The notes beneath the pieces were generated by a model. The model ran no database searches and was not told the DNA's origin. It saw only the letters and a program-made list of their open reading frames with translations. From Actinomadura litoris (GTDB lineage: Bacteria; Actinomycetota; Actinomycetes; Streptosporangiales; Streptosporangiaceae), in assembly GCF_009733595.1 (NCBI RefSeq), contig NZ_WOFH01000001.1, positions 124,001 through 188,000 of the forward strand: a stretch of 64,000 nt of DNA, read 5' to 3'. The position numbers and the translations under genes are program-made. Positions within the stretch are counted from its first letter, which is position 1; each line of letters starts with the position of its first letter. Of this stretch, positions 1-64,000 are shown one piece after another.

Positions 1-1107
1 CCCCGGACCTTCCGGCGGCGTGCTCACGCCCTCGGTCGTGCCCGTGGTCGGACTCGGGCTTTGACCGGGCTCTTTCGACGGGCCCGGGGCGGGCGTTGCG
101 GACGGCGGCGCGCCGGGGGGCGTCGGCGAAGGGTGCGCCGTCGCGCCCTCCCCCTCCCCTGGGAGCCGGATGTAGAGGGCACCGACCATGGCCGGCACCG
201 CCAGCACCACGGCCGCGAACCCCAGGCGTCGGCGTTTTGCGCCGGGGGGCTCGGGCGGTCGGCGGGGTTCGGTGTCGTCGGGGGCGGGCCGCGGTGTGCG
301 GGAGTCGAGGAGGCGGTCGCTCACCTCGGCCGCGGTGGGGCGTTCGGCGGGGTCCTTGCGCAGGCAGTCGCGGACGACTTCCGCCAGGTCGCCTTCCATT
401 CCGTCCAGGTCCGGTTCCTTGTGGAGGACGGCGAGGGCGACGGCCGAGACGGTGGTGCCGGGAAAGGCTCTGCGGCCGGTGGCCGCGAACACCATCGTGG
501 CCGCCCAGGCGAACATGTCCGCCTCCGGGCCGGCCTTCGCACCGTCGATGTGCTCGGGGGCCATGTAGCCGGGCGTCCCGACGACCTGGCTGCTGGTGAG
601 CGACTGGCTGAGGTCCAGGGCGCGCGAGATGCCGAAGTCGATGACCACGGGGCCGTCGGGGGCGAGCAGGACGTTGCCGGGCTTGAAGTCGCGATGGACC
701 ACCCCGCCCTTGTGGATGGCCGCCAGCGCGGTGATGGTGTTGACCGCCAGCCGTTCGAGTGCGGAGTCGCCGCGCGGCCCCGCGTCCTTCACGGAGGCCA
801 GCAGGGAGGGGCCGTCGACGAATTCGCTGGCGATGTAGGGCTGACCGTTGATCGTTCCGCTGTCGAGGACCTGTGCCGTGCAGAAGGGGGCGACCCGTTT
901 GGCGATCTCGACCTCGGCCAGAAAGCGGGTGCGCGCCGTTTCCTGGGTGATCAGGTGGGGGTGCAGGAGTTTGATCGCGGCGCGCCGCCCCCGCTCGTCC
1001 AGCCCCAGGTAAACGGTGCCCTGGCCGCCGACGCCGAGGCGCCCCCGCAGCTCGTACCCGCCGATGGCCTCGGGGTCGGTGGGCAAGAGCGGCGTCACCT
1101 CGGGCAC
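1..1107 (-). CDS. Membrane Ser/Thr protein kinase (C-terminus beyond window)
   Basis: The protein carries a eukaryotic-type kinase domain at its N-terminus: a glycine-rich loop (GRLGVGGQGTVY), the VAIK-type lysine in RRAAIKLL, the catalytic loop HRDFKPGN, the DFG-type motif VIDFGIS and GTPGYMAPE in the activation segment. After about residue 270 come a proline-rich juxtamembrane stretch, a basic KRRR, one membrane helix (FAAVVLAVPAMVGALYI) and a Pro/Ser/Thr-rich outer segment that runs off the left edge. No PASTA repeat is visible in the part present. The GTG at 1107 is chosen because GGAGGA lies just upstream. It should phosphorylate Ser/Thr on cytoplasmic targets; its substrates and ligand cannot be read. 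It stands alone, without neighbouring partners on the same strand. Confidence 0.9.
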   Translation of the reverse strand, partial: MPEVTPLLPTDPEAIGGYELRGRLGVGGQGTVYLGLDERGRRAAIKLLHPHLITQETARTRFLAEVEIAKRVAPFCTAQVLDSGTINGQPYIASEFVDGPSLLASVKDAGPRGDSALERLAVNTITALAAIHKGGVVHRDFKPGNVLLAPDGPVVIDFGISRALDLSQSLTSSQVVGTPGYMAPEHIDGAKAGPEADMFAWAATMVFAATGRRAFPGTTVSAVALAVLHKEPDLDGMEGDLAEVVRDCLRKDPAERPTAAEVSDRLLDSRTPRPAPDDTEPRRPPEPPGAKRRRLGFAAVVLAVPAMVGALYIRLPGEGEGATAHPSPTPPGAPPSATPAPGPSKEPGQSPSPTTGTTEGVSTPPEGPG

Positions 1108-1398
1108 GCGTCCTCCAAATGCACGGATCCCATGATCTTAGGAATCGCCGATAGATCATGGAGTGATTCGGGGCGATCAAGTCCCTTGGTGCGTCCCGCC
1201 CCCGACCTGCGCGGCTTGTCGTGGCCGCGCGCAATCGGCGGCCGCCAAGCCCCGACATGTCTATCGGACCCGATCACCGATCGGCAAGGGACCCCTACCG
1301 CGCCGCCACCACTCCGCGCATTCGGACTGTTGACACAGGCCCTATTGCTCGGAATCGCCGAATGGTGCGGGCCGGCGCCCGCCCGCCGCCGGACACGG

Positions 1399-2208
1399 TC
1401 ACCCGAGGAATTCCCGCAGCGAACGCGGTTTGCGGCCCAGGATGTCGGCCACGGTCGTGGTCGTGCCCGCCCACCGGCCGTCCCCGATCTGCGCCATCAG
1501 CTCGGCCAGGTCACGGGCCGCCGGGGCGGGCATGCCGCGCTGCTCCAGGTGCACGGCGGCCTCCTGCACCGTCAGGTCCACGTACCGGACGGCCCGGCCG
1601 AGCGCCCGGGTGAGCTCGGCGGCGATCTCGTCGTGCGTGGGCGCGGCTGGTCCGGTGAGATCGTAGGTGGCACCGGGCCCGACGGGTCGCGTGAGCAGCG
1701 CGGCCGCGACCGCCGCGATGTCGCGCGCGTCGATGTAGCCGACGCCGCCCCGGCCGTACGCGCCGACGATCCGCCCCTCCTCGTCGACGTCGCCCGCGAG
1801 GTTCTGCATGAAACCGACGGGTGCCAGGATCGCCCACGGCACCCCCGACGCCCTGAGGTGCTCGTCGACCTGGCCGTGCATGCCGAACCCGAGCAGGCTG
1901 CCCGACGTCACGCCGAGCACGGACACGGTCACGACCTGGGCCACGTCCGCGGCCGCCGCGCGGTCGATGACGGCCTTGTGCGCCCGCGCGAAACCCGGCC
2001 ACTGCGAGCTGTTGAGGAAGAGCCGGTCGCCCGGTTCGAGCGGGATGCTCTCCGGCCGCTCCAGGTCGCCGACCACGTAGTCGCATCCGAGCTTGTCGGC
2101 CAGTTCCTCGCCCTGCTCCGCGCGCCGCACCACGGCTCGCGCCGCGCCGCCGAGCTCCGCGACCAGCGCGCGTCCGATCGTGCCCGTCGCACCCGTCACC
2201 ACGATCAT
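1399..2208 (-). CDS. NmrA-like NAD(P)-binding reductase (atypical SDR)
   Basis: A 269-residue protein beginning MIVVTGATGTIGRALV, which holds the GxxGxxG dinucleotide-binding motif of atypical short-chain dehydrogenases. It lacks the classical YxxxK active site in the usual place and matches the NmrA/NAD(P)H azoreductase-like group, which either reduce quinone-like substrates or act as redox sensors. The start ATG has GAGGGG six bases upstream. It diverges from a TetR-family gene (2285) over a 76-bp gap with a palindrome, so it is probably the TetR target. The true substrate is unknown. Confidence 0.82.
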   Translation of the reverse strand: MIVVTGATGTIGRALVAELGGAARAVVRRAEQGEELADKLGCDYVVGDLERPESIPLEPGDRLFLNSSQWPGFARAHKAVIDRAAAADVAQVVTVSVLGVTSGSLLGFGMHGQVDEHLRASGVPWAILAPVGFMQNLAGDVDEEGRIVGAYGRGGVGYIDARDIAAVAAALLTRPVGPGATYDLTGPAAPTHDEIAAELTRALGRAVRYVDLTVQEAAVHLEQRGMPAPAARDLAELMAQIGDGRWAGTTTTVADILGRKPRSLREFLG

Positions 2209-2234
2209 CGCGTTCCCCTCAAGTGGAATGTTGG

Positions 2235-2259
2235 CTTCCGATTATATAATAAGCGGAAG
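2235..2259. promoter_or_regulatory. TetR-type operator overlapping a two-way -10 element
   Basis: An 11-3-11 inverted repeat with one mismatch (arms CTTCCGATTAT and ATAAGCGGAAG) lies between the divergent NmrA-like and TetR genes. Its AT-rich centre ATTATATAAT is self-complementary and gives a TATAAT on both strands, so a repressor bound here would cover both promoters. This is seen in sequence; the binding protein is inferred to be the adjacent TetR. Confidence 0.7.
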
Positions 2260-2284
2260 GTCATCGTCCAGTTGAAGGAGAGCC

Positions 2285-2794
2285 ATGCGCGCCGACGCCC
2301 GTCGCAATCGGGACAGGATTCTGGAGGCGGCGCGCGGGGCGGTCGCCGAGCGCGGCCCGGACGCCCCGATGGAGCTGATCGCCCAACGGGCCGGGGTCGG
2401 CGTCGGCACGCTCTACCGCCGCTTCCCCGACCGCGCCGCGCTGCTCGCCGCGCTGGCGGAGCAGTACGTCCACGAGCTGATCGACGCCGTCGACCGCGCC
2501 GTGGCGGCCGAGCCCGGCGCGTGGGCGGCGGTCCGCGCGTTCATCGTGTACGGGGTGGAGAAGGGGCGCGGCGCCGTCGCCACCGCGCTGGCCGGGACCT
2601 CCGCGCCGCAGGCCAGGCGGGCACTGGTGCGGCGGCTGGACGAACTCGTGCGGCAGGCGCAGGCGGACGGCGCGATGCGCGCGGACGTCGGCACCGGCGA
2701 CCTCATGGAGCTGCTCGGCGCGTTCGCCTGCCACCCCGGCGTCATCCCCGAGCGCTTCCTGCCCGTCCTGCTGGACGGTCTCGAACGGCGGTAG
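2285..2794 (+). CDS. TetR-family transcriptional regulator
   Basis: A 169-residue protein with a TetR N-terminal HTH (about residues 8-55: RDRILEAARGAVAERG, then MELIAQRAGVGVGTLYRRFPDR) and a helical ligand-binding C-terminal domain. The start is supported by GAAGGAGAG upstream. It is divergent from the NmrA-like reductase and separated from it by a palindrome, the usual layout of a local repressor controlling itself and one redox enzyme. The ligand is unknown. Confidence 0.9.
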   Translation: MRADARRNRDRILEAARGAVAERGPDAPMELIAQRAGVGVGTLYRRFPDRAALLAALAEQYVHELIDAVDRAVAAEPGAWAAVRAFIVYGVEKGRGAVATALAGTSAPQARRALVRRLDELVRQAQADGAMRADVGTGDLMELLGAFACHPGVIPERFLPVLLDGLERR

Positions 2795-2815
2795 CCCCGC
2801 CGCCCCGGCGAGAAG

Positions 2816-2854
2816 GGCCGGTCGGGCGCGCCGCGCGCTCGCGCTCGACCGGCC
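2816..2854. terminator. Bidirectional hairpin between convergent genes
   Basis: Nine-bp perfect stem (GGCCGGTCG at 2816-2824, CGACCGGCC at 2846-2854) between the convergent tetR and SapA-like genes. It has no U-run, as is common in high-GC actinobacteria. Confidence 0.55.
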
Positions 2855-2863
2855 GGGATCAGG

Positions 2864-3274
2864 TCAGCGGCAGGGCTGGTTGCTGTTGTTGTACTCGCCG
2901 TAGCCGCCGCCCCAGTTGACGCAGGTGCCCGTCACCTTCACCGGGCCGGCGTACTCCCTGTAGCGGCCGACGTCGCTGTCCGCCCCGCCGGGGCGGGCGT
3001 CGATCCAGACGCCGATCTTGACGTTGTTGCCGACGGCCTTGCCCAGCTTGAAGGTCGCGGCGCAGGCGTGCGAGCCGTCGGAGCGGTAGAACCGGATCTG
3101 GGCCTCGCTCGACTCGCCGACGGGGAGCGTGCCGCGGAGCGTGTAGCCGCTGCCGCACGGGTTGGCGGCGGCCACCGACGCGGTGCTCGCGTTCGCGGTC
3201 CCGGACGTGGCCAGCGGCACCGCGACGGTCGCGGCGACGCCCACCAGGGCCGCCGCGCGCTTGATCTTCCGCAT
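2864..3274 (-). CDS. Secreted spore-associated-protein-A-like protein
   Basis: A 136-residue protein that starts MRKIKRAAALVGVAATVAVP and continues to a cleavable Sec signal ending near ANA, followed by a compact mature domain of about 105 residues. That domain has four cysteines (CGSGY, HACAATF, TGTCVNW and QPCR at the end) that could form two disulfides. Length, signal and cysteine spacing resemble spore-associated protein A of streptomycetes, whose function is unclear. The ATG at 3274 is chosen because it follows GAGGAGAC and opens directly with the signal peptide; a start 14 codons earlier is open but would precede the signal with a charged tail. The gene is single and minus-oriented, with a direct repeat upstream. 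Confidence 0.75.
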   Translation of the reverse strand: MRKIKRAAALVGVAATVAVPLATSGTANASTASVAAANPCGSGYTLRGTLPVGESSEAQIRFYRSDGSHACAATFKLGKAVGNNVKIGVWIDARPGGADSDVGRYREYAGPVKVTGTCVNWGGGYGEYNNSNQPCR

Positions 3275-3581
3275 GTCTCCTCGCTTCCTCCGCGGCCCTC
3301 GCCGCGGAGCACCCACACAAGATCAACAACGTGGCGGGCAACGCCCCGGTGAACAACCTGAAGATGATCTTGAAATGAACAGATGATCTTGAAAGGGCCG
3401 GGAGGAGGCGCATCGTCGCAGGTCAGCGCGCAAGTGCTGGGACGGGCGAAACACCTCGCGCCGAGCCGACGGCCCGCCGCGACCGCGCGGGCGGCCCCGC
3501 CGGCGCGGTGCGCGGCCGCCGCCGTAACCGTCGAGGCGGATCCCGTTCACCTTCCTGGGATACCGCCCAGGCGGGATCGGG
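3275..3581. other. Intergenic region upstream of the SapA-like gene
   Basis: No convincing gene. It should hold the promoter of the minus-strand secreted-protein gene. The one distinct structure is the 14-bp direct repeat listed separately; the part from about 3400 to 3581 is GC-rich without clear signals. Confidence 0.5.
3362..3394. repeat. Two 14-bp direct repeats, 19 bp apart
   Basis: AGATGATCTTGAAA occurs exactly at 3362-3375 and 3381-3394, about 90-120 bp upstream of the SapA-like start. A 19-bp phase places both copies on nearly the same helix face two turns apart, which fits tandem binding of a regulator dimer. Confidence 0.6.
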
Positions 3582-4262
3582 CTACGGGAGCCGCCAGAAC
3601 GGGCCGGTGAGGCCGCACTCGTCGAGGAGCCGCTGGTTGTGCTCCCGGCTGTGCGGCTGGAACCCGGGATCGAGGCGGTCGCCGTACCACGGGCCCGCCA
3701 GGCGCCACACGGTCGCCGCCTCGGCGATGTAGCCGCCGCCCGGCGCGTTGTCCGCCGTCCACCGCTCGGCGTGGCCGCGGTCGCAGAACGTCCGGATCAT
3801 CGTGCAGGTGGCGACCACGTCGTCCCACCATTCCCCGGCGGGCCGGGGGAAGCGGACGGCCAGTTCCGCCGGAGGCGGGAGTCGCGGGCCCGCCTGGTAC
3901 GCGATCGGGGTTCCGCACTGCGGGCACGCCGTGTCGATGCGGACGTCCAGGTCGAGGGCGGCGCTGATGCCGAAGGAGTCCCAGGCGCAGCCGCCCCACC
4001 AGCGCCGGTCGTCATGCCCGTCCAGCGGTGTCACGACGAACGCCATCGGCGCCGCCGTGAACGGGTGGGCCATCCGCACCGCGTCCCCGTCGGCCGTCAG
4101 GACCAGGGCGTGGGCCTCCGCCAGCTCATGCAGGATCTTCTGTGTCGCTTCGGTGGTGCTCCGCGTCCTGCGCGCCAGTTCCGCCACCGACGGCGCCCGC
4201 CCCTCCGACGCGAGCGTCTCGTAGACGAGGTCGCGCACTCTCCGCGAATCCGGTGTGTTCAC
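3582..4262 (-). CDS. merB: MerB-type alkylmercury lyase homologue
   Basis: A 226-residue protein with the MerB layout: an N-terminal winged-helix-like region (about 1-65) and the lyase core. The MerB catalytic residues, known from plasmid R831b as Cys96, Asp99 and Cys159, match Cys92 and Asp95 in GCAWDSFGI and Cys160 in RTFCDRGH with the same spacing. An extra CPQC (113-116) is present. MerB protonolyses C-Hg bonds in the cytoplasm and hands Hg(II) to MerA. No merA, merP/T or mercury MerR gene is adjacent, so a role in mercury resistance is not shown; many chromosomal actinobacterial homologues are uncharacterised. The fold and residues are clear; the substrate is uncertain. Confidence 0.8.
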   Translation of the reverse strand: MNTPDSRRVRDLVYETLASEGRAPSVAELARRTRSTTEATQKILHELAEAHALVLTADGDAVRMAHPFTAAPMAFVVTPLDGHDDRRWWGGCAWDSFGISAALDLDVRIDTACPQCGTPIAYQAGPRLPPPAELAVRFPRPAGEWWDDVVATCTMIRTFCDRGHAERWTADNAPGGGYIAEAATVWRLAGPWYGDRLDPGFQPHSREHNQRLLDECGLTGPFWRLP

Positions 4263-4328
4263 AGATGTCCCCCTTGTGTCCGAACTCTCACCCTATTCGG
4301 GCACGGCCGGAGAGGAGGGAGGAGGACT

Positions 4329-5129
4329 TCAGGGCTTGCGGGCCACGCCGCCCCACATGCCCGTCTTGATGGGTGCCGGAGGCGATTCCGGACGCCATTC
4401 CTGGACGGCGACCACACCGGGTTCGAGCAGGTCAAGGCCGGTGAAGAAGCGGCCGACGCCCTCGCGGGTCCGGAAGGTGACCCGGTAGCCCATCGCGTCG
4501 GTGAGGGCCTTCTCGGCGGCCGCCATCTGGTCGGGCAACTGGTCGATCCCCGGATGGGTGACCGCGAGGAAGCTGCCCGGCGCCAGGGCGCCCATCAGCG
4601 TCCGGACGAGCGCGCCCGGCTCCTCCTCGTCCGGCACGCAATGCAGGATCGCTATCAGCAGCAGGCCGATCGGACGCGTGAAGTCGAGCAGTTCGGCCGC
4701 GCCTTCCAGAATCCGCCCGGTGTCGCGCAGGTCCGCGTCGATGAAAGAGGTGGGCGCGGTCACGCCGGACAGCAGCGCCCGCGCATGGGTCAGCACAATG
4801 GGGTCGTTGTCGACGTAGACGACCCGGCTTTCCGGGCTGGCCGCCTGCGCGATCAGATGCGTGTTGTCGGCGGTGGGAATTCCGGTGCCGATATCGAGGA
4901 ACTGGGTGACGCCCTCCCCCACCATGAACCGGACCGCGCGACTGAGGAAGGCCCGGTTCGCGGTCACCCCCGGTTTGACCGTCGGTGTCGCCGCGATCAC
5001 CTGCTCGGCGGCGGCGCGGTCGACCGCGAAGTTGTCCTTGCCGCCGAGCCAGTAATCGTAGATCCGCGCGATGTGCGGGGTGTGGACATCGATTCCCCGG
5101 GGCGCGATGGTCTCGTCGTCGGCGGCCAT
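4329..5129 (-). CDS. DUF574 SAM-dependent methyltransferase
   Basis: A 266-residue protein of the actinobacteria-specific S-adenosyl methyltransferase family (Methyltransf_19, formerly DUF574). Diagnostic parts are HIARIYDYWLGGKDNF near residue 20, the SAM-binding FLDIGTGIPT near residue 78, VVYVDNDPIVL, and the C-terminal VARKP. The family is large in actinomycetes, its methyl acceptor is unknown, and members often sit near XRE/DUF397 regulators. A second copy lies at 10,185-10,976. It has its own start, with no operon partner within 60 bp. Confidence 0.88.
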   Translation of the reverse strand: MAADDETIAPRGIDVHTPHIARIYDYWLGGKDNFAVDRAAAEQVIAATPTVKPGVTANRAFLSRAVRFMVGEGVTQFLDIGTGIPTADNTHLIAQAASPESRVVYVDNDPIVLTHARALLSGVTAPTSFIDADLRDTGRILEGAAELLDFTRPIGLLLIAILHCVPDEEEPGALVRTLMGALAPGSFLAVTHPGIDQLPDQMAAAEKALTDAMGYRVTFRTREGVGRFFTGLDLLEPGVVAVQEWRPESPPAPIKTGMWGGVARKP

Positions 5130-5219
5130 CGGGCCAGGCTAGCCCGAACCATCGAGGGCGATCACCTTTCACGCTATTGACGCCATCCAAAACCCATCGG
5201 CCTGTCCCCCCGAAAAACG

Positions 5220-6122
5220 TCATCGCAGGGCGGCTCTGAGTTCCTCTTCCGTCGGCGGATCGGCCCCGGGACGCGCACAGGTAATGGCGGCGGACGCCAG
5301 CGCGGCGGCGAGCGGGCCCGACAGCGGCGACTCGCCGCCGTTGTCGAGGTCGGCGCGCCGCGCGGGGTCGAGCAGCCCGCCGTCCAGCAGCGCCGACACC
5401 AGGCCCGACATGAACGCGTCCCCCGCGCCCACGGTGTCGACGACCTCGACCGGCGGGGCGGGGCGCTCGACCCGGCCGGACGCGGTGACGGCGACGCAGC
5501 CGCGCGGCCCCCGGGTGACGACCACGAGCGCGGGCCCGAGAGCGCGCCACCGGTGCGCGACCTCCACGGGATCGGCGCCGGGGTAGAGCCAGCCGAGGTC
5601 CTCGTCGCTGGCCTTGACCACGTCGCTGAGGGCGACCTGCCGCTCGACCCGCCGCCGCTCGGACGCGGGGTCGCCGAGCAGCGCCGGTCTGATGTTCGGG
5701 TCGTAGCAGACCGCGGGCGCCCCGGCCATCGCCGCCTCGACGGGCCCCTCCGCGAGCGCCGCCGCCAGCGATCCGGTGCACAGGACGGCCGCGTCCGGCG
5801 GGATCTCGGGCGTTCCGGGCGTCCAGGAAAGCGCGAAGTCATAGGACGGGACCCCCGCGCCGTCGACCGACACGACCGCGAGCGAGGTGAACGGGGCGCG
5901 ACGCACATCCGGTGTCACGCCGGAGGCGGCCAGGTGCGCGGTGACGAGGCGGCCGAACGCGTCGTCGCCGAGGCCGGTCACCAGCGTGACGGCCTTGCCG
6001 AGCCGTCCGAGCCCGACGGCGACGTTGGCGGGGCTGCCGCCGGGGTCGGCCCGGTACCGGCGTCCGCCGGGCTCCCCGACCAGGTCGACCAGCGCCTCGC
6101 CGAACACCAGGATCCGGGCCAT
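5220..6122 (-). CDS. PfkB-family carbohydrate kinase (fructokinase-like)
   Basis: A 300-residue ribokinase-fold enzyme. The N-terminal PfkB signature is GGSPANVAVGLGRLG, and the C-terminal one DTVGAGDAFMSGL holds the catalytic Asp and the anion hole; EALVDLVG near the start binds the sugar. It should transfer phosphate from ATP to a sugar, probably fructose by overall similarity, in the cytoplasm. The ATG at 6122 follows GAGGGGG; an earlier in-frame start lacks this. It begins 10 bp after the MFS gene stop and is probably co-transcribed with it, which makes it part of the HxlR-controlled unit. Confidence 0.85.
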   Translation of the reverse strand: MARILVFGEALVDLVGEPGGRRYRADPGGSPANVAVGLGRLGKAVTLVTGLGDDAFGRLVTAHLAASGVTPDVRRAPFTSLAVVSVDGAGVPSYDFALSWTPGTPEIPPDAAVLCTGSLAAALAEGPVEAAMAGAPAVCYDPNIRPALLGDPASERRRVERQVALSDVVKASDEDLGWLYPGADPVEVAHRWRALGPALVVVTRGPRGCVAVTASGRVERPAPPVEVVDTVGAGDAFMSGLVSALLDGGLLDPARRADLDNGGESPLSGPLAAALASAAITCARPGADPPTEEELRAALR

Positions 6123-6132
6123 CGCGTCCCCC

Positions 6133-7323
6133 TCAGGTGAGCACCTTGCGCGCCTCGACATTCTCCCGGGTGACCTCCGCCGCGCGCCCGCCGAACGCCC
6201 AGGTGACGAGCGCGCCCAGGGCGAGCGCGGCGCCGAGCACGGTCGGCCCCGTCCAGCCGAAGGCGCCGAACAGGCCCGTGGTCGCCGCCGCTCCCGCCGC
6301 GGACCCGAGAGAGTAGAACACCATGTAGCCGCCGACGGTCGAACTCGTGCGGTCGGCGTAGGCGGTGGTCAGCGTGTGCTGGTTGCTCACATGCACCGCC
6401 TGGACGGCGAAGTCGAGCACGATCACGCCGACGACCAGCAGCGGCAGCGACCAGGAGAGCTGCCCGATCGCGACCCACGAGACGATCAGCAGCACGAGCG
6501 CGGCGCCGGTGACCCGGCGCGCGTACCCGGCGTCGCCCCACCGTCCGGACCGGGCGGCCCCGAGCGCGCCGGCGAGCCCGGCGACCCCGAACAGGCCGAT
6601 CTGCGCCTCGCTGAGGTGCCACGGGGCCCCGGCCAGCGGCAGCGCCATGCCGCTCCACAGCGTGCCGAACGAGGCGAACAGGAAGAACGCGATCAGCCCC
6701 CGGCTGAGGAACACCGGCTGGGCGAACAGCCCGCCGAAGGAGCGGAGGACCTGCCCGTACCGCGCCGCGTCCGGCCGGACGTCCGCGGGCAGAAGGGCGA
6801 GTGTCAGCAGCGCGAGCAGACCGGCCAGCACCGCCAGCACCACGTAGATGCTGCGCCATCCCCACACGTCCGCGAGCACTCCCGCGACGACCCGCGCGCC
6901 GAGGATGCCGATCACCACGCCCGAGGTCACGATGCCGAGGTTGCGCCCGCGCTCGGCGGACGGCGAGACCGACGCCGTGTAGGCGACGGCGGTCTGCACG
7001 ACCACGGCGAACACGCCCGCGACGGCCAGCCCCGCGAACGCCGCCCAGGCGCCCGGCGCCGCGGCGGTGATCGCCATCCCCACGGCCACCAGCGCGAGAT
7101 GCCCGGCGATCAGCCGCCTGCGGTCGAGCATGTCGCCGAGCGGCACCAGCAGCGCCAGCCCGGCCAGGTAGCCGAGCTGCCCGGCGGCCACGAACCAGCC
7201 GACCGAGCCGACGGAGACGCCCAGGTCACGCCCCATCGGCGCCAGCACCGGCTGCCCCGCGTACACGCTCGCCACCGCGACACCGCACACGACCGCCAGC
7301 AGCAGCCTCGTCCTCCAGAGCAC
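6133..7323 (-). CDS. MFS transporter, drug-efflux type (DHA1-like)
   Basis: A 396-residue integral membrane protein with 12 predicted helices in two six-helix bundles. The loop between helices 2 and 3 reads PLGDMLDRRRLIAGH, matching the MFS signature GxLxDRxGRR. It resembles proton-driven efflux pumps of the YnfM/DHA1 group. The GTG at 7323 is preferred because GGGAGG lies 8-9 bases before it; an ATG eleven codons earlier would lie inside the regulator-site repeat. It is divergent from an HxlR regulator, the usual partner of such exporters, and is followed by a sugar kinase. Confidence 0.85.
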   Translation of the reverse strand: MLWRTRLLLAVVCGVAVASVYAGQPVLAPMGRDLGVSVGSVGWFVAAGQLGYLAGLALLVPLGDMLDRRRLIAGHLALVAVGMAITAAAPGAWAAFAGLAVAGVFAVVVQTAVAYTASVSPSAERGRNLGIVTSGVVIGILGARVVAGVLADVWGWRSIYVVLAVLAGLLALLTLALLPADVRPDAARYGQVLRSFGGLFAQPVFLSRGLIAFFLFASFGTLWSGMALPLAGAPWHLSEAQIGLFGVAGLAGALGAARSGRWGDAGYARRVTGAALVLLIVSWVAIGQLSWSLPLLVVGVIVLDFAVQAVHVSNQHTLTTAYADRTSSTVGGYMVFYSLGSAAGAAATTGLFGAFGWTGPTVLGAALALGALVTWAFGGRAAEVTRENVEARKVLT

Positions 7324-7342
7324 CGACCCCACCTCCCAATCA

Positions 7343-7395
7343 GTTTCATTTTGCAACCAAGCCGACCCTAGGTCAGAATGGTTTCAATACGCAAC
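7343..7395. promoter_or_regulatory. Paired HxlR operator-like half-palindromes
   Basis: Two 15-bp elements, GTTTCATTTTGCAAC (7343-7357) and GTTTCAATACGCAAC (7381-7395), share 11 bases and a 38-bp phase. Each is itself a partial palindrome (GTTnCA...TGnAAC). They flank the divergent start region of the MFS and hxlR genes, so binding by the HxlR protein is the simple reading. Confidence 0.6.
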
Positions 7396-7409
7396 TCTTG
7401 GGAGGCGCG

Positions 7410-7844
7410 ATGGAACGCGACTGGACGGACCCGACCTGCCCGGTCGCCCGCACGCTCGACCTGGTCGGCGACCGGTGGAGCCTGCTCATCGTCCGCGACG
7501 CGATGGACGGCGCCCGCTCCTTCACCGACTTCCAGCAGCGCACCGGGATCGCCCGCAACATCCTCACCGACCGGCTCCGCAAGCTCACCGCGCACGGCCT
7601 GCTCGCGCAGGTGGAGGCCGCCACGGGCAGGCGCAGGCTCTACACGCTCACCGACGCGGGCAAGGCCCTCTTCCCCGTGATCGTCACGCTGCGCCAGTGG
7701 GGCGAGCACCACGCCTTCGAGCCGGACGAGACCCACTCGATCCTGGTCGACACGGGCGGCGCGCCCGTCCCCGCGCTCCTCCCCGCGACACCGGACGGAG
7801 CCCCCCTGACCAGCGACACCACCTCGGTTCGACGCCCCGCCTGA
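7410..7844 (+). CDS. HxlR-family winged-helix regulator
   Basis: A 144-residue protein with the HxlR domain: CPVARTLDLVGDRWSLLIVRDAM at the start (the family cysteine is in CPVAR), then SFTDFQQRTGIARNILTDRLRKL as recognition helix and a wing with GRRRLYTLTDAG. ATG 7410 follows GGGAGG. HxlR proteins bind DNA as dimers and often sense thiol-reactive or redox signals through the conserved cysteine. It diverges from the MFS exporter over two repeated operator-like elements and converges with a MarR gene 14 bp downstream. Confidence 0.9.
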   Translation: MERDWTDPTCPVARTLDLVGDRWSLLIVRDAMDGARSFTDFQQRTGIARNILTDRLRKLTAHGLLAQVEAATGRRRLYTLTDAGKALFPVIVTLRQWGEHHAFEPDETHSILVDTGGAPVPALLPATPDGAPLTSDTTSVRRPA

Positions 7845-7858
7845 CGTCCGGCCGGAGC

Positions 7859-8308
7859 TCAGAACTCCAGGAGCTTGCCGACGAGGGTTGCGAGCCGGGC
7901 GCGTTCGTCGGGGGTGAGGGGGGCGAGGACCTCGTCCAGATAGGACGGGACGGTGCGCTCGGCCTCCGCGAGGCGCTCACGGCCCTCGCCGGTGATCGTG
8001 ACGGCGTAGGAGCGGCGGTCGTCGGGGTTGCGTTCGCGGCGGACGAAGCCGGACCCCTCCAGGTCGTCGCAGACGTTCACCATCACGCTGCGGTCGATCC
8101 GCAGCTCCTCGGCCAGCACCTGCTGGGAGCAGGGGCCGACGGCGTCGAGCATCTTCAGCACCAGGTGCTGGCCGACGCCGAGGCCGTGCAGGCCGGCGTG
8201 GGCGTCGGCGGCGCGGGCCAGGTAGGCCGAGGCGCGGCACAGCGCGATGTCGGGGCGCTCGGCCGCCAGCGTCGGGAAGTACGCCGGACGGGCGGTCTTG
8301 GACGGCAT
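7859..8308 (-). CDS. MarR-family regulator
   Basis: A 149-residue winged-helix protein with the MarR pattern: LGVGQHLVLKMLDAVGPCSQQVLAEELRIDRSVMVNVCDDLEGSGFVRR, then the wing NPDDRRSYAVTITGEG. The ATG at 8308 follows AGGAGAG; longer forms have no ribosome site. It is divergent from the nitroreductase gene at 8445 and likely represses it, releasing on a phenolic or quinone-like ligand as many MarR proteins do. The ligand is not readable. Confidence 0.87.
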   Translation of the reverse strand: MPSKTARPAYFPTLAAERPDIALCRASAYLARAADAHAGLHGLGVGQHLVLKMLDAVGPCSQQVLAEELRIDRSVMVNVCDDLEGSGFVRRERNPDDRRSYAVTITGEGRERLAEAERTVPSYLDEVLAPLTPDERARLATLVGKLLEF

Positions 8309-8368
8309 GGCTCTCCTGCTTCTGTCGGCCCGCCTGAGGCTACCAGAAACCGTCTGCCATCTGATTGT

Positions 8369-8398
8369 TTGACAGCAGATCATTGGCGGTCATACGTT
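8369..8398 (+). promoter_or_regulatory. Sigma70-type promoter for the nitroreductase
   Basis: TTGACA at 8369-8374, an 18-bp spacer, then TACGTT at 8393-8398. Downstream, CACAGATG is repeated at 8412-8419 and 8427-8434, with the inverted CCATCTG upstream near 8358; these are candidate MarR half-sites around the start of transcription. Confidence 0.5.
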
Positions 8399-8444
8399 TC
8401 ATTCGTCTGCCCACAGATGATTTGCTCACAGATGGAGCGCCGCG

Positions 8445-9092
8445 ATGACCCTCGACCTGACCCCCGACGAACTGCTGTCCACCACCCGGGCCGTCCGCAA
8501 GCGGCTCGACCTCGACCGGCCCGTCCCCCGGAGGCTCATCGAGGAGTGCGTCGACCTGGCCACCCAGGCGCCCACCGGGCGCAACCGGCAGCGCTGGCAC
8601 TTCATCGTGGTCACCGAGCGCGCGCGGCGGCGCGAGGTGGGCGACCTCTTCCGCCGCGCGCTGGCCGCCGCCGAGGGCCATCCGCTCACCGGGGACGACG
8701 TCCGCCGCATGAACCACGCCCCGCGCTCCACCCAGGGCGTGTTCGACGGGCTGCGCCATCTGACCGAGAACATCCACCGCGTCCCGGCGTTCGTCATCCC
8801 CGCCATCGAAGGGCGCACCGACCGCGCCTCGGCGGCCCTCCAGTCCGGGACCTGGGGCTCGATCCTGCCCGCGGCCTGGAGCTTCATGCTCGCCGCGCGG
8901 GCCCGCGGCCTCGGCACCACCTGGACCACCGCCCAAGGTCCGCTGGAACCCGAACTCGCCGCGATCCTCGGCGTCCCCTACCGCGAGGTGATGCTCGCCG
9001 CGTTCATCCCGCTCGCCTACTCCATCGGCACCGACTTCAAGCCCGCGCCCCGCATCCCCCGCGACCAGGTCCTCCACTGGGACCACTGGTGA
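8445..9092 (+). CDS. Nitroreductase-family FMN oxidoreductase
   Basis: A 215-residue protein with nitroreductase-fold features: TTRAVRKRLDLDRPVP (the RRSxR-type FMN phosphate site), ATQAPTGRNRQRWHFIVV (active-site loop) and ARARGLGTTWTT before the C-terminal FMN contact. Members use NAD(P)H and FMN to reduce nitro groups, quinones or enones. It faces a MarR regulator, so it is probably induced by its substrate class. It is convergent with the flavin-dependent oxidoreductase at 9117. The physiological substrate is unknown. Confidence 0.85.
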   Translation: MTLDLTPDELLSTTRAVRKRLDLDRPVPRRLIEECVDLATQAPTGRNRQRWHFIVVTERARRREVGDLFRRALAAAEGHPLTGDDVRRMNHAPRSTQGVFDGLRHLTENIHRVPAFVIPAIEGRTDRASAALQSGTWGSILPAAWSFMLAARARGLGTTWTTAQGPLEPELAAILGVPYREVMLAAFIPLAYSIGTDFKPAPRIPRDQVLHWDHW

Positions 9093-9116
9093 GGGTCCGG
9101 GCGAGACCGCCGGAAC

Positions 9117-10064
9117 TCAGGTGAGGAGCGACCTGGCCTCGGCGGCCAGGTCGAGCTGCCGCGCGAAGTCGTCGCCGTCCAGGGCGAGGCCGATCTCGTC
9201 GACCCCCGCCTCGGCGTACGCGGCGAGCCGCTCGGCGGCGCGGGCCGGCGCTCCCGAGAGGGAGATCTCGGCCACCTGCTCCGGCGCCATCTGGAAGGCG
9301 GCGCCTAGTTGCGCGACCATCGCCCCGCGCGCGGTCTCGTCGGCGGCACCGTCCCCCAGCACGGCGTGCACGCCGAGGTAGACGCGGGGCACCGGGCGTC
9401 CGCGCTCGGCCGCGAGTTCGCGCAGCCGCGCCGCGGCCTTCGCCACCTCCGCGGGCGTCAGCGCGGACGGCAGCCACAGGTCGCCGTACTGGGCCGTGCG
9501 GCGCAGCGCGGGCTCGGCCGCGCTCCCGCCGATGAGGACCGGCGGCATCGGGGCGCCCGGCGCCAGCGTGACGACCGGGCCGCCCGGGACGTCCGGCAGC
9601 GCGGTCGGCTCCCCGGCGATCAGGCCGGGCAGGACCTCCAAGGCGGCGTCGAGGACATGCCCGCGCCCCCGCGCCGGAGCCCCGACCGCCTGCCAGAACG
9701 GCGAGCCGGGGAACCCGCCGATGCCGACTCCGAGCCTGACCCGGCCGCCCGACAGGTGCTGCAACGTCTGGACCTGCGCGGCGAGCATGGCGACCGGGCG
9801 GGTCGGCACCGACAGCACGCCGAAGTCGAGCGTCACCCGCTCCGTGACCGCCGCCGCCGCGGCGAGCACGGCCACGCTCTCCAGCGCGGGCGTGCCGTTG
9901 CCGATCAGCACGTCCGCCGCGCCCACCGAGTCGAAGCCCGCGGCCTCGGCCCGCCGCGCGACGTCGGTGACCCCGCCGAGACCCGCCGCGGGCGCCCCTC
10001 CCAACGTGGGCAGGCCGATGCCGAGCTTGAGGGGTGTCACCTGGGGCTTCGTTTTCTCGAACAT
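9117..10064 (-). CDS. LLM-class (luciferase-like) flavin oxidoreductase
   Basis: A 315-residue TIM-barrel protein. KLGIGLPTLGG opens the barrel, followed by DFGVLSVPTRPVAMLAAQVQTLQHLSGGRVRLGVGIGG, the typical luciferase-family stretch, and MPPVLIGGSAAEPALRRTAQYGDLW near residue 190. Members bind FMNH2 or F420. Short length and lack of an obvious monooxygenase-specific insert make an F420-type reductase possible. It is a single gene on this strand. Confidence 0.82.
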   Translation of the reverse strand: MFEKTKPQVTPLKLGIGLPTLGGAPAAGLGGVTDVARRAEAAGFDSVGAADVLIGNGTPALESVAVLAAAAAVTERVTLDFGVLSVPTRPVAMLAAQVQTLQHLSGGRVRLGVGIGGFPGSPFWQAVGAPARGRGHVLDAALEVLPGLIAGEPTALPDVPGGPVVTLAPGAPMPPVLIGGSAAEPALRRTAQYGDLWLPSALTPAEVAKAAARLRELAAERGRPVPRVYLGVHAVLGDGAADETARGAMVAQLGAAFQMAPEQVAEISLSGAPARAAERLAAYAEAGVDEIGLALDGDDFARQLDLAAEARSLLT

Positions 10065-10184
10065 CCCTTCATGATGGAACCTGAAGCCTTGTTGAGGTCA
10101 ACCGCGCCCGGTGGTCAGGTGGAGTACGCGCCGTCCCAGGGGTCGCGGAACCCGAGGCCGTCGGGGTAGGGCTCGGCCCAGTCG

Positions 10185-10976
10185 TCAGGGTTTGCGGGCC
10201 ACGCCGCCCGCGCAGGAGACCTCGGGGACGTCCTCCTGGCCTGGGGCCGGGCGCCACCGTGTCACGGGGACGACGCCGGGTTCCAGCAGTTCCAGGCCGT
10301 CGAAGAAGCGGGTGATCAGTTCCGGGCTCCGGGGGGTGTAGGGGATGGCGCCGCTGCCGGCGTTGTAGGCGCGGATCGCCTCGGTGTAGTCCGGGTCCTG
10401 GTCGGTTCCGTCGTAGACGGCGAGGTGGCTGCCGGACGGCAGCGCGTCCATGAGCGTCGCGACGATCGACCTGGCCTGGTCGAAGTCGGGGACGAGCCCC
10501 AGGATGCCCATCAGCATGAGCGCGACCGGGCGGTCGTAGTCGAGGGTCCGGGCGGCCTCGGCGAGGACGGCGCCGGGGTCGCGCACGTCCGCCTCGATGT
10601 AGTCGGTGGCGCCCTCGGGCGTGCTGGTGAGCAGGGCCCTGGCGTGGTCGAGCACCATCGGGTCGTTGTCGACGTAGACGATCCGCGCGGTGGGCAGGGC
10701 CCGCTGCGCGACCTCGTGCGTGTTGTCCATCGTCGGCAGGCCGGTGCCGATGTCGAGGAACTGCGCGACGCCCGCCTCGCCCGCCAGGTACCGCACCACC
10801 CGGCGCAGCATCTGCCGGGACTGCTGGGCCATCGCGACCATCCCCGGGAACGTCGCGAAGACCCGCTCGCCCGCCTGCCGGTCGACCGGGTAGTTGTCGG
10901 TGCCGCCCAGGAGGAAGTTCCAGACCCGCGCCGAATGCGGCACGGAGGTGTCGATCCTGTCCGCCGGGTCCGTCAC
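10185..10976 (-). CDS. DUF574 SAM-dependent methyltransferase (second copy)
   Basis: 263 residues, same family as the gene at 4329: HSARVWNFLLGGTDNYPVD, FLDIGTGLPTMDN, IVYVDNDPMVLDHARALL and the terminal VARKP are shared in order. The two copies differ clearly in sequence, so they are old paralogues and not a recent duplication. The GTG at 10976 is preferred because GAGGAC lies six bases upstream; a GTG twelve codons earlier is also open. The acceptor is unknown. Confidence 0.86.
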   Translation of the reverse strand: MTDPADRIDTSVPHSARVWNFLLGGTDNYPVDRQAGERVFATFPGMVAMAQQSRQMLRRVVRYLAGEAGVAQFLDIGTGLPTMDNTHEVAQRALPTARIVYVDNDPMVLDHARALLTSTPEGATDYIEADVRDPGAVLAEAARTLDYDRPVALMLMGILGLVPDFDQARSIVATLMDALPSGSHLAVYDGTDQDPDYTEAIRAYNAGSGAIPYTPRSPELITRFFDGLELLEPGVVPVTRWRPAPGQEDVPEVSCAGGVARKP

Positions 10977-11041
10977 TGGCCGTCCTCGCTGGTCGGGTTC
11001 CGAAGTCCTCACCTGAGGGTTACCCCGAGATCGGCCGCTGA

Positions 11042-11812
11042 CTACCGGCCCTGGTGGAGGTGGGCGAGGAATTCGTCATTGGGACGGGCCGGGGACGGGT
11101 GGCCGCGGCGGGAGTGGGTGAGGCCCGCGCGCAGGAGCTGCTGGACGAGCTGGTGCGCCGCCGCCCCCGGGTTGATGACGGGGATCGGGAGGTGCTCGGC
11201 CAGGTAGCGGTGCGACTGGTGCATGGTGGTGCTGCCCAGGATCAGCACGTGGACGTCGTCCTCGTCGATCGCCGCGCGGGCCGTGTCGAGCAGGACCGGG
11301 AAGATCTCGTCCTCGCGTCCGGTGAGCAGCGCCGCGGAGTCCGGGCGGACGCCGATGTCGCGCACGCTGACCAGGCGGTCGGCGAGCCCGGCGGCGGACG
11401 CGGCGGACGGGTAGAGCGCGTGCCAGGGCGGCCACATCGTGATCACGCCGATCCGGTGGCCGAGGACGCCCGCCAGCGCCATCGACGCCTGGCACGCGCC
11501 GACGACGGGGATGTCCAGCCGGGAGCGCAGCGCGCCGAGCCCGCTGTCGGACATGGAGTTGACCACGACGGCGGCGTAGCCGTCCGCCTGCGCGCCGGTG
11601 GCGGCGGCGAGCACCGCGACGTCGCTGAGCGTCCGCTCGTAGGCGCTGTCGATCATGTTGAGCGGGCCGTCCGCGGGGGCGGTGAACTCGACGGCCACGT
11701 CGTCGTCGACGATCTCCGCGGGGAGCTGCTCGGCGAACGCCGCCCGCGCGGGCGGGGGAACCGCCACGGGAAGGACGTGCAGGACGCGCCTGGTGGCCAT
11801 GGTCTCCGTCAT
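11042..11812 (-). CDS. Asp/Glu racemase-superfamily protein lacking both cysteines
   Basis: A 256-residue protein of the Asp/Glu/hydantoin racemase fold, two similar halves each with a Rossmann-like core. In hydantoin and Asp/Glu racemases each half supplies a catalytic cysteine (motifs like ACFSDPG and LGCTxM). Here these sites read NSMSDSG (Ser86) and LGSTTM (Ser194), so both thiols are replaced by serine. Thiol-based two-base racemisation is therefore unlikely; a decarboxylase, isomerase, lyase or binding role is possible. The start overlaps the stop of the AraC gene (ATGA), so translation is coupled; it is third in an operon with a flavin monooxygenase. Confidence 0.78.
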   Translation of the reverse strand: MTETMATRRVLHVLPVAVPPPARAAFAEQLPAEIVDDDVAVEFTAPADGPLNMIDSAYERTLSDVAVLAAATGAQADGYAAVVVNSMSDSGLGALRSRLDIPVVGACQASMALAGVLGHRIGVITMWPPWHALYPSAASAAGLADRLVSVRDIGVRPDSAALLTGREDEIFPVLLDTARAAIDEDDVHVLILGSTTMHQSHRYLAEHLPIPVINPGAAAHQLVQQLLRAGLTHSRRGHPSPARPNDEFLAHLHQGR

Positions 11813-12900
11813 TTCCCGCAGGCGGCGACCGTGAGCCGGGAGACGGGCCGCGAATGGTTGAGGGTCTGGGTGGGCGTCTCCCCGAACCGGCGCCGGTAGT
11901 GGACGCCGAAACGGGTCAGGTCCATGTATCCGGCGGCCTCGGCTATTTTCGTGATGACGCCGGGAGCGGAATGCGCGGCGAGAATGGCGGAGCGGGCGTT
12001 GTCGAGCCTCACCCCGCGCAGGAGTTGGGTGGGCGTGACGCCCCACTGGTCGCGGCAGATGACCTGGAGCTGGCGGATGCCGATGCCCGCCGCAGCCGCG
12101 ATGTCGCGGACGCCGATCGGCTCGTCGTAATGCGCGTGGACCCAGTCGCGGATCAGCGTGGCGAGGTAGTGCGGGACCCGGCGCGGCGGCTCCGCGAGCG
12201 ACGCGGTCGCGGTGTGCGGGAGCCCGAGCAGAATGGCGGTCAGCAGCGCCTCCTCCATGTTCCGCGCCGCCAGCGGATGCAGGTGGGAACCGTTGTCGAG
12301 AATGCCGCAGACGTGCCGCCAGGTCTGCTCGACGATCGAGGCGGGGGCCAGTGCCGGGGCGCCGGATTCGGAATCGTGGAAGCGCAGCGGAAGGCCGGGC
12401 TGGTCGCCCAGGTAGTCGGCGAGGTAGTCGGTGAGCCGCCCCGTGCTGGTGGCGATGACCAGGCACCCCAGCCGGGCGTCCGGCTTCATCCGCATCGGCC
12501 GGTCGTGGGAGAGGACGAGGCTTCCGCCCGCCGTGCCGTGGTCCTTGGAGTTGCGGTATTCGAAGTCCATCGGCGCGATCGGCGCGCACATGGCGAACTC
12601 GCCGTCGGTCGGCGGGGTGTCGACGATGACGCCGCCGCCGCCGTAGCGCACCCACACCAGGTTGACCGCGCCGACGCCGAGCGCGTTCACGCTGCCGTTC
12701 AAAGGAATGGCGCGGTCGAGTGCCTGGAGGTCGTGGCCGACGGCGAACGGCTCCACCTCGTCATGCAGGACGTCGATCTCCGTCACGCCGGAGACGCGCT
12801 GGTAGGCCGACAGCGGCGGCCGTTCTGGCCCGCGTTCCGGAAGGGCGGGCGGGGCGGTCTGGGTTTCAGTCATGTCGTCTGTGATCGATGTCGTGATCAA
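11809..12900 (-). CDS. AraC-family regulator with AraC-binding-like N-terminal domain
   Basis: A 363-residue protein: an N-terminal sensor domain of the AraC-binding-like type (about residues 40-230) and two C-terminal HTH motifs (IGVRDIAAAAGIGIRQLQVICRD, and GVITKIAEAAGYMDLTRFGVHYRRRFG). It lies between an LLM monooxygenase and a racemase-fold gene and overlaps both by 4 bp, so it most likely regulates its own operon. The TTG at 12900 overlaps the upstream stop codon; an ATG nine codons later is the alternative start. Confidence 0.85.
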   Translation of the reverse strand: MITTSITDDMTETQTAPPALPERGPERPPLSAYQRVSGVTEIDVLHDEVEPFAVGHDLQALDRAIPLNGSVNALGVGAVNLVWVRYGGGGVIVDTPPTDGEFAMCAPIAPMDFEYRNSKDHGTAGGSLVLSHDRPMRMKPDARLGCLVIATSTGRLTDYLADYLGDQPGLPLRFHDSESGAPALAPASIVEQTWRHVCGILDNGSHLHPLAARNMEEALLTAILLGLPHTATASLAEPPRRVPHYLATLIRDWVHAHYDEPIGVRDIAAAAGIGIRQLQVICRDQWGVTPTQLLRGVRLDNARSAILAAHSAPGVITKIAEAAGYMDLTRFGVHYRRRFGETPTQTLNHSRPVSRLTVAACGK

Positions 12901-13994
12901 CGGGATTCGGGACGCTCGGGATCGGAGACGCGGACGCCGCGGGCGCGGAGCCGGGGCATCACTTCGGCGGCGAAGTAGCCGAGCTCGTCGGCGTAGTTGA
13001 GGAATGACAGGGCGATACCGTCGAATCCCGCCTTCGCGAACCGCTCAAGGCCGTCCGCGACGTCGTCGGGATCGCCTATCAATGGGCAGCTTCCATGCCC
13101 GGCCGCGAAGCGGTCGCGGTACACCTGGAGCATTTCCGGGGTGAAGGACTGCGCGTGCAGGCCCTGGAGCCGCATCACCTCGTCGACGGCGGGCCAGTCG
13201 GCGTTCTCGTCGGCGTAGTAGCGCAGGAACTCCTCCGCCTCGGCGCGGGTCGGGCGGCACACGACGTGGCCGAGGGTGAAGACCCCGACGCTGCGGCCGT
13301 GCCCGGCGGCCTCCGCGCGGATGGCCTTGACGATCTCCGCGCCGTCCTCGGGGCCGCCGACGACCGTGAACGCCCGGTCGGCGTTGCGGGCGGCGAACGA
13401 GCGGCCCTGCGCCGAGGAGCCCGCGTTGATCACCGGCAGCCGGTCGCCCCGGTAGGGCCCCGGCGCGCCGACGACCCCCTTGAGCTGGAAGAACCGTCCG
13501 TCGTGGTCGAAGGGTTCGGCGCTCGACCAGATGCGGCGCACGATGTCCCACCACTCCTGCGCGAGCGCGTAGCGGGTGTCGTGGTCGCCCGGCAGCGTGA
13601 GGCCGAACATCTCGTACTCGGGGGCGTGCCAGCCCGCGACGATGTTGAGCCCGGCCCGCCCCTTGCCGAGGTGGTCGGCGGTGGCGAGCTGCTTGGCCGC
13701 GACGACCGGGTGGTGGAACGCGGTGTGGACGGTGCTGAACACGCGGATCCGGGTGGTGGCGGCGAGCAGGCCGGACGCCCAGACGAGCGGGTCGAGGGCG
13801 CTCTTGTGGAACTCGGTGTCCGGGCCCCAGTCCGTCCAGCGGGCGACCGGCAGCAGGAAGTCGATGCCCGTCTCGTCCGCGAGGCGCGCGAGCCGGAGGT
13901 TGTTGTCCCAGGTGGCGTGCCACCGCTCCGGCACCTTCGTGATCGCCAGTCCCGACTCGGTGTTGGGTGAGAACAGGCCGAGCTGGAACCCCAT
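12897..13994 (-). CDS. LLM-class flavin monooxygenase (RutA/SfnG-like)
   Basis: A 365-residue TIM-barrel flavin enzyme. MGFQLGLFSPNTESGLAI opens it; GRAGLNIVAGWHAPEYEMFGL matches the V(T/A)GW..PEYEQMG region of pyrimidine oxygenase RutA and dimethylsulfone monooxygenase; VINAGSSAQGRSFAARNADRAF is the flavin-phosphate region. It should insert oxygen using FMNH2 from a separate reductase, which is not encoded next to it. The ATG at 13994 follows GGAGGAG. It is the first gene of the unit with AraC and the racemase-fold protein. Substrate unknown; RutA likeness does not prove a pyrimidine substrate because no other rut gene is present. Confidence 0.82.
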   Translation of the reverse strand: MGFQLGLFSPNTESGLAITKVPERWHATWDNNLRLARLADETGIDFLLPVARWTDWGPDTEFHKSALDPLVWASGLLAATTRIRVFSTVHTAFHHPVVAAKQLATADHLGKGRAGLNIVAGWHAPEYEMFGLTLPGDHDTRYALAQEWWDIVRRIWSSAEPFDHDGRFFQLKGVVGAPGPYRGDRLPVINAGSSAQGRSFAARNADRAFTVVGGPEDGAEIVKAIRAEAAGHGRSVGVFTLGHVVCRPTRAEAEEFLRYYADENADWPAVDEVMRLQGLHAQSFTPEMLQVYRDRFAAGHGSCPLIGDPDDVADGLERFAKAGFDGIALSFLNYADELGYFAAEVMPRLRARGVRVSDPERPESR

Positions 13995-14156
13995 CACGCA
14001 TCTCCTCCACCCCGGCACGCCGCGCGGCACGTCAAGCACCGGCCGTCCCAGTATCGGCATCAGCCCGGCGATGGGCAACGGATCGCGCCGTGTTATCCCG
14101 GCCGAAACAGATGATCATTAACCGGGATGACAATTGGGCGGTTAAGCGTTTCGGGG

Positions 14157-14519
14157 TCAGGAGCCGGTGCGCCGCTCCGGGCGGCCGCCGCCCACCGGCA
14201 TGACGCCGAGGCGCAGTTGGTCGAATGGACCGGGCGCGCGGGCCTCGCCTATCACCTGCCCTCTCGCGGTCGCGTACACACTGACCTGCGCGACGGCGGT
14301 GGTGTGGCGGTCGGCCCAGCGGATCAGGGTTTGGGTCACCCTGGCGAGGTGGACGCCGCACGCCCTTCGAGTTCGGCGGACGGCATGGCGGCCGCGGCGA
14401 TTCTCCTGGTCCCGGCGATTGTCCTGCTCCAGCGCGATCCGGAAACACGACAGCCGGTCGCAGCCGGGCACCGAGCAGGTCTGGCGGGCATTCGCGGGCG
14501 TTCGGATTGGATCAGTCAT
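14157..14519 (-). CDS. Small cysteine/histidine-cluster protein, unknown
   Basis: A 120-residue basic protein. The N-terminal part reads CSVPGCDRLSC, followed by CGVHLARV about 35 residues later, which looks like a metal site (C-x5-C-x4-C...C-x2-H). The C-terminal half is not recognised. The ATG at 14519 is the first before the cysteine cluster and has only a weak ribosome site. It is preceded by a long hairpin and stands alone. Coding status rests on codon bias and the conserved-looking cysteine pattern. Confidence 0.55.
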   Translation of the reverse strand: MTDPIRTPANARQTCSVPGCDRLSCFRIALEQDNRRDQENRRGRHAVRRTRRACGVHLARVTQTLIRWADRHTTAVAQVSVYATARGQVIGEARAPGPFDQLRLGVMPVGGGRPERRTGS

Positions 14520-14583
14520 CGGCAGATGCCTCTGGGCGTGGACCCCAGAAAAGGGTGGCGGGAGATTTGTCGGGGGCGTCGGG

Positions 14584-14659
14584 GTAAGGCCCGGGCCCCG
14601 CGGGGCGGCGGCCCGAGGGGGCGGCTTTCGCCGTCCCGCGGGGCCCGGGTTCGCCTTAC
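14584..14659. terminator. Long hairpin between two minus-strand genes
   Basis: CCCGGGCCCCGCGGG (14590-14604) pairs perfectly with CCCGCGGGGCCCGGG (14635-14649). Flanks GTAAGG and CCTTAC extend the stem beyond a 4-nt bulge. It lies 79 bp past the stop of the membrane protein gene and before the next start, so it is probably a terminator. Confidence 0.65.
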
Positions 14660-14737
14660 GGCGATATGTGCCGCGCGAGCGGGGGCATTTCGGTTCCGAA
14701 TCAACCGGAACGCGCCCTGTCCGCGCGGCGGGCGGTC

Positions 14738-14992
14738 CTACCGGCTTCGCCGCCAGGGGAGCGCGGCCAGGAGCAGTTCGAGCAGCCGGGCATTGTTGTC
14801 GAAGGTCGCCGGGTCGCGATGGGCGCGCCAGGCGATCACCAGGATGAACAGCACGTACAACGCGATGAGCACGCAGAGGACTATCGCGAGAGCAAGGCCG
14901 GCGGACCCGCCCGCGAGTGCGAGGTGTCCGGCGAGTTCGCCGGTGGGGGGTTCGGCGGGCGCCTTGACTCCGTGTCCAGTAATGTCGTGCAT
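14738..14992 (-). CDS. Small single-span membrane protein, unknown
   Basis: An 84-residue protein with a hydrophilic N-terminus (MHDITGHGVKAPAEPPTG), one long hydrophobic segment of about 30 residues (GSAGLALAIVLCVLIALYVLF and on) and a basic C-terminus ending PWRRSR. The start has GGAGG seven bases upstream. No family is recognised. It is followed by a strong hairpin and has no operon partner. Confidence 0.65.
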   Translation of the reverse strand: MHDITGHGVKAPAEPPTGELAGHLALAGGSAGLALAIVLCVLIALYVLFILVIAWRAHRDPATFDNNARLLELLLAALPWRRSR

Positions 14993-15249
14993 AGACGTGC
15001 CTCCGTCTTCCGGATACCGAGAGTGCTGGGTGCGGAGAGCACGAGGAGGGGTCGTCTTCCCGTAAGTCTGTTGGTCGCAGGTACGGGAGGGCGGCCCTTC
15101 CACTCTCCAAAAGGGCGGTGACCATGCGAAAGGCACCGCCGACCGCCATCGGACGCGATCAGATGTCACGAGCGGCGCGAAGCCGGTGACCTGCCGCGAC
15201 CGGTGGCGTCACATTCATGCCGGGCATATCGCGCCGGACGCACCGCCGA

Positions 15250-15411
15250 TCACGGCGGCGCCGAAACGACGGCGGTGAGCGGCGAACAGGCCGCATCCCT
15301 CATGCCCGTGGAGGCCGGAACACCCGGTCGCCGCCATGGCGTTCGGACCCGGCCGCCATTCCCGGTCAGGCCACGCTCGCTCGCGGATGAATTCAGCGGA
15401 CGCATGACCAT
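15250..15411 (-). CDS. Possible 53-residue peptide with strong ribosome site
   Basis: An open frame MVMRPLNSSASERGLTGNGG... of 53 codons starts after AGGAGGGC, one of the best ribosome sites in the window. It has no signal peptide and no recognised motif; one cysteine (residue 42) lies near the C-terminus. It is in a region otherwise without genes, so it may be a real small protein or a chance frame. Listed as a candidate only. Confidence 0.3.
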   Translation of the reverse strand: MVMRPLNSSASERGLTGNGGRVRTPWRRPGVPASTGMRDAACSPLTAVVSAPP

Positions 15412-15940
15412 GCCCTCCTAAAAGGCGACCGGTACGAGACATGTGGCCGCCCGCTCGGCGGACGCCGGAAGCGGGCACCGGGTGGAACCGACGATCGCGC
15501 TGCGGCCCTCGCCGGTTTCGGCCAGGTTGACCCGCGCCCACCGGCGGCGACCGGCGGGTACAGATCAGCGGCTTCCAGCATGCCCCAACTTCACCGCCCG
15601 TTCAATTCGCAATTCACAGGAGCTGTGACGCTATCGACAGAACCCCCGTACGTGGCATTTATCCGGGAATACCCCTAATAGGCGTCCCTAGCGATATGCC
15701 GGTCTGGGGCGGCTTTGTTGGCAATTGTCGCGGTCGAACGGCGGCGCTTCCGGCGATGGCGCGACGGCGGCCCGCACGCGTGCTGAGCGGGGATTGCGCC
15801 CTCCACCCAGGACGAGGACGAACGTTTCAGAACAGCACATGAGGCACTCCGCGGACGGGCACCCAGAGCCGACTTTCCCGCCGGAAAGACAACTGTGGCG
15901 CCCCCGATCGCGGCCGGATGCGGCCATCACCGGACGCGCA
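15412..15940. other. Region without a supportable gene
   Basis: About 530 bp holding only short frames without ribosome sites or family resemblance. It includes a lower-GC stretch (about 15,590-15,730) that could contain promoters, but no clear -35/-10 pair was found. Confidence 0.4.
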
Positions 15941-15975
15941 CCGCCCCGGCCCTGCCGAACGCGGGACCGGGGCGG
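15941..15975. terminator. Hairpin after the PhoD gene
   Basis: Nine-bp stem CCGCCCCGG (15941-15949) with CCGGGGCGG (15967-15975), 15 bp past the stop codon of the minus-strand phoD gene. No U-run. Confidence 0.55.
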
Positions 15976-15990
15976 CGGGCGTTTCGTCCG

Positions 15991-17646
15991 TTACCGCTGG
16001 TCGTCGTCCACGTCGTAGCGGCGCTCGGCCTTCACGGCGCCCGCCTGCGGGGACGGCGCGCGGTCGACCACGGTGATCCCCGGGCGTCCCGCCTCGACCT
16101 GGAAGCGCGCGGTCGTCGCGATCGTGCTGCCGGTCGGCTTCCACACCGAGCTGACGATCCGCAGCGAGGCCGACAGCCGGGCCGGGGTGACGTCGCAGAC
16201 GACGTATCCGCGCTGGTTGTCGATGTACTTCCAGTGCGGGCTCTCGGCCATGATCGGGTCGAAGGTCCGGTGGAAGGAGACGGGGTCGGAGTCGCCGCCG
16301 GAGGTGATCGACGTCCCGGTGATCTCCGCGCCCACGACACTCGACGCGGGGTCGTCGAAGTCGGGCCGCAGGTCGCACACCCAGGTCGCGTGCCGGTCGC
16401 CGGTGAGCACCACCGGGTTGGACGTCCGGCCGGAGCCGAAGTACTCCAGCATGCGGCGGCGCTGCACGCGGTAGCCGTCCCAGTTGTCGAAGTCGTAGAC
16501 CTTCTCGGGGCCGGCCTTGCGGTCGTTGGAGGCCCACATCACCTGGTTGGCCAGCAGGTTCCACCGGGCGCCCGACCGGGACATGCCCTTGACCAGCCAC
16601 CTCTCCTGCTCGGCGCCGGTGAGCGTGCGGGCGGGGTCCTCGGCCTCGGCGAGCGTGACCGGCTGGACGCTGCGGTACTGGCGGGTGTCGAGCACGTGCA
16701 GGGACGCGAGCCGTCCGAACCCGAGCCGCCGGTGCAGGCGCATGTCGATGCCGTGCGGGGTCGCGGACCGGCGCAGCGGCATGTGCTCGTAGTAGGCGCG
16801 GAACGCGGCGGCCCTGCGCGCGAGGAACTTCTCGTGCGGCTGCTGGGCCGGGTCCTGCGGGACCTCGTCGGCCCAGTTGTTGTCGACCTCGTGGTCGTCC
16901 CAGGTGGTGATCCAGGGGAAGGCCGCATGCGCCGCCTGGAGGTCGGGGTCGGTCTTGTACTGCGCGTGGCGGTTGCGGTACTCGGCGAGCGAGTACGGCT
17001 CGTCGGTGCCCTCGTGGGTCCGGACGGTGGTGGTGCGCGGCGCCGATTCGTATATGTAGTCGCCCAGGAACGCGACGAACGCCAGATCCTCCTGCGCGAG
17101 GTGGTGGTAGGCGGTGAAGTAGCCGTCCTGCCAGTTCTGGCAGGACGCGAACGCGAACCGCAGGTGCCGGTTGACCGCGCCGTGCGCGGGCGCGGTCCGG
17201 CTGCGTCCGGCGGGCGAGAGCTCCGACCCCGCGCGGAACCGGTAGAAGTACGCGCGGTCCGGACGCAGGCCGAAGACCTCGACGTGCACGGCGTGCCCGT
17301 CCTCCGGCCGCGCCTTCACGACACCGGACGCGCGGACGCGCCGGAACCGCTCGTCCTCGGCCACCTGCCACGCCACCGGCACCGCCCGGTCGGGCATGCC
17401 GCCGCCGTCGAGGGGATTCGGGGCGAGGCGCGTCCACAGCACGAACCCGTCGGGCGCCGGGTCGCCGGACGCGACGCCCAGCGTGAACAGGCCGTGCGGA
17501 ACCGGGCCGCCGCCATGGGTACGGACCGCGCCGAGCGCGCCGTCCTGACCCAGCATCGCGGGGCCCAGCACGACCTGGCCCGCGGTGAGAACGGACGCGG
17601 CTCCCCCGGTGGCCAGGAACCGACGGCGAGGAAATTCTCCGGACAT
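15991..17646 (-). CDS. phoD: PhoD-type alkaline phosphatase, Tat-exported
   Basis: A 551-residue protein. The N-terminus FPRRRFLATGGAASVLTAG is a twin-arginine signal, so the enzyme is exported folded. The PhoD N-terminal beta domain (FTLGVASGDPAPDGFVLWTRL) is followed by the metallophosphatase core with FASCQNWQDG, FLGDYIYE, TTWDDHEVDNNW and TGDRHATWV, which carry the Fe/Ca-binding Asp, Asn and His residues. It should hydrolyse phosphodiesters and monoesters outside the cell for phosphate supply. GGGAGGGTAT precedes the ATG. Phosphate control by PhoP is likely for the family, but only a weak PHO-box-like half site is visible upstream. It diverges from the BASS-type gene at 17,916. Confidence 0.92.
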   Translation of the reverse strand: MSGEFPRRRFLATGGAASVLTAGQVVLGPAMLGQDGALGAVRTHGGGPVPHGLFTLGVASGDPAPDGFVLWTRLAPNPLDGGGMPDRAVPVAWQVAEDERFRRVRASGVVKARPEDGHAVHVEVFGLRPDRAYFYRFRAGSELSPAGRSRTAPAHGAVNRHLRFAFASCQNWQDGYFTAYHHLAQEDLAFVAFLGDYIYESAPRTTTVRTHEGTDEPYSLAEYRNRHAQYKTDPDLQAAHAAFPWITTWDDHEVDNNWADEVPQDPAQQPHEKFLARRAAAFRAYYEHMPLRRSATPHGIDMRLHRRLGFGRLASLHVLDTRQYRSVQPVTLAEAEDPARTLTGAEQERWLVKGMSRSGARWNLLANQVMWASNDRKAGPEKVYDFDNWDGYRVQRRRMLEYFGSGRTSNPVVLTGDRHATWVCDLRPDFDDPASSVVGAEITGTSITSGGDSDPVSFHRTFDPIMAESPHWKYIDNQRGYVVCDVTPARLSASLRIVSSVWKPTGSTIATTARFQVEAGRPGITVVDRAPSPQAGAVKAERRYDVDDDQR

Positions 17647-17915
17647 ATACCCTCCCTAATGCCGATACAGGAGGATGTCGGGCGACTGATGAACGGTGTC
17701 AGGCGCGTGGCCCGACACCAAGACGACCAGCGCGCGAACATTGATCATCTAAGGCTTCCCGCCTGCCGGTATGAACGGCATTCAAGCCGTCCCTTTCCCA
17801 CCGCGCCCAAAACGGCCGACCCCAGACGGGAAAAGGACCTGGCAAGGCGTCGGACGGCATGATGCACTATGGACATGACCACTCCGGTCACATCCCTACA
17901 TAAGGAGCGATCGCG

Positions 17916-18347
17916 ATGGTAGACCCTCTCACCCTGGCGGTCGCCGTGGCGGCGGCGGGCAAAGCGGTCGAACTCAGCGGCGAACCCGTCCGGGACGGCA
18001 TCGCCGCGATCGCCCGGAAGGTCCGCGACCGTTTCCGCGCCCGGCCCGCCGAGGCGGAGATCCTGAGCGGCGCGATCGCCGAACCGGATGACAAGGACCG
18101 GATTTCCCGGCTGGCCGAAACACTTCGCCGCGTGATGTCCGAGGAGCCCGGTTTCGCCGACGACCTCCAGGCCGCGTTCCAGCGCGTCATGGCCGAAGCT
18201 CCCGAGTTCCGCGCCGAGGTCGACGCCCGCGTGCGCCAGACGACCGTGAACACCACGACCAGCGGCGGCGTCACCAACACCTTCAACGGGACGGCCGACA
18301 AGGTCATCCAGATGGGGGACGTCAACGGCGGCCTCACCATCAACTGA
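17916..18347 (+). CDS. Small protein with C-terminal RHIM/BASS-like amyloid motif
   Basis: A 143-residue protein. The N-terminal 35 residues (VDPLTLAVAVAAAGKAVELSG and on) are a hydrophobic amphipathic helix region, the middle is charged and helical, and the last 35 residues switch to a Thr/Asn/Gly-rich, beta-prone tail ending NGTADKVIQMGDVNGGLTIN. The IQMGDVNGG core matches the (V/I)Q(x)G pattern of RHIM-like bacterial amyloid signalling motifs found on NLR-type receptors and their small effectors in multicellular actinobacteria. In those pairs the motif templates amyloid and the helical domain acts as cell-death effector. No NLR gene is adjacent here. AAGGAG lies eight bases before the ATG. 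Motif and layout are seen; death function is inferred. Confidence 0.65.
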   Translation: MVDPLTLAVAVAAAGKAVELSGEPVRDGIAAIARKVRDRFRARPAEAEILSGAIAEPDDKDRISRLAETLRRVMSEEPGFADDLQAAFQRVMAEAPEFRAEVDARVRQTTVNTTTSGGVTNTFNGTADKVIQMGDVNGGLTIN

Positions 18348-18359
18348 CGCGGCCGGGCG

Positions 18360-19085
18360 TCAGTCCCGTCCGGCCTCGACGATCTTCTCGGCCAGCCGCT
18401 CGGGAGCCGTGAAGATCACTTCATGGCTGCCGGGCATCTGGACGAGGCGGTGCAGCCCCAGCCGGCCCGACAACCGGGGGTGCCATCCCCATTCGCCGGG
18501 CGGCAGCGCGGTGTCCTCGGTGGCGTTGAGATAGCTCTTCGCCAGCCTCACCTGGTAGAACCTCGACAGATCGAGCCGGTCCAGGAAGAGCCGGTACGGT
18601 TCCGGCGAGAGCCTTTCGTAGCCGGCCTTCGCCAACTCCAGGTCGGCGTCCTGGATGAACGCCTCTCGCCATATCGGGAACGGCAGCGTCACCGTGTCGT
18701 CCTCCGAGGCGGCGGCCAGCTCGGCGAAGAGTTCGCGGTAGTGCGGAGGGATGTCGTCGTTGATGCTGCCGTTCTGCCGGAGCACGAACGCGTTCCAGAA
18801 GATCAACCGGCGCAGGGCGTCGGGGATCTCCTCGGCGACGCGGGCGATCACCGTGCCGCCGAAGCTGTGCCCGAGCAGCACCACGTCGGAGAGGTCCCGC
18901 TCGACGATGAACCGCACGACCGACTGGACGCAGTCGTCATGGTCGACCGCCTTGTCCACGCCCTTGCCGTGCCCGGCGACCGTGGGCGCGTAGGCGGTAT
19001 GACCGAGGCTCTCCAGGTGGAGGACGACCCGGTCCCAAGCCGAGCCGTCGTGCCATGAGCCGTGCACGAGAACGAATGTCGTCAC
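18360..19085 (-). CDS. Alpha/beta-hydrolase (salicylate-esterase-like)
   Basis: A 241-residue alpha/beta hydrolase. Oxyanion region FVLVHGSWHDGSAWD, nucleophile elbow LLGHSFGG, and a C-terminal histidine in MPGSHEVIF complete the triad. Overall it matches the plant methylesterase/EstC-like group that cleaves small esters. GTG 19085 follows GGAGGCGAGG; a GTG four codons earlier lacks spacing. It converges with the RHIM-like gene 12 bp away. Substrate unknown. Confidence 0.83.
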   Translation of the reverse strand: MTTFVLVHGSWHDGSAWDRVVLHLESLGHTAYAPTVAGHGKGVDKAVDHDDCVQSVVRFIVERDLSDVVLLGHSFGGTVIARVAEEIPDALRRLIFWNAFVLRQNGSINDDIPPHYRELFAELAAASEDDTVTLPFPIWREAFIQDADLELAKAGYERLSPEPYRLFLDRLDLSRFYQVRLAKSYLNATEDTALPPGEWGWHPRLSGRLGLHRLVQMPGSHEVIFTAPERLAEKIVEAGRD

Positions 19086-19261
19086 CCTCGCCTCCACATT
19101 GAGAAGAATCCGCTGGGCTTTTGCAACGGGCCATCAAAGAATGGAACGCGGCACCGGCCAGGAAAGGCCCGTCGCGCGACAGGCACGATAGTTCACCGGA
19201 TCCCGGCACGCACGGCGCGACGACTTACGTACGGGAGCGAAACGACTGATGCTGTCGCCCG

Positions 19262-19480
19262 TTAGCGAATAGGCGGCGGGACCTCGCGCCGTGTGGCGCC
19301 CTGCGCGAGCAGTGCGCGGACAGCTTTTTCGGGGTAGCGCCGGTGGCCCCCCAGCGTCCAGACGTAGGGGATCTTCTCCAGCTTCGCCCACCGCGTGACG
19401 GTCTTGGCGTCCACCCGGAACATGGTGGCCACCTCCGCCGGAGTCAGTAGGACTTCGTATTCGGGTGTCTGTCGTGGCAT
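19262..19480 (-). CDS. BldC-like MerR-type DNA-binding protein
   Basis: A 72-residue protein made almost wholly of a MerR-like winged HTH: LLTPAEVATMFRVDAKTVTRWAKLEKIPYVWTLGGHRRYPEKAVRALL. It closely resembles BldC, the 68-residue developmental regulator of Streptomyces that binds direct repeats head-to-tail, but it differs in the wing (IPYVW). It is likely a BldC paralogue, not BldC itself. AAGGAG precedes the start. Downstream of the HATPase gene on the same strand, about 100 bp apart. Confidence 0.85.
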   Translation of the reverse strand: MPRQTPEYEVLLTPAEVATMFRVDAKTVTRWAKLEKIPYVWTLGGHRRYPEKAVRALLAQGATRREVPPPIR

Positions 19481-19582
19481 GGAGGTCTCCTTAAGGGGGT
19501 TGGACCTCCGGGCACACCGGCGGGGCCTCCGCCAGGCCGACTCCCCAGCCGCCGATAGCGGACGCAGTGTGCCCGGAGGAGT

Positions 19583-20053
19583 TCAGGGACGTCGGCCAGA
19601 GGCGATGCGCAGCACGGCCCACACGGTCTTGCCGCCGCGCTCAATCCGCACGCCATGGCGCCGGGACAGGGTCTCCACGATGCCCATGCCCCACCCATGC
19701 GGATCGGGTGCGTCATCGGGCACCGGCTCAGACGGCATCGCCAGATCGGGTTCGCTCCTCCGGGGCTTCTTCCTGGAGAAGTCGTGGACCTCGATGTGGA
19801 ACCCGTCCTTGGACACGAACATCCGCAAAGCAATCGGCCACGCGCTCGCCCGGATCGCGTTGGTGACCAACTCACTGGCCACGAGCACGGCGTCCTCGGC
19901 CGTCTCGGCCTCGATGCCGTAGCCCACCGCCGCCGCCCGCACCAGACACCGCACATCCGGCAGCACACTCGGCGTACTGGCCACCTTGTGCCGCACCGCC
20001 GGAAGCACGGAAGCCTGCGCCGCGACCCCTCGCCCACTCAGCCGCGCGGTCAT
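19583..20053 (-). CDS. HATPase_c anti-sigma/regulatory ATP-binding protein
   Basis: A 156-residue GHKL ATPase of the RsbW-like group. The N-box is LVASELVTNAIRAS and the G1-type box is DPHGWGMGIVETLSRRHGV. Such proteins bind anti-sigma antagonists or act in conservon-like signalling; this family is expanded in actinomycetes. Its ATG overlaps the stop of the upstream 93-residue gene (ATGA), so the two are translated together. Confidence 0.85.
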   Translation of the reverse strand: MTARLSGRGVAAQASVLPAVRHKVASTPSVLPDVRCLVRAAAVGYGIEAETAEDAVLVASELVTNAIRASAWPIALRMFVSKDGFHIEVHDFSRKKPRRSEPDLAMPSEPVPDDAPDPHGWGMGIVETLSRRHGVRIERGGKTVWAVLRIASGRRP

Positions 20054-20331
20054 GTCTCACTCACCCGCAGCCCGGCATCGGCGGCCAGAGCGTCCTGCTG
20101 CTCCATTAGCGCAGAGAGGGTTTCCCTGTTAGTAGCAGTGAGAGTGTCCACCAGACGGACGTCATCCCCCAGCAACTCGGGAAGCCGAAGGTGGACCACC
20201 CACATTTCCGTTTCAGCCTGCTGATAGGGCTCCGCCCACCTGCCCTCGGGTGGGGGAACCGCCGGCAGTGGGTCCTGGGGGTTGATGTACGGGATCGCGT
20301 CAGCGCGGTCTCCTGCGCGATGGCTGTCCAT
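20050..20331 (-). CDS. Hypothetical protein coupled to the HATPase
   Basis: A 93-residue acidic protein, no recognised domain. The C-terminal half (LVDTLTATNRETLSALMEQQDALAADAG) looks helical and could form a coiled coil. It overlaps the HATPase gene by 4 bp, which suggests it is a partner of that ATPase. It diverges from the XRE gene at 20,549 over a 217-bp, relatively AT-rich gap. Confidence 0.65.
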   Translation of the reverse strand: MDSHRAGDRADAIPYINPQDPLPAVPPPEGRWAEPYQQAETEMWVVHLRLPELLGDDVRLVDTLTATNRETLSALMEQQDALAADAGLRVSET

Positions 20332-20548
20332 GATTACGGGTCCACTTCCTCGACTGCTCCGATTTCACTGGACAGCGAGCTACTTCCACTGCCCCACTTC
20401 GATGCCTAGGCCCGACTATTTCCGTTTTGTACGCAATGGATTTCGTCGGAACCTCTGACTAGAGTGCTATCCGCCATCTACCGTGTCCATTAATCAGCCA
20501 ACTTCCACGAGGGCTGCGGAAATGATCAAAAGGAGGTGACCGCGCGAG

Positions 20549-21358
20549 ATGAGCATGACGGATGAGGTGGACCCACGCTCCTCGCTGTGGGGCCTTATAG
20601 GCTTCTACCTGCGGTTTCTTCGTACATCGAAGGGCCTCACCGGCGCGGAGGCAGGCAAGATCGCGGGATGTGCGCCATCGACCATTTCCCGTATCGAGAC
20701 CGGCGCTCAGCTCATGTCGACGAAGCACGCCGCGCGACTCGATGAGGCATGGAGGACCGGTGGGCTGTTCACGCTGCTGATCTACTACGCAGTCCGCGCG
20801 ACGACACCTGACTGGTTCCAGTCGTACCTGTCCCACGAGCAGGGGGCCGACAGGGTGCGGATGTTCGCCGGACAGTACGTCCCCGGACTGTTCCAGACTC
20901 CCGAGTACGCCCAGGCGCTACTGGCCGAAGGACGGGCAAAGGACAAGAAGGCAGCCCTCGAACGGCGCATGGCTCGGCAAGAGATCTTGAGTAGACCCAA
21001 CCCCCCAGAGGTCTGGGTCATCATCGCTCAGACCGTGCTTGAGTGGCCGGTCGGCGGGAAGAATGTCTTCAAGGCCCAGCTCGCCAGGTTGCTGAGTTTG
21101 TCCGAACAGCCGAACATCAGCATCCGCGTCGTGCCAGGAACAGCAGGGGCCTACGAAGGAATGGACGGCCCCTTTATGATCACCACTGGCCGGGAAGGCG
21201 AGATCGCGTTCGCCGAAGCCCCGAACGCAGGGAGGCTCGTCGCTCATCTGGAGGAGGTGAACGACTTCGTGATCCGGTTCGATCGGATCGGCATGCTGGC
21301 CCTCCCCGTCGGACCATCTCGTGACCTGATCAAGAAGAACATGGAGCAGATGACGTGA
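20549..21358 (+). CDS. XRE-family regulator with DUF5753
   Basis: A 269-residue protein. An XRE HTH lies at about residues 18-70 (LRFLRTSKGLTGAEAGKIAGCAPSTISRIETG), followed by DUF5753 (about 90-265) with the hallmark YVPGLFQTPEYAQALL and VVPGTAGAYEGMDGPF. These proteins pair with DUF397 proteins in actinomycetes (the BldB/WhiJ-type systems). AGGAGG precedes the ATG, and the stop overlaps the first DUF397 start, so they form one operon. Confidence 0.9.
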   Translation: MSMTDEVDPRSSLWGLIGFYLRFLRTSKGLTGAEAGKIAGCAPSTISRIETGAQLMSTKHAARLDEAWRTGGLFTLLIYYAVRATTPDWFQSYLSHEQGADRVRMFAGQYVPGLFQTPEYAQALLAEGRAKDKKAALERRMARQEILSRPNPPEVWVIIAQTVLEWPVGGKNVFKAQLARLLSLSEQPNISIRVVPGTAGAYEGMDGPFMITTGREGEIAFAEAPNAGRLVAHLEEVNDFVIRFDRIGMLALPVGPSRDLIKKNMEQMT

Positions 21359-21555
21359 ACTCGCCCCCCGTTTGGCGCAAGTCCAGCCGTTCCGAGGGAA
21401 GCACCAACGCCGAGTGCGTCGAGCTGGCCTCCCTTGACGGCTCGGTCGGCATCCGCGACAGCAAGAACCCCCACACCCCCCACATCACCGTCGGACGCGA
21501 GGGTCTCGCAAGGCTCCTCGATCAGATCAAGGACGGAAGCCTGGACCCGCACTGA
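21355..21555 (+). CDS. DUF397 protein, copy 1
   Basis: A 66-residue protein with the DUF397 pattern: WRKSSRS near the start, CVELA, IRDSKNP, and a C-terminal helix FAL-type region (REGLARLLDQIKDG). DUF397 proteins modulate XRE/DUF5753 partners such as WhiJ. It overlaps the XRE stop by 4 bp. Its 3-prime three-quarters are nearly identical to copy 2. Confidence 0.87.
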   Translation: MNSPPVWRKSSRSEGSTNAECVELASLDGSVGIRDSKNPHTPHITVGREGLARLLDQIKDGSLDPH

Positions 21556-21564
21556 CGGCCCTGA

Positions 21565-21581
21565 TTCTCCGAATCGGAGGG
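21565..21581 (+). promoter_or_regulatory. Hairpin covering the ribosome site of DUF397 copy 2
   Basis: CTCCG (21567-21571) can pair with CGGAG (21575-21579), which holds the ribosome site GGAGGG of the GTG at 21,588. G-U pairs extend it. The same hairpin recurs at 21,792-21,808 before copy 3. It could limit translation unless upstream ribosomes melt it. Confidence 0.45.
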
Positions 21582-21587
21582 TGTGAC

Positions 21588-21782
21588 GTGACCACACTAT
21601 GGCGTAAGAGCAGCTACAGCGGCTCCGGCAACGCCTCCGACTGCGTCGAACTGGCCTCCCTTGACGGCTCGGTCGGCATCCGCGACAGCAAGAACCCCCA
21701 AATCACCCACATCACGGTCGGACGCGAGGGTCTCGCAAGGCTCCTCGATCAGATCAAGGACGGAAGCCTGGACCCGCACTGA
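21588..21782 (+). CDS. DUF397 protein, copy 2
   Basis: A 64-residue DUF397 protein starting at GTG with GGAGGG upstream (WRKSSYSGSGNASDCVELA). From CVELASLDGSVGIRDSKNP to the C-terminus it differs from copy 1 by only a couple of residues. Same operon as the XRE gene. Because the variable N-terminus differs, it may differ in partner or surface recognition. Confidence 0.87.
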   Translation: MTTLWRKSSYSGSGNASDCVELASLDGSVGIRDSKNPQITHITVGREGLARLLDQIKDGSLDPH

Positions 21783-21814
21783 CGGCCCTGATTCTCCGAA
21801 TCGGAGGGTGTGAC

Positions 21815-22012
21815 GTGACCACACTATGGCGCAAGAGCACCTACAGCGGCGCAGGTGGCGAGACGCAAGGCGATTGTGTCGAGCTGGCTTCGCTGGACGG
21901 CTCGGTCGGCATTCGCGACAGCAAGAACCCTCAGACTCCTCACATCACGGTCGGCCGCGAGGGCCTCGCAAACCTCCTCAGCCGGGTCAAGGCCGGGGAA
22001 CTGGACCTCTAG
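21815..22012 (+). CDS. DUF397 protein, copy 3
   Basis: A 65-residue DUF397 protein (WRKSTYSGAGGETQGDCVELA). The C-terminal helix (REGLANLLSRVKAGELDL) differs from copies 1 and 2. Last gene of the XRE-DUF397 operon, followed within 15 bp by a strong terminator. Confidence 0.87.
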   Translation: MTTLWRKSTYSGAGGETQGDCVELASLDGSVGIRDSKNPQTPHITVGREGLANLLSRVKAGELDL

Positions 22013-22024
22013 TCACCGCAAGGG

Positions 22025-22057
22025 AGCCCCTCGACTTCGGTCGAGGGGCTTTCTTGT
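22025..22057 (+). terminator. Rho-independent terminator with UUCG loop
   Basis: Perfect 11-bp stem AGCCCCTCGAC / GTCGAGGGGCT closed by a TTCG tetraloop and followed by TTCTTG. It ends the XRE-DUF397 operon and lies at the convergent end of the NUDIX gene. Confidence 0.92.
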
Positions 22058-22525
22058 TCAGGCGGGTTCGCCATGTTCCAGGTAGTGGGTGGTTCCGTCT
22101 TGGTGGGCGGCGTGGGCGTGGACGAGGCGGCGGGCGAGGCGGGGAATGGTCAGCTCGTGGATCCGGGCGATGTCGTGGAAGTGATAGCCGACGAGTTCGT
22201 CCGGGTCGGTGCGGATGGCACTGAGCTGGTCAGCGGTGAGTGAACCACCGTCGAAGACGAAGAGGACCTTGTCGCCTTCGGCCCCGTTGGGCGCCCAGTC
22301 CGCGACCAGGAGTCGGCCGATCTCCGCGCGGATCCCCAGCTCTTCGGCGACCTCGCGTACTGCGGCTTGGCGCGGGGTCTCGTTGTGCTCGACGTAGCCA
22401 CCGGGGATGTCTCGATAATCCTTGTACGAGGGTTCGACCAGCATGATGCGGTCTTCCGCATCGAAGAACAGAACGCCTGCCGCCGCTCGGGCGCGGGCGA
22501 AGGAGGCTGCTGGGTCATCGGCCAC
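22058..22525 (-). CDS. NUDIX hydrolase
   Basis: A 155-residue protein with a full NUDIX box GGYVEHNETPRQAAVREVAEELGI, the Mg-binding helix that hydrolyses nucleoside-diphosphate-X compounds. The GTG at about 22,525 has no ribosome site, but TACGCT lies one -10 distance upstream, so the mRNA may be leaderless. It diverges from the VOC gene. Substrate unknown. Confidence 0.85.
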   Translation of the reverse strand: MADDPAASFARARAAAGVLFFDAEDRIMLVEPSYKDYRDIPGGYVEHNETPRQAAVREVAEELGIRAEIGRLLVADWAPNGAEGDKVLFVFDGGSLTADQLSAIRTDPDELVGYHFHDIARIHELTIPRLARRLVHAHAAHQDGTTHYLEHGEPA

Positions 22526-22612
22526 GGACGTCGAGCGTAGGAGATCGGAGCGATGAGTTTCGCCGGGGCCGCTGGTCCACATAGGGGAAACCACCACAGC
22601 AGGGAGAACACC

Positions 22613-22987
22613 GTGACCGAGCAGGACCAGGCGCGCATCACCGGCATCGGCACCGTCGCCGTTCCCGTCAGCGACCAGGACAGGGCCGTCGAGTTCTACG
22701 TCGGCGTCCTGGGGCTGGAGAAGCGGATGGACGTCCCGCTGGAGCAGATCGGCGGGCGCTGGATCACCGTCGCCCCGGCCGGGGCCGAGACCAGCATCGC
22801 GCTGATCCCCGGCGAGTCCACCGGCGTGGACACCGGGATCAGGCTCAGCGCCGGGGACGTCCCGGCCGTCCACGCCCGACTCAAAGAGCAGGGGGTCGAT
22901 GTGAGCGACCTGCTTCAGTGGCCCGGTGTGCCGCCCATGTTCACCCTCCGGGACCGCGACGACAACGCCCTGGTGATCGTCGGCTAG
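22613..22987 (+). CDS. VOC-superfamily (glyoxalase-like) protein
   Basis: A 124-residue protein with two beta-alpha-beta-beta-beta modules typical of vicinal oxygen chelate proteins: VAVPVSDQDRAVEFYVGVLGLEKRMDVPL at the N-terminus and MFTLRDRDDNALVIVG at the end. It may bind a metal and act as lyase, dioxygenase or resistance protein. GTG 22,613 follows GGGAG. It converges with the MerR gene. Confidence 0.82.
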   Translation: MTEQDQARITGIGTVAVPVSDQDRAVEFYVGVLGLEKRMDVPLEQIGGRWITVAPAGAETSIALIPGESTGVDTGIRLSAGDVPAVHARLKEQGVDVSDLLQWPGVPPMFTLRDRDDNALVIVG

Positions 22988-22996
22988 GCCCGCGGC

Positions 22997-23350
22997 TCAG
23001 CGGGGGGTGGCGTCGATGATGGCGTCGAGCATGGTCCGGGCCGTGTCCATCTGGGTGATCGATCTGCTGATCCGGTCGCGTTCACGCTGGAGGTCGTCGA
23101 GCAGGCCGGGGCACGCCGCCGCGAGCCCCTCGCCGGTGTCGATGGTGCAGGGCAGCACGTCGGCGATCGTGGTCGTGCTGAGCCCGGCGGCCAGCAGGGT
23201 GCGGATGCGCCGCACGCGTTCGGCGTCGGCGTCGTCGTACTCGCGGTATCCGCTCGGCCGCCGCGACGGCCGCAGCAGACCCTGCTCCTCGTAGTAGCGC
23301 AGCAGCCGCTGGCTGACACCGGTCCGCTGAGACAACTCGCCGATGCGCAC
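22997..23350 (-). CDS. MerR-family regulator
   Basis: A 117-residue protein: winged HTH VRIGELSQRTGVSQRLLRYYEEQGLLRPSRRPSGYREYDD, then a dimerisation helix (QRERDRISRSITQMDTARTML). The GTG at 23,350 is chosen because CGGAGG lies five bases before it; longer forms would run through the operator. One cysteine is in LPCTID, another in AACPGL; this cysteine layout occurs in MerR proteins of unknown signal. It diverges from an imine-reductase-like gene over a MerR-type promoter and should activate it. Confidence 0.87.
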   Translation of the reverse strand: MRIGELSQRTGVSQRLLRYYEEQGLLRPSRRPSGYREYDDADAERVRRIRTLLAAGLSTTTIADVLPCTIDTGEGLAAACPGLLDDLQRERDRISRSITQMDTARTMLDAIIDATPR

Positions 23351-23363
23351 GGGTGCCTCCGGG

Positions 23364-23395
23364 TTGACTCTCACATGCATGTGAAGCTCTAGCTT
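23364..23395 (+). promoter_or_regulatory. MerR-type promoter with palindrome in a long spacer
   Basis: TTGACT (-35, 23,364-23,369) is followed by a 19-20 bp spacer and a CTAGCT/TAGCTT -10 (23,389-23,395). The perfect palindrome TCACATGCATGTGA (23,371-23,384) fills the spacer. This over-long spacer with a centred palindrome is the known design of promoters that MerR proteins activate by twisting DNA. It reads toward the gene at 23,449. Confidence 0.75.
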
Positions 23396-23448
23396 AGCGG
23401 CGCAGGCACCGCGCGACCGCGCGGACCGCATGGGTGGAGGAGGAACTC

Positions 23449-24300
23449 GTGAGCCGTCCGATGGACCCCGTGACCGTGATCGGCCTGAACCCGCGAGGCA
23501 TGGCACTGGCCCGAGTACTCGCGGCGGACGCCCGGGTGACGGTCTGGGACGAAAGCGCGCCCGGAACGTCCCCGGGCGAGGGGCTCCTGCCGGCCGAGTC
23601 GTTGCGGGCCGCGCTCACCGACGCCTCGCTGGTCCTCATGTGCGTTGACGACTACGACGCCTCCCAGCGCATCCTCGCCCAGGCCGAGCCGCACCTCGCC
23701 GCCGACGTCGTCAACCTGACGTCCGGGACGAGCGCGCAGGCCGAGCAGGCCGCCGCCGGGACGCGCGCCCGCTACCTCGACGGCGCGTTGATGGGCCATC
23801 CCGAGCACGTCGGCGCCCCCGAGACGGTGCTGGTGTACAGCGGCTCGGCCGAAGCCTTCGAGCACCACCGGGCCGTGCTCGACCGCCTGGGCGGCGCGAC
23901 GTACCTGGGCGAGGCGCCGGGCACCGCGTCCCTGTACGAAGTGGCGATGCTCAACTTCGCCTGGGCCACCCAGCTCGGCTTCCTGCACACCGCCGCGCTG
24001 CTCGGGACGGCCCAGATCCCGGCCACGACGGTGGCGCCGCTGCTGATCCGCTGGCTGTCGGCCACCGTCGCGGACGTGATCAGCGACCAGGCCCGCCAGA
24101 TCGACGACCGCGACTACCCCGGCGACCAGGAATGGCTCGAACTCGACGCCCCGCTGATGGACCACCTCGTCGAGACCTCCCGAGCACGCGGCCTCGACAC
24201 CGCCCTTCCGGAACTCGTGCGGGCACTGACCGCCCGGGGCATCGAGGCGGGCCGCGGCGGGGAGGGCTTCGCCAGCCTGGCCGAGATCATCCGCGCCTGA
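23449..24300 (+). CDS. NAD(P)-dependent imine-reductase/6PGDH-like oxidoreductase
   Basis: A 283-residue protein with an N-terminal Rossmann fold (VTVIGLNPRGMALARVLA) and a helical C-terminal domain carrying LYEVAMLNFAWATQLGFLHTAALL, which fits the dimer-exchange helix of imine reductases and beta-hydroxyacid dehydrogenases. NLTSGTSAQAEQ contacts cofactor. GTG 23,449 follows GGAGGAGGAA. Under a MerR-type promoter, it is likely induced by the signal sensed by the adjacent MerR. Substrate unknown; reductive amination is possible but not shown. Confidence 0.78.
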   Translation: MSRPMDPVTVIGLNPRGMALARVLAADARVTVWDESAPGTSPGEGLLPAESLRAALTDASLVLMCVDDYDASQRILAQAEPHLAADVVNLTSGTSAQAEQAAAGTRARYLDGALMGHPEHVGAPETVLVYSGSAEAFEHHRAVLDRLGGATYLGEAPGTASLYEVAMLNFAWATQLGFLHTAALLGTAQIPATTVAPLLIRWLSATVADVISDQARQIDDRDYPGDQEWLELDAPLMDHLVETSRARGLDTALPELVRALTARGIEAGRGGEGFASLAEIIRA

Positions 24301-24313
24301 CGGCGGGGGCCGG

Positions 24314-24646
24314 TCAGCGGTGGAAGATCACGCTGTGCGGAAGGTTCGGCGGGGTGAAGGTCCTGGACTGGCCGGGGCGCAGGGTGCTGTGCGTGTCCTC
24401 GCATCCCCGGTCCGAGAAGAGGGTCGCGGTGGCGTTCGTGGCGTTCCTCGCGCGGTCCGCGCCCTGGAGGAGCAGGCGGCATTCGCCGTCATCCGGGTTG
24501 TTGATCTCCAGGTCGCCGGACTCCGGCGAGTGGTAGAAGAACGTGCCCGTCGCGGCATGCGCGTCGGCGGGGAAAGCGCCAAGGGGAAGGGTGAGCGCTG
24601 CCGCGATGATCGCGGTCGTGCGGCGTAGGCGCTTGGAATGGCTCAT
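24314..24646 (-). CDS. Small secreted protein, unknown
   Basis: A 110-residue protein with a Sec signal (RRTTAIIAAALTLPLGAFPADAHA) and a mature domain of about 75 residues with two cysteines (GECRLL and RGCEDT). No family is recognised; it looks like a small beta-rich extracellular domain. The ATG at 24,646 opens directly into the signal; an ATG four codons upstream is also possible. It converges with the imine-reductase-like gene. Confidence 0.65.
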   Translation of the reverse strand: MSHSKRLRRTTAIIAAALTLPLGAFPADAHAATGTFFYHSPESGDLEINNPDDGECRLLLQGADRARNATNATATLFSDRGCEDTHSTLRPGQSRTFTPPNLPHSVIFHR

Positions 24647-24776
24647 GCCGTGTCTCATCCCCGACGGATGGGTTCCGGAAGCTCGCACGACGATGAGGGG
24701 CTTCCGACCGCGCGAGGAGGCAACTACCTCTCGTGGGCGCCTTGTGACGCTCTGCGTCGTACGGGTATACCGCATG

Positions 24777-24801
24777 GCCCTGCCTCCCAGGGAGGCAGGG
24801 C
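24777..24801 (-). terminator. Hairpin closing the catabolic operon
   Basis: Near-perfect inverted repeat CCCTGCCTCCC / GGGAGGCAGGG starting 5 bp past the stop of the metallo-beta-lactamase gene. It marks the downstream end of the 10-kb unit that runs from 34,845. Confidence 0.75.
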
Positions 24802-24805
24802 GCCT

Positions 24806-25555
24806 TCAGGACTGGAAGAGGGGGCTCGTCAGGGCCCGGTGGTCGTGGCTCGGGATGACCTCGCAGTCCAGGGCGGCCACGTATTCGAAGGTCTCGTAGC
24901 ACTCGATCAGGTTGGTGTGGATGGTCGGCGCGACGCTCTGGCGCCAGTCGCCGGAATCCCAGTTCTCGTAGACGCCGATCGCGTCGCCCGCGAGGAGGTA
25001 GCGGCCGTTGTCCGCCTCGACGAGAACCCCCTGGGAGCCCGGGGTGTGGCCGGGCATCGGGACCACGGTGACGCCGGGGCAGATCCGCTGTTCGCCGGTG
25101 ATCGCCTCGGTGCGGTCCCAGGCCGACATCCAGGGGGCCTGGAGGCCGGGCAGTTTCTCGTACGCGCGTTCGTGGATCGGGAGCGGGTTGATCGCGTATT
25201 CGAGTTCGCGCCTGTTCACGAGCACCCGGGCGTTTCTGAACAGGGCGTTGTTGGAGCAGTGGTCCCAGTGGAGATGGGTGTTGACCACGTAGTCGATGTC
25301 GTCGGGTTCGATTCCGGCCTCGCGAAGGACGGTCTCGGGCGTCTCCTCGGGGTCGCGCGCGAAGTCGTAGGCGTGGTGCCGCCGGACGTATTCGGGCGCC
25401 AGCGTCCCGGTGTCCACGATCACGCGCGTCCCGGCGGACTCGATGACGAACATGAACATGATGATGTCGATGGTCTCGTCGCTCGCCGAGCCGTAGACGG
25501 CGGCGGGCAGCGGGACGTCGCGGGAGCGTCCCACGCGGAACGGGGTCACCTTCAT
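24806..25555 (-). CDS. Metallo-beta-lactamase-fold hydrolase (lactonase-like)
   Basis: A 249-residue MBL-fold protein. The zinc motif HLHWDH appears as VNTHLHWDHCSNN, with PMPGHTPGSQG, LLAGDAIG and IPSHDH as the later metal ligands; a Tyr after DH-type motifs as in AHL lactonases is not evident. It resembles the N-acyl-homoserine-lactonase group, which opens lactones or thioesters. Last gene of the CoA locus, overlapping the Ldh-type gene by ATGA. In this context a lactone or thioester intermediate is a more likely substrate than a quorum signal. Confidence 0.83.
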   Translation of the reverse strand: MKVTPFRVGRSRDVPLPAAVYGSASDETIDIIMFMFVIESAGTRVIVDTGTLAPEYVRRHHAYDFARDPEETPETVLREAGIEPDDIDYVVNTHLHWDHCSNNALFRNARVLVNRRELEYAINPLPIHERAYEKLPGLQAPWMSAWDRTEAITGEQRICPGVTVVPMPGHTPGSQGVLVEADNGRYLLAGDAIGVYENWDSGDWRQSVAPTIHTNLIECYETFEYVAALDCEVIPSHDHRALTSPLFQS

Positions 25556-26598
25556 CGTTCCACCAGCACTTCGACTCCCAGGGAATCGGCGACGCGGCGC
25601 AGGTCGGTGAGGGTTCGCTCGGGGAGGAGCAGGCCCTCGGCGAGGTTGCGCTCCTCGGCCAGGGCCTCCAGCTCGCCCGGGTAGCGCACTTCTTCGGCGC
25701 CTTCCCGGGAGCCGGATTTCAGCTCGGTGACGAGTGCCTTGATGCGTTCTTCGAACTCGCCCGGAGGGCCGAAGGCGGCGATGTCGAGGGCCATGAAGAG
25801 GTGTCCTGAGCGGCCCGGGTGCTCGGATTGGTAGGGGCCGTTGACGAGGGAGCCGAAACCGCTTCCGCTGAGGACGCCGGAGAGCACGTCCATCATCACC
25901 GAGATCCCGTAGCCCTTGTGCCCGGCCATCGGCAGCACGGTGCCGAGCAGGGCCGCTTCGGGGTCCCGGGTGGGGGTGCCGTCGGCGGCGACCGCCCACC
26001 CGTCGGGGATCCGCGTGCCTCGATTGCGGGCGAGGTAGATCTTGCCCCGGGCGACGGCGGTGTTGGCGATGTCCAGCACCATCTGGCGGTCGCCGTCCAG
26101 CGGCGCGGCGATCGACCAGGGGTTGCTGCCGACGAGCTTTCCGCGGCCGTCCCAGGGGGCCATCGCGGGGCTGGAGTTCGTCGTCAGGATGCCGATCTGG
26201 CCGCGCGGCGGCGCCATTCTCGTGAAGTAGGCGGCGGTGCCGAAATGGTTGGAGTTGCGGACGGCGACGACGCCGACGCCGTGCCGTCCGGCGCGCTCGA
26301 CCGCCGCGCGGGCGGCGTGCGCCGTGATGACCTGGCCGACGCCGTCGTGGCCGTCCAGGGTCATCACGGCGCCGAGGTCGGAGACGGTCTCGATCTTCGT
26401 CTCCGGCCGCATCACGCCCGACCGGATGCGGTCGACGTACCAGCCGACCCGCAGCACCCCGTGCGACTGGTGGCCCCACAGGTCGGCCTGGACGAGGCTG
26501 TCGGCCACCAGCGCGGCGTCCTCCAGCGGCACCCCGGACGCGGCGAAGATCCGGGTGGCGGCGTCGCGCAGTTCGTCGGCGGCGATGCGGACCGGCAT
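25552..26598 (-). CDS. Ldh-type malate/lactate/ureidoglycolate dehydrogenase
   Basis: A 348-residue NAD(P)-dependent 2-hydroxyacid dehydrogenase of the LDH2/MDH type, a fold unlike classical LDH. Typical parts are DLWGHQSHGVLR, VGVVAVRNSNHFGTAAYF, NPWSIAAP and MAGHKGYGISVMMDVLSG. It should interconvert a 2-hydroxyacid or similar group and its oxo form. ATG lies one base past the aldehyde dehydrogenase stop and its own stop overlaps the next gene, so it is tightly within the catabolic operon. Confidence 0.88.
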   Translation of the reverse strand: MPVRIAADELRDAATRIFAASGVPLEDAALVADSLVQADLWGHQSHGVLRVGWYVDRIRSGVMRPETKIETVSDLGAVMTLDGHDGVGQVITAHAARAAVERAGRHGVGVVAVRNSNHFGTAAYFTRMAPPRGQIGILTTNSSPAMAPWDGRGKLVGSNPWSIAAPLDGDRQMVLDIANTAVARGKIYLARNRGTRIPDGWAVAADGTPTRDPEAALLGTVLPMAGHKGYGISVMMDVLSGVLSGSGFGSLVNGPYQSEHPGRSGHLFMALDIAAFGPPGEFEERIKALVTELKSGSREGAEEVRYPGELEALAEERNLAEGLLLPERTLTDLRRVADSLGVEVLVER

Positions 26599-26599
26599 C

Positions 26600-28033
26600 T
26601 CAGGCCCCTGCCGGCTCGATCAGGATCAGCCTTTCCTCGCTCATCTCGCGGACGGCGTAGCGCGGCCCCTCCACGCCGTACCCGCTGTCCTTCACGCCGC
26701 CGTAGGGCATGAGGTCGGCGCGCGTGCTGGACGGCGAGTTGATCACGACGCCGCCCATCCGGAGGCGCTGCGCGGCGGACAGCGCGGTGTTGAGGTCGCG
26801 GGTGAACACGCCCGCCTGGAGGCCGTAGGGGGTGTCGTTCACCGTCTCGATCGTGGCGTCCAGGTCGTCGAAGGGGACGACGGACACGACCGGGGCGAAC
26901 GCCTCCTCGCAGAGCAGCCGGGCGCGGGAGGGGACGTCCACGAGGATCGTCGGGTTCATCACCGGCCCGTTCCGCTTCCCGCCGGCGAAGACGCGGGCGC
27001 CCTGGACGACGGCCGCCTCCACCCACTGCTCGGCGCGCTCGGCGGCCGCCTCGCTGATCATCGGGCCGATGTCGGTCGCCGGGTCCTCGGGGTCGCCGAC
27101 GACGAACTTGGCGGCGGCGGCCGACAGCGCGTCGAGGAACTCCTCCACCACGTCCGCGTGGACGTAGAGGCGCTGCACCGACGTGCACACCTGGCCCGAC
27201 TTGCGGAACGCGCCGCGTGCGCACTGCTGCGCGGCGGAGGGGATGTCGGCGTCGCGGCACACGATCGTCGCCGACACGTTGCCGCACTCCATCGTCGCGC
27301 GCCGCATGCCGAGCCTGGCCGAGATCGCCTTGCCCGCCGCGGTGCTGCCGGTGAAGGTCACGAAGTCGACCCGCTCGTCCTCGACGAGGGCGGTGCCGAC
27401 CGGGTCGCCGGGGCCGAGCACGAGGCCGATCAGCCCGGCGGGCAGGCCCGCCTCCAGCAGCATCCGGCACAGCGCCGCCGCCGCGACCGGGGTGAACGGC
27501 GACGGCTTGACCACCGCCGCGTTCCCGGCGGCGAGCGCGGGGCCGATCTTGTGGGCGACGGTGTTCAGCGGCGAGTTGAACGGCGTGATCGCGCCGACCA
27601 CGCCCACCGGGTGGCGGACCGTGAACGCCAGCCGGTGCGCGAAGCCCGGCGCTGCCTGGATCGGGACGACCGAGCCGTCGATCCGCTTGGCCTCCTCCGC
27701 CGAGGTCAGCATGGTCTGGACGGCCCGGTCGGTGTCGCCCAGGCAGTCCTTCAGGCTGAAGCCGGACTCGCGGACGACGTCCAGCGCGAGGCGCTCGCGG
27801 TTGTCGGCGATCATCCCGGCGACCGTCCGCAGGATCTCGAAGCGCTCCAGCGGCTCCAGCGGCGTCCGGCTCGCCTCGCGGGCGACCGAGACGGCGTCGC
27901 CGACCATCTCGACCGTCGCGTCGGAGGCCACGGCGATGGGCTCGCCGGTGAACTTGTGGTGCACCAGGCGTTCCTGGCCGGTCGTCAGCCATTCGCCGTT
28001 GATCAGGTTGGCGACGGTGGGCAGATCTGTCAT
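26600..28033 (-). CDS. Aldehyde dehydrogenase
   Basis: A 477-residue NAD(P)-dependent aldehyde dehydrogenase. Asn153 (TPFNSP), the FTGSTAAGKAI cofactor loop, Glu249 (ATMECGN) and the nucleophile Cys283 (GQVCTSVQ) are all in place. It oxidises an aldehyde to an acid; the short glycolaldehyde/succinate-semialdehyde-like group fits best. Its start overlaps the amidase stop (ATGA). In the pathway it would deliver the acid that the CoA-transferases then activate. Confidence 0.9.
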   Translation of the reverse strand: MTDLPTVANLINGEWLTTGQERLVHHKFTGEPIAVASDATVEMVGDAVSVAREASRTPLEPLERFEILRTVAGMIADNRERLALDVVRESGFSLKDCLGDTDRAVQTMLTSAEEAKRIDGSVVPIQAAPGFAHRLAFTVRHPVGVVGAITPFNSPLNTVAHKIGPALAAGNAAVVKPSPFTPVAAAALCRMLLEAGLPAGLIGLVLGPGDPVGTALVEDERVDFVTFTGSTAAGKAISARLGMRRATMECGNVSATIVCRDADIPSAAQQCARGAFRKSGQVCTSVQRLYVHADVVEEFLDALSAAAAKFVVGDPEDPATDIGPMISEAAAERAEQWVEAAVVQGARVFAGGKRNGPVMNPTILVDVPSRARLLCEEAFAPVVSVVPFDDLDATIETVNDTPYGLQAGVFTRDLNTALSAAQRLRMGGVVINSPSSTRADLMPYGGVKDSGYGVEGPRYAVREMSEERLILIEPAGA

Positions 28034-29460
28034 GAGGGTCGTCCTCTCGTCGTTGCCCGCGCCCGCGACGCCTCGGCCACCGGGGACCACCCGGTGTGCC
28101 GCTCGTAGGCGCGCCCCACCCGCAGGACGCGGGCGTCCCGGTGGCGGGGGCCCACGATCTGGAGCCCGGCGGGCAGCCCGGCACGCGTGATGCCGCACGG
28201 CACGCTCAGCGCCGGCTGCCTGGTCATGTTGAAGGGGTAGGTGTAGGGCGTCCAGGACGCCCAGACGTCCGACTGCTCGGGGGTGGGCCCGTTCCGGCCC
28301 GCCGGGAACGCGACGCACGGGACGGTCGGCGTGACCAGCACGTCGTAGGTCTCGTGGAACCGCGCCATCTTCAGGCCGAGGTCCGCGCACACCGCCATCG
28401 CGTCCAGGTAGGACACGGCGCTGATCTCGCGGCCCCGCTCCCCGTACTCCAGCAGCGCGGGATCGACGCGGGTGAGGTGGTCGGGCTCGAACGGGCGGAG
28501 CGTCCGCGCGATCCCGGCGCACCACATCGTCTGGAAGGCCGCGACGGGGTCGGCGAAGACCGGTTCGATCTCCCGCACCCGCGCGCCGAGGCCCGCGAGC
28601 GTCTCGACCGCCGCCGCGGCCAGCGCCTCGACCTCGGGGTCGTTGCGGCCATAGCCGAGGTCGGGCGAGTATCCGATCGTCAGGCCGGCGACGCCGGCCT
28701 CGATCTCGTCGGTGAACGACCCGCCCGGATGGGTCCCCGCCGCCCAGTCGCGGGCGTCGGGGCGGGCGAGGACGTCGAGCAGCGTCGCCGCGTCCAGCAC
28801 CGACAGCGCGATCGGGCCGCGGTGCGACAGGTGCCCGTTGCTGCCGGGCGGGAACGCCGGGACGAGCCCGCCGGTCGGCTTGAACCCGACCGTCCCGGTG
28901 AAGGCCGCCGGGACCCGCACCGAGCCGCCGCCGTCGGTGCCGACCGACCACGTGCCCATGCCGGCCGCGACCGCCGCCGCCGAGCCCCCGCTGGACCCGC
29001 CGGGCGTCAGCGCCGGGTCCCACGGGTTCCGGGTGATCCCGAACCGGCCGGAGTCGGTGACGCCCTTCCAGCCGAACTCCGGTGTCGTGGTCTTGCCGAG
29101 GATGACGGCGCCCGCCTCGCGCAGCCGCGCCACGCTCGGCGAGTCGTCGCGTCCGGGGGTGGGGTCGCCCGACAGCCAGCTTCCGCGCAGCGTCGGCCAG
29201 CCCCGGGCCTGTTCGAGGTCCTTGACGGTGGTGGGGACGCCGTCGGCCGGGCCCCGCTGGGTGCCCCCCACCCAGCGGGCCTCCGACTCGGCGGCCGACC
29301 GCAGCGCCCCTTCGGCGTCGACCAGCACGAACGCGTTCAGCTCCGCGTCGCGCGCGTCGATCGCCTCCAGGGCGGCGCGGGTGGCCTCGACCGGGGACGT
29401 CTCGCCCCGCCCGTAGGCCCCGGCCAGTTCGGCGGCGGTCATCCCGAGGAGATCGGACAT
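28030..29460 (-). CDS. Amidase-signature hydrolase
   Basis: A 476-residue amidase-signature enzyme with the Ser-cisSer-Lys triad: Lys80 (GVPTTVKD), Ser156 in GGSSGGSAAAVAAG, and Ser180 in DGGGSVRVPA, 24 residues apart as in the family. It hydrolyses amide (sometimes ester) bonds in the cytoplasm. It starts 36 bp after the SCOT stop, the largest gap in the unit, and overlaps the aldehyde dehydrogenase. With the peptide-type importer of this locus, it suggests that the imported compound contains an amide. Confidence 0.9.
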   Translation of the reverse strand: MSDLLGMTAAELAGAYGRGETSPVEATRAALEAIDARDAELNAFVLVDAEGALRSAAESEARWVGGTQRGPADGVPTTVKDLEQARGWPTLRGSWLSGDPTPGRDDSPSVARLREAGAVILGKTTTPEFGWKGVTDSGRFGITRNPWDPALTPGGSSGGSAAAVAAGMGTWSVGTDGGGSVRVPAAFTGTVGFKPTGGLVPAFPPGSNGHLSHRGPIALSVLDAATLLDVLARPDARDWAAGTHPGGSFTDEIEAGVAGLTIGYSPDLGYGRNDPEVEALAAAAVETLAGLGARVREIEPVFADPVAAFQTMWCAGIARTLRPFEPDHLTRVDPALLEYGERGREISAVSYLDAMAVCADLGLKMARFHETYDVLVTPTVPCVAFPAGRNGPTPEQSDVWASWTPYTYPFNMTRQPALSVPCGITRAGLPAGLQIVGPRHRDARVLRVGRAYERHTGWSPVAEASRARATTRGRPS

Positions 29461-29496
29461 GGGACCCCCTAGGTCCGTGGCGTGCCGGCGGGACGG

Positions 29497-30909
29497 TCAG
29501 ATCGCCGCGGGGGCATCCGCCTCCGCACCCCCCGCGTCCGAGCGGAGGAGTTCGAACTCGGTGAGCGCGGCGACCTCGTCCTCGGTGAACCCGGGCGCCA
29601 CGTACTCGATCTTGAAGGCGTCGCCGTGGCGGCGCAGCACGCACAGGTCGGTGACGACGATGTCGACGCAGTTCAGGCCGGTCAGCGGGTACTCGCACTC
29701 CTTGACGAGCTTCGGCCGGCCCTTGGAGTCGAGGTGGGTCGTCAGCACCATCACCGTGACGTCGCCCGCGACCAGGTCCATCGCGCCGCCGATGCCGCCG
29801 CCGATCATGTTCGGCGTGCTCCAGTTGGCGAGGTTGGCGTCCGCGTCGACCTGGAACGCGCCGAGCGCGACGAAGTCGACCTTGCCGCCGCGCACCATCT
29901 CGAACGAGGTCACGCTCTCGAAGAACGAGGCGCCCTTCTCCAGGTGGACGTACTGGCCGCCCGCGTTGTAGATCTCCGGGTTGTAGTCGTCGCGGCCCGC
30001 GATCGTGCCGTAGCCGAGGACGCCGTTCTCCGAGTGCAGGACGATGTCGCGCCCGGCGATGTAGTTCGAGATCAGCGTGGGGATGCCGAGGCCCAGGTTC
30101 ATGTAGCTGCCGTTGGGCACCAGGCCCGCCGCGACCTCGGCCATCTGGAGGCGGGTCAGGCCGGGCTTGCCGTTGTAGGTGCGGGCGCTGTCGGCGCCGC
30201 GCCCCTCCCTCGGCGCCATGTGGTCGTGCGGGACGTCCACGGTCTTGCGGACGACCCGGCTCACGAAGATCCCGGGCAGGCCCACGGTCTCCGGGTCCAG
30301 CTCGCCGTCCACGATCTCGTCGACCTCGGCGATCGCGATCTTGGCGCCCTTGGCGAAGGCCGGCATGAAGTTGCGGCCGACGCCCTCGAACGAGAGGTTG
30401 CCGAAGCGGTCGGCCTTGGTCGCGCGGATGAGCGCGTAGTCGACCTTCAGCCCCATCTCCAGGACGTGCTCGACCCCGTCGATCACGCGGGTCTCCTTGC
30501 CCTCCGCGACGGCGGTGCCGACGGCGGTGCGGGTGAAGAACGCGCCGATCCCGGCGCCGCCCGCGCGCAGCCGCTCCACCAGCGTGCCCTGCGGGACCAG
30601 CTCGACCTCGATCTCACCGGCCGCGATCTGCTTCTCGGCCGCCGAGGTCGCCTCGCCCGCACGCGCCGAGAACGACACGATCAGGCGGTTGACCTGGTTG
30701 TTCTCGATGAGCGTGTTCGAGCGGTAGTCGCCCGTGCCGAGCGAGTTCGCGACGATGCACAGCCGCTTGGCGCCCTGCTCGCGCAGCGCCACGGTCAGGC
30801 TCGTCGGGAAGCTGTGGGTCATCCCGAACCCGGCGATCGACACCGACGCGCCGTCCGGGACGTCCGCCACCGCCGCCTGCGGGGACTCGTACACCTTGTT
30901 GATCGTCAT
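29497..30909 (-). CDS. Fused SCOT-type 3-oxoacid CoA-transferase
   Basis: A 470-residue protein joining the A subunit (about 1-225, VSIAGFGMTHSFPTSL, NQVNRLIVSF, DYALIRATKADRFGN) and B subunit (about 248-470, VPNGSYMNLGLGIPTLI). The catalytic glutamate that forms the glutamyl-CoA thioester is Glu294 in LHSENGVLGYG. It moves CoA between a donor such as succinyl-CoA and a 3-oxoacid-like acceptor. Bacterial enzymes are more often two separate chains. Start overlaps the DUF35 stop by ATGA. Confidence 0.88.
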   Translation of the reverse strand: MTINKVYESPQAAVADVPDGASVSIAGFGMTHSFPTSLTVALREQGAKRLCIVANSLGTGDYRSNTLIENNQVNRLIVSFSARAGEATSAAEKQIAAGEIEVELVPQGTLVERLRAGGAGIGAFFTRTAVGTAVAEGKETRVIDGVEHVLEMGLKVDYALIRATKADRFGNLSFEGVGRNFMPAFAKGAKIAIAEVDEIVDGELDPETVGLPGIFVSRVVRKTVDVPHDHMAPREGRGADSARTYNGKPGLTRLQMAEVAAGLVPNGSYMNLGLGIPTLISNYIAGRDIVLHSENGVLGYGTIAGRDDYNPEIYNAGGQYVHLEKGASFFESVTSFEMVRGGKVDFVALGAFQVDADANLANWSTPNMIGGGIGGAMDLVAGDVTVMVLTTHLDSKGRPKLVKECEYPLTGLNCVDIVVTDLCVLRRHGDAFKIEYVAPGFTEDEVAALTEFELLRSDAGGAEADAPAAI

Positions 30910-31349
30910 GCCTGGCTCCCTGCCTCTGCGCGCACCGGACGGAAACGGGGCAGCGCGCTGCCGTGTCCCGTGTCCTCGAAAACCACCTCGACCTCGTCCC
31001 CGATGGCGACCGACTCGACGTCGCAGTCGACGATGTTGGTCATCATCCGGGGACCCTCCTCCAGCTCCACATAGGCGAGGACGTAGGGGGTGACGCCCTT
31101 CCACTCGCCTCCGGCCCGGTGGACCACGCTGAAGGAGTAGACGGTGCCGCGCCCGGTGAAGTCCTCCCAGCGCGTGTTGGAGCTGTGGCAGAACGGGCAG
31201 ATCGGCCGCGGGTACCACATCGCCGATCCGCAGTCGTCGCAGCGGCGACCGATGAACCTGCCCTCGGCCGTCGCCTTCCAGAACTCCTCGGTGTCGGGGT
31301 TCACCACCGGCCGCGCGGCCGGCAGGACCGGGCTCCGAACCTCACTCAT
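30906..31349 (-). CDS. DUF35 zinc-ribbon/OB-fold partner protein (copy A)
   Basis: A 147-residue protein: rubredoxin-like zinc ribbon CDDCGS...CPFCHS at about 37-56, then an OB fold (GTVYSFSVVHRAGGEWKGVTPYVLAYVEL). DUF35 proteins form complexes with thiolase-like enzymes, binding the acyl-CoA and completing the active site, as in the Ltp2 aldolase of steroid breakdown. It overlaps its thiolase-like partner upstream and the CoA-transferase downstream by ATGA. Confidence 0.9.
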   Translation of the reverse strand: MSEVRSPVLPAARPVVNPDTEEFWKATAEGRFIGRRCDDCGSAMWYPRPICPFCHSSNTRWEDFTGRGTVYSFSVVHRAGGEWKGVTPYVLAYVELEEGPRMMTNIVDCDVESVAIGDEVEVVFEDTGHGSALPRFRPVRAEAGSQA

Positions 31350-32521
31350 TTGGCTTCCCTTCCGAGGATCATGGTCGCGCTGCGCATCCGGGTGCCGAGG
31401 TCGCCGCCGTTGCCGTGGACCAGGGCGATCTCGCAGTCGGGCACCTGCACCCCCGCGTTCGCCTCGCCGCGCAGCTGCCGGACCGCCTCGATGATCTTGG
31501 TGACGCCGCCGCGGTGGCCGGGGTGGTTGTTGCTCAGCCCGCCGCCGTCGGTGTTGAAGGGCAGCCGCCCGTGCGGGGCGACGAGCGCGCCGTCCATGAC
31601 GAACCGTCCGCCCTCGCCCTTCTCGCAGAAGCCGAGGTCCTCCAGGATCTCCAGGACGGTGATCGTGAAGCTGTCGTAGATCGACACGTAGTCGATGTCG
31701 CGGACCGTGACCCCGGCCTGCTCGAACGCGCGCGGGCCGGACCAGACCGCGCTGGTGTAGGTCAGGTCGAGCCGTCCCCCGTTGGTCAGCTTCGCCGACT
31801 CGCCCTGGCCCATGATCCGCACCGGCTGCCGCTTCAGCCCGCGCGCCACCTCCTTGCTGACCACGACGATCGCGCCGCCGCCGTCGGTCACCAGGCAGCA
31901 GTCCGCGCGGTGCAGCGGGTCGGCGACCATCGGCGAGTTGACGACGTCCTCGACCGTCAGCACCTTCTGCAGGAACGCGTGCGGGTTGTGCGCGGCGTGC
32001 TTGGTCGCCGCGACCTTGATCTCCGCGAGCTGCTCGCTGGTCGTGCCGAACTCGTACATGTGCCGCTTGGCCGCGAGCGCGTAGGTGCTGACGAGCCCGG
32101 CGCCGGTGAACATCCCCATCTCGAAGGAGTCCTCGGGGCGGATCGGGCCGCCGCCGCCCGGCTGGACGCCCGTCCGCGGCTTGCCCGCGAGCGTGATCAG
32201 CGCGACGTTGCACTTGCCCGCCGCGATCGCCGCGATCGCGTGCGACACGTGGTAGATCGGCGAGGCGCCGCCGCTCTCGGTCGAGTCCATGTAGGTGAGG
32301 TCGCGCAGACCCAGGTACTCGGCCATCGAGACCCAGCCGCCGCCGTAGCCCGGCGCGTCGTGGCCGCAGAAGTAGCCGTCGACGTCGTCGAGCGTCAGCC
32401 CGGCGTCCGCGAGGGCCCCGATCGCGACCTCGGCGTGGATCTGAGCCAGCGACTTGTCGGGCAGCTCCCTCCCCGGATGTTCGTAGGCGCCGATGATCAC
32501 GGCGGCATCGTTGACGTTCAT
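31346..32521 (-). CDS. Thiolase-like acyl-CoA aldolase/lyase, Cys-less (copy A)
   Basis: A 391-residue SCP2/Ltp-type thiolase-superfamily protein. At the nucleophile position the chain reads DSTESGGAS, with Ser83 where thiolases have Cys. The C-terminal HGNGGDLGTRMRSAT replaces the usual second-cysteine CLGGG motif. Cys-less members such as Ltp2 cleave C-C bonds by retro-aldol chemistry with a DUF35 partner, so a lyase/aldolase role is preferred to thiolysis. The DUF35 gene follows with an ATGA overlap. Reaction inferred; loss of cysteine is seen. Confidence 0.85.
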   Translation of the reverse strand: MNVNDAAVIIGAYEHPGRELPDKSLAQIHAEVAIGALADAGLTLDDVDGYFCGHDAPGYGGGWVSMAEYLGLRDLTYMDSTESGGASPIYHVSHAIAAIAAGKCNVALITLAGKPRTGVQPGGGGPIRPEDSFEMGMFTGAGLVSTYALAAKRHMYEFGTTSEQLAEIKVAATKHAAHNPHAFLQKVLTVEDVVNSPMVADPLHRADCCLVTDGGGAIVVVSKEVARGLKRQPVRIMGQGESAKLTNGGRLDLTYTSAVWSGPRAFEQAGVTVRDIDYVSIYDSFTITVLEILEDLGFCEKGEGGRFVMDGALVAPHGRLPFNTDGGGLSNNHPGHRGGVTKIIEAVRQLRGEANAGVQVPDCEIALVHGNGGDLGTRMRSATMILGREAK

Positions 32522-34845
32522 GTCGTTCCTCCCGGACGCTGGGACGGCACTTCGACGGGCGCCGCGCTGATCGCCTCGGCGGGCGCGGCGTGCGGCCAGT
32601 GGGGGGCGCGGGCGTCGGCGTCGTGCTCACCGAGCCGTGGCGCCGGACGCGGCTGCCGCGGCTCGTGGCCGAGCAGGCGCAGCGGGTACCCCTTCTGGCG
32701 GCGGGGTCCGTCGAGGAACACCCGCCGAAGTCGGAAATGTGGGTCCTCGGCCCGCTCCCGGGCCGACTGGACGGGCGCGGCGGGGACCCCGGCGCGGGTC
32801 AGCTCGCGCAGGCACTCCTGTTTCGAGCGCCCGCGCGTCCACCTGGTGATCGCGCCGTCCACCTCCTCGTGGTCGCGCTCCCACCAGGAGGCCGGCATGT
32901 CGGCCATGTGGCCCGCGCCGACCAGTGCGGCCAGCGCGGCGCGTTCCGCGTCGGTCGTGCAGGCGATCGCTATCCACTGGTCGTCGCCCGAGCAGCGGTA
33001 GACGTCGTGCGGCGTGCTGCCGGGGCGGCGGTTGCCGGTCGGCTGTGGAACGGTCCCGGCGGCGAGGTGTTCGGCGATGCGGTCCGCGAGCGTCCAGCTC
33101 ACCAGCTCGCGCTGGGAAACGTCAAGGTAGGTGCCGCGCAGACCCTGGGCCACGCAGTAGGCGATCATGCCGGCGCCGAACAGCGATACCAGCTGGTCAG
33201 GGTAGTTGATGTCGGCCGAGGACCACATCGGGCCGCCGCCGGGGTAGCCGGTGACCGAGGCCAGGCCGGAGAGCAGGTCGAGCGTGGAGCCGTAGGAGCG
33301 GACGCCCGACTCGGGCCCGGACTGGCCCTGGCTCGACAGCGACAGGTAGATCAGGTCCGGGTTGACCTCGTGGAGCGTCGGCGGGTCGATGCCGAGCCTG
33401 CGGGTCACGCCGACGGTGAAGTTCTCGATCAGGACGTCGGCGCGCGCGACGAGCCGCCGCATCTCCGCCCGTCCGTCCTCGGACTTCAGGTCGAGCGTGA
33501 TCCCGAGCTTGCCCGCGTTGTTGGACTCGAAAAGCGGGGACTCCTCGGTGACCTCCGCGTCGCCCGAGGTCGGGGAGGGCCACAGCCGGAACGCGTCCGG
33601 CCGCCCCCTCGACTCGATCTTGATGACGGTGGCGCCGTAGTCGGCGAGCAGCCGCCCGGTGGCGGCGCCCGCCGTGATCGTGCCGAGGTCGAGGACGACG
33701 ACGCCCTCCAGCGGGGCGCGGTCGGCGCCGTCGGCCGGCGGCGGCGCCGGACGCGGCACCGGGACCTCGTCGATGCCGGAGAGGCCCGGCGGGGGGCCGA
33801 ACCGCCACGGCAGGCCCTTGAGGGGCGCCAGCGCGCCGTCCCGCCCCGGCTCCGGGAAGAACGAGCGGGCCTGGTACTGGGGGTCGGACGCCAGGTCGGC
33901 GATGTCGGCGCCGTAGCCGAACGGCAGGCCGAGGCGCTGCGCGTCCCGGTAGATCTCGCGTTTGGGGCGCCGCGCGGCCCACCGCTCGACGACCGGCCAC
34001 CAGGAGTCCATGCGCTCGAACCGGACCTGGTCGCCGCGCAGCTCGGGGTCCTCCAGCGCCGGGTCGCCGATCAGCGAGATGAAGGCGTCCCACTGCTCGG
34101 GCAGGAAGATGATCCCGACCCAGCCGTCGGCCGCGCGGACCGTGCGCCAGCGGCCGCTGTTCGTGCCCGTCCGGCCGGGGACCACGCCGGTCTCGGCGTA
34201 GACGACGTCGCTCTTCCAGTCGATGTAGGCCGCGACGTCGCAGAGCGCGACGTCGACGACGTCACCGCCGGGGCGCAGCGCGGCGAGCATGGACCCGTAG
34301 AAGCCGACGAACGCGGCGGCGTGCGCGGTCTGCTCGCCGCCGAGCGTCAGCGGCTCCCGGTCGGGCTCGCCGACCATCGCGGCCAGGCCCCCGTAGCTCT
34401 CGGCGAGCAGGCTGTCGGCGTGGGCGTCCGACCTCGGGTCGGCCATGCCGTAGGAGGTGATCGCCACGACGGCCAGCCCGGGGTGGTCGGCGCGCAGGCG
34501 CTCGGCCGCCAGGCCGGTCTCCGCCGCGCGGGCCGGGCCGAGGGCGGTGATCACGATGTCGGCCGCCGCCAGCAGCGCGGACAGGCGGGCGCGGCCGTCC
34601 CGGCTCTCCAGGTCGATCTGGACGCTCCGCTTGTCGGCGTTCAGCGCGGCGAAGGTGTGGCCCAGGCCGTTCGCGTCGACCGGCTCCCGCCGGCGGAGCG
34701 GGTCGCCGCCGGGGGCCTCGCATCGGGTGACGTGATGGCCGAGGCCCGCGAACAGCCGCCCGCAGACCTGGACGGCCACGCCGTCGCCGAGTTCGACGAC
34801 CCGCAGGAGCCTCCCCCGCCCCCCGGTCCGGGTTCCGTCGCTCAT
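32518..34845 (-). CDS. Double-domain CaiB/BaiF (class III) CoA-transferase
   Basis: A 775-residue protein made of two full class III CoA-transferase domains (about 12-370 and 378-760). Domain 1 keeps the catalytic Asp (VDVALCDVAAY, Asp203); in domain 2 the matching site is LDVSQRELVSW with Glu580. Both keep the CoA-binding N(A)xK..x(I)DLxSxDGR motif. Class III enzymes form interlocked dimers, so the fusion may act as a single-chain dimer with one or two sites. It activates carboxylic acids as CoA thioesters. The ATG at 34,845 lacks a clear ribosome site; a GTG 13 codons earlier is possible. First gene of the 10-kb unit, after a strong terminator. Confidence 0.87.
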   Translation of the reverse strand: MSDGTRTGGRGRLLRVVELGDGVAVQVCGRLFAGLGHHVTRCEAPGGDPLRRREPVDANGLGHTFAALNADKRSVQIDLESRDGRARLSALLAAADIVITALGPARAAETGLAAERLRADHPGLAVVAITSYGMADPRSDAHADSLLAESYGGLAAMVGEPDREPLTLGGEQTAHAAAFVGFYGSMLAALRPGGDVVDVALCDVAAYIDWKSDVVYAETGVVPGRTGTNSGRWRTVRAADGWVGIIFLPEQWDAFISLIGDPALEDPELRGDQVRFERMDSWWPVVERWAARRPKREIYRDAQRLGLPFGYGADIADLASDPQYQARSFFPEPGRDGALAPLKGLPWRFGPPPGLSGIDEVPVPRPAPPPADGADRAPLEGVVVLDLGTITAGAATGRLLADYGATVIKIESRGRPDAFRLWPSPTSGDAEVTEESPLFESNNAGKLGITLDLKSEDGRAEMRRLVARADVLIENFTVGVTRRLGIDPPTLHEVNPDLIYLSLSSQGQSGPESGVRSYGSTLDLLSGLASVTGYPGGGPMWSSADINYPDQLVSLFGAGMIAYCVAQGLRGTYLDVSQRELVSWTLADRIAEHLAAGTVPQPTGNRRPGSTPHDVYRCSGDDQWIAIACTTDAERAALAALVGAGHMADMPASWWERDHEEVDGAITRWTRGRSKQECLRELTRAGVPAAPVQSARERAEDPHFRLRRVFLDGPRRQKGYPLRLLGHEPRQPRPAPRLGEHDADARAPHWPHAAPAEAISAAPVEVPSQRPGGTT

Positions 34846-34974
34846 CGGGGACCCGCGCAGATAGAGGCCGCATGCGATACGCACTCCGGCCTTTTCGATT
34901 TCAACGCCTCGTGCACAATTTTATGATCAGCGATCGGATCCATGGGAAACAAAACCTCACATGCCTATGGGCGG

Positions 34975-35017
34975 CCGCGCCGCCGGCCCGGTCGGTGCCG
35001 CCGGGCCGGCGGCGCGG
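34975..35017. terminator. 17-bp perfect stem terminator between the two thiolase units
   Basis: CCGCGCCGCCGGCCCGG (34,975-34,991) pairs without mismatch with 35,001-35,017, loop of 9 nt. It lies 5 bp past the stop of DUF35 copy B and before the more AT-rich promoter region (34,860-34,970) of the CaiB gene, so it splits the locus into two transcripts. Confidence 0.8.
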
Positions 35018-35022
35018 TCGGC

Positions 35023-35442
35023 TCACGCCGCCGCGCCGGTGCTGAATTTCAGGACGGTGCGGTCACCGGCGATCGGCTGGAAGACCGCGTGAACCTGCCG
35101 GCCGATCTCCGGTTCGCCCGGCTCACCGGCCAGCACACTGATCACGAGCGGCCCTTCGGCGAGCCGCACGTACACGAGCTGGTAGGGGACCTCGTCGGCG
35201 AACGCGGCGAAATACTTCTGGTGCATCGTGCACCAGGACCAGATGGTCCCCGCGCCGCTCACGGCCTCCCAGGACGACTCGCCGGAAAGGCACTCCGGAC
35301 AGAGCGGAGCGTCCGGGAAGCGGTGCCGGCCGCAGGCCGCGCACTTCTGCAACCGGAGCTCTCCGGCGGCGAGGCCGTCCCAGTACGGCTTGTTGCGGGG
35401 GGTGATATCGGGAAGAAGTTTCGCGTACGCGGCGACGTCCAT
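35023..35442 (-). CDS. DUF35 zinc-ribbon/OB-fold partner protein (copy B)
   Basis: A 139-residue protein with CAACGRHRFPDAPLCPEC zinc ribbon and an OB fold (GTIWSWCTMHQKYFAAFADEVPYQLVYV). Same family as copy A but clearly different in sequence, matching its own thiolase-like partner 12 bp upstream. Expected to form a complex with it and to help bind acyl-CoA. Confidence 0.88.
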   Translation of the reverse strand: MDVAAYAKLLPDITPRNKPYWDGLAAGELRLQKCAACGRHRFPDAPLCPECLSGESSWEAVSGAGTIWSWCTMHQKYFAAFADEVPYQLVYVRLAEGPLVISVLAGEPGEPEIGRQVHAVFQPIAGDRTVLKFSTGAAA

Positions 35443-35454
35443 CGGCGTGCCCTT

Positions 35455-36585
35455 CTAGTCGGCCGTGAATATGTGCGACGTCACGATGGGCGAGACGCAC
35501 ATGTACTGCACGGTGCCGCAGTTCTCGACCTGCCGTTCGCCGGCCTCCCCGCGGACCTGCCGCACCGCCTCCACATGGAGGGCGAAGCCCTGCATGTAGC
35601 TCTCGCTCGTATGGCCGCCCGAGGTGTTCATCGGGCGCTCGCCGCCGAGTTCGATCCGGCCGTCGCGGATCCATTCCCAGGAGGCGCCGCGCGGCGCGTG
35701 GCCGAAGCCCTCCAGGGTGAAGAGGATCGTCGGGAGGAAGTTGTCGTAGACCTGCATGCAGTCGATCTGGTCAGGGCCGATACCGGACTTCTTGTAGAGG
35801 TCCTCGGCGACCGCCGCGCTCGTCGCGTAGTAGAAGTCGGGGCTGATGTAGCTGCGGCCGAGCTCGGCACGGCCCGCTGTGGCGGCCACGCGTACCGGCT
35901 TCTTGCTCATTCCCCTGGCGCGATCCATCGAGGTGACGATGAACGCGACCGCGCCGTCGTTGATGATGCAGTAGTCGAGCTTGCGCAGCGGCTGCGAGAT
36001 GAACCGCGACGCGAGGTACTCGTCCTTGGTGATCTCCTGCTGGAACACCGCGATCGGGTTGCGGGCCCCGTTGGCGCGGTTGTTGATCGCGAGGGGGGCC
36101 AGCGCGTCCTCCGGGGCGCCGTACAGGTGCCGGTAGCGCTGGTACATCATCGACAGGTACGCGCCGGTGGAGGTCATGCCGTACATGGCGTCGTAGGCCC
36201 CGGCTGGGTCGGCGTCCCCGCCGCCGTACTTCAGGCCCGCCGTCCGGCCGTTCGTCGCGTACACGACGGCGACGGTGTGGGCGGCGCCCGACTCCACGAG
36301 CGAGCACGCCTCCTGGAGCGCGACGCCGCTCATGCGCCCGGTGCCCTCCAGGTCATGGACGAACCCCGGACCGGTGAGGCCGGTCATGTCCCCGAAGGGA
36401 CCGTACTTGATGTTGACGCACAGCAGCCCGTCGACGTCCTTCTGGGTGGCGCCGCAGTCCTCCAGCGCGTCCCTGAAAGCCTCGGCCGCGAGCTGGTACA
36501 CATCGTTCTTCTGGCTCTTGTCGGCGTACAGCCGCCGGAAGTCCGACGTGCCGACACCGACGATCGCCACGTCCTTCATGGCCAT
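35455..36585 (-). CDS. Thiolase-like acyl-CoA aldolase/lyase, Cys-less (copy B)
   Basis: A 376-residue Ltp-type thiolase-superfamily protein (MKDVAIVGVGTSDFRRLYAD). Around the nucleophile site it reads GTGRMSGVALQEAC, so the thiolase cysteine is missing (Gly or nearby). The C-terminal NTSGGHTSESYMQGF keeps the His loop. With a DUF35 partner directly downstream it should be a retro-aldolase or lyase on an acyl-CoA. The ATG at 36,585 follows AAGGG. It begins 54 bp after the gntR stop and is co-transcribed with it. Confidence 0.84.
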   Translation of the reverse strand: MAMKDVAIVGVGTSDFRRLYADKSQKNDVYQLAAEAFRDALEDCGATQKDVDGLLCVNIKYGPFGDMTGLTGPGFVHDLEGTGRMSGVALQEACSLVESGAAHTVAVVYATNGRTAGLKYGGGDADPAGAYDAMYGMTSTGAYLSMMYQRYRHLYGAPEDALAPLAINNRANGARNPIAVFQQEITKDEYLASRFISQPLRKLDYCIINDGAVAFIVTSMDRARGMSKKPVRVAATAGRAELGRSYISPDFYYATSAAVAEDLYKKSGIGPDQIDCMQVYDNFLPTILFTLEGFGHAPRGASWEWIRDGRIELGGERPMNTSGGHTSESYMQGFALHVEAVRQVRGEAGERQVENCGTVQYMCVSPIVTSHIFTAD

Positions 36586-36639
36586 CGCGATATCACCCTT
36601 GTACTCGTGCAGGTCGTGGCCGCGGGCCACGATGTCGCG

Positions 36640-37320
36640 CTATGACGTCGGGTGCTCTTTCTCCAGGATCTCCACGGCTTCGAGCGCCGCCTTCGCGGCC
36701 GCGCGGATATGCCGGTGCGCGGCCTCGGCCGCGCGCTCGGGCGAGCGCGCGCTGATGGCTTCACCGAGGTCGACGTATTCCTGTACCGACGATTCGAGTC
36801 GTCCTGGAATGGTCACGGAAAGGCTGCGCAGCGCGTGGATGCGGGTGTGCAGCGGGCCCAGCATGGAGGCCAGCAGCGAGTTGCGGGCGCCCGCGACGAG
36901 CAGCTCGTCGAACTCGTATATGGCCTGGAGGCGCTCCTCGCCCCGGGGGCGCGGGCGCGTCTTCTCCACCAGCTCCGCGACCTCCTCGTCGGTCGCGCGC
37001 AGCACGAACAGCTCGGCCGCGGCGGGCTCCAGCGCATCGCGGACCTCGTAGATCTCCCGTACCTCGGCGCTGCCGAGCCGCGCGACGCGGACGCCGCGGC
37101 TCGGCGAGGGCTCCACGAGCCCGAGGGTCTGGAGGTGCCGCATGGCCTCCCGGACCGACGTCCGGCTGACACCGGTCAGCTCGACGAGCTCGCGCTCGGT
37201 GAGCTTGCGACCCGGGGGGAGGAGACCCGAGGCGATCGCGTGCCGGATCCGCCGGACGACCATCTCGGGAATGGACTCGGTCGGGCGGTCGATCAGCAGG
37301 TCGAGCTTCGGGTCGGTCAC
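36640..37320 (-). CDS. GntR-family regulator, FadR/FCD type
   Basis: A 226-residue protein: winged HTH ([45 protein letters not shown]) and a C-terminal FCD helical domain (about 95-215) that binds a metal and an organic acid or acyl-CoA-like ligand. The GTG follows AAGGGA. Upstream is an operator-like sequence that is repeated before the ABC transporter operon, so it probably controls uptake and its own operon together. Confidence 0.9.
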
Positions 37321-37330
37321 GGCAGTCCCT

Positions 37331-37365
37331 TACTTTTGTCTGACGTACTACAGACTACGTCTGCC
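37331..37365. promoter_or_regulatory. GntR operator candidate upstream of gntR
   Basis: TACTTTTGTCTGACGTACTACAGACTACGTCTGCC region. GTCTGA and TACGTCTGC flank a 12-bp centre, and CAGAC-TAC-GTCTG inside is a perfect palindrome. From GTCTGA to GTCTGC it matches the site at 43,246-43,272 in 19 of 27 bases without gaps. Confidence 0.7.
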
Positions 37366-37420
37366 AGTAGAAGCCGGTCAAGGTGAGCCGGATCACGGGT
37401 CAGGAATGCCGGTCGCCGCC

Positions 37421-38500
37421 TCATGCCGCGGGACCCGGCCCCTTCGGGAGGGCGCTCAACGGCGCCCCCGCCAGCGTCGGACCGCTCGTTTGCAAATGGC
37501 ACGAGACCTCTCCCCCGCCCTCCACAACGGTCGGTTCGGGCACCCGCTGCCGGCAGATGTCCATCACATGGCCGCACCTCGTCTGGAATGGGCAGCCCAC
37601 CGGGGGCCGCGCCGGATCGGGCAGGTCCCCCTCCAGCACGATCCGCTCCGATTTCCGGCGCGGATCGGGGATCGCCGACAGCAGCGCCCGGGTGTAGGGG
37701 TGCGCGGGCGCGGTGTAGACGCGCTCCGCCGGGCCGGTCTCGACGATCCGGCCGAGGTACATCACCCCGACCCGGTGCGAGATGTGCCGGACGATGGCGA
37801 GGTCGTGCGCGATGAACAGGTAGGTCAGCCCGAACTCCGCGCGCAGCCGCTCCAGCAGGTTGATCACCTGGTTCTGGGTGGAGACGTCCAGCGCGGACAC
37901 TGCCTCGTCGCAGACGACGAAGCCCGGGTTCAGCGCGATGGCCCGTGCGATCGCCAGCCGCTGGCGCTGCCCGCCGGAGAACTCGTAGGGGTAGCGGTCG
38001 GCGTAGCTGGCGCGGAGCCCGACCATCTCGATCAGCTCGTGCACCCGCTCTCGCGCGGCCCGTCCCGAGAGCTTCTCGTGGACGATCAGCGGCTCGGCGA
38101 TGCTCGCCGCCACGGTCGAGGACGGGTCCAGCGACGAGTAGGGGTCCTGGAACACCATCTGCATGCTCCGCCGCGCCGTCCGCAGGGCCTTGCCGCGCAG
38201 GCGCGTGACGTCGTGCCCGGCGACCGTGACCGACCCGGCCGCCGCCGGCACCAGCTTCAGCAGCGCCCGCCCGGTCGTCGACTTGCCCGACCCCGACTCG
38301 CCGACCAGGCCGAACGTCTCGCCCTGGTCGATGTGGAAGGAGATGTCGTTGACGGCGCGGACGATCCTCGGGGCCGCGAGCGTCCGCCGCTTGCGGAAGA
38401 CGACGCTGAGGTCGCGGACGTCCACCAGCGGCCCGGACGCGGGCGCCGGCTCCGGCGAACCGGGCGCCGGGACCTCGGCGCTCGACTTCATGACGCTCAT
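37421..38500 (-). CDS. Dipeptide-type ABC transporter ATPase (DppF-like)
   Basis: A 359-residue ABC ATPase: Walker [10 protein letters not shown] near residue 69, Q-loop [10 protein letters not shown], signature [13 protein letters not shown], Walker [13 protein letters not shown], and the C-terminal oligopeptide domain with [14 protein letters not shown], whose cysteines ligate an Fe-S cluster in Dpp/Opp ATPases. It energises import with its DppD-like partner. Start overlaps that partner by ATGA. Last gene of the transporter operon. Confidence 0.92.
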
Positions 38501-39504
38501 GGGGACCCCACCAGACGCAGTTGCTCGGTACGGCAGCAGCGGCAGCCGCGGCCCTCCCCGACGATCCGGAACTCCGGCGGCGCGGCCGTGCACGTCTCGT
38601 TCGCGTGCCCGCACCGGGGGCTGAACCTGCACCCCTCCGGCATCCGCCAGGGCTCGGGGGTGCGGCCCGGGATCGTCGGCAGTTCCTCGCCCCGGACGCC
38701 GAGATGCGGCATCGCGCTCAGCAGTCCCGCCGTGTACGGGTGCTTCGGCGCGTCGTACAGGTCGAGCGCGGGCGCGGTCTCGACGACCTCGCCCGCGTAC
38801 ATCACGACGACCCGGTCAGCGAGTTCGGCGACGAGCCCGAGGTCGTGGGTGATGAACAGGATCCCGCAGCCGGTCTCGTCGCGCAGCCGCGCCAGCAGCG
38901 CGACGATCTGCGCCTGCACGGTCACGTCGAGGGCGGTCGCGGGCTCGTCGGCGATCAGCAGCCGCGGCTCGCACACCAGCGCCATCGCGATCATCGCGCG
39001 CTGCCGCATGCCGCCGGAGAACTCGTGCGGGTAGTCGCGGACGCGGTGGCCCGCGTCCGGGATGCCGACGAGGTCGAGCATCTCGGCGGCGCGGGCGAAC
39101 GCGGCGCGCCGCGAACCGCCCTTGTGCCGCCGGTAGCCCTCGGCGATCTGGTCGCCGATCGTGTAGGCCGGGTTCAGGCTCGTCATCGGCTCCTGGAAGA
39201 TCATCGAGATCTCGTTGCCGCGGATGTCGCGCAGCTCCCGCTGCGGCATGCCGATCAGGTCGCGGCCCCGGTAGCGGACGTGGCCGCCGGGCGTGCGGGT
39301 GTAGGCGGGCGGCAGCAGCCGCAGCACCGACAGGCTCGTGACGCTCTTGCCCGAGCCGGACTCCCCCACCAGGCCCACGATCTCGCCCGGCCCGACGTCG
39401 AAGGAGACGCCGGCGACGACGTTCGTCCAGCCCCGGTCGGTCAGGAAGTCGACGTGCAGGTCCTCGATCTCCAGCAGTTTCGCAGGCTCGTGTTCGGGGG
39501 TCAT
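38497..39504 (-). CDS. Dipeptide-type ABC transporter ATPase (DppD-like)
   Basis: A 335-residue ABC ATPase: Walker [11 protein letters not shown]-loop [10 protein letters not shown], signature [14 protein letters not shown], Walker [13 protein letters not shown], and C-terminal [14 protein letters not shown]. The PMTSLNP variant marks the DppD half of the heterodimer. Overlaps permease C upstream and DppF-like downstream by ATGA. Confidence 0.92.
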
Positions 39505-40424
39505 GACGCCTTCCTCGTCTCGCGGCCGAAGGCGTCCCGGAGGCCGTCTCCGATGAGATTGAAGCAGAGCGTCGCGATGGCGATCGCGATTCCGGGATAC
39601 ACGGCGAGGGACGGGCTGCTGCGCATCTCCAGGAACGCCTGCCCGAGCATGCTCCCCCAACTCGCCGTCGGCGGCAGCGCGCCGAGGCCGAGCAGGCTGA
39701 TCGTCACCTCGGCCAGCAGCGCGGAGGCGAGCAGGAACGAGAGCTGGACGAGCGCGGCGGGCAGGATGTTCGGCAGCACGCGCTTGCGCAGGATCATCAG
39801 GCTGGGCGTCCCGATGCTGGTGGACGCCTCGATGTAGACCGCGCGCCTGACCTCCATCGTGCTGCCCCTGACCACGCGGAACATCCGCGGCGCGTAGACG
39901 ATGCCGAGCGAGACCATCGCGGTCGTGAGCCCGGGGCCGACCGCCGCGATGATGGCGATCGTGAGGATGATCGCGGGGAAGGCCATCAGCACGTCGGCGG
40001 CGCGGTCCAGCAGCCAGTCGACGATCCCGCCGAAGTAGCCGCTGACGAGGCCGAGCGGCAGGCCGATGGCGGTGGCGATCGCGACCGCCAGCCCGGCCGC
40101 CGCGAGCGACACGCGTCCGCCGTGCATGAGCCGGCTCAGCGTGTCGCGCCCGAGCGTGTCGGTGCCGAGCCAGTGCTCGGCGGTGGGGCCCGACAGCCGG
40201 TCGCCGATGTCGACCTGCGCCGGGCCGTAGGGGGCGAGGAGCGGGGCCGCCGCGGTCACGACGATGATCGCCAGCAGCAGCCCGAAGCCGACGACGGCCG
40301 ACCTGTTGCCGCCGAACCGGCGCAGCAGGGCGCGCCCGCGGGACGCGGGGACGGCGGCGCCGGAATCCTTCTCCGCCGGGACGGGGGCCGGTTTCTTGAT
40401 GTCCACGCTGCGACTTCGCGTCAT
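39501..40424 (-). CDS. ABC transporter permease (DppC-like)
   Basis: A 307-residue inner-membrane permease with six predicted helices; an N-terminal cytoplasmic stretch, the TDTLGRDTLSRLMHGGRVSL segment typical of DppC, and the EAA loop EASTSIGTPSLMILRKRVLPN that contacts the ATPases. ATGA overlaps at both ends show tight coupling. Confidence 0.9.
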   Translation of the reverse strand: MTRSRSVDIKKPAPVPAEKDSGAAVPASRGRALLRRFGGNRSAVVGFGLLLAIIVVTAAAPLLAPYGPAQVDIGDRLSGPTAEHWLGTDTLGRDTLSRLMHGGRVSLAAAGLAVAIATAIGLPLGLVSGYFGGIVDWLLDRAADVLMAFPAIILTIAIIAAVGPGLTTAMVSLGIVYAPRMFRVVRGSTMEVRRAVYIEASTSIGTPSLMILRKRVLPNILPAALVQLSFLLASALLAEVTISLLGLGALPPTASWGSMLGQAFLEMRSSPSLAVYPGIAIAIATLCFNLIGDGLRDAFGRETRKAS

Positions 40425-41365
40425 GACACCTTGACCTTCGGATTGAAGTAGCCGTACGAAAGGTCGACCGCCAGGTTGATGAGCATGATCAGAATGGCCG
40501 TGATCAGCAGGATTCCCTGCACCATGGGGAAGTCCCGGGAGAACACCGAGAAATAGGCGAGCTTGCCGACGCCGGGGAGCGCGAACAACTGCTCGATGAC
40601 GACGGTCGCGCCGATGAGGCGGTTCGCCTCGACGCCGAACGCCGTGACCACGGGGACGGCGGCGTTCTTCAGCACGTGCTTGACGACGAGCCGGCTGGGA
40701 TGCAGCCCCTTCGCGCGGGCGGTGCGGATGAAGTCCTCCTGCATGACCGAGGTCACCGACGCGCGCGTCTGCCTGGCGACGACGGCGGTCGGCACGGTCG
40801 CGAGCGAGAAGGCCGGGAGGATGAGGTGCTGGAACCACTCCAGCGGGCTCTCGGTGAGCGGCACGTAGCCGACGGCCGGAAGCGTCCGCATCTGGATCGC
40901 GAAGACGAGCACGAGCATCATGCCGACCCAGAAATAGGGCAGCGACATGAACGCGCTCGCGGTGACGGTCGAGATCCGGTCCGCCCAGGTGCCCGGCCGC
41001 AGCCCGGCCGCCAGGCCGAGTGCGAGCCCGAGCACCGCCGCGATGACCAGCGTGAGGACGACCAGCGAGAGCGTCACCGGGAACCCGGAGGCGACCGCCG
41101 AGCGGACGCTCTGCCCGTCCACGAAGGACTTGCCGAGGTCGCCGTGCAGCGCGCCGGTCAGCCAGCTCCAGTACTGGGACATGAACGACTTGTCGAGGCC
41201 GAGCTGTTCGCGGATCGCCGCGATCCTCTCGGGCGTCGGATTGTTCCCGGCGAGCGCCACCTCGGGCCCGCCCGGTACCAGTGCGATGAGGCTGTAGATC
41301 AGGAAGCTGACGATGAGCAGCATGGGAACCATCGCCAGAAGTCGGACGGACAGCAGACGCAGCAC
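40421..41365 (-). CDS. ABC transporter permease (DppB-like)
   Basis: A 314-residue permease with DppB features: an N-terminal helix, a periplasmic-side loop with GNNPTPERIAAIREQLGLD, then five helices and the EAA loop RTARAKGLHPSRLVVKHVLKN. The GTG start follows GGAGG by seven bases. First gene after the binding-protein gene, separated from it by a strong hairpin. Confidence 0.9.
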   Translation of the reverse strand: MLRLLSVRLLAMVPMLLIVSFLIYSLIALVPGGPEVALAGNNPTPERIAAIREQLGLDKSFMSQYWSWLTGALHGDLGKSFVDGQSVRSAVASGFPVTLSLVVLTLVIAAVLGLALGLAAGLRPGTWADRISTVTASAFMSLPYFWVGMMLVLVFAIQMRTLPAVGYVPLTESPLEWFQHLILPAFSLATVPTAVVARQTRASVTSVMQEDFIRTARAKGLHPSRLVVKHVLKNAAVPVVTAFGVEANRLIGATVVIEQLFALPGVGKLAYFSVFSRDFPMVQGILLITAILIMLINLAVDLSYGYFNPKVKVS

Positions 41366-41389
41366 GCCGGGGCCTCCGTTTCTGTGGTG

Positions 41390-41431
41390 GCGGGTTCCGG
41401 CCGGGCGTATCGGGCTCCGGCCGGAACCCGC
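41390..41431 (-). terminator. Attenuator-type hairpin between binding protein and permease genes
   Basis: GCGGGTTCCGGCCGG (41,390-41,404) pairs perfectly with CCGGCCGGAACCCGC (41,417-41,431), loop 12 nt. It sits 14 bp past the binding-protein stop. Such hairpins give partial termination or 3-prime protection and raise binding protein over permease levels. Confidence 0.7.
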
Positions 41432-41445
41432 CCGCTATCGGCGCG

Positions 41446-43032
41446 TCACTTCTTCTTGACCGCGACGCCGCGGAACTGGCGGGACCCGTCGACGAAGACC
41501 TCGACTCCCATCACCTTGTCGTTCATCGCGAGAGGCGTGTTGAGATGGCACAGCGTGACCGGTGAGGCGGCGTCGTCGTGGGCCGCCCGGAAAAGCTGCT
41601 TGTAGATGGCCGCGCGGCTCGCCCGGTCCTCGGCGCCCTGCGCCTTCGCGGCGAGATCGTTGATCGTCGGGTTGGAGTAGCCGCCCGGGTTGCTGAACCC
41701 GTCCGCGCCGTAATAGGACGAGATCTGGATGCTCGGGTCGGCGTCGGCCTTCTGCTGCACCATGATGGCGTCGACCGACTTGTTCACCGAGAAGCCCTCC
41801 ATCAGCTTGGGCAGCTCGACCGGCCGGATCGTCATCTTGACGCCGACCTCCTGGAGATTCGCCTGGAGGAGCTCCGCGACCCGCTGGTAGGCGTCGAGGT
41901 TGTCGGTTTCCAGGGTGAAGTTGAAACCGTTCTTGATGCCGGCCTTGGCGAGCAGTTCCTTCGCCTTCGCGGGGTCATAGGGGTAGGCGCCCGCCGTGAG
42001 CGAGGGGTCGGAGGCGTAGTAGGTGGAGGGGAACATCTGCACCCCGGGCTGGCAGAAACCGCCCTGGAGCTCGTTCACCGACGCGCGGTCGATGGCGTAG
42101 TTCAGCGCCTGCCGCACTTCCTTCTTGTCGAACGGCGGCCGTTTCACGTTCAGCGCGATCGTGAAACTGGCGAGGCTCGGCTTCTGGCAGACGGCGAGCC
42201 CCGCGTCCTTGGCGGGCTTGTACATGCTGGAGCGCAGGAACGTGACGTCGGCCTGCCCGGTGATGGTGGCGTTCAGCCGCGCGTTGTCGTTGCTGGAGAT
42301 CAGGAAGACCATCTTCGCGACGTTGACCGCGGCCGGGTCCCAGTAGCCCTTGACCGGCGTGTACTCGACCTTGGTGTTCGGCTCGTAGGCGGTGACCTTG
42401 AAGGCGCCCGACCCGCCGGTGGGCATCCGCGCCTGGTTCGGGTCGTCGAAGACCTTCGGGCTCATCATCATGCCCGCGGAGCTGCCGAGGATCCCGATGA
42501 GCGGCGCGGCGCCGTCCTTGGTCACCACCTTGACGGTGGCGGAGTCGACGACCTCGACCGAGGTGACGCCCTGCAGCGCCTGCTTGTTGAAGCTCTTGGC
42601 GTCGCGGTGCCGGTCGATGTTCGCCTTGACGGACGCGGCGTCGAACGCCGTCCCGTCGTGGTACTTCCAGTTGTCGATCAGCGTCAGCGTCAGGGACTTT
42701 CCCTTGTCGCCGATCTTCCATTTCTTCGCCAGCATCGGCTTGGGCTCGCCATTGGCGTCCATGCGGACGAGCGTGTCGTAGACCGGGTACAGGTACATCC
42801 AGCTGTTGCTGGTCGTGATCTTGTCCGGGTCGAAGCTCGTGTTGGCGACGCTGTACATCCAGGTGAATGTGGCGTTCTTGTCGATCGCGGCCTTGTCGAT
42901 CGGCGGGCACGCGACGTTCTGCGCCGGTTTGCCCGCACCGGTGCCGCCGCCGCCGTCGTCATCGCCCGCGCTGCACGCGGTCGTGAGGGTGAGGAATGCG
43001 GCGGTCGCCGCGACGATGAGCCTTTTCCGCAT
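41446..43032 (-). CDS. ABC transporter solute-binding lipoprotein (DppA/OppA-like)
   Basis: A 528-residue family-5 extracellular binding protein. The signal ends in the lipobox LTTAC with Cys20, so it is anchored to the outer face of the membrane. The mature part shows LMLAKKWKIGDKGKSLTLTL, YHDGTAFDAASVK, VRQALNYAIDR and a C-terminal DAIMVQQKADADPS region of the SBP_bac_5 fold. The family binds peptides, nickel or varied small solutes, so the ligand is open. GGAGGACTC precedes the ATG. First gene of the operon, with the GntR-type operator about 210 bp upstream. Confidence 0.92.
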   Translation of the reverse strand: MRKRLIVAATAAFLTLTTACSAGDDDGGGGTGAGKPAQNVACPPIDKAAIDKNATFTWMYSVANTSFDPDKITTSNSWMYLYPVYDTLVRMDANGEPKPMLAKKWKIGDKGKSLTLTLIDNWKYHDGTAFDAASVKANIDRHRDAKSFNKQALQGVTSVEVVDSATVKVVTKDGAAPLIGILGSSAGMMMSPKVFDDPNQARMPTGGSGAFKVTAYEPNTKVEYTPVKGYWDPAAVNVAKMVFLISSNDNARLNATITGQADVTFLRSSMYKPAKDAGLAVCQKPSLASFTIALNVKRPPFDKKEVRQALNYAIDRASVNELQGGFCQPGVQMFPSTYYASDPSLTAGAYPYDPAKAKELLAKAGIKNGFNFTLETDNLDAYQRVAELLQANLQEVGVKMTIRPVELPKLMEGFSVNKSVDAIMVQQKADADPSIQISSYYGADGFSNPGGYSNPTINDLAAKAQGAEDRASRAAIYKQLFRAAHDDAASPVTLCHLNTPLAMNDKVMGVEVFVDGSRQFRGVAVKKK

Positions 43033-43239
43033 CAAGGAGTCCTCCGAACCAAGATGTGGGAGGGGGAAAACGCGGGTGGGGGGGTGGCCTTTGTGCTCCG
43101 GATGTCGCGCTATTTCGCGTCCGGAGGGGGACGGGGCCTGATCGCTCGCAGGGTTCCTGCGTCCGGAGAGGACGGGCCCGATCGCTCGGAGGGTGGGTCG
43201 CTGAGCGGACTGCCACGGGGTCGCCGCGGCGACTGTTTG

Positions 43240-43272
43240 TACTTTGTCTGATGAATGAGAACATACGTCTGC
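43240..43272. promoter_or_regulatory. GntR operator candidate before the importer operon
   Basis: GTCTGA-12 bp-TACGTCTGC at 43,246-43,272 matches the site upstream of gntR in length and in 19 of 27 positions; the preceding TACTTT is shared as well. Spacing and end motifs are identical, which supports one regulator at both places. Confidence 0.68.
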
Positions 43273-43310
43273 TTGCCCGTCAAGATTTGTTTCCACGGGC
43301 CGGGTAACGG

Positions 43311-43353
43311 CGACGGGCCGGAGGCGAGGATCGTCCTCGCCTCCGGCCCGTCG
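43311..43353. terminator. 20-bp perfect stem terminator
   Basis: CGACGGGCCGGAGGCGAGGA pairs without mismatch with 43,334-43,353 over a 3-nt TCG loop. It lies 50 bp past the MFS stop and isolates that transcript from the importer operon. Confidence 0.85.
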
Positions 43354-43402
43354 GGCGGAAACCCCGTCGCGCGGCTTTCCGCGCCGAAACCTCAGAACAT
43401 GA

Positions 43403-44923
43403 TCAGCTCACCGGTTCGAGACTCCGGTCGGGCGCGTCGGCCCCCTCCGGGTGCCCGGTGCCCGCCGCCCGCTTCGGCAGCAGGACGGCCACCGCGATCA
43501 TCACGACGGCCAGCCCGGCGGCGACCACGAACGCCAGCCGCATCCCGTCGAGCTGGGCGAGCGTCTCCTCGACGCCGCCGGCGATCCGGGAGTCGGCGCG
43601 GCGCGCCATGACCGTGACGACCAGGGCCGTGCCGAGCGCCGCCGCGACCTGCTGGAGCGTCCCCAGCATGGAGCTGCCGTGGGAGTACAGGTGGGCCGGC
43701 AGCGCGCCGAGGCCGAGGGTGAACACCGGCGTGAACATCGTGGCCAGGGCGACCATCAGCAGCGTGTGCATGCCGAGCACCTGCCAGTACGGCATCGTCT
43801 TCGAGATCTGGGTGAACCCCGCCAGCGCGACCACGATGCCCACGGACCCGGGAATGACCAGCATCCGGCCGCCGAAGCGGTCGTACAGCCGTCCGATCGT
43901 CGGGCCGAGCAGGCCCATCGCGAGGCCGCCGGGCATCATCAGCAGCCCGGTCTCCAGCGGCGACAGGCCGCGCAGGTTCTGGAGGTAGATCGGCAGCAGG
44001 ATCATCGCGCCCATCATCGCCAGGAACCCGAGCGACATCAGCAGCAGCGACAGGGCGTAGGTGGCGTGCCGCAGGACGCGCAGGTCCAGCAGCGGGACGT
44101 CGCGGCGCTGCAACCGGAGCTGCCGGACGGCGAACACCGCGATCAGCGCGAGGCCGGTCGCGACGATCACCGTGGGCATCGCCGCGCCGCCCGCGCCGTA
44201 CCGGCTCAGCCCGTACACCAGCGAGCCGAACCCGGCGGCGGCCGCGGCGACGCTGAACCAGTCGATGGCCGACAGCTGCGGCTCCCCGACGTTCTCCAGC
44301 CGCGCGAGCCCGCGCCAGGTGACCAGCGCCGCGATCGGCAGCACCGCCGCGAACAGCAGCCGCCACGAGCCGGCCTGCAGGATCAGCCCGGAGACCGCCG
44401 GGCCGAGCGCGGGCGCGACCGAGATCGCCATCGTCACCGTGCCCATCACCCGGCCGCGGTCGCGCTCGGGCACGACGGTCATCAGCGTCGTCATCAGCAG
44501 CGGCATCATCACCGCCGTGCCCGCCGCCTGCACGATCCGCGCGAACAGCAGCACCTCGAACACCGGCGCGACCGTCGCCAGCGCCGTGCCGGCGAGGAAG
44601 ACCCCCATCGCGGTGGCGTAGGCGCGGCGCGTGGTGACCCGCTGCAGGAACCACCCGGTCACCGGGATCACCGCCGCCATCGTCAGCATGAACGCCGTCG
44701 AGACCCACTGCGCGGCCTGCTCGGTGATGCTCAGGTCCGTCATCAGCCGCGGGATCGCGTTGATCATGATCGTCTCGTTGAGGATGACGACGAACGTCGC
44801 GAGCACCAGCAGCCGGACGACGGCGGGGGTCCGGCCGCCGGAGCCGGAGGCGGTCACGCCCTCGTGGGTGACCGCCTCGCGGCCCGGCTCGCGGTCGGGA
44901 GTGGCTTCAGGGGTGCTGTTCAT
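43403..44923 (-). CDS. MFS multidrug exporter, 14-helix DHA2 type (EmrB/LmrB-like)
   Basis: A 506-residue membrane protein with 14 predicted helices. LNETIMINAIPRLMTDL (motif D1), WVSTAFMLTMAAVIPVTGWF and GRVMGTVTMAISVAPALGPAVSGLI (motif C of antiporters) are in place. It should export drugs or a metabolite using the proton gradient. It lies 51 bp downstream of the Pls-type synthetase on the same strand, so it may be co-expressed and export or protect against that product; this is inference. Confidence 0.9.
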   Translation of the reverse strand: MNSTPEATPDREPGREAVTHEGVTASGSGGRTPAVVRLLVLATFVVILNETIMINAIPRLMTDLSITEQAAQWVSTAFMLTMAAVIPVTGWFLQRVTTRRAYATAMGVFLAGTALATVAPVFEVLLFARIVQAAGTAVMMPLLMTTLMTVVPERDRGRVMGTVTMAISVAPALGPAVSGLILQAGSWRLLFAAVLPIAALVTWRGLARLENVGEPQLSAIDWFSVAAAAAGFGSLVYGLSRYGAGGAAMPTVIVATGLALIAVFAVRQLRLQRRDVPLLDLRVLRHATYALSLLLMSLGFLAMMGAMILLPIYLQNLRGLSPLETGLLMMPGGLAMGLLGPTIGRLYDRFGGRMLVIPGSVGIVVALAGFTQISKTMPYWQVLGMHTLLMVALATMFTPVFTLGLGALPAHLYSHGSSMLGTLQQVAAALGTALVVTVMARRADSRIAGGVEETLAQLDGMRLAFVVAAGLAVVMIAVAVLLPKRAAGTGHPEGADAPDRSLEPVS

Positions 44924-44974
44924 GCCGGGGTAGACCGGCGCCGCCGCCGGAACTCATCGCTCCGACCCGAAAAT

Positions 44975-47900
44975 TTATTCGATCATGGCGCCGCCCCCGC
45001 TCGGCACGCGCCGCTGACCGGCCGGGTTGCCCCGCCAGCGGGCGCTCGGCGGGATCTGCTCGCCCTTCATCAGGAAGGAGTCGGCGTCGAGCGTGGACCC
45101 CTCGCCCATCGTCACGTCGTAGTGGATGAACGCCTCCACGCCGACCGTGCAGCGGGCGCCGATGCTGGTGCGGCCCGACTTGAAGACGCCCTCCTCCAGG
45201 GAATGGCACTGGATGACGCTGCCCGCGTTGAGCGTGCATTCGTCGCCGAGCGTCACCAGCGTCTTCTCGGGGATGGCGCAGCCGTCGTCGAAGACGCGGC
45301 GGCCGACGCGCACGCCGAGCAGGCGCCAGAGCACGTTCTTGTACGGGGTGCCGCTGAACAGCGCCTGCCCGCCCATCTTCCAGAGCCGCTCGTGGAACCA
45401 GAAGTACGGGTCGTAGATCGAGCAGAGCCGCGGTTCGAGGGAGCGGAAGTGCAGCAGGGCCCGTTCGACCAGCACGCCGTAGGCCGCGCCGAACAGCAGG
45501 GTGGCCGCGACCCCGGCCGCCACCCCCGCCGCGGCGTGGTCGTGGAACTGGTCCTCGGCGAACAGCCACAGGACCGTCACGGCGAAGAGCCGGAACCACC
45601 GCACCGCGAGGAACAGCAGCATGGTGGCGAGGTTGTAGCGGTTCTTGGCCGCGAGCCGGCGGCGGAACTCCTCGCCCTTCTCCAACTCGGCGAACGCGTG
45701 GTCGCGCTCGACCGCCCTCGGGATCTCAAAGCACGGCGAGCCCAGCAGCCCGGTGTTCTCGCGGACGGGGCCGTCGACCGGGACGGCGACCTTCGTCCCG
45801 AGCAGGACGTTGTCGCCGACGGCCGCGCCCGCCGGGAACGCGATGTTGTTGCCGAGGAAGTTGCGCGCCCCGATCCGCACCTCCGACACCGTGAACGACG
45901 TGCTGGAGAAGTCGATGTTCATCACCCACAGCGCGTCCGAGACCATCGTTCCGCTGCCGACGGTCGTCAGATACGGCGAATGGTGCTGGAGCTCGGTGCC
46001 GAAGTTGCTTCCCGTCTGCACGATCGGACGCGCGAACCGGTACCCGAGCGCGCGCAGGTAGCCGACGATGTAGGAGCTGTCGCCGAACAGGTCGTGGAAG
46101 AAGGTGATGTTCGTCAGGCGCCGGGTCGCCGTGACCGCCCAGTAGTGCCACCCGTACAGCCGGTAGACCTTTCCGGGCCGGACGAACGGGGCGATCACCC
46201 GGGGCACGGTCAGCACGAAGATGAGCCCGAGCGCCGCGCCGCCGAAGAACAGCAGGCCCGAGATGATGATCGCGTCGCCGTAGAGCGCCATGCGGCCGAG
46301 GCCCTCGGTGTCGGCCGCCATGATGTCGGCCAGCATCGGAAGCTGTGTGAGCAGCGCGACCGGAACGATGATCGCCAGCGGCCAGGCGACCGCGAGCAGC
46401 GCGAACAGCTGCGCGACGCCGTAGCCGAACCTGCGCGCGGTGCCGCACCGGCGCGGCGGGACGGTCAGGTAGCCGGTGCCGGTGGGACGGGCCGGGCAGC
46501 CGTGCCAGCGCTCGCCGCCCGGCACGACCTGCCCGGAGTGCAGCGAGGAGGCGTGCCCGAGCTGGGTGTCGTCGCCCATGGCGGTGTCGACGTCCAGCAC
46601 CGTCTTGGCCCCGACGAAGACGCGGTCGCCGAGTGTGATCGCGCCCGTCCGGACCACCCCGCCGTCGACCCGGTAGCCGGGCATCGCGCAGTTCTCCCGG
46701 ACGAGCGTCCCGGCGCCGATCGTGAGCAGGTCGGTGCAGACCATCGTCCGGGAGAGCACGACGGCACCCGGGCCGATCTTCGCGCCGAGCGCCCGCAGGT
46801 ACAGGACGTGGAGCGGCGATCCCGCGAGCAGCATCAGGGGGCTCGTCCGGACGAGCGTCTTCACCGTCCAGAACCGCACGTAGGCGAGGCTCCACACCCG
46901 GAACCGCCGGGGTTTCCAGCGGCCGATCAGCGCCCACTTCGCCAGCACGGGCAGCGCGCACAGGTAGCCGAACGTCGCGGCGCCGAACGCGACGCACCGC
47001 AGGTAGAGGTCGGGGAACCCCTCGAAGTCCGAGGTCCATTCGTAGCCGACCGTCGCGACGACGGCGCCGACATAGGTGGTCGCGACGAACAGCAGCAGTT
47101 GCAGGACGGCGCAGACCACGTACTCGTGGCGGCGCGTCCGCACACCCGCCTCGGGCACCGCCTCGGTGTCCGCCGCCGCCGCGGCCTGGTCGAGCACCCG
47201 TTCGGCGAGCACCGCCGCCAGGCCCCTGACGTCGGGGTTCTGGTAGACGTCGAGCATCGACACCGGCAGGTCGGTGCGCTCCCGCAGCGCGGCGCAGAAG
47301 CGCGCCATCAGCAGCGAGTCGGCGCCGAGGTCGTCGAAGAAGTCCGCGTCGGCCGACACCCGCTCCACCCGCATGACCCCGGCCAGCGCGGCGGCGACCG
47401 CGCGCTCGGCGTCGGTCTCCGGCGCGAGGTGGCCGCGCCGCCCGGCGAGCGCGCGCGGGGCCGAGGGCGCCGGCAGCCGGGCGCGGTCGGCCTTGTCGCT
47501 CGGGAGCATGGGGATGGCCTCCAGCTCCTCGAAGTAGGCGGGGACCATGTAGCCGGGCAACCGCTCGCGCGCGCGTCCGCGCAGCGCGTCGCGGTCCACG
47601 GCGACGCCGGGGTTCCGCCGCGTGTAGTAGGCCACCAGCTCGGTCTTGCCCGGTTCGGACTCGTGGGTGCCGACCACCACCTGCGCGACGTCGGGCGCCT
47701 GCGAGAGCACCGACTCGATCTCGGTCAGCTCGATCCGGTAGCCGCGGATCTTGACCTGGGTGTCGATGCGGCCCTGGTACTCGATCTCGCCGTCGGGGGT
47801 GATCCGGCCCAGGTCGCCGGTGCGGTAGATCCGGCCGGAGGCGTTGCCCTCGATGCCGACGAAGTCGCGGACGAACTTGCGCGCGGTGAGGTCGTCCCGG

Positions 47901-49102
47901 TTCACATAGCCGCGCGCGAGCCCGATGCCCGCGATGCCGATCTCGCCCGACTCGCCCGGCGGCAGCGCCCGGTCCTCGTCCGGGTCGAGGATGACCACGG
48001 CGTAGGTGGGCAGCGGGATGCCGATGGTCACGGGGCGGCCCGGGTCCAGGGGCGTCCACGTCGCGGTGACCGTCGCCTCGGTCGGCCCGTAGACGTTGAG
48101 GAACCTGCGGCCCGGACGGTGCCAGCGCGCGACGAGCTCCTGGGGGCACGCCTCGCCCGACACCAGCAGGAAGCGCAGCCGGGGCAGGTCGCCGTCGAGG
48201 GTCGCGAGCAGCGTCGGGACGCAGCACATCGCGGTGACGCCGTGCTCCAGCAGGAAGTCGCGCAGGTCGGGGCCGACCAGCACCGACCCGCGCGGCTTCG
48301 GGACGAGCGTCGCCCCCGCCAGCAGCGGCACCCAGATCTCCTCGACGGAGAAGTCGAACGCGATCGTCATGCCCTGGTACATGCGGTCGGTGTCCTGGAC
48401 GCCGTAGACCTCGACGGCGACGCGCACGAAGTTGCAGATGGCGGCGTGCTCGATCGCGACGCCCTTCGGGCGGCCCGTCGACCCCGAGGTGTAGACGATG
48501 TAGCACAGGTCGTCGGCCGGGGCGCCCCTCTCGGCGGTGGTGAGGCGGTGGCCGGGCAGCGCGCCGATCCGCTCGTCCGCCTCGTCCAGGCACACCACCT
48601 CGGCCTCGGCCTCGCGCAGATGTTCGCGCAGCCGGGTGAGTGACAAGGCCGTGCGGACGCCCGCGTCCTCGATGATGTAGGCGAGCCGGTCCGGTGGGTA
48701 CCCGGCGTCGAGCGGCACGAACGCCGCGCCCGCCTTCAGCACGGCCAGCATCGCCACATAGGAGCGCACGGCCTCGTCGAACAGCAGCGCGACCCGGTCC
48801 CCGGGGCCGACGCCGCGGGCCAGCAGGTGGCGGGCGAGCCGGTTGGCCCGCTCGTCCAGATCACCGAAGCTCAGCGTGGACCCGCCGGTGTCGACGGCCG
48901 GATGGTCCTCCCTCCCCGCCGCCAGGAAACGGTCGCAACGCTCCTCGAACAAACCCTCCAGCCGCTCACCCGGCCGCCAGCGGATGTCCCGCCCGTGGCC
49001 CGTGGGCACCAGGACGTGGTCCGCGGTGACGTGCCGGGCCGTCTCCGCGGGGGCGACCGGTATCCGGTCGCCCGCCTCCGTCGTGCTGTTCGTACCGCCC
49101 AA
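44975..49102 (-). CDS. Pls/PosA-family membrane peptide synthetase
   Basis: A 1375-residue single-module synthetase. The adenylation domain (about 45-545) has A3 YTSGSTGRPKG at 204-214, A4 FDFSVEEIW with the amino-binding Asp250, A5 NVYGPTEATV, A7 YRTGD and A10 Lys537. A carrier domain follows with Ser596 in LGADSLL. The rest (about 660-1375) has six or more membrane helices interleaved with three hexapeptide/acetyltransferase-like domains, the layout of poly-lysine synthetase Pls, where these act as condensation domains. It has no thioesterase. Product is likely a short homopoly-amino acid, made at the membrane; the residue used is not predicted. TTG 49,102 follows CGAGGAG. Confidence 0.88.
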   Translation of the reverse strand: MGGTNSTTEAGDRIPVAPAETARHVTADHVLVPTGHGRDIRWRPGERLEGLFEERCDRFLAAGREDHPAVDTGGSTLSFGDLDERANRLARHLLARGVGPGDRVALLFDEAVRSYVAMLAVLKAGAAFVPLDAGYPPDRLAYIIEDAGVRTALSLTRLREHLREAEAEVVCLDEADERIGALPGHRLTTAERGAPADDLCYIVYTSGSTGRPKGVAIEHAAICNFVRVAVEVYGVQDTDRMYQGMTIAFDFSVEEIWVPLLAGATLVPKPRGSVLVGPDLRDFLLEHGVTAMCCVPTLLATLDGDLPRLRFLLVSGEACPQELVARWHRPGRRFLNVYGPTEATVTATWTPLDPGRPVTIGIPLPTYAVVILDPDEDRALPPGESGEIGIAGIGLARGYVNRDDLTARKFVRDFVGIEGNASGRIYRTGDLGRITPDGEIEYQGRIDTQVKIRGYRIELTEIESVLSQAPDVAQVVVGTHESEPGKTELVAYYTRRNPGVAVDRDALRGRARERLPGYMVPAYFEELEAIPMLPSDKADRARLPAPSAPRALAGRRGHLAPETDAERAVAAALAGVMRVERVSADADFFDDLGADSLLMARFCAALRERTDLPVSMLDVYQNPDVRGLAAVLAERVLDQAAAAADTEAVPEAGVRTRRHEYVVCAVLQLLLFVATTYVGAVVATVGYEWTSDFEGFPDLYLRCVAFGAATFGYLCALPVLAKWALIGRWKPRRFRVWSLAYVRFWTVKTLVRTSPLMLLAGSPLHVLYLRALGAKIGPGAVVLSRTMVCTDLLTIGAGTLVRENCAMPGYRVDGGVVRTGAITLGDRVFVGAKTVLDVDTAMGDDTQLGHASSLHSGQVVPGGERWHGCPARPTGTGYLTVPPRRCGTARRFGYGVAQLFALLAVAWPLAIIVPVALLTQLPMLADIMAADTEGLGRMALYGDAIIISGLLFFGGAALGLIFVLTVPRVIAPFVRPGKVYRLYGWHYWAVTATRRLTNITFFHDLFGDSSYIVGYLRALGYRFARPIVQTGSNFGTELQHHSPYLTTVGSGTMVSDALWVMNIDFSSTSFTVSEVRIGARNFLGNNIAFPAGAAVGDNVLLGTKVAVPVDGPVRENTGLLGSPCFEIPRAVERDHAFAELEKGEEFRRRLAAKNRYNLATMLLFLAVRWFRLFAVTVLWLFAEDQFHDHAAAGVAAGVAATLLFGAAYGVLVERALLHFRSLEPRLCSIYDPYFWFHERLWKMGGQALFSGTPYKNVLWRLLGVRVGRRVFDDGCAIPEKTLVTLGDECTLNAGSVIQCHSLEEGVFKSGRTSIGARCTVGVEAFIHYDVTMGEGSTLDADSFLMKGEQIPPSARWRGNPAGQRRVPSGGGAMIE

Positions 49103-49440
49103 CTGAAACTCCTCGAATCGCCTCCGCGCCCTAGTCAAGGGCCGCAAAGAAGGGAGGTCAGAATCGGAAGATGGTCTAACCCTGCCATTGGATTTCCAAC
49201 AACAATGACCGGAGGCGGTCATTGGGCAGGCTGGCAGCCATATCCATTGACAGGCGCGCGATATGGGTTTGAACGTTTCAATAACGGTTCACCGGCGCCG
49301 CTGTCCCGACTAATTTCGGTAAAGCGGTCGGGGCGATATTCGGCCCGCGCCCCGGAGGTGGCCGACCTCACAATTCACAAGTGGTCTACCACAGGCGCCC
49401 CGAAGGAAACCCGCAGGATATACCACCGCCGCCCGCCCGA
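49103..49440. other. Promoter region of the Pls-type gene
   Basis: No gene. It contains the palindrome listed at 49,203 and the AT-richer stretch 49,180-49,340, likely the promoter of the minus-strand synthetase gene. No certain -35/-10 pair. Confidence 0.5.
49203..49224. promoter_or_regulatory. 22-bp palindrome upstream of the Pls-type gene
   Basis: CAATGACCG-GAGG-CGGTCATTG, arms of nine bases without mismatch, about 100 bp before the TTG start. A regulator site is likely; the regulator is unknown. Confidence 0.55.
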
Positions 49441-50109
49441 CTATTCGGTCGTGGCGCCGGCGCCCCGCCGGTGGTCAAGGTAGGTGAGGACCGCCTGGAC
49501 GCGCCGGTGGCCGCCCGCGTCGGGAGGCAGCCCGAGTTTCGCGAAGACCGAACCGATGTGTTTGTGGACGGCGTTCCCGGTGATGCGCAGCCGACACGCG
49601 ATGGCGGCGTTGTCGTGCCCCTCGGCCATGAGCGCGAGCACCTCGTGTTCGCGCGGGCTGAGGCGCGCCAGGGCGTCGTCCTCGCGGCGGACGAGAAGCT
49701 GCGAGATGACCTCGGGGTCCATCGCGGTGCCCCCGGCCGCCACGCGGCGCAGCCCGCCCGTGAACTCCGCCACCCGGCTCACCCTGTCCTTGAGCAGATA
49801 GCCGATTCCCCCGCGCCCGTCGGAGAGCAGTTCCCGCGCGTATTCGCGCTCGACATATTGCGACAGCACCAGCACGGGCAGCCCCGCGTGCAGCCGGCGG
49901 GCGCGCAGCGCCGCGCGGATCCCCTCGTCCTTGTAGGACGGCGGCAGCCGCACGTCGACGATCGTGACGTCCGGGCGGTGCTCGGCGACCGCGTCCAGGA
50001 AGGCGGGCGCCTCGCGGGCCACGGCGGCGACCTCGAAGCCCCGGGCGGCCAGCAGCAGCTCCAGGCCGCCGGCCAGCAGCACGTTGTCCTCGGCGATCAC
50101 GACCCGCAC
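49441..50109 (-). CDS. NarL/FixJ-family response regulator
   Basis: A 222-residue protein: receiver domain (VIAEDNVLLAGGLELLL; phosphoacceptor Asp in VTIVDVRLPP; Lys in YLLKDRV) and a C-terminal LuxR-type HTH (LSPREHEVLALMAEGHDNAAIACRLRITGNAVHKHIGSVFAKL). GTG 50,109 follows GGAGG. It overlaps the kinase gene by 13 bp. It likely binds the palindrome at 51,334. Confidence 0.92.
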   Translation of the reverse strand: MRVVIAEDNVLLAGGLELLLAARGFEVAAVAREAPAFLDAVAEHRPDVTIVDVRLPPSYKDEGIRAALRARRLHAGLPVLVLSQYVEREYARELLSDGRGGIGYLLKDRVSRVAEFTGGLRRVAAGGTAMDPEVISQLLVRREDDALARLSPREHEVLALMAEGHDNAAIACRLRITGNAVHKHIGSVFAKLGLPPDAGGHRRVQAVLTYLDHRRGAGATTE

Positions 50110-51278
50110 GGGACCTCCACGGCGAGCGCGGTCGGGCCGCCCGGGGGGCTCGTGAGGCGGAGCGTCCCGTCGAGCGCCGCCACCCGGCGGCGGATCCCGG
50201 CGAGGCCGGTGCCGCGCGCCTCGTCCGCGCCGCCCGCGCCGTCGTCGGCGACGAGGATCGACAGCCGGTCGCCCGCGCGCTCGACGCGCACCTGCGCCCG
50301 GGTGGCGCGGGCGTGTCTCGCGATGTTCGCGAGCGCCTCGGTGACGGCGAAGTAGGCCACGGTCTCGACGGCGGCCGGGACCGCGTCCAGCCGCCCGACG
50401 CTCAGCCGGGTCGGCACGGCGGAGTCGGCGGCCAGCGCCGCGAGCGCCCCGGCGAGGCCCCGGTCGGCGAGGATCGGCGGGTAGACGCCCCGCACGACGC
50501 CCCGCAGCTCGGCCATGGCCTCCTCGACGCCCTCGTGCGCGTCCCCCACCAGCACGGCCACGTCCTCGGGGGCGCCGGCGAGCGACTCGCGGGCGACGCC
50601 GAGCCGCACCGCGACCGCCACCAGCCGGGCCTGGACGCCGTCGTGCAGGTCCCGCTCGATCCGGCGCAGCTCGGCGGCGTGGGCGTCCAGGGCGTCCGCG
50701 CGGGTCCGGGTCAGCGTCTCCACCCGCGCGGACAACCGCTCCGACAGCCTCTCGGCGGGCGTCGGCGCCAGCAGCGCCAGGCAGAGCCGGGCATGGGCGC
50801 GCGCCAGCGGAGGGCCGCCCCACCACGCCACCGCGAGGAGCACGGCGGCCTGCGCGGGCGCGGCGGTCAGCGCGACCGTCCAGCCGTCCACCGGGACGTC
50901 CCCCTGGAGATGGGGCGGTGCGTCGGCCGGGAACGCCCACCAGGCCGTCATCGCCACCAGCGCCGTCACGATGTTGCCCACGCACAGCACCAGCGCGAGC
51001 CCGGAGGGAAGCGCGGTGCCGACGTGCGCGACCGGCCACAGCAGACCGCGCCGCAACGCCGGGCCGACGCGGGCCCTGGTCATCGGAGGGGTCATCGGAG
51101 GGGTCATCGGACGGGCGGGCACCGCGACGCCCAGCAGCCGCCCGGCGCGCCGCCGGTGCCGCTCCGCCCAGGCGCGCCCCTGCGCCGGGACGGCGAGCAG
51201 CGGCGCCCCGAGCACGGTGACGACGGCGGTGCCCAGCGCCCCGAACAGGTAGGCCGCGGCCGCCCACCGGTCGCGCAT
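50097..51278 (-). CDS. Sensor histidine kinase, HisKA_3 type
   Basis: A 393-residue kinase: membrane helices in the first 150 residues, a HisKA_3 dimerisation helix with the phospho-His in RRIERDLHDGVQARLVAV, and a HATPase_c with VTEALANIARHA and VADDGAGGADEARGTGLAGIRRR. A short in-frame repeat MTPPMTPPMT (15-bp DNA unit) lies between helices. ATG 51,278 follows GGAGG. Signal unknown; its membrane part suggests an envelope signal. Confidence 0.9.
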   Translation of the reverse strand: MRDRWAAAAYLFGALGTAVVTVLGAPLLAVPAQGRAWAERHRRRAGRLLGVAVPARPMTPPMTPPMTRARVGPALRRGLLWPVAHVGTALPSGLALVLCVGNIVTALVAMTAWWAFPADAPPHLQGDVPVDGWTVALTAAPAQAAVLLAVAWWGGPPLARAHARLCLALLAPTPAERLSERLSARVETLTRTRADALDAHAAELRRIERDLHDGVQARLVAVAVRLGVARESLAGAPEDVAVLVGDAHEGVEEAMAELRGVVRGVYPPILADRGLAGALAALAADSAVPTRLSVGRLDAVPAAVETVAYFAVTEALANIARHARATRAQVRVERAGDRLSILVADDGAGGADEARGTGLAGIRRRVAALDGTLRLTSPPGGPTALAVEVPCGS

Positions 51279-51333
51279 GTCCACTCCCTCCCGTCGCCGA
51301 GCCCTCAGTATCCGGGCGCCGCGCACGGCGGGC

Positions 51334-51351
51334 ACTACAGCTAGCTGTAGT
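51334..51351. promoter_or_regulatory. 18-bp perfect palindrome between kinase and hydrolase genes
   Basis: ACTACAGCTAGCTGTAGT is fully self-complementary and lies in the 131-bp divergent gap, 58 bp before the hydrolase start and 55 bp before the kinase start. NarL-type regulators bind such short inverted repeats, so both autoregulation and control of the hydrolase are plausible. Confidence 0.7.
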
Positions 51352-51409
51352 CACGACCCGCAGCGGGCTGCATTCTCGCGGCGGGCGTACGGACCTAGCG
51401 TCCCGGCCC

Positions 51410-52963
51410 ATGACATCGAGAACATTCACCCGCGCCCTGGCGCGACGGCTGGGCGCGCTGGTCGCGCTACCCGTCCTGGCGGCCTCGGGCACGGTCGCCG
51501 CAGCCGCAGGGCCCGGCCCCGGCCCCGGACTCGCCCGCTACTACGGCCAGCACGTCACCTGGACGAGCTGCCAGCAGGGCTCCGACGACGAGCAGGGCCG
51601 CGAGCTGGACCGGGCCGGGGCCCGCTGCGCGCGGATCACCGTCCCGCTGGACCACACGCGCCCCGGCGGCCGGACGATCACCATCGCGCTGTCCCGGATC
51701 GCCGCCACCGACCGGGACCACCGGGTCGGCGCGATGATGCTCAACGAGGGCGGCCCCGCCGAACCGACGCTCGGCATGCCGCTGGAGGCGCGCCGGTACA
51801 TGGGCGCGGTGGGCGCGCGATACGACCTGGTCGGGATGGACCCGCGCTTCGTCGGACGCAGCACGCCGCTCGACTGCGGATGGCCCGGCGGCATGTGGAT
51901 CCGCTCGGCGGGCTCCACCAGGGCCGCCTTCGACAGCCAGGTCGCCCTCCAGAAGGACCTGGCCGAACGCTGCGCGCGCAGCAGCGGCGACGTCCTGCCC
52001 TACGCCGACACCCGCGATACCGCCCGCGACATCGACATCGTCCGCGCGGTGCTCGGCGAGCGCCGCCTCTCCTACCTCGGCTACTCCTACGGCTCCTACC
52101 TCGGCGCCGTCTACGCGCAGATGTTCCCCGGGCGGACCGACCGGATGGTGCTCGACAGCCCCGGCGACCCGCGCGTGTGGGGTCCCCGGCTGACCGGCAC
52201 CGAGGGCCCCTCGGAACGGGCGCTGCGCGCGTGGGCGGCCTGGACGGCGGCGCGGCACGGCGAGTACGGCCTCGGCCGGACGCGGGCCGCCGTGCTCGGC
52301 ACCGTCGCGCGGATCGTCCGGGCCTCGGCGGCGCGCCCGCTGCGCGTCGGCCGGTACACGGTCGACGAGCACCTCGTCCCGTACCTGGTCTACGGCGGTG
52401 TCGGCAACGACCGCGACGAGGCGCGGGCCTCGTTCGCCTCCAGCGTGAAAGTCCTGGACGCGGCGGCGCGCGGCGAAGAGGCCACGCCCACACCCGAGCT
52501 GGAGGGCGCGCTGCGGTTCAATCTGAGCGGCGGGAGCTCCGCGCTCGTCAGCCCGGCGGCGGCGATCCTGTGCGGCGACCGGGCCGCCCCGCGCGACCCC
52601 GAGGTCTACTGGGGCGACGTCCAGCGCTCCCGGCGCCGCCATCCGCTCTTCGGGCCCATCACGAACAACATCGGGCCCTGCGCGTTCTGGCCCGCGCCGC
52701 CGCGCGAGCAGCCGACCGCGATCACGACCGGGGCGCCGGCGCTGCTCGTGTCCGCCACCGGCGACACCGCCACGACCTACCGGGGCGCGCTCGGGCTGCA
52801 CGGGCTGATGAGCGGATCCCGCCTGCTCACCCTGCGCGGGACCATCGCCCACGGCATCTACGGCGAGTACGGCGCCCCCTGCGTGGACGCCAAGGTGAAC
52901 GCCTACCTCGCGTCCGGGACGCTCCCCTCTCGGAACCCCACATGCGCGCCGGGCCGGAGGTGA
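51410..52963 (+). CDS. Secreted alpha/beta-hydrolase, TAP-like peptidase
   Basis: A 517-residue protein with an N-terminal signal (ARRLGALVALPVLAASGTVAAAAG). The hydrolase domain contains the oxyanion loop LNEGGPAEPT, the elbow GYSYGSYLG (Ser226) and the C-terminal TAP-like domain with the Asp in SATGDTATTY and His in IAHGIYG. It resembles the SlpD/SlpE and tripeptidyl aminopeptidases of streptomycetes. It should cleave short peptides or amides outside the cell. Divergent from the two-component system and probably controlled by it. Confidence 0.87.
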   Translation: MTSRTFTRALARRLGALVALPVLAASGTVAAAAGPGPGPGLARYYGQHVTWTSCQQGSDDEQGRELDRAGARCARITVPLDHTRPGGRTITIALSRIAATDRDHRVGAMMLNEGGPAEPTLGMPLEARRYMGAVGARYDLVGMDPRFVGRSTPLDCGWPGGMWIRSAGSTRAAFDSQVALQKDLAERCARSSGDVLPYADTRDTARDIDIVRAVLGERRLSYLGYSYGSYLGAVYAQMFPGRTDRMVLDSPGDPRVWGPRLTGTEGPSERALRAWAAWTAARHGEYGLGRTRAAVLGTVARIVRASAARPLRVGRYTVDEHLVPYLVYGGVGNDRDEARASFASSVKVLDAAARGEEATPTPELEGALRFNLSGGSSALVSPAAAILCGDRAAPRDPEVYWGDVQRSRRRHPLFGPITNNIGPCAFWPAPPREQPTAITTGAPALLVSATGDTATTYRGALGLHGLMSGSRLLTLRGTIAHGIYGEYGAPCVDAKVNAYLASGTLPSRNPTCAPGRR

Positions 52964-52967
52964 CGCG

Positions 52968-53261
52968 TCAGGCGTTCAGCAGAGGAACGATCTCCTCCAG
53001 GACGTAGGTGCCCGGGTCGCGACCCTTGAGCGGCGTCTCCAGCACGCGGACGCCGTGGGTCGCGGCCTGTTTCTTCAGCAGCGAGCGCGAGCCGGACTCG
53101 ACGCCGCCGCCGATCACCAGCAGGTCGACGTCGCCGCCGCCGAGATGCGCGATCGCGTCGGCGTCGACGGTGACGCCCGTCCCCTCGATGCCGTGCTCGC
53201 TCATGGCCTTGGTGACGGAGTCGACGATGGCGCGGCCTCGGCCGATGACCAGGACGGTCAT
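52968..53261 (-). CDS. Small Rossmann-like protein, unknown
   Basis: A 97-residue protein with a beta-alpha pattern (MTVLVIGRGRAIVDSVTKAM, then VDLLVIGGGVESGSRSLLKKQAA), like a truncated receiver or nucleotide-binding fold without the phosphoacceptor set. No family assigned. Its ATG overlaps the double-MarR stop (ATGA), so it is co-translated with the regulator. Converges with the hydrolase with a 4-bp gap. Confidence 0.68.
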   Translation of the reverse strand: MTVLVIGRGRAIVDSVTKAMSEHGIEGTGVTVDADAIAHLGGGDVDLLVIGGGVESGSRSLLKKQAATHGVRVLETPLKGRDPGTYVLEEIVPLLNA

Positions 53262-54163
53262 GGGGTCCTCCTCTGTGGCGTGGGAGCCTCGCTCGGAATG
53301 AGCGCGAGCAGGAGGCGGTTCAGCTCCGCGATCCGCTCCGCTCCGATCTCTATGACTAGTTCCCGTTGGAAGTCGTCCATATCGTCGCGGGCCTCGCGAT
53401 GGCGCCGCCGCCCGTCGGGGGTGATGAGCAGCAGGTGCTCCCGGCGGTCGTCGGGGTTGCGGTCGCGCCGGATCACCCCGGCCCGCTCCAGCTCGTCGAT
53501 CGACTGGATGATCGCCGGGCCGCTCACGCCCATCAGCCCGGCGAGCCGCTGCTGCGAGCAGGGCTCGGCGCTCGCCAGCGCGGTGAGCAGGCCGAAGTGG
53601 CGCGGCCGCAGGCCCCGCGAGGCGAGCCGCTGCTCGCCGCGCCGGCGGAGGCGGTGGTGGCAGCGGGCGATGAGGAACCCGGTGCGCGCCAGCAGTTCGG
53701 CGGGCAGCGCGTCCCGCAGGTCGGGGATCAGGTCGAGCAGGATCGGGACGAGGCGGGCCCGCTCGTCCGCCGACAGGCACGCGAACGCGGCCCGCTCGGC
53801 CTCGTCGGCCGCCGCGCGCAGCTCCTCGCACGCGCGCTCCCCGGCCTCGGTCGCCCGCAGCGCGTACCGGCGGCGGTCGGCGGGGTCCCGCTCGCGGACG
53901 ACGTAGCCGGGGGTTTCGAGGCCGTCCACGACCTTGACCATGTCGGTGCGGCTGATGTCGAGCAGCGCGCCCACCCGGGCCTGGGACAGGGGCCCGGCGT
54001 GGATCAGCAGGAGCAGCACGCCGATCTCGCGCGGATGCCGGCCGATGGGCATCGCGTCGGCGCCGTGGGCGTGCACATGGAGGAACGCGCGCTTCATCAG
54101 GTGCCCGGTGTAGCCGAGCAGACCCCGGTCGGAGCCCGGGGGGGTCATATCTTCACTGGTCAT
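53258..54163 (-). CDS. Regulator with two fused MarR domains
   Basis: A 301-residue protein with two complete MarR winged HTH units: domain 1 (about 20-145: LSQARVGALLDISRTDMVKVVDGLETPGYVVRERDPADRRRYAL) and domain 2 (about 155-285: CSQQRLAGLMGVSGPAIIQSIDELERAGVIRRDRNPDDRREHLLL). Normal MarR proteins are about 150 residues and dimerise, so this is a single-chain pseudo-dimer that could read an asymmetric operator. It is coupled to the 97-residue gene. Ligand and target unknown. Confidence 0.88.
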   Translation of the reverse strand: MTSEDMTPPGSDRGLLGYTGHLMKRAFLHVHAHGADAMPIGRHPREIGVLLLLIHAGPLSQARVGALLDISRTDMVKVVDGLETPGYVVRERDPADRRRYALRATEAGERACEELRAAADEAERAAFACLSADERARLVPILLDLIPDLRDALPAELLARTGFLIARCHHRLRRRGEQRLASRGLRPRHFGLLTALASAEPCSQQRLAGLMGVSGPAIIQSIDELERAGVIRRDRNPDDRREHLLLITPDGRRRHREARDDMDDFQRELVIEIGAERIAELNRLLLALIPSEAPTPQRRTP

Positions 54164-54317
54164 CAGTATAAGTCTAGCAAAGTTTACGGATGATTAAGCA
54201 TCTTGACGATTAACGAGCTGGACGCTACCTTGGTCTCCGTCGCACGAGCGAGGACTGGGGGCTCCATGTCCGATTTGTCGCAGTGTGTAGGGGGATCGAC
54301 GTCTCTATCGGAGACGT

Positions 54318-54377
54318 CGGATTCAGGGCCGGATTCCGCCCCGGATTCGGGGCCGGATTCAGAGCCGCATTCACGGG
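54318..54377. repeat. Five 12-bp tandem repeats
   Basis: Unit CGGATTC(A/C)GGGC-like occurs five times head to tail (54,318, 54,330, 54,342, 54,354, 54,366), the last more diverged. It lies in the stretch 54,180-54,538 that has no supported gene. A frame with Ser-Asp-Pro repeats crosses it, but no start or family supports it. Confidence 0.75.
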
Positions 54378-54538
54378 CGGCCACCCGCGGGTGGGCCGGT
54401 CCGCCGGGCCGAGCCCGCGCCGGGCTTTTCGCCGGGAACCGAAGCAGGTAATCCGCCGGCTCCCGGCGGGGGGGACGAGGGACGTGTGCGGTGCGGCCGG
54501 CGGGGCCGCCGCACCGCACACCTACGGGCGTCCGGCGG

Positions 54539-54730
54539 CTAGGCCGGACGCCGGCTTTCCCCTGCCCTCAGGTCGATGATTTCGTCGAGGTCGTACAGCG
54601 CCCTTCTCGTGGTGCCGTGCCGGGTGAGCTTGCGACGGCTCGCCCACTTCCTGATCGTGGCCTCGGAAACGCCCGCGGCGAGCGCGGCGAGTTCGGTCGG
54701 GACGAGGCGAGTCTGTGTTCGCGGCGTCAT
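54539..54730 (-). CDS. Small HTH (excisionase/MerR-like) DNA-binding protein
   Basis: A 63-residue protein: LVPTELAALAAGVSEATIRKWASRRKLTRHG is a helix-turn-helix of the MerR/excisionase type, followed by a wing with ALYDLDEIIDL. GGGGGG lies nine or so bases before the ATG. It overlaps the upstream zinc-cluster gene by ATGA. A regulatory partner of that protein is likely; function unknown. Confidence 0.78.
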   Translation of the reverse strand: MTPRTQTRLVPTELAALAAGVSEATIRKWASRRKLTRHGTTRRALYDLDEIIDLRAGESRRPA

Positions 54731-55392
54731 CCTGTTCCCCCCATAAGACCATCCCCCGGGTTTTCTCTCCGTCGTAGCTGATGCGCTAGGTCGAGCCATT
54801 GATGAGGACGCCAAACATGGCCCGCCGCGCACTTGACATCGCGTCCGCCGCGGCCGTCCCATTCGCGCGGAGACGCCATGATCTTCGCGTTGCAGCCGGG
54901 CCAGACGCATTCGCCGATCTCCAGCCGCCCGGCATCGGGCGTCGAGTCGCGGCCGACCCGCGCCACCGCGACGACCTCATTGGCGAATTCGACCGCCGCG
55001 GAATGCGCCAGCATCCAGTCGAGGTGGGTGAGGACGAACGCCGCCAGCGCGCGCGGCTCGCGCCGCTCGGGCCGGCAGACCCGGCGCTCGTCGGCGATCA
55101 GGGCCGCCCAGGACGCGAGCGTGGACAGGATCGCCGACCGCGCGGCGACGGCCCTGTCGTTGAGCGTTATCCCTGCTCGGCGGCTTCCCCTGCGGATCTG
55201 GCCGACCGGCGGGCCGGCGGTGTGGGCCAGTGCGGCAGCGCACTCGTCGAAGAGGTCGGGGAGCTGCTCGACGGCGCTGCGGGTGGATTCGTGACACGCG
55301 ACGCAGACCCGGCTTCCGGGCCGCGGGATCTGGCGCCGCCGCTGGGGTCGACGGTCGCCACAGCTAGGTCCGCCACAAAGAACTATGTCCAT
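54727..55392 (-). CDS. Cysteine-cluster protein coupled to the HTH gene, unknown
   Basis: A 221-residue protein. It begins with CGGPSC and has CVACH, then a helical middle (about 50-150), then GECVWPGCNAKIM and KCAAGHVW, which look like two zinc-ribbon knuckles. No family is assigned. The pair with a 63-residue HTH protein, with ATGA overlap, recurs in actinomycete genomes as hypothetical genes. The ATG at 55,392 is preferred; a GTG three codons before is open. Confidence 0.68.
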   Translation of the reverse strand: MDIVLCGGPSCGDRRPQRRRQIPRPGSRVCVACHESTRSAVEQLPDLFDECAAALAHTAGPPVGQIRRGSRRAGITLNDRAVAARSAILSTLASWAALIADERRVCRPERREPRALAAFVLTHLDWMLAHSAAVEFANEVVAVARVGRDSTPDAGRLEIGECVWPGCNAKIMASPREWDGRGGRDVKCAAGHVWRPHQWLDLAHQLRRRENPGDGLMGGTG

Positions 55393-56219
55393 TTTGATCA
55401 CCTGACAACTAAGGACCAGTCAACGGGCATGATGGGCGGGGACCATCGCGTTCATGCTCAGCACGACAGTGCAAGCGGTGCCCTCGGCACGCTTCCCTGT
55501 TTTCGCCGCCGGCGTCCGCCTGATCGGCGAAGAACCCTCACGGTGAGAGAATTAGTACGCTACGTCCCCGGATACAAGCCCACAGCCGTATAGCCCCCCG
55601 TCGTTAATCTCGCGTTCCGCATCGATCATTGCTCGCGGCTTCGCAGCGGCGGCCTGTCCTCCACCGCTTCCCGATCGAACGCTAAGGAACGGCCGCTGGA
55701 TCCGTCCAGTCTGTATACCAATCATTTCGTTGTCCACACCTGGACATGCCTCCCCGCTAACTCCTCTTGCCGTGGCGTCGTCTCAGGGGTTTCATTGCGC
55801 GGCCGCGCCCGCGCATTGATCATCAGTGCCCGCAGCGATCTTCAATCGCGCTTCAGACCACAATTTGTGAATGCCACCTCACGTTATGAAATGAGCTCTG
55901 ACCGGCCCGTCTTTCCAGCTCGGAGCCGATCAGTTTTCTGCCCGTTGACATCGGTCGACCGATGATGTCACGCTGATTCCGGCGGCAGAGCCATGCGCTC
56001 GGCCGAGACGGCACCGAGAGCCTCTCCCCCGCCCCGCACGGTCTCACTCCGTGATCGCATTCGTCCTCCACACCCCCGCGGGTCCGACCCGGCCGGCGTC
56101 CCCTCGACCATCGAGCGGGCCGCCCCCCGTCCGGCATCGTGCCCACCCCGCCGACGCACACGATCGACGCGCACGGCGCATCCATGTCGCTCCGGCGCGA
56201 GGTGGAGGAGACCGGGGAG
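55393..56219. other. Long intergenic region upstream of the polyketide-linked carboxylase
   Basis: About 830 bp without a supported gene, with AT-richer stretches at 55,380-55,430 and 55,850-55,940. It holds the promoter/palindrome listed at 55,945. The 16 codons directly before 56,220 form an open extension of the carboxylase frame without a ribosome site. Confidence 0.5.
55945..55964 (+). promoter_or_regulatory. -35 box overlapping a 16-bp palindrome
   Basis: TTGACA (55,945-55,950) overlaps CATCGGTCGACCGATG (55,949-55,964), a perfect palindrome. A bound dimer would block the promoter. It is the only strong operator-like element before the carboxylase-polyketide genes. Confidence 0.55.
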
Positions 56220-57848
56220 ATGGGTCCCGGAGCCTTGACAGTCCGCTCATTCGAGGAGTTGGCGACGTTGCTCACCCAGGGACAGACGGAGGATGACCTC
56301 GCGCGGGACGTGCGGCTGAACGAACTGCGCGCCCTCAAGGAGACCGTGCGCGAGGGGGCCGATCCGGAGGCCACCAGGCGCCAGCACGGCAAGGGCAAGC
56401 TCACCGCGCCCGAACGCATCGCGATGCTGCTCGACGAGGGCAGCTTCACCGAGATCGAGGGGCTGCGCAGGCACCGCGCCACCGGTTTCGGGATGGAGCG
56501 GCGCAGGCCGCACTCCGACGGTGTCATCACCGGCTGGGGCACGGTGTTCGGCCGCACCGTCTTCGTCTACGCGCACGACTTCCGGATCTTCGGCGGGGCG
56601 CTCGGCGAGGCGCACGCGGAGAAGATCCACAAGGTCATGGACATGGCGCTGGCGGCGGGCGCCCCGCTGGTCAGCCTCAACGACGGCGCGGGCGCCCGGA
56701 TCCAGGAGGGCGTCACCGCGCTCGCCGGCTACGGCGGCATCTTCACCCGCAACGTCCACGCGTCGGGGGTGATCCCGCAGATCAGCGTGATGCTCGGCCC
56801 GTGCGCGGGCGGGGCGGCCTACTCCCCCGCGCTCACCGACTTCGTCTTCATGGTGCGCGGGGTGTCGCGGATGTTCCTGACCGGGCCGGACGTCGTCCAG
56901 TCCGTCACCGGCGAGGAGGTCTCCCAGGAGACGCTCGGCGGCGCCGACATGCACGCGACGACGTCGGGGCTGTGCCACTTCGTCCACGACGACGAGGAGA
57001 GCTGCCTCACCGACGTCCGCTACCTGATCTCGCTGCTCCCCTCCAACAACCGGGAGATCGCGCCGGTGCGCGTCACCCACGACCCGGCCGACCGGCGCAC
57101 CGACGCGCTCGAACGCCTGGTGCCCGCCGAGCCCAACCGGTCCTACGACGTGCGCGACGTCCTGGAGGAGATCCTCGACCTCGGCGAGTACATCGAGGTC
57201 CAGACGCACTGGGCGGCGAACGTGGTCTGCGCCCTCGGCCTGCTGGACGGGCGGACGGTCGGCATCGTCGCCAACCAGCCCGCCGTCCTCGCCGGGGTCC
57301 TGGACCTCGACGCCAGCCAGAAGGCCGCCCGGTTCGTCCGGTTCTGCGATGCCTTCAACATCCCGCTCGTGACGCTGGTCGACGTCCCCGGCTTCCTGCC
57401 GGGCGTGGACCAGGAGCACGGCGGGGTGATCCGGCACGGCGCCAAGCTGCTGTACGCGTACTGCGAGGCGACGGTGCCGCGCGTCCAGGTCATCCTGCGC
57501 AAGGCGTACGGGGGCGCCTACATCGTCATGGACTCCCGCTCGGTCGGCACCGACCTGTCGCTGGCCTGGCCCGGCAACGAGATCGCGGTGATGGGCGCCG
57601 AGGGCGCCGCCAACGTGATCTTCCGGCGGGAGATCGCCGCCGCCCCGGACCCGGAGGAGGCCAGGAAGCAGAAGATCAAGGAGTACCGGGACGAGCTGAT
57701 GCACCCCTACTACGCCGCCGAGCGCGGGCTCGTGGACGACATCATCGAGCCGGGCGAGACGCGCGCCGCGCTCTGCGGGGCGTTCAGGATGCTGAGCGCG
57801 AAGCACGCCGTCCCGCCCACCCGCAAGCACGGCATCCCGCCCCAATGA
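56220..57848 (+). CDS. accD: Acyl-CoA carboxylase carboxyltransferase (beta) subunit
   Basis: A 542-residue protein of the propionyl/acetyl-CoA carboxylase beta family. HGKGKLTAPERIAMLLDEGSF, NDGAGARIQEGV, GPCAGGAAYSPALTDF and AYGGAYIVMDS are the family landmarks; the two crotonase-fold halves bind acyl-CoA and biotin. It carboxylates acetyl- or propionyl-CoA from carboxybiotin to give malonyl- or methylmalonyl-CoA, the polyketide building unit. ATG 56,220 follows GGAGGAG by eight bases. The epsilon subunit overlaps its stop. No biotin-carboxylase alpha gene is in the window, so it must come from elsewhere. Confidence 0.92.
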   Translation: MGPGALTVRSFEELATLLTQGQTEDDLARDVRLNELRALKETVREGADPEATRRQHGKGKLTAPERIAMLLDEGSFTEIEGLRRHRATGFGMERRRPHSDGVITGWGTVFGRTVFVYAHDFRIFGGALGEAHAEKIHKVMDMALAAGAPLVSLNDGAGARIQEGVTALAGYGGIFTRNVHASGVIPQISVMLGPCAGGAAYSPALTDFVFMVRGVSRMFLTGPDVVQSVTGEEVSQETLGGADMHATTSGLCHFVHDDEESCLTDVRYLISLLPSNNREIAPVRVTHDPADRRTDALERLVPAEPNRSYDVRDVLEEILDLGEYIEVQTHWAANVVCALGLLDGRTVGIVANQPAVLAGVLDLDASQKAARFVRFCDAFNIPLVTLVDVPGFLPGVDQEHGGVIRHGAKLLYAYCEATVPRVQVILRKAYGGAYIVMDSRSVGTDLSLAWPGNEIAVMGAEGAANVIFRREIAAAPDPEEARKQKIKEYRDELMHPYYAAERGLVDDIIEPGETRAALCGAFRMLSAKHAVPPTRKHGIPPQ

Positions 57849-58036
57849 GCGGCGTGCTGCAAGTGGCCGGCGGGCGCCTCGACCCCGCCGAGCTGGCCGG
57901 GCTGGTCCTGGCGCTCCACCTGGCGCGGCGGGCGGCCGCGGCCGCCGCCACCGCACCCGGTGGACGCAGCGTGCTGATCCCGCCGCCGTTCGTCCCGCCG
58001 CACAGCTGGACGCGCCGGGAGCCCGGCCGTCCCTGA
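57845..58036 (+). CDS. accE: Acyl-CoA carboxylase epsilon subunit
   Basis: A 63-residue protein starting in the ATGA overlap with the beta gene. LQVAGGRLDPAELAGLVLALHLARRAAAAA matches the short helix that epsilon subunits use to bind beta, and the Pro-rich tail ends SWTRREPGRP, close to the WxxxxRxxP end of the family. Actinobacterial carboxylases need epsilon for full activity. Its place shows the two subunits are made in step. Confidence 0.8.
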   Translation: MSGVLQVAGGRLDPAELAGLVLALHLARRAAAAAATAPGGRSVLIPPPFVPPHSWTRREPGRP

Positions 58037-58103
58037 CCGCCTCCACCGATGCTCCCGATGGTCACCCGCCACCAGTGAAACGCGAGGCGCGCGAGCGCCT
58101 TAC

Positions 58104-58134
58104 GAAGGCCGGACCCGTCCCGGGTCCGGCCTTC
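58104..58134 (+). terminator. Terminator after the carboxylase genes
   Basis: Thirteen-bp stem GAAGGCCGGACCC / GGGTCCGGCCTTC, 5-nt loop, followed by a pyrimidine-rich stretch. It ends the accD-accE transcript 38 bp before the hydroxylase gene, which must then use its own start of transcription or readthrough. Confidence 0.8.
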
Positions 58135-58171
58135 CTCATCTCATTCTTCCTTTCCCTATCAGGGAGGTTTG

Positions 58172-59629
<1,458 letters not shown>

Positions 59630-59660
59630 TCAGGACCCTCGCGAGCGAAGGAGAGATCCG

Positions 59661-59987
59661 ATGCACAGCACCCTCATCGTCGCCCGGATGGCACCCGAGT
59701 CCGAGGCGGAGGTCGCGGGGCTGTTCGGCGCGTTCGACAAGACCGAGATGCCCGGGCTGATGGGCACCCGCCGCCGCCAGCTCTTCCACTACCGGGGCCT
59801 GTACTTCCACGTGCAGGACTTCGCCGACGACCACGGTGGCGAGGCCATCGAACAGGCCAAGACCCATCCGCTGTTCGTGCAGGTCAGCGACGACCTCCGG
59901 GCGCACATCACCGCCTACGACCCCGCAACCTGGCGCTCGCCGTCCGACGCGATGGCGACCCGCTTCTACCACTGGTCCACGGAATGA
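59661..59987 (+). CDS. TcmI-type polyketide cyclase
   Basis: A 108-residue ferredoxin-like-fold protein of the TcmI/JadI/UrdF cyclase family. Shared points with TcmI are the GxRRRxLFHY strand ([18 protein letters not shown]), the [12 protein letters not shown] segment and the FYHWSTE ending. It directs a late ring closure of the aromatic polyketide. GAAGGAGAG precedes the ATG, and the stop overlaps the KS-alpha start. Confidence 0.88.
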
Positions 59988-61264
59988 GCCGAGGGGGCGA
60001 CGCCTCGATGGGGCATCGAGCAGTGATCACGGGAATCGGTGTGACGGCACCGGGCGGCATCGGGACGAAGGCGTTCTGGAACCTGCTCGCCGAGGGACGC
60101 ACCGCCACCCGCACCATCAGCTTCTTCGACCCGGCGCCGTTCCGGTCCCGGGTCGCGGCGGAGATCGACTTCGACCCCGAGGCGCACGGGCTCGGGCCGC
60201 AGGAGATCCGCCGGATGGACCGGGGCGCGCAGCTCGCCGTCGTCACCGCCGCCGAGGCGCTGGCCGACAGCGGGCTGGAGCAGGGCGACCTCGACCCGCA
60301 CCGGGTCGGGGTCACGGTCGGCACGGCGGTCGGCGCGACGATGGGCCTGGACCAGGAGTACCGGGTGGTCAGCGACGGCGGCCGGCTCGACCTCGTCGAC
60401 CACGCCTACGCCGTCCCGCACCTGTACGACTACTTCGTGCCGAGCTCGTTCGCCAAGGAGGTCGCCTGGTCGACCGGCGCGGAGGGCCCGGCGACGGTCG
60501 TCTCGACGGGCTGCACGTCCGGGCTGGACGCCGTCGGCCACGCGATCGAGCTGGTCCGCGACGGCGAGGTGGACGTCATGATCGCCGGTGCGTCGGACGC
60601 GCCGATCTCACCGATCACGGTCGCGTGCTTCGACGCGATCAAGGCGACCACCGCGCGCAACGACGACCCGGAGCACGCGTCGCGGCCGTTCGACGGGTCC
60701 CGCAACGGGTTCGTGCTCGGCGAGGGCTCGGCGATGTTCGTCATCGAGAGCCTGGAGCGGGCGCGGCGGCGCGGCGCGCACATCTACGCCGAGATCGCCG
60801 GGTTCGCGACGCGGTGCAACGCCTTCCACATGACGGGCCTGCGCCCGGACGGCCGCGAGATGGCCGAGGCCATCTCGCGGGCGATGGACGAGGCGCGCAC
60901 CGACCCGGCCGACGTCGACTACATCAACGCGCACGGGTCGGGCACCAAGCAGAACGACCGGCACGAGACCGCCGCGTTCAAGCGCAGCCTCGGCGAGCAC
61001 GCCTACCGGGCCCCGGTCAGCTCGATCAAGTCGATGGTCGGGCACTCGCTCGGCGCGATCGGCTCGATCGAGATCGCCGCGTCGGCGCTGGCGATCGAGT
61101 ACGACCTCGTCCCGCCGACCGCGAACCTGCACACGCCCGACCCCGAGTGCGACCTCGACTACGTCCCGCTCACCGCGCGCGAGCAGCGCACCGACACCGT
61201 GCTCACGGTCGGCAGCGGGTTCGGCGGCTTCCAGAGCGCGATGGTGCTGCGGAGCGTCGCATGA
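59984..61264 (+). CDS. Type II polyketide ketosynthase alpha (KS-alpha)
   Basis: A 426-residue ketosynthase. Catalytic Cys177 lies in [11 protein letters not shown], His317 in [11 protein letters not shown], and Lys349/His354 in [13 protein letters not shown], so the condensing triad is complete. It works with KS-beta as a heterodimer that extends malonyl units on ACP to a poly-beta-ketone. The ATG at 59,984 overlaps the cyclase stop; a second ATG eight codons later is possible. ATGA overlap with KS-beta follows. Confidence 0.95.
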
Positions 61265-62490
61265 AGTCGGTGGTGATCACCGGGACCGGTGTGACCGCGC
61301 CCAACGGCCTCGGCAAGGACGACTTCTGGGACGCGACCCGCGCGGGCCGCACCGGCATCGGGCCCGTCGGACGGTTCGACGCCACCGGGTACCCCTCGAC
61401 GCTGGCCGGCGAGGTCCCCGGGTTCGTCGCGCGCGACCACCTGCCGAGCAGGCTGATCCCGCAGACCGACCACATGACGCGGCTCGCGCTGGTCGCGGCC
61501 GACTGGGCGCTCGCCGACGCGGGCATCGTCCCGTCGGAGTGGCCCGAGTTCGGCATCGGCGTCATGACCGCGAGCTCGTCGGGCGGGTTCGAGTTCGGGC
61601 AGGGCGAGCTGAAGAACCTGTGGAGCAAGGGCGGCCAGTACGTCAGCGCCTACCAGTCCTTCGCCTGGTTCTACGCGGTGAACAGCGGCCAGATCTCGAT
61701 CCGCAACGGGCTGCGCGGGCCCGGCGGCGTCCTCGTGTCCGACCAGGCGGGCGGGCTGGACGCGGTCGCGCAGGCGCGCCGGCAGATCCGCAAGGGGGGC
61801 GGCCTGGTCCTCGCCGGAGGCGTGGACGGGTCGATCTGCCCGTGGGGCTGGGTCGCGCAGATCGCGGGCGGGCGGCTGAGCACCGACCCCGACCCGGGAC
61901 GGGCCTACCGCCCGTTCGCCGCCGACGCCGCCGGGCACGTCCCCGGCGAGGGCGGCGCCCTGCTGGTGATGGAGGAGGAGGACGCGGCGCGGGCGCGCGG
62001 AGCGCGGATCTACGGGCGCGTCGCCGGCTACGGCTCCACCTTCGACCCGCACCCCGACACCGGGCGCGAACCCGGCCTGCGCCGCGCGGCGGAGATCGCG
62101 CTGCGGGACGCGGCGCTCCGCCCGTCCGACATCGACGTGGTGTTCGCCGACGCGGCGGCGATCCCCGACCTCGACCGGGTCGAGGCCGAGGCGATCAACG
62201 CGCTGTTCGGTCCGGGCGGCGTCCCGGTCACCGCGCCGCAGACCATGACCGGGCGCCTCAACTCCGGCGCCGGGCCGCTCGCGCTGAGCACCGCGCTCTA
62301 CGCGATGCGGGACGGGCTGATCCCGCCCACGCTCACCCGCGACCCGTCCCCCGCCTACGGGCTCGACCTCGTCCGCGACACGCGGGAGGCGGCCATGAGC
62401 ACCGCCCTGGTCCTCGCGCGGGGCCAGGGCGGGTTCAACTCGGCGATGGTCGTCGCCACCGCCGAGGCGCCCGTCGCCGCACCTGCCTGA
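61261..62490 (+). CDS. Type II polyketide chain-length factor (KS-beta)
   Basis: A 409-residue ketosynthase homologue in which the active-site cysteine is Gln162 ([10 protein letters not shown]), the mark of chain-length factors that decarboxylate malonyl-ACP and set chain length. It begins in ATGA overlap with KS-alpha, so the heterodimer partners are made together. Chain length (decaketide for angucyclines) cannot be stated from the sequence by eye, but the operon context favours it. Confidence 0.94.
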
Positions 62491-62514
62491 CCAGGCTTCA
62501 CGGAAGGAACCACG

Positions 62515-62772
62515 ATGTCCGAATTCACCGTCGAGGACCTCGGCCGCGTCCTGCGCGAGGCGGCCGGCGAGAGCGAGGTGGCGGTCGGCGGCGACAGCCT
62601 CGACACCGACTTCGCCGAGATCGGCTACGACTCCATCGCGCTGTTGGAGGCCGCCGGGCGGATCGAGCGCCAGCTCGGCATCCAGCTCGACGACGAGACC
62701 GTCGGCGAGGCCACCACGCCGCGCCTGTTCCTGGCGGTCGTCAACCGCCAGGGCTCCGCCGACGCCGCCTGA
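62515..62772 (+). CDS. Type II polyketide acyl carrier protein
   Basis: An 85-residue ACP. The phosphopantetheine attachment Ser40 lies in EIGYDSIALLE. Four-helix length is normal. It carries the growing chain between KS-alpha/KS-beta, ketoreductase and cyclases. GGAAGGAAC precedes the ATG. Confidence 0.94.
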   Translation: MSEFTVEDLGRVLREAAGESEVAVGGDSLDTDFAEIGYDSIALLEAAGRIERQLGIQLDDETVGEATTPRLFLAVVNRQGSADAA

Positions 62773-62811
62773 CACGTCCCGAACCGCAAGCGACCCCCGA
62801 AAGGAGCAACG

Positions 62812-63612
62812 ATGCCGACGACCGAGCAGCGCGCGCAGGAGGGCCGCGTCGCCCTCGTCACCGGCGCCACCAGCGGGATCGGGCTGGCCGTCACCCGGCG
62901 GCTCGCCGAGACCGGGCACCGGGTCTACATCTGCGCCCGCACCGCCGAGACCCTGCGCACGACGCTCAAGGAGCTGCGCGAGGAGGGCCTGGAGGTCGAC
63001 GGGACGCCCTGCGACGTCCGCGACCCGGAGCAGGTCAGGGCGTTCGTCACCGCGGCCGTCGAGCGGTACGGGCCGGTGCACGTCCTGGTCAACAACGCGG
63101 GCCGCAGCGGCGGCGGCGTCACCGCCGAGCTGCCCGACGAGCTGTGGCTGGACGTCATGAACACCAACCTCAACAGCGTCTTCCGGGTCACCCGGGAGGT
63201 GCTCACGACCGGCGGGATGCGCGGGCGCGGCCGGGGCCGGGTCATCAACATCGCCTCCACCGCGGGCAAGCAGGGCGTGGTGCTGGGCGCGCCGTACTCG
63301 GCGTCCAAGCACGGCGTCGTCGGGTTCACCAAGGCCCTCGGCAACGAGCTGGCGCCGCACGGCATCACCGTCAACGCGGTCTGCCCCGGCTACGTCGAGA
63401 CGCCGATGGCGCAGCGGGTGCGCAGCGGCTACGCCGCCGCCTACGGCGTGTCCGAGGACGAGATCCTCACCAAGTTCCAGGCGAAGATCCCGCTCGGCCG
63501 CTACTCCACCCCGGACGAGGTGGCCGGTCTCGTCGGCTACCTCGCGACCGACACCGCCGGGTCCATCACCTCGCAGGCGCTCAACGTCTGCGGCGGCCTG
63601 GGCAACTTCTGA
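62812..63612 (+). CDS. Polyketide C9 ketoreductase (ActKR-like)
   Basis: A 266-residue short-chain dehydrogenase with TGATSGIG (NADPH), Ser149 in NIASTAGKQG, Tyr162 and Lys166 in PYSASKHGVVGFTKAL, and the ending NVCGGLGNF typical of ActKR. It reduces the C9 carbonyl of the poly-beta-ketone, which guides first-ring folding. In ActKR the loop NNAGRPGGG gives the PGG motif tied to stereochemistry; here it reads NNAGRSGGG (Ser99). GAAAGGAGC precedes the ATG. Confidence 0.93.
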   Translation: MPTTEQRAQEGRVALVTGATSGIGLAVTRRLAETGHRVYICARTAETLRTTLKELREEGLEVDGTPCDVRDPEQVRAFVTAAVERYGPVHVLVNNAGRSGGGVTAELPDELWLDVMNTNLNSVFRVTREVLTTGGMRGRGRGRVINIASTAGKQGVVLGAPYSASKHGVVGFTKALGNELAPHGITVNAVCPGYVETPMAQRVRSGYAAAYGVSEDEILTKFQAKIPLGRYSTPDEVAGLVGYLATDTAGSITSQALNVCGGLGNF

Positions 63613-63647
63613 CCCCCGGTGATTTCCGAAGCGAAGGAGGAGAGACC

Positions 63648-64000
63648 ATGACAGCGCCATCCGGCCTCCACGAGGTCGAGCACACCGTCACGGTGCGGGC
63701 ACCGGCGGCCGAGGTCTACCGGCTCCTCGCCGACGTCGGGAACTGGCCGCGGCTGTTCCCGCCGACCGTCCACGTGGAGCGGCTCGGCGAGATGGACGGC
63801 GGCGAGCGGATCCAGATCTGGGCGACCGCCAACGGCGAGGCGAAGGGCTGGACGTCGCGGCGCCTGCTGGACCCCGAGGCGCGGCGCATCGAGTTCGCGC
63901 AGGAGGTCACGGTGCCCCCGGTCGCGGCGATGGGCGGCACCTGGATCGTCGACGCCGTCTCCGACGAGGAGAGCCTGGTGCGGCTGCTGCACCACTACCG
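63648..64000 (+). CDS. Polyketide aromatase/cyclase, first domain (cut by window end)
   Basis: The first 117 residues of an SRPBCC-type aromatase/cyclase. VEHTVTVRAPAAEVYRLLADVGNWPRLFPPTVHVERL is the START-like opening of ActVII/UrdL-type didomain ARO/CYC proteins that dehydrate and aromatise the first ring after C9 reduction. GAAGGAGGAGAG precedes the ATG. The frame is open to the window end; whether a second domain follows cannot be seen. Confidence 0.9.
   Translation, partial: MTAPSGLHEVEHTVTVRAPAAEVYRLLADVGNWPRLFPPTVHVERLGEMDGGERIQIWATANGEAKGWTSRRLLDPEARRIEFAQEVTVPPVAAMGGTWIVDAVSDEESLVRLLHHY

Follow-up and report, generated by a model that had tools for sequence, protein, structure and literature searches.

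The sixteen-gene block at 24806..43032 of the window (the whole 64-kb stretch of DNA, from the soil bacterium Actinomadura, that was analysed) appears to be one part of a larger regulon that would take up an organic acid, load it onto CoA, hydrate the CoA ester with an enzyme encoded at a sister locus and cleave the product by an Ltp2-like retro-aldol reaction. We consider this reading moderately probable. The regulon is predicted to comprise at least three places that share an operator-like motif. A first-pass annotation of this DNA had proposed uptake, CoA-dependent breakdown and retro-aldol cleavage, and the sequence evidence presented below supports these as likely functions. Throughout, the core denotes the FCD regulator, thiolase a, DUF35a, an enoyl-CoA hydratase (c4) and a tandem CaiB fusion.

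Gene content and conservation of the block

Gene calling placed the edges of the block at 43032 and 24806 with all genes co-oriented on the minus strand, as previously annotated, but yielded 16 genes rather than nineteen. Pfam and NCBIfam searches bore out the earlier parts list: a Dpp-type importer (SBP_bac_5, two permeases and two ATPases by Pfam), a GntR/FCD regulator, an amidase, a metallo-beta-lactamase-fold hydrolase (MBL), an aldehyde dehydrogenase (ALDH), an Ldh_2-type dehydrogenase (LDH2), two thiolase-fold/DUF35 pairs, and two kinds of CoA-transferase (the tandem CaiB fusion and a scoAB-type fused enzyme). From the upper edge downwards, the genes are:

41446..43032, minus strand: solute-binding protein of the Dpp-type ABC importer, 528 aa (SBP_bac_5, Pfam PF00496, 5e-68)
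40421..41365, minus strand: DppB-like importer permease (Pfam PF00528, PF19300)
39501..40424, minus strand: DppC-like importer permease (Pfam PF00528, PF12911)
38497..39504, minus strand: DppD-like importer ATPase (Pfam PF00005, PF08352; Walker A present)
37421..38500, minus strand: DppF-like importer ATPase (Pfam PF00005, PF08352; Walker A present)
36640..37320, minus strand: GntR/FCD transcription regulator (Pfam FCD 8e-24, GntR 1e-16)
35455..36630, minus strand: thiolase a, YDNF clade (nearest solved chain 6ok1 by sequence and fold)
35023..35442, minus strand: DUF35a (Pfam zf-ChsH2, OB_ChsH2_C; four Cys in two CxxC pairs)
32518..34845, minus strand: tandem CaiB fusion (two PF02515 stretches, 471 bits, Pfam)
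31346..32521, minus strand: thiolase b (NCBIfam PRK08142 above cut-off; YDSF, His333)
30906..31349, minus strand: DUF35b (Pfam zf-ChsH2, OB_ChsH2_C in the longer ORF; four Cys in two CxxC pairs)
29497..30909, minus strand: fused 3-oxoacid-type CoA-transferase of 470 aa, combining the A and B parts in a single chain (TIGR02429 above cut-off; SENG)
28030..29460, minus strand: amidase-signature hydrolase (Pfam PF01425; NCBIfam PRK06169 above cut-off)
26600..28033, minus strand: aldehyde dehydrogenase (Pfam PF00171, 4e-139; Cys and Glu motifs present)
25552..26598, minus strand: Ldh_2-type 2-hydroxyacid dehydrogenase (Pfam PF02615, 1e-117)
24806..25555, minus strand: metallo-beta-lactamase-fold hydrolase, lactonase-like (Pfam PF00753; HLHWDH)

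Given the chosen start codons, ATGA-type overlaps of four bases, also reported earlier, join eight gene pairs: DppB/C (with the DppC start at 40424), DppC/D and DppD/F in the importer, and CaiB/thiolase b, thiolase b/DUF35b, DUF35b/CoA-transferase, amidase/ALDH and LDH2/MBL among the catabolic genes; this count depends on start choice, and the caller itself favoured different starts for DppC and ALDH. Terminators, previously cited as unit markers, were rejected as evidence for transcription units, since a scan gave five terminator-like sites, all on the strand opposite the block, against 4.3 expected by shuffling. The neighbourhood search that the first-pass annotation had proposed located 31 loci through the CaiB fusion (L028-L058), and 13 of these keep the complete 16-gene order; because the genes flanking the block vary among relatives, this conservation lies above chance. 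No named pathway with this exact set was found within the open literature searched, consistent with the earlier view. Pfam finds no acyl-CoA dehydrogenase, 3-hydroxyacyl-CoA dehydrogenase or MaoC protein in the block.

The FCD regulator is predicted to act as sensor and repressor for the whole regulon. Relatives of it occur in 29 of the 31 loci, and the two exceptions (L048 and L054) are cut by contig ends. Solved chains matched by the binding protein are named for peptide, haem, nickel and other ligands with no single substrate prominent, and the nearest structures of the amidase and LDH2 likewise indicate no substrate. The nearest solved chains of LDH2 are malate and sulfolactate dehydrogenases, and it reached no NCBIfam cut-off, nor did ALDH for any of its best 25 NCBIfam matches. 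The MBL protein likewise reached no NCBIfam cut-off, including the equivalog cut-offs for AHL lactonase and 4-pyridoxolactonase (best 84.9 against 325 bits). Separately, the model of protein c19 (mean pLDDT 74) gave only weak tandem ferredoxin-like matches.

The amidase carries the Lys and two Ser at what we take to be its triad positions. In two Pseudonocardia loci the importer directly follows the amidase, with no ALDH, LDH2 or MBL gene between them in the stretch examined, so these three enzymes look accessory. The same persistence of importer with amidase would suit the scavenging of peptide- or opine-like amides, with importer and amidase forming the chief route while the CoA enzymes serve one released acid. 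This is rather unlikely, as the core occurs without this amidase both at the sister locus and in the relatives from Nocardia, Cupriavidus and the Streptomyces-like genome; the amidase is therefore not central to the core chemistry.

Thiolase-fold proteins with aldolase-like residues

Thiolase a is predicted to be an Ltp2-type retro-aldolase and, by its residues, not a thiolase, since it lacks the nucleophilic Cys and carries a YDNF motif with a second Tyr. Its best fold match is 6ok1, the Ltp2-ChsH2(DUF35) aldolase (~30% identity). Y295-D-N-F298 and Y345 are present in all 121 rows of our alignment, with Asn as the third residue of the YDxF motif in each, while the place of the nucleophilic Cys holds Gly (G98) in 120 rows and a gap in one; alignment to 7yvy also showed the Cys to be absent. 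Y345 aligns with Tyr344 of 6ok1, the second catalytic Tyr of Ltp2. Against the aldolase reading, Asn replaces the His of the Ltp2 motif YDHF, DUF35a lacks a fused MaoC domain, and pLDDT in the model drops below 50 around residues 337-344, adjoining Tyr345.

Like Ltp2-ChsH2(DUF35) and Sal-Shy(DUF35), thiolase a combines a thiolase fold, a DUF35 partner gene and the lack of a nucleophilic Cys; all three have a Tyr in a YDxF-type motif, and the second Tyr is shared with Ltp2. A hydratase gene lies in the same cluster in the Ltp2/Sal systems and in most relatives of the block. The catalytic Tyr is in YDHF in Ltp2 and YDCY in Sal (PMC12329534), in contrast to YDNF here, a variant not mentioned for either enzyme in the available part of that paper. 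DUF35a, the predicted partner of thiolase a, is a stand-alone protein (139 aa, zf-ChsH2 and OB domains only), whereas DUF35 is fused to a MaoC hydratase in the Ltp2/Sal systems; the partner hydratase here is a crotonase rather than a MaoC protein, and the block, unlike those steroid side-chain systems, has neither MaoC nor acyl-CoA dehydrogenase genes. The predicted route resembles a retro-aldol route already known from steroid breakdown.

Thiolase b, with DUF35b as its predicted partner, has YDSF and His333 in 17/17 rows and Gly85 at the nucleophilic Cys place in the alignment; its nearest solved chain, 4u4e, is named merely "Thiolase".

A fused CoA-transferase with one predicted active site

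The tandem CaiB fusion is predicted to be a CoA-transferase with a single active site. One half matches chain A and the other chain B of the benzylsuccinate CoA-transferase 9fn0 (BbsEF), and we take the place of the active-site Asp from formyl-CoA transferase. The first half has Asp there (HADSLLAE, assigned by motif position) in 29/29 rows and in 13 of 14 rows of family alignment A1, whose 13 other rows share 49-73% identity with the window protein; against a single-site reading, the remaining A1 row has Asn. The second half has Gly (SYGSTLD) in 29/29 and 14/14 rows. BbsEF also consists of two CaiB units, and its chain B likewise has Gly at the Asp place, the active subunit being the other one; here, in contrast, the units are fused into one chain. 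DddD, which presumably also holds two CaiB units, may be comparable, and neither benzylsuccinate nor DMSP genes were seen near the CaiB fusion. The fused 3-oxoacid-type enzyme scored above the cut-off for the A part (TIGR02429, 226.6 against 128.5) and below it for the B part (TIGR02428, 220.4 against 243.55), and we take the Glu of its SENG motif to be catalytic.

The likeness of the CaiB halves to both subunits of 9fn0 would also suit a beta-oxidation-type thiolysis, in which both thiolase/DUF35 pairs would act like benzoylsuccinyl-CoA thiolase (BbsAB) on a 2-substituted succinyl-CoA from a BbsEF-like transferase, and BbsA is indeed the only NCBIfam model that either DUF35 protein matches at 1e-5. 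These matches fall far below cut-off (43 and 34.6 against 250 bits), as do those to BbsB (159.4 and 107.6 against 750 bits). In each of the thiolase-fold proteins, Gly stands in for the nucleophilic Cys and the xDxF motif has Tyr rather than His, residues on which we rejected thiolysis by either protein, and the block has neither an acyl-CoA nor a 3-hydroxyacyl-CoA dehydrogenase by Pfam; we judge this alternative very unlikely.

A hydratase at the sister locus

The block had been described as an uptake and breakdown locus, and its importer and CoA enzymes agree with that description, but it does not appear complete in itself: an enoyl-CoA hydratase gene present in 24 of the 31 related loci is missing.

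34846..35022, no strand: gap where most relatives of this locus (locus 1) have the enoyl-CoA hydratase gene c4 (from gene order)

The sole match to c4 in the window genome at E <= 1e-55 is C1:104812-105582, and this only close copy lies in the sister locus (locus 2) ~35 kb away, which likely provides the missing enzyme. Every genome searched had at least one copy (27/27 entries; ~20 distinct genomes, seven entered twice). The gene is absent from locus 1 in the window species, A. terrae, A. macra and A. rubrisoli and from locus 2 in A. pelletieri, A. spongiicola and A. soli, but never from both loci of one genome; the weight of this complementarity is lessened by the small number of independent losses, about four on the tree. 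Since one likely pathway is here divided between two loci, either of which can hold the hydratase gene, a single-locus reading can miss a step.

Hydratase c4 is a crotonase whose nearest solved structure is p-hydroxycinnamoyl-CoA hydratase/lyase (HCHL). All 24 sequences keep GxPE and have Thr or Ala at the place of the first Glu, where the catalytic positions are those we assume from rat crotonase and HCHL. HCHL performs hydration as well as the retro-aldol step that yields an aldehyde and acetyl-CoA. In the pathway proposed here, by contrast, a separate aldolase would carry out the cleavage, and activation would rely on CoA transfer instead of a ligase.

A shared operator-like motif

Generic FCD-type operator patterns upstream of the two units of the block were found in at most 3 of 45 stretches, and direct comparison was used instead. 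This yielded an operator-like motif at two sites in the window:

43243..43268, minus strand: ACGTA-N12-TCAGACAAA, upstream of the importer unit
37335..37360, minus strand: ACGTA-N12-TCAGACAAA, upstream of the regulator and catabolic unit

Motif copies also stand ahead of the sister locus, upstream of an acetyltransferase gene and before a third binding-protein pair. Of the 65 Actinomadura genomes, 9 contain the exact core, TACGTCAKACAAAG, and each of these is one of the 14 that carry the CaiB fusion; all 18 copies lie at the places just named or before the importer and catabolic units, and a reversed-pattern control gave none in the 65 genomes. Against the regulon reading, five of those 14 genomes lack it. 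The importer site in the window is two mismatches from the core, and because chance matches also arise at that distance (11 matches against 7 for the reversed control), this site rests on cross-species conservation. The motif was derived from the core loci and its presence there is partly by construction, so that independent support comes only from the sites at the acetyltransferase gene, from the third pair and from the lack of copies elsewhere. The patterns tried did not find it at the Cupriavidus and Streptomyces-like loci. The co-regulation previously suggested for the units of the block is therefore backed by a shared motif, although the predicted regulon extends beyond the locus to which it had been confined.

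Distribution of the core

The core is common to Actinomadura, Amycolatopsis, Spongiactinospora and Pseudonocardia and also occurs in Nocardia, Cupriavidus and one Streptomyces-like genome (the fusion was found in 1/121 genomes of that genus). Wider CaiB-fusion searches of 394 genomes (E <= 1e-150), 201 and 200 genomes (1e-100) and 396 genomes (1e-180) matched the query's own genome alone; these are lower bounds, with two to five candidates scored per genome. In plasmid searches with the CaiB and thiolase a queries (1176 and 562 records), the best place was below 60% identity in every record, and the fused CaiB was absent from the four plasmid neighbourhoods viewed. YDNF and SxSYxQG were found in three of four plasmid-borne thiolase a relatives examined, with YDNF in the thiolase from Chelativorans (L063), in a thiolase from Rhodococcus PD04 and in one of the two from Rhodococcus DK180. 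The Chelativorans plasmid has a thiolase-OB fold-hydratase arrangement with four separate CoA-transferase genes nearby.

In Nocardia, FMO-like and esterase-like proteins follow CaiB (the single NCBIfam match of the former is a Baeyer-Villiger enzyme, below cut-off), and a motif-preceded unit beside the core has a pair of acyl-CoA dehydrogenase genes. Such pairs are also present in steroid side-chain operons (PMC12502768, in the part available), and together with Ltp2 as nearest solved relative of thiolase a they would suit a steroid or bile-acid side-chain locus with a further Ltp2 or Sal, but this is highly unlikely given that acyl-CoA dehydrogenase and MaoC genes are absent from the block and from the scanned genes of the Cupriavidus (8 of 17 called) and Streptomyces-like (5) loci, with part of the sister locus also scanned for them, and that c4 is a crotonase.

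Proposed pathway

We infer the reactions and their order as follows. The importer would bring in an organic acid, or the amide of one, and the fused, single-site CaiB transferase would load the acid onto CoA. The sister-locus crotonase may then hydrate the CoA ester, from which the putative thiolase a/DUF35a retro-aldolase would release an aldehyde or ketone, leaving a short acyl-CoA. ALDH would oxidise a released aldehyde, and a keto or hydroxy acid arising later may be handled by the fused 3-oxoacid CoA-transferase with the second thiolase/DUF35 pair. Acting at the shared operator, the FCD regulator would repress both units as long as the substrate, the presumed inducer, is absent. An aldehyde or ketone product fits the Baeyer-Villiger-like and esterase-like genes of Nocardia and the ALDH genes of the Cupriavidus, Streptomyces-like and Actinomadura loci. 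The earlier scheme placed amide or lactone opening and oxidation to an acid ahead of CoA transfer; its retro-aldol step is retained, now after CoA transfer and hydration and before aldehyde oxidation, and the place of the amidase and MBL protein is uncertain.

Candidate substrates

The Baeyer-Villiger-like or P450 sets of relatives are a hint that the substrates are unsaturated acids with a branched skeleton, perhaps abscisic acid. A speculative and unlikely extension is that the fused CoA-transferase, crotonase and YDNF aldolase form a new, horizontally spread pathway that shortens branched unsaturated terpenoid acids past the methyl branch at which beta-oxidation is blocked; in Nocardia the prime candidate would be abscisic acid. 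The terpene degradation steps behind this suggestion are ones we assume. The known products of abscisic acid degradation by Rhodococcus sp. P1Y, dehydrovomifoliol and rhodococcal acid, would fit hydration, retro-aldol cleavage, Baeyer-Villiger oxidation, ester cleavage and aldehyde oxidation, and the Nocardia relative has most of the corresponding gene set. The accessible portions of the literature name no pathway genes for this strain or other abscisic acid degraders. Two-carbon loss from C3-methyl-branched acids is documented for abscisic acid (to dehydrovomifoliol) and beta-methylcinnamic acid (to acetophenone) in the portion of PMC9599779 available, and our data offer candidate enzymes and a candidate operator for this reaction, which those sources describe by its products rather than its genes. 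They also suggest that many proteins named "thiolase family protein" may be aldolases, marked by YDNF and a second Tyr.

Gene content and conservation of the block

The enzyme families encoded in the block are known, and as far as we found their combination is undescribed: judged by titles and the beginnings of abstracts, with most subscription journals outside the scope of the search, the literature held no described system with this gene combination, and papers on similar gene sets were steroid and general papers. The combination comes with a residue signature not found in the available part of PMC12329534, a hydratase step split between loci, and a regulon that is predicted.

The source genome is a 9.16-Mb Actinomadura genome (window at contig C1:124001-188000); among named species, A. 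terrae is closest to it (91% identity in the fused CaiB CoA-transferase). A codon-usage gene caller, with families from Pfam and NCBIfam, placed 16 minus-strand genes between 43032 and 24806, where the first-pass annotation had counted 19. The terminators it described were not borne out; its four-base gene overlaps occur at eight adjacent pairs, given the start codons chosen. Motif checks found active-site residues in place in the amidase (Lys and two Ser) and the aldehyde dehydrogenase (ALDH; Cys and Glu), SENG in the fused CoA-transferase, HLHWDH in the MBL protein, Walker A in both importer ATPases, and four Cys in each DUF35 protein.

Using the CaiB fusion as query, with one genome per species, we obtained 32 loci, of which 31 (L028-L058) entered the gene-order count; L059, with CaiB matches merely 29-32% identical, was excluded. 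The complete 16-gene set is present in the same order in 13/31 loci: ten are from different Actinomadura species, two from Spongiactinospora and one from Amycolatopsis jejuensis. A contig end truncates a third Spongiactinospora locus. Two Pseudonocardia loci run from the amidase directly to the importer, with no ALDH, LDH2 or MBL gene between them within the stretch viewed. Since the genes flanking 24806-43032 differ among relatives, the block edges first proposed are real. Within Actinomadura, the fusion has a match at E <= 1e-100 in 14/65 genomes.

Two genes lie upstream of the block, followed by a stretch of overlapping ORFs:
Window 43403-44923, minus strand: MFS transporter gene, directly upstream of the block; among locus-1 relatives (those of the block) seen only in A. 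terrae, within the stretches viewed
Window 44975-49222, minus strand: protein of 1415 aa that combines AMP-binding, carrier and hexapeptide domains, adjoining the MFS gene, which we take to resemble poly-amino-acid synthetases of the Pls type
Window 49381-51344: long ORFs overlapping strongly on both strands; the stretch reaches 78% GC and surrounds a histidine kinase gene

Predicted retro-aldolase and fused CoA-transferase

Thiolase a has Gly98 at the place of the nucleophilic Cys, together with Y295-D-N-F298 and Y345; YDNF and Y345 are present in 121/121 alignment rows (the window protein and the best 120 of 610 homologues). According to the available part of PMC12329534, the catalytic pair of the retro-aldolase Ltp2 is Tyr294 (in YDHF) and Tyr344, that of Sal is Tyr302 and Cys304 (YDCY), and Gly in the Cys position of Sal is said to bar thiolysis. 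Ltp2 (6ok1) was the best structure match of the thiolase a model (mean pLDDT 79.8, residues 337-344 poorly modelled); in the alignment to 6ok1, Tyr344 falls on Y345. In thiolase b, the second thiolase-fold protein, YDSF and His333 are found in 17/17 rows, and Gly85 occupies the Cys place.

The two halves of the CaiB fusion match the two chains of benzylsuccinate CoA-transferase. At the active-site Asp place, assigned in the first half by motif position, the first half has Asp in 29/29 rows (13/14 in the separate 14-row alignment A1, with one Asn); the second half has Gly in 29/29 and 14/14 rows, as does chain B of the solved benzylsuccinate enzyme (9fn0). These residues give the protein the look of a one-site heterodimer joined into one chain. 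One variant (P0219, 1239 aa) has the tandem CaiB fused to MmgE/PrpD domains, and in Cupriavidus a PrpF gene lies beside CaiB; dicarboxylic or tricarboxylic substrates are therefore possible in some variants.

A hydratase step probably shared by two loci

A gene for the crotonase-type enoyl-CoA hydratase c4 lies near the CaiB fusion in 24/31 loci and is missing from seven (L028, L032, L033, L044, L047, L052 and L054, the last of which ends at a contig end). In locus-1 relatives that have c4, the gene sits between DUF35a and CaiB. The window block lacks c4, and just 177 bases separate DUF35a from CaiB there. At E <= 1e-55, the sole c4 match in the window genome lies inside a sister locus (locus 2) about 35 kb away:
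C1:104812-105582: c4
Rest of sister locus: own importer, regulator, thiolase a, DUF35a, c19 (tandem ferredoxin-like protein), Amidohydro_2 protein, CaiB fusion, ALDH

The CaiB tree puts locus 1 and locus 2 in two distinct clades, so the two are old paralogues. Four species have no c4 in locus 1 (the window species, A. terrae, A. macra and A. rubrisoli) and three have none in locus 2 (A. pelletieri, A. spongiicola and A. soli, the last also without thiolase a and DUF35a there); A. syzygii and A. chibensis keep it in both. No genome without c4 in either locus was found (0/27 genome handles searched, about 20 distinct genomes). One copy was lost in 7/9 two-locus genomes vs 0/13 loci from one-locus genomes (Fisher p ~2e-4, a value to be read against about four loss events, as the species are related), where "one-locus" means that the scan found one locus, P. 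eucalypti is among the 13 despite a second, more distant fusion (P0208), and A. roseirufa, found only on a cut contig, is left out. We read this gene distribution as two loci that probably share a single hydratase step. The nearest solved structure to c4 is p-hydroxycinnamoyl-CoA hydratase/lyase; GxPE is kept and the first Glu place holds Thr or Ala in 24/24 sequences.

An operator-like motif and a predicted regulon

In the window, the motif ACGTA-N12-TCAGACAAA is found ahead of the importer unit and again ahead of the regulator unit; it recurs in relatives from five genera. Its core variant TACGTCAKACAAAG has exactly three copies in the window genome, two in the divergent sister-locus promoter and one before the adjoining GNAT acetyltransferase gene; one-mismatch sites lie in the window regulator promoter and on contig C4, where a second binding-protein gene and a second c19 gene flank the site and form what is called the third pair below. 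Across the genus, 9/65 genomes have the exact core; all nine belong to the 14 fusion-bearing genomes (Fisher 6e-8), the other five of which lack it. Because the motif was derived from the same loci, the independent part of this association is what is seen at the acetyltransferase gene and at the third pair, plus the lack of copies elsewhere. Of the 18 exact sites in the 65 genomes, every one falls at one of four places (locus 1, locus 2, the acetyltransferase gene, the third pair), and a reversed-pattern control gave 0 sites. In Nocardia, a BKACE gene is also preceded by the longer motif, and an MFS transporter gene by a related site; the patterns tried found no motif in the Cupriavidus or Streptomyces-like locus.

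The additional places and the c19 family are as follows:
G000:C1, ~114.2-114.8 kb (L061:8239-8775), minus strand: GNAT acetyltransferase gene with the exact core before it, as before the same gene in three further genomes of the genus
G000:C4:273802-276724 (L111): third place of the predicted regulon, with divergent second SBP_bac_5 gene and second c19 gene and motif copies between; no relative of the locus-2 permease was matched beside the pair
L053:8303-9094 and relatives: c19, uncharacterised, seen only in sister and third loci, with weak fold matches to anthrone-oxidase-like, sulfur oxygenase reductase and chalcone isomerase structures

Chemistry suggested by variant loci

After the core, Nocardia jiangxiensis carries genes for an esterase-like protein, an FMO-like protein (sole NCBIfam hit at 1e-30 a Baeyer-Villiger enzyme, at 265 bits against a cut-off of 1100) and an AMP-binding ligase. 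Cupriavidus numazuensis and G1317 (a genome of the genus of G082, taken as Streptomyces) have the core with a P450, an SDR, a ferredoxin reductase and two ALDHs. Both gene sets fit an aldehyde or ketone set free when an acid that is unsaturated and may be branched undergoes retro-aldol cleavage; the cell would make or import this acid.

The available parts of PMC7996341 and PMC9599779 name dehydrovomifoliol and rhodococcal acid as degradation products of abscisic acid; the authors of the latter propose that a Baeyer-Villiger enzyme acts in the second stage, and state that how these stages proceed, and by which enzymes, has yet to be established. From abscisic acid, these two compounds would result if hydration and retro-aldol cleavage were followed by Baeyer-Villiger oxidation, ester cleavage and aldehyde oxidation, and we infer a link between them and the genes described here.

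Plasmid-borne relatives

Among plasmid-borne thiolases of ~40% identity to thiolase a, YDNF and Y345 are kept in 3/4 looked at, the fourth having YDAF. On a plasmid of Chelativorans sp. AA-79 (L063), typed as conjugative, genes for a thiolase (YDNF), an OB-fold protein and an enoyl-CoA hydratase follow one another, with four separate CoA-transferase genes and three acyl-CoA dehydrogenase genes nearby; this group may be an unfused relative of the core. Plasmid pDK3 of Rhodococcus sp. DK180 (L064) carries what appears to be a different catabolic system, a cluster in which two thiolase/OB-fold pairs, one with YDNF and one with YDAF, are accompanied by F420-type oxidoreductases and an indolepyruvate oxidoreductase.
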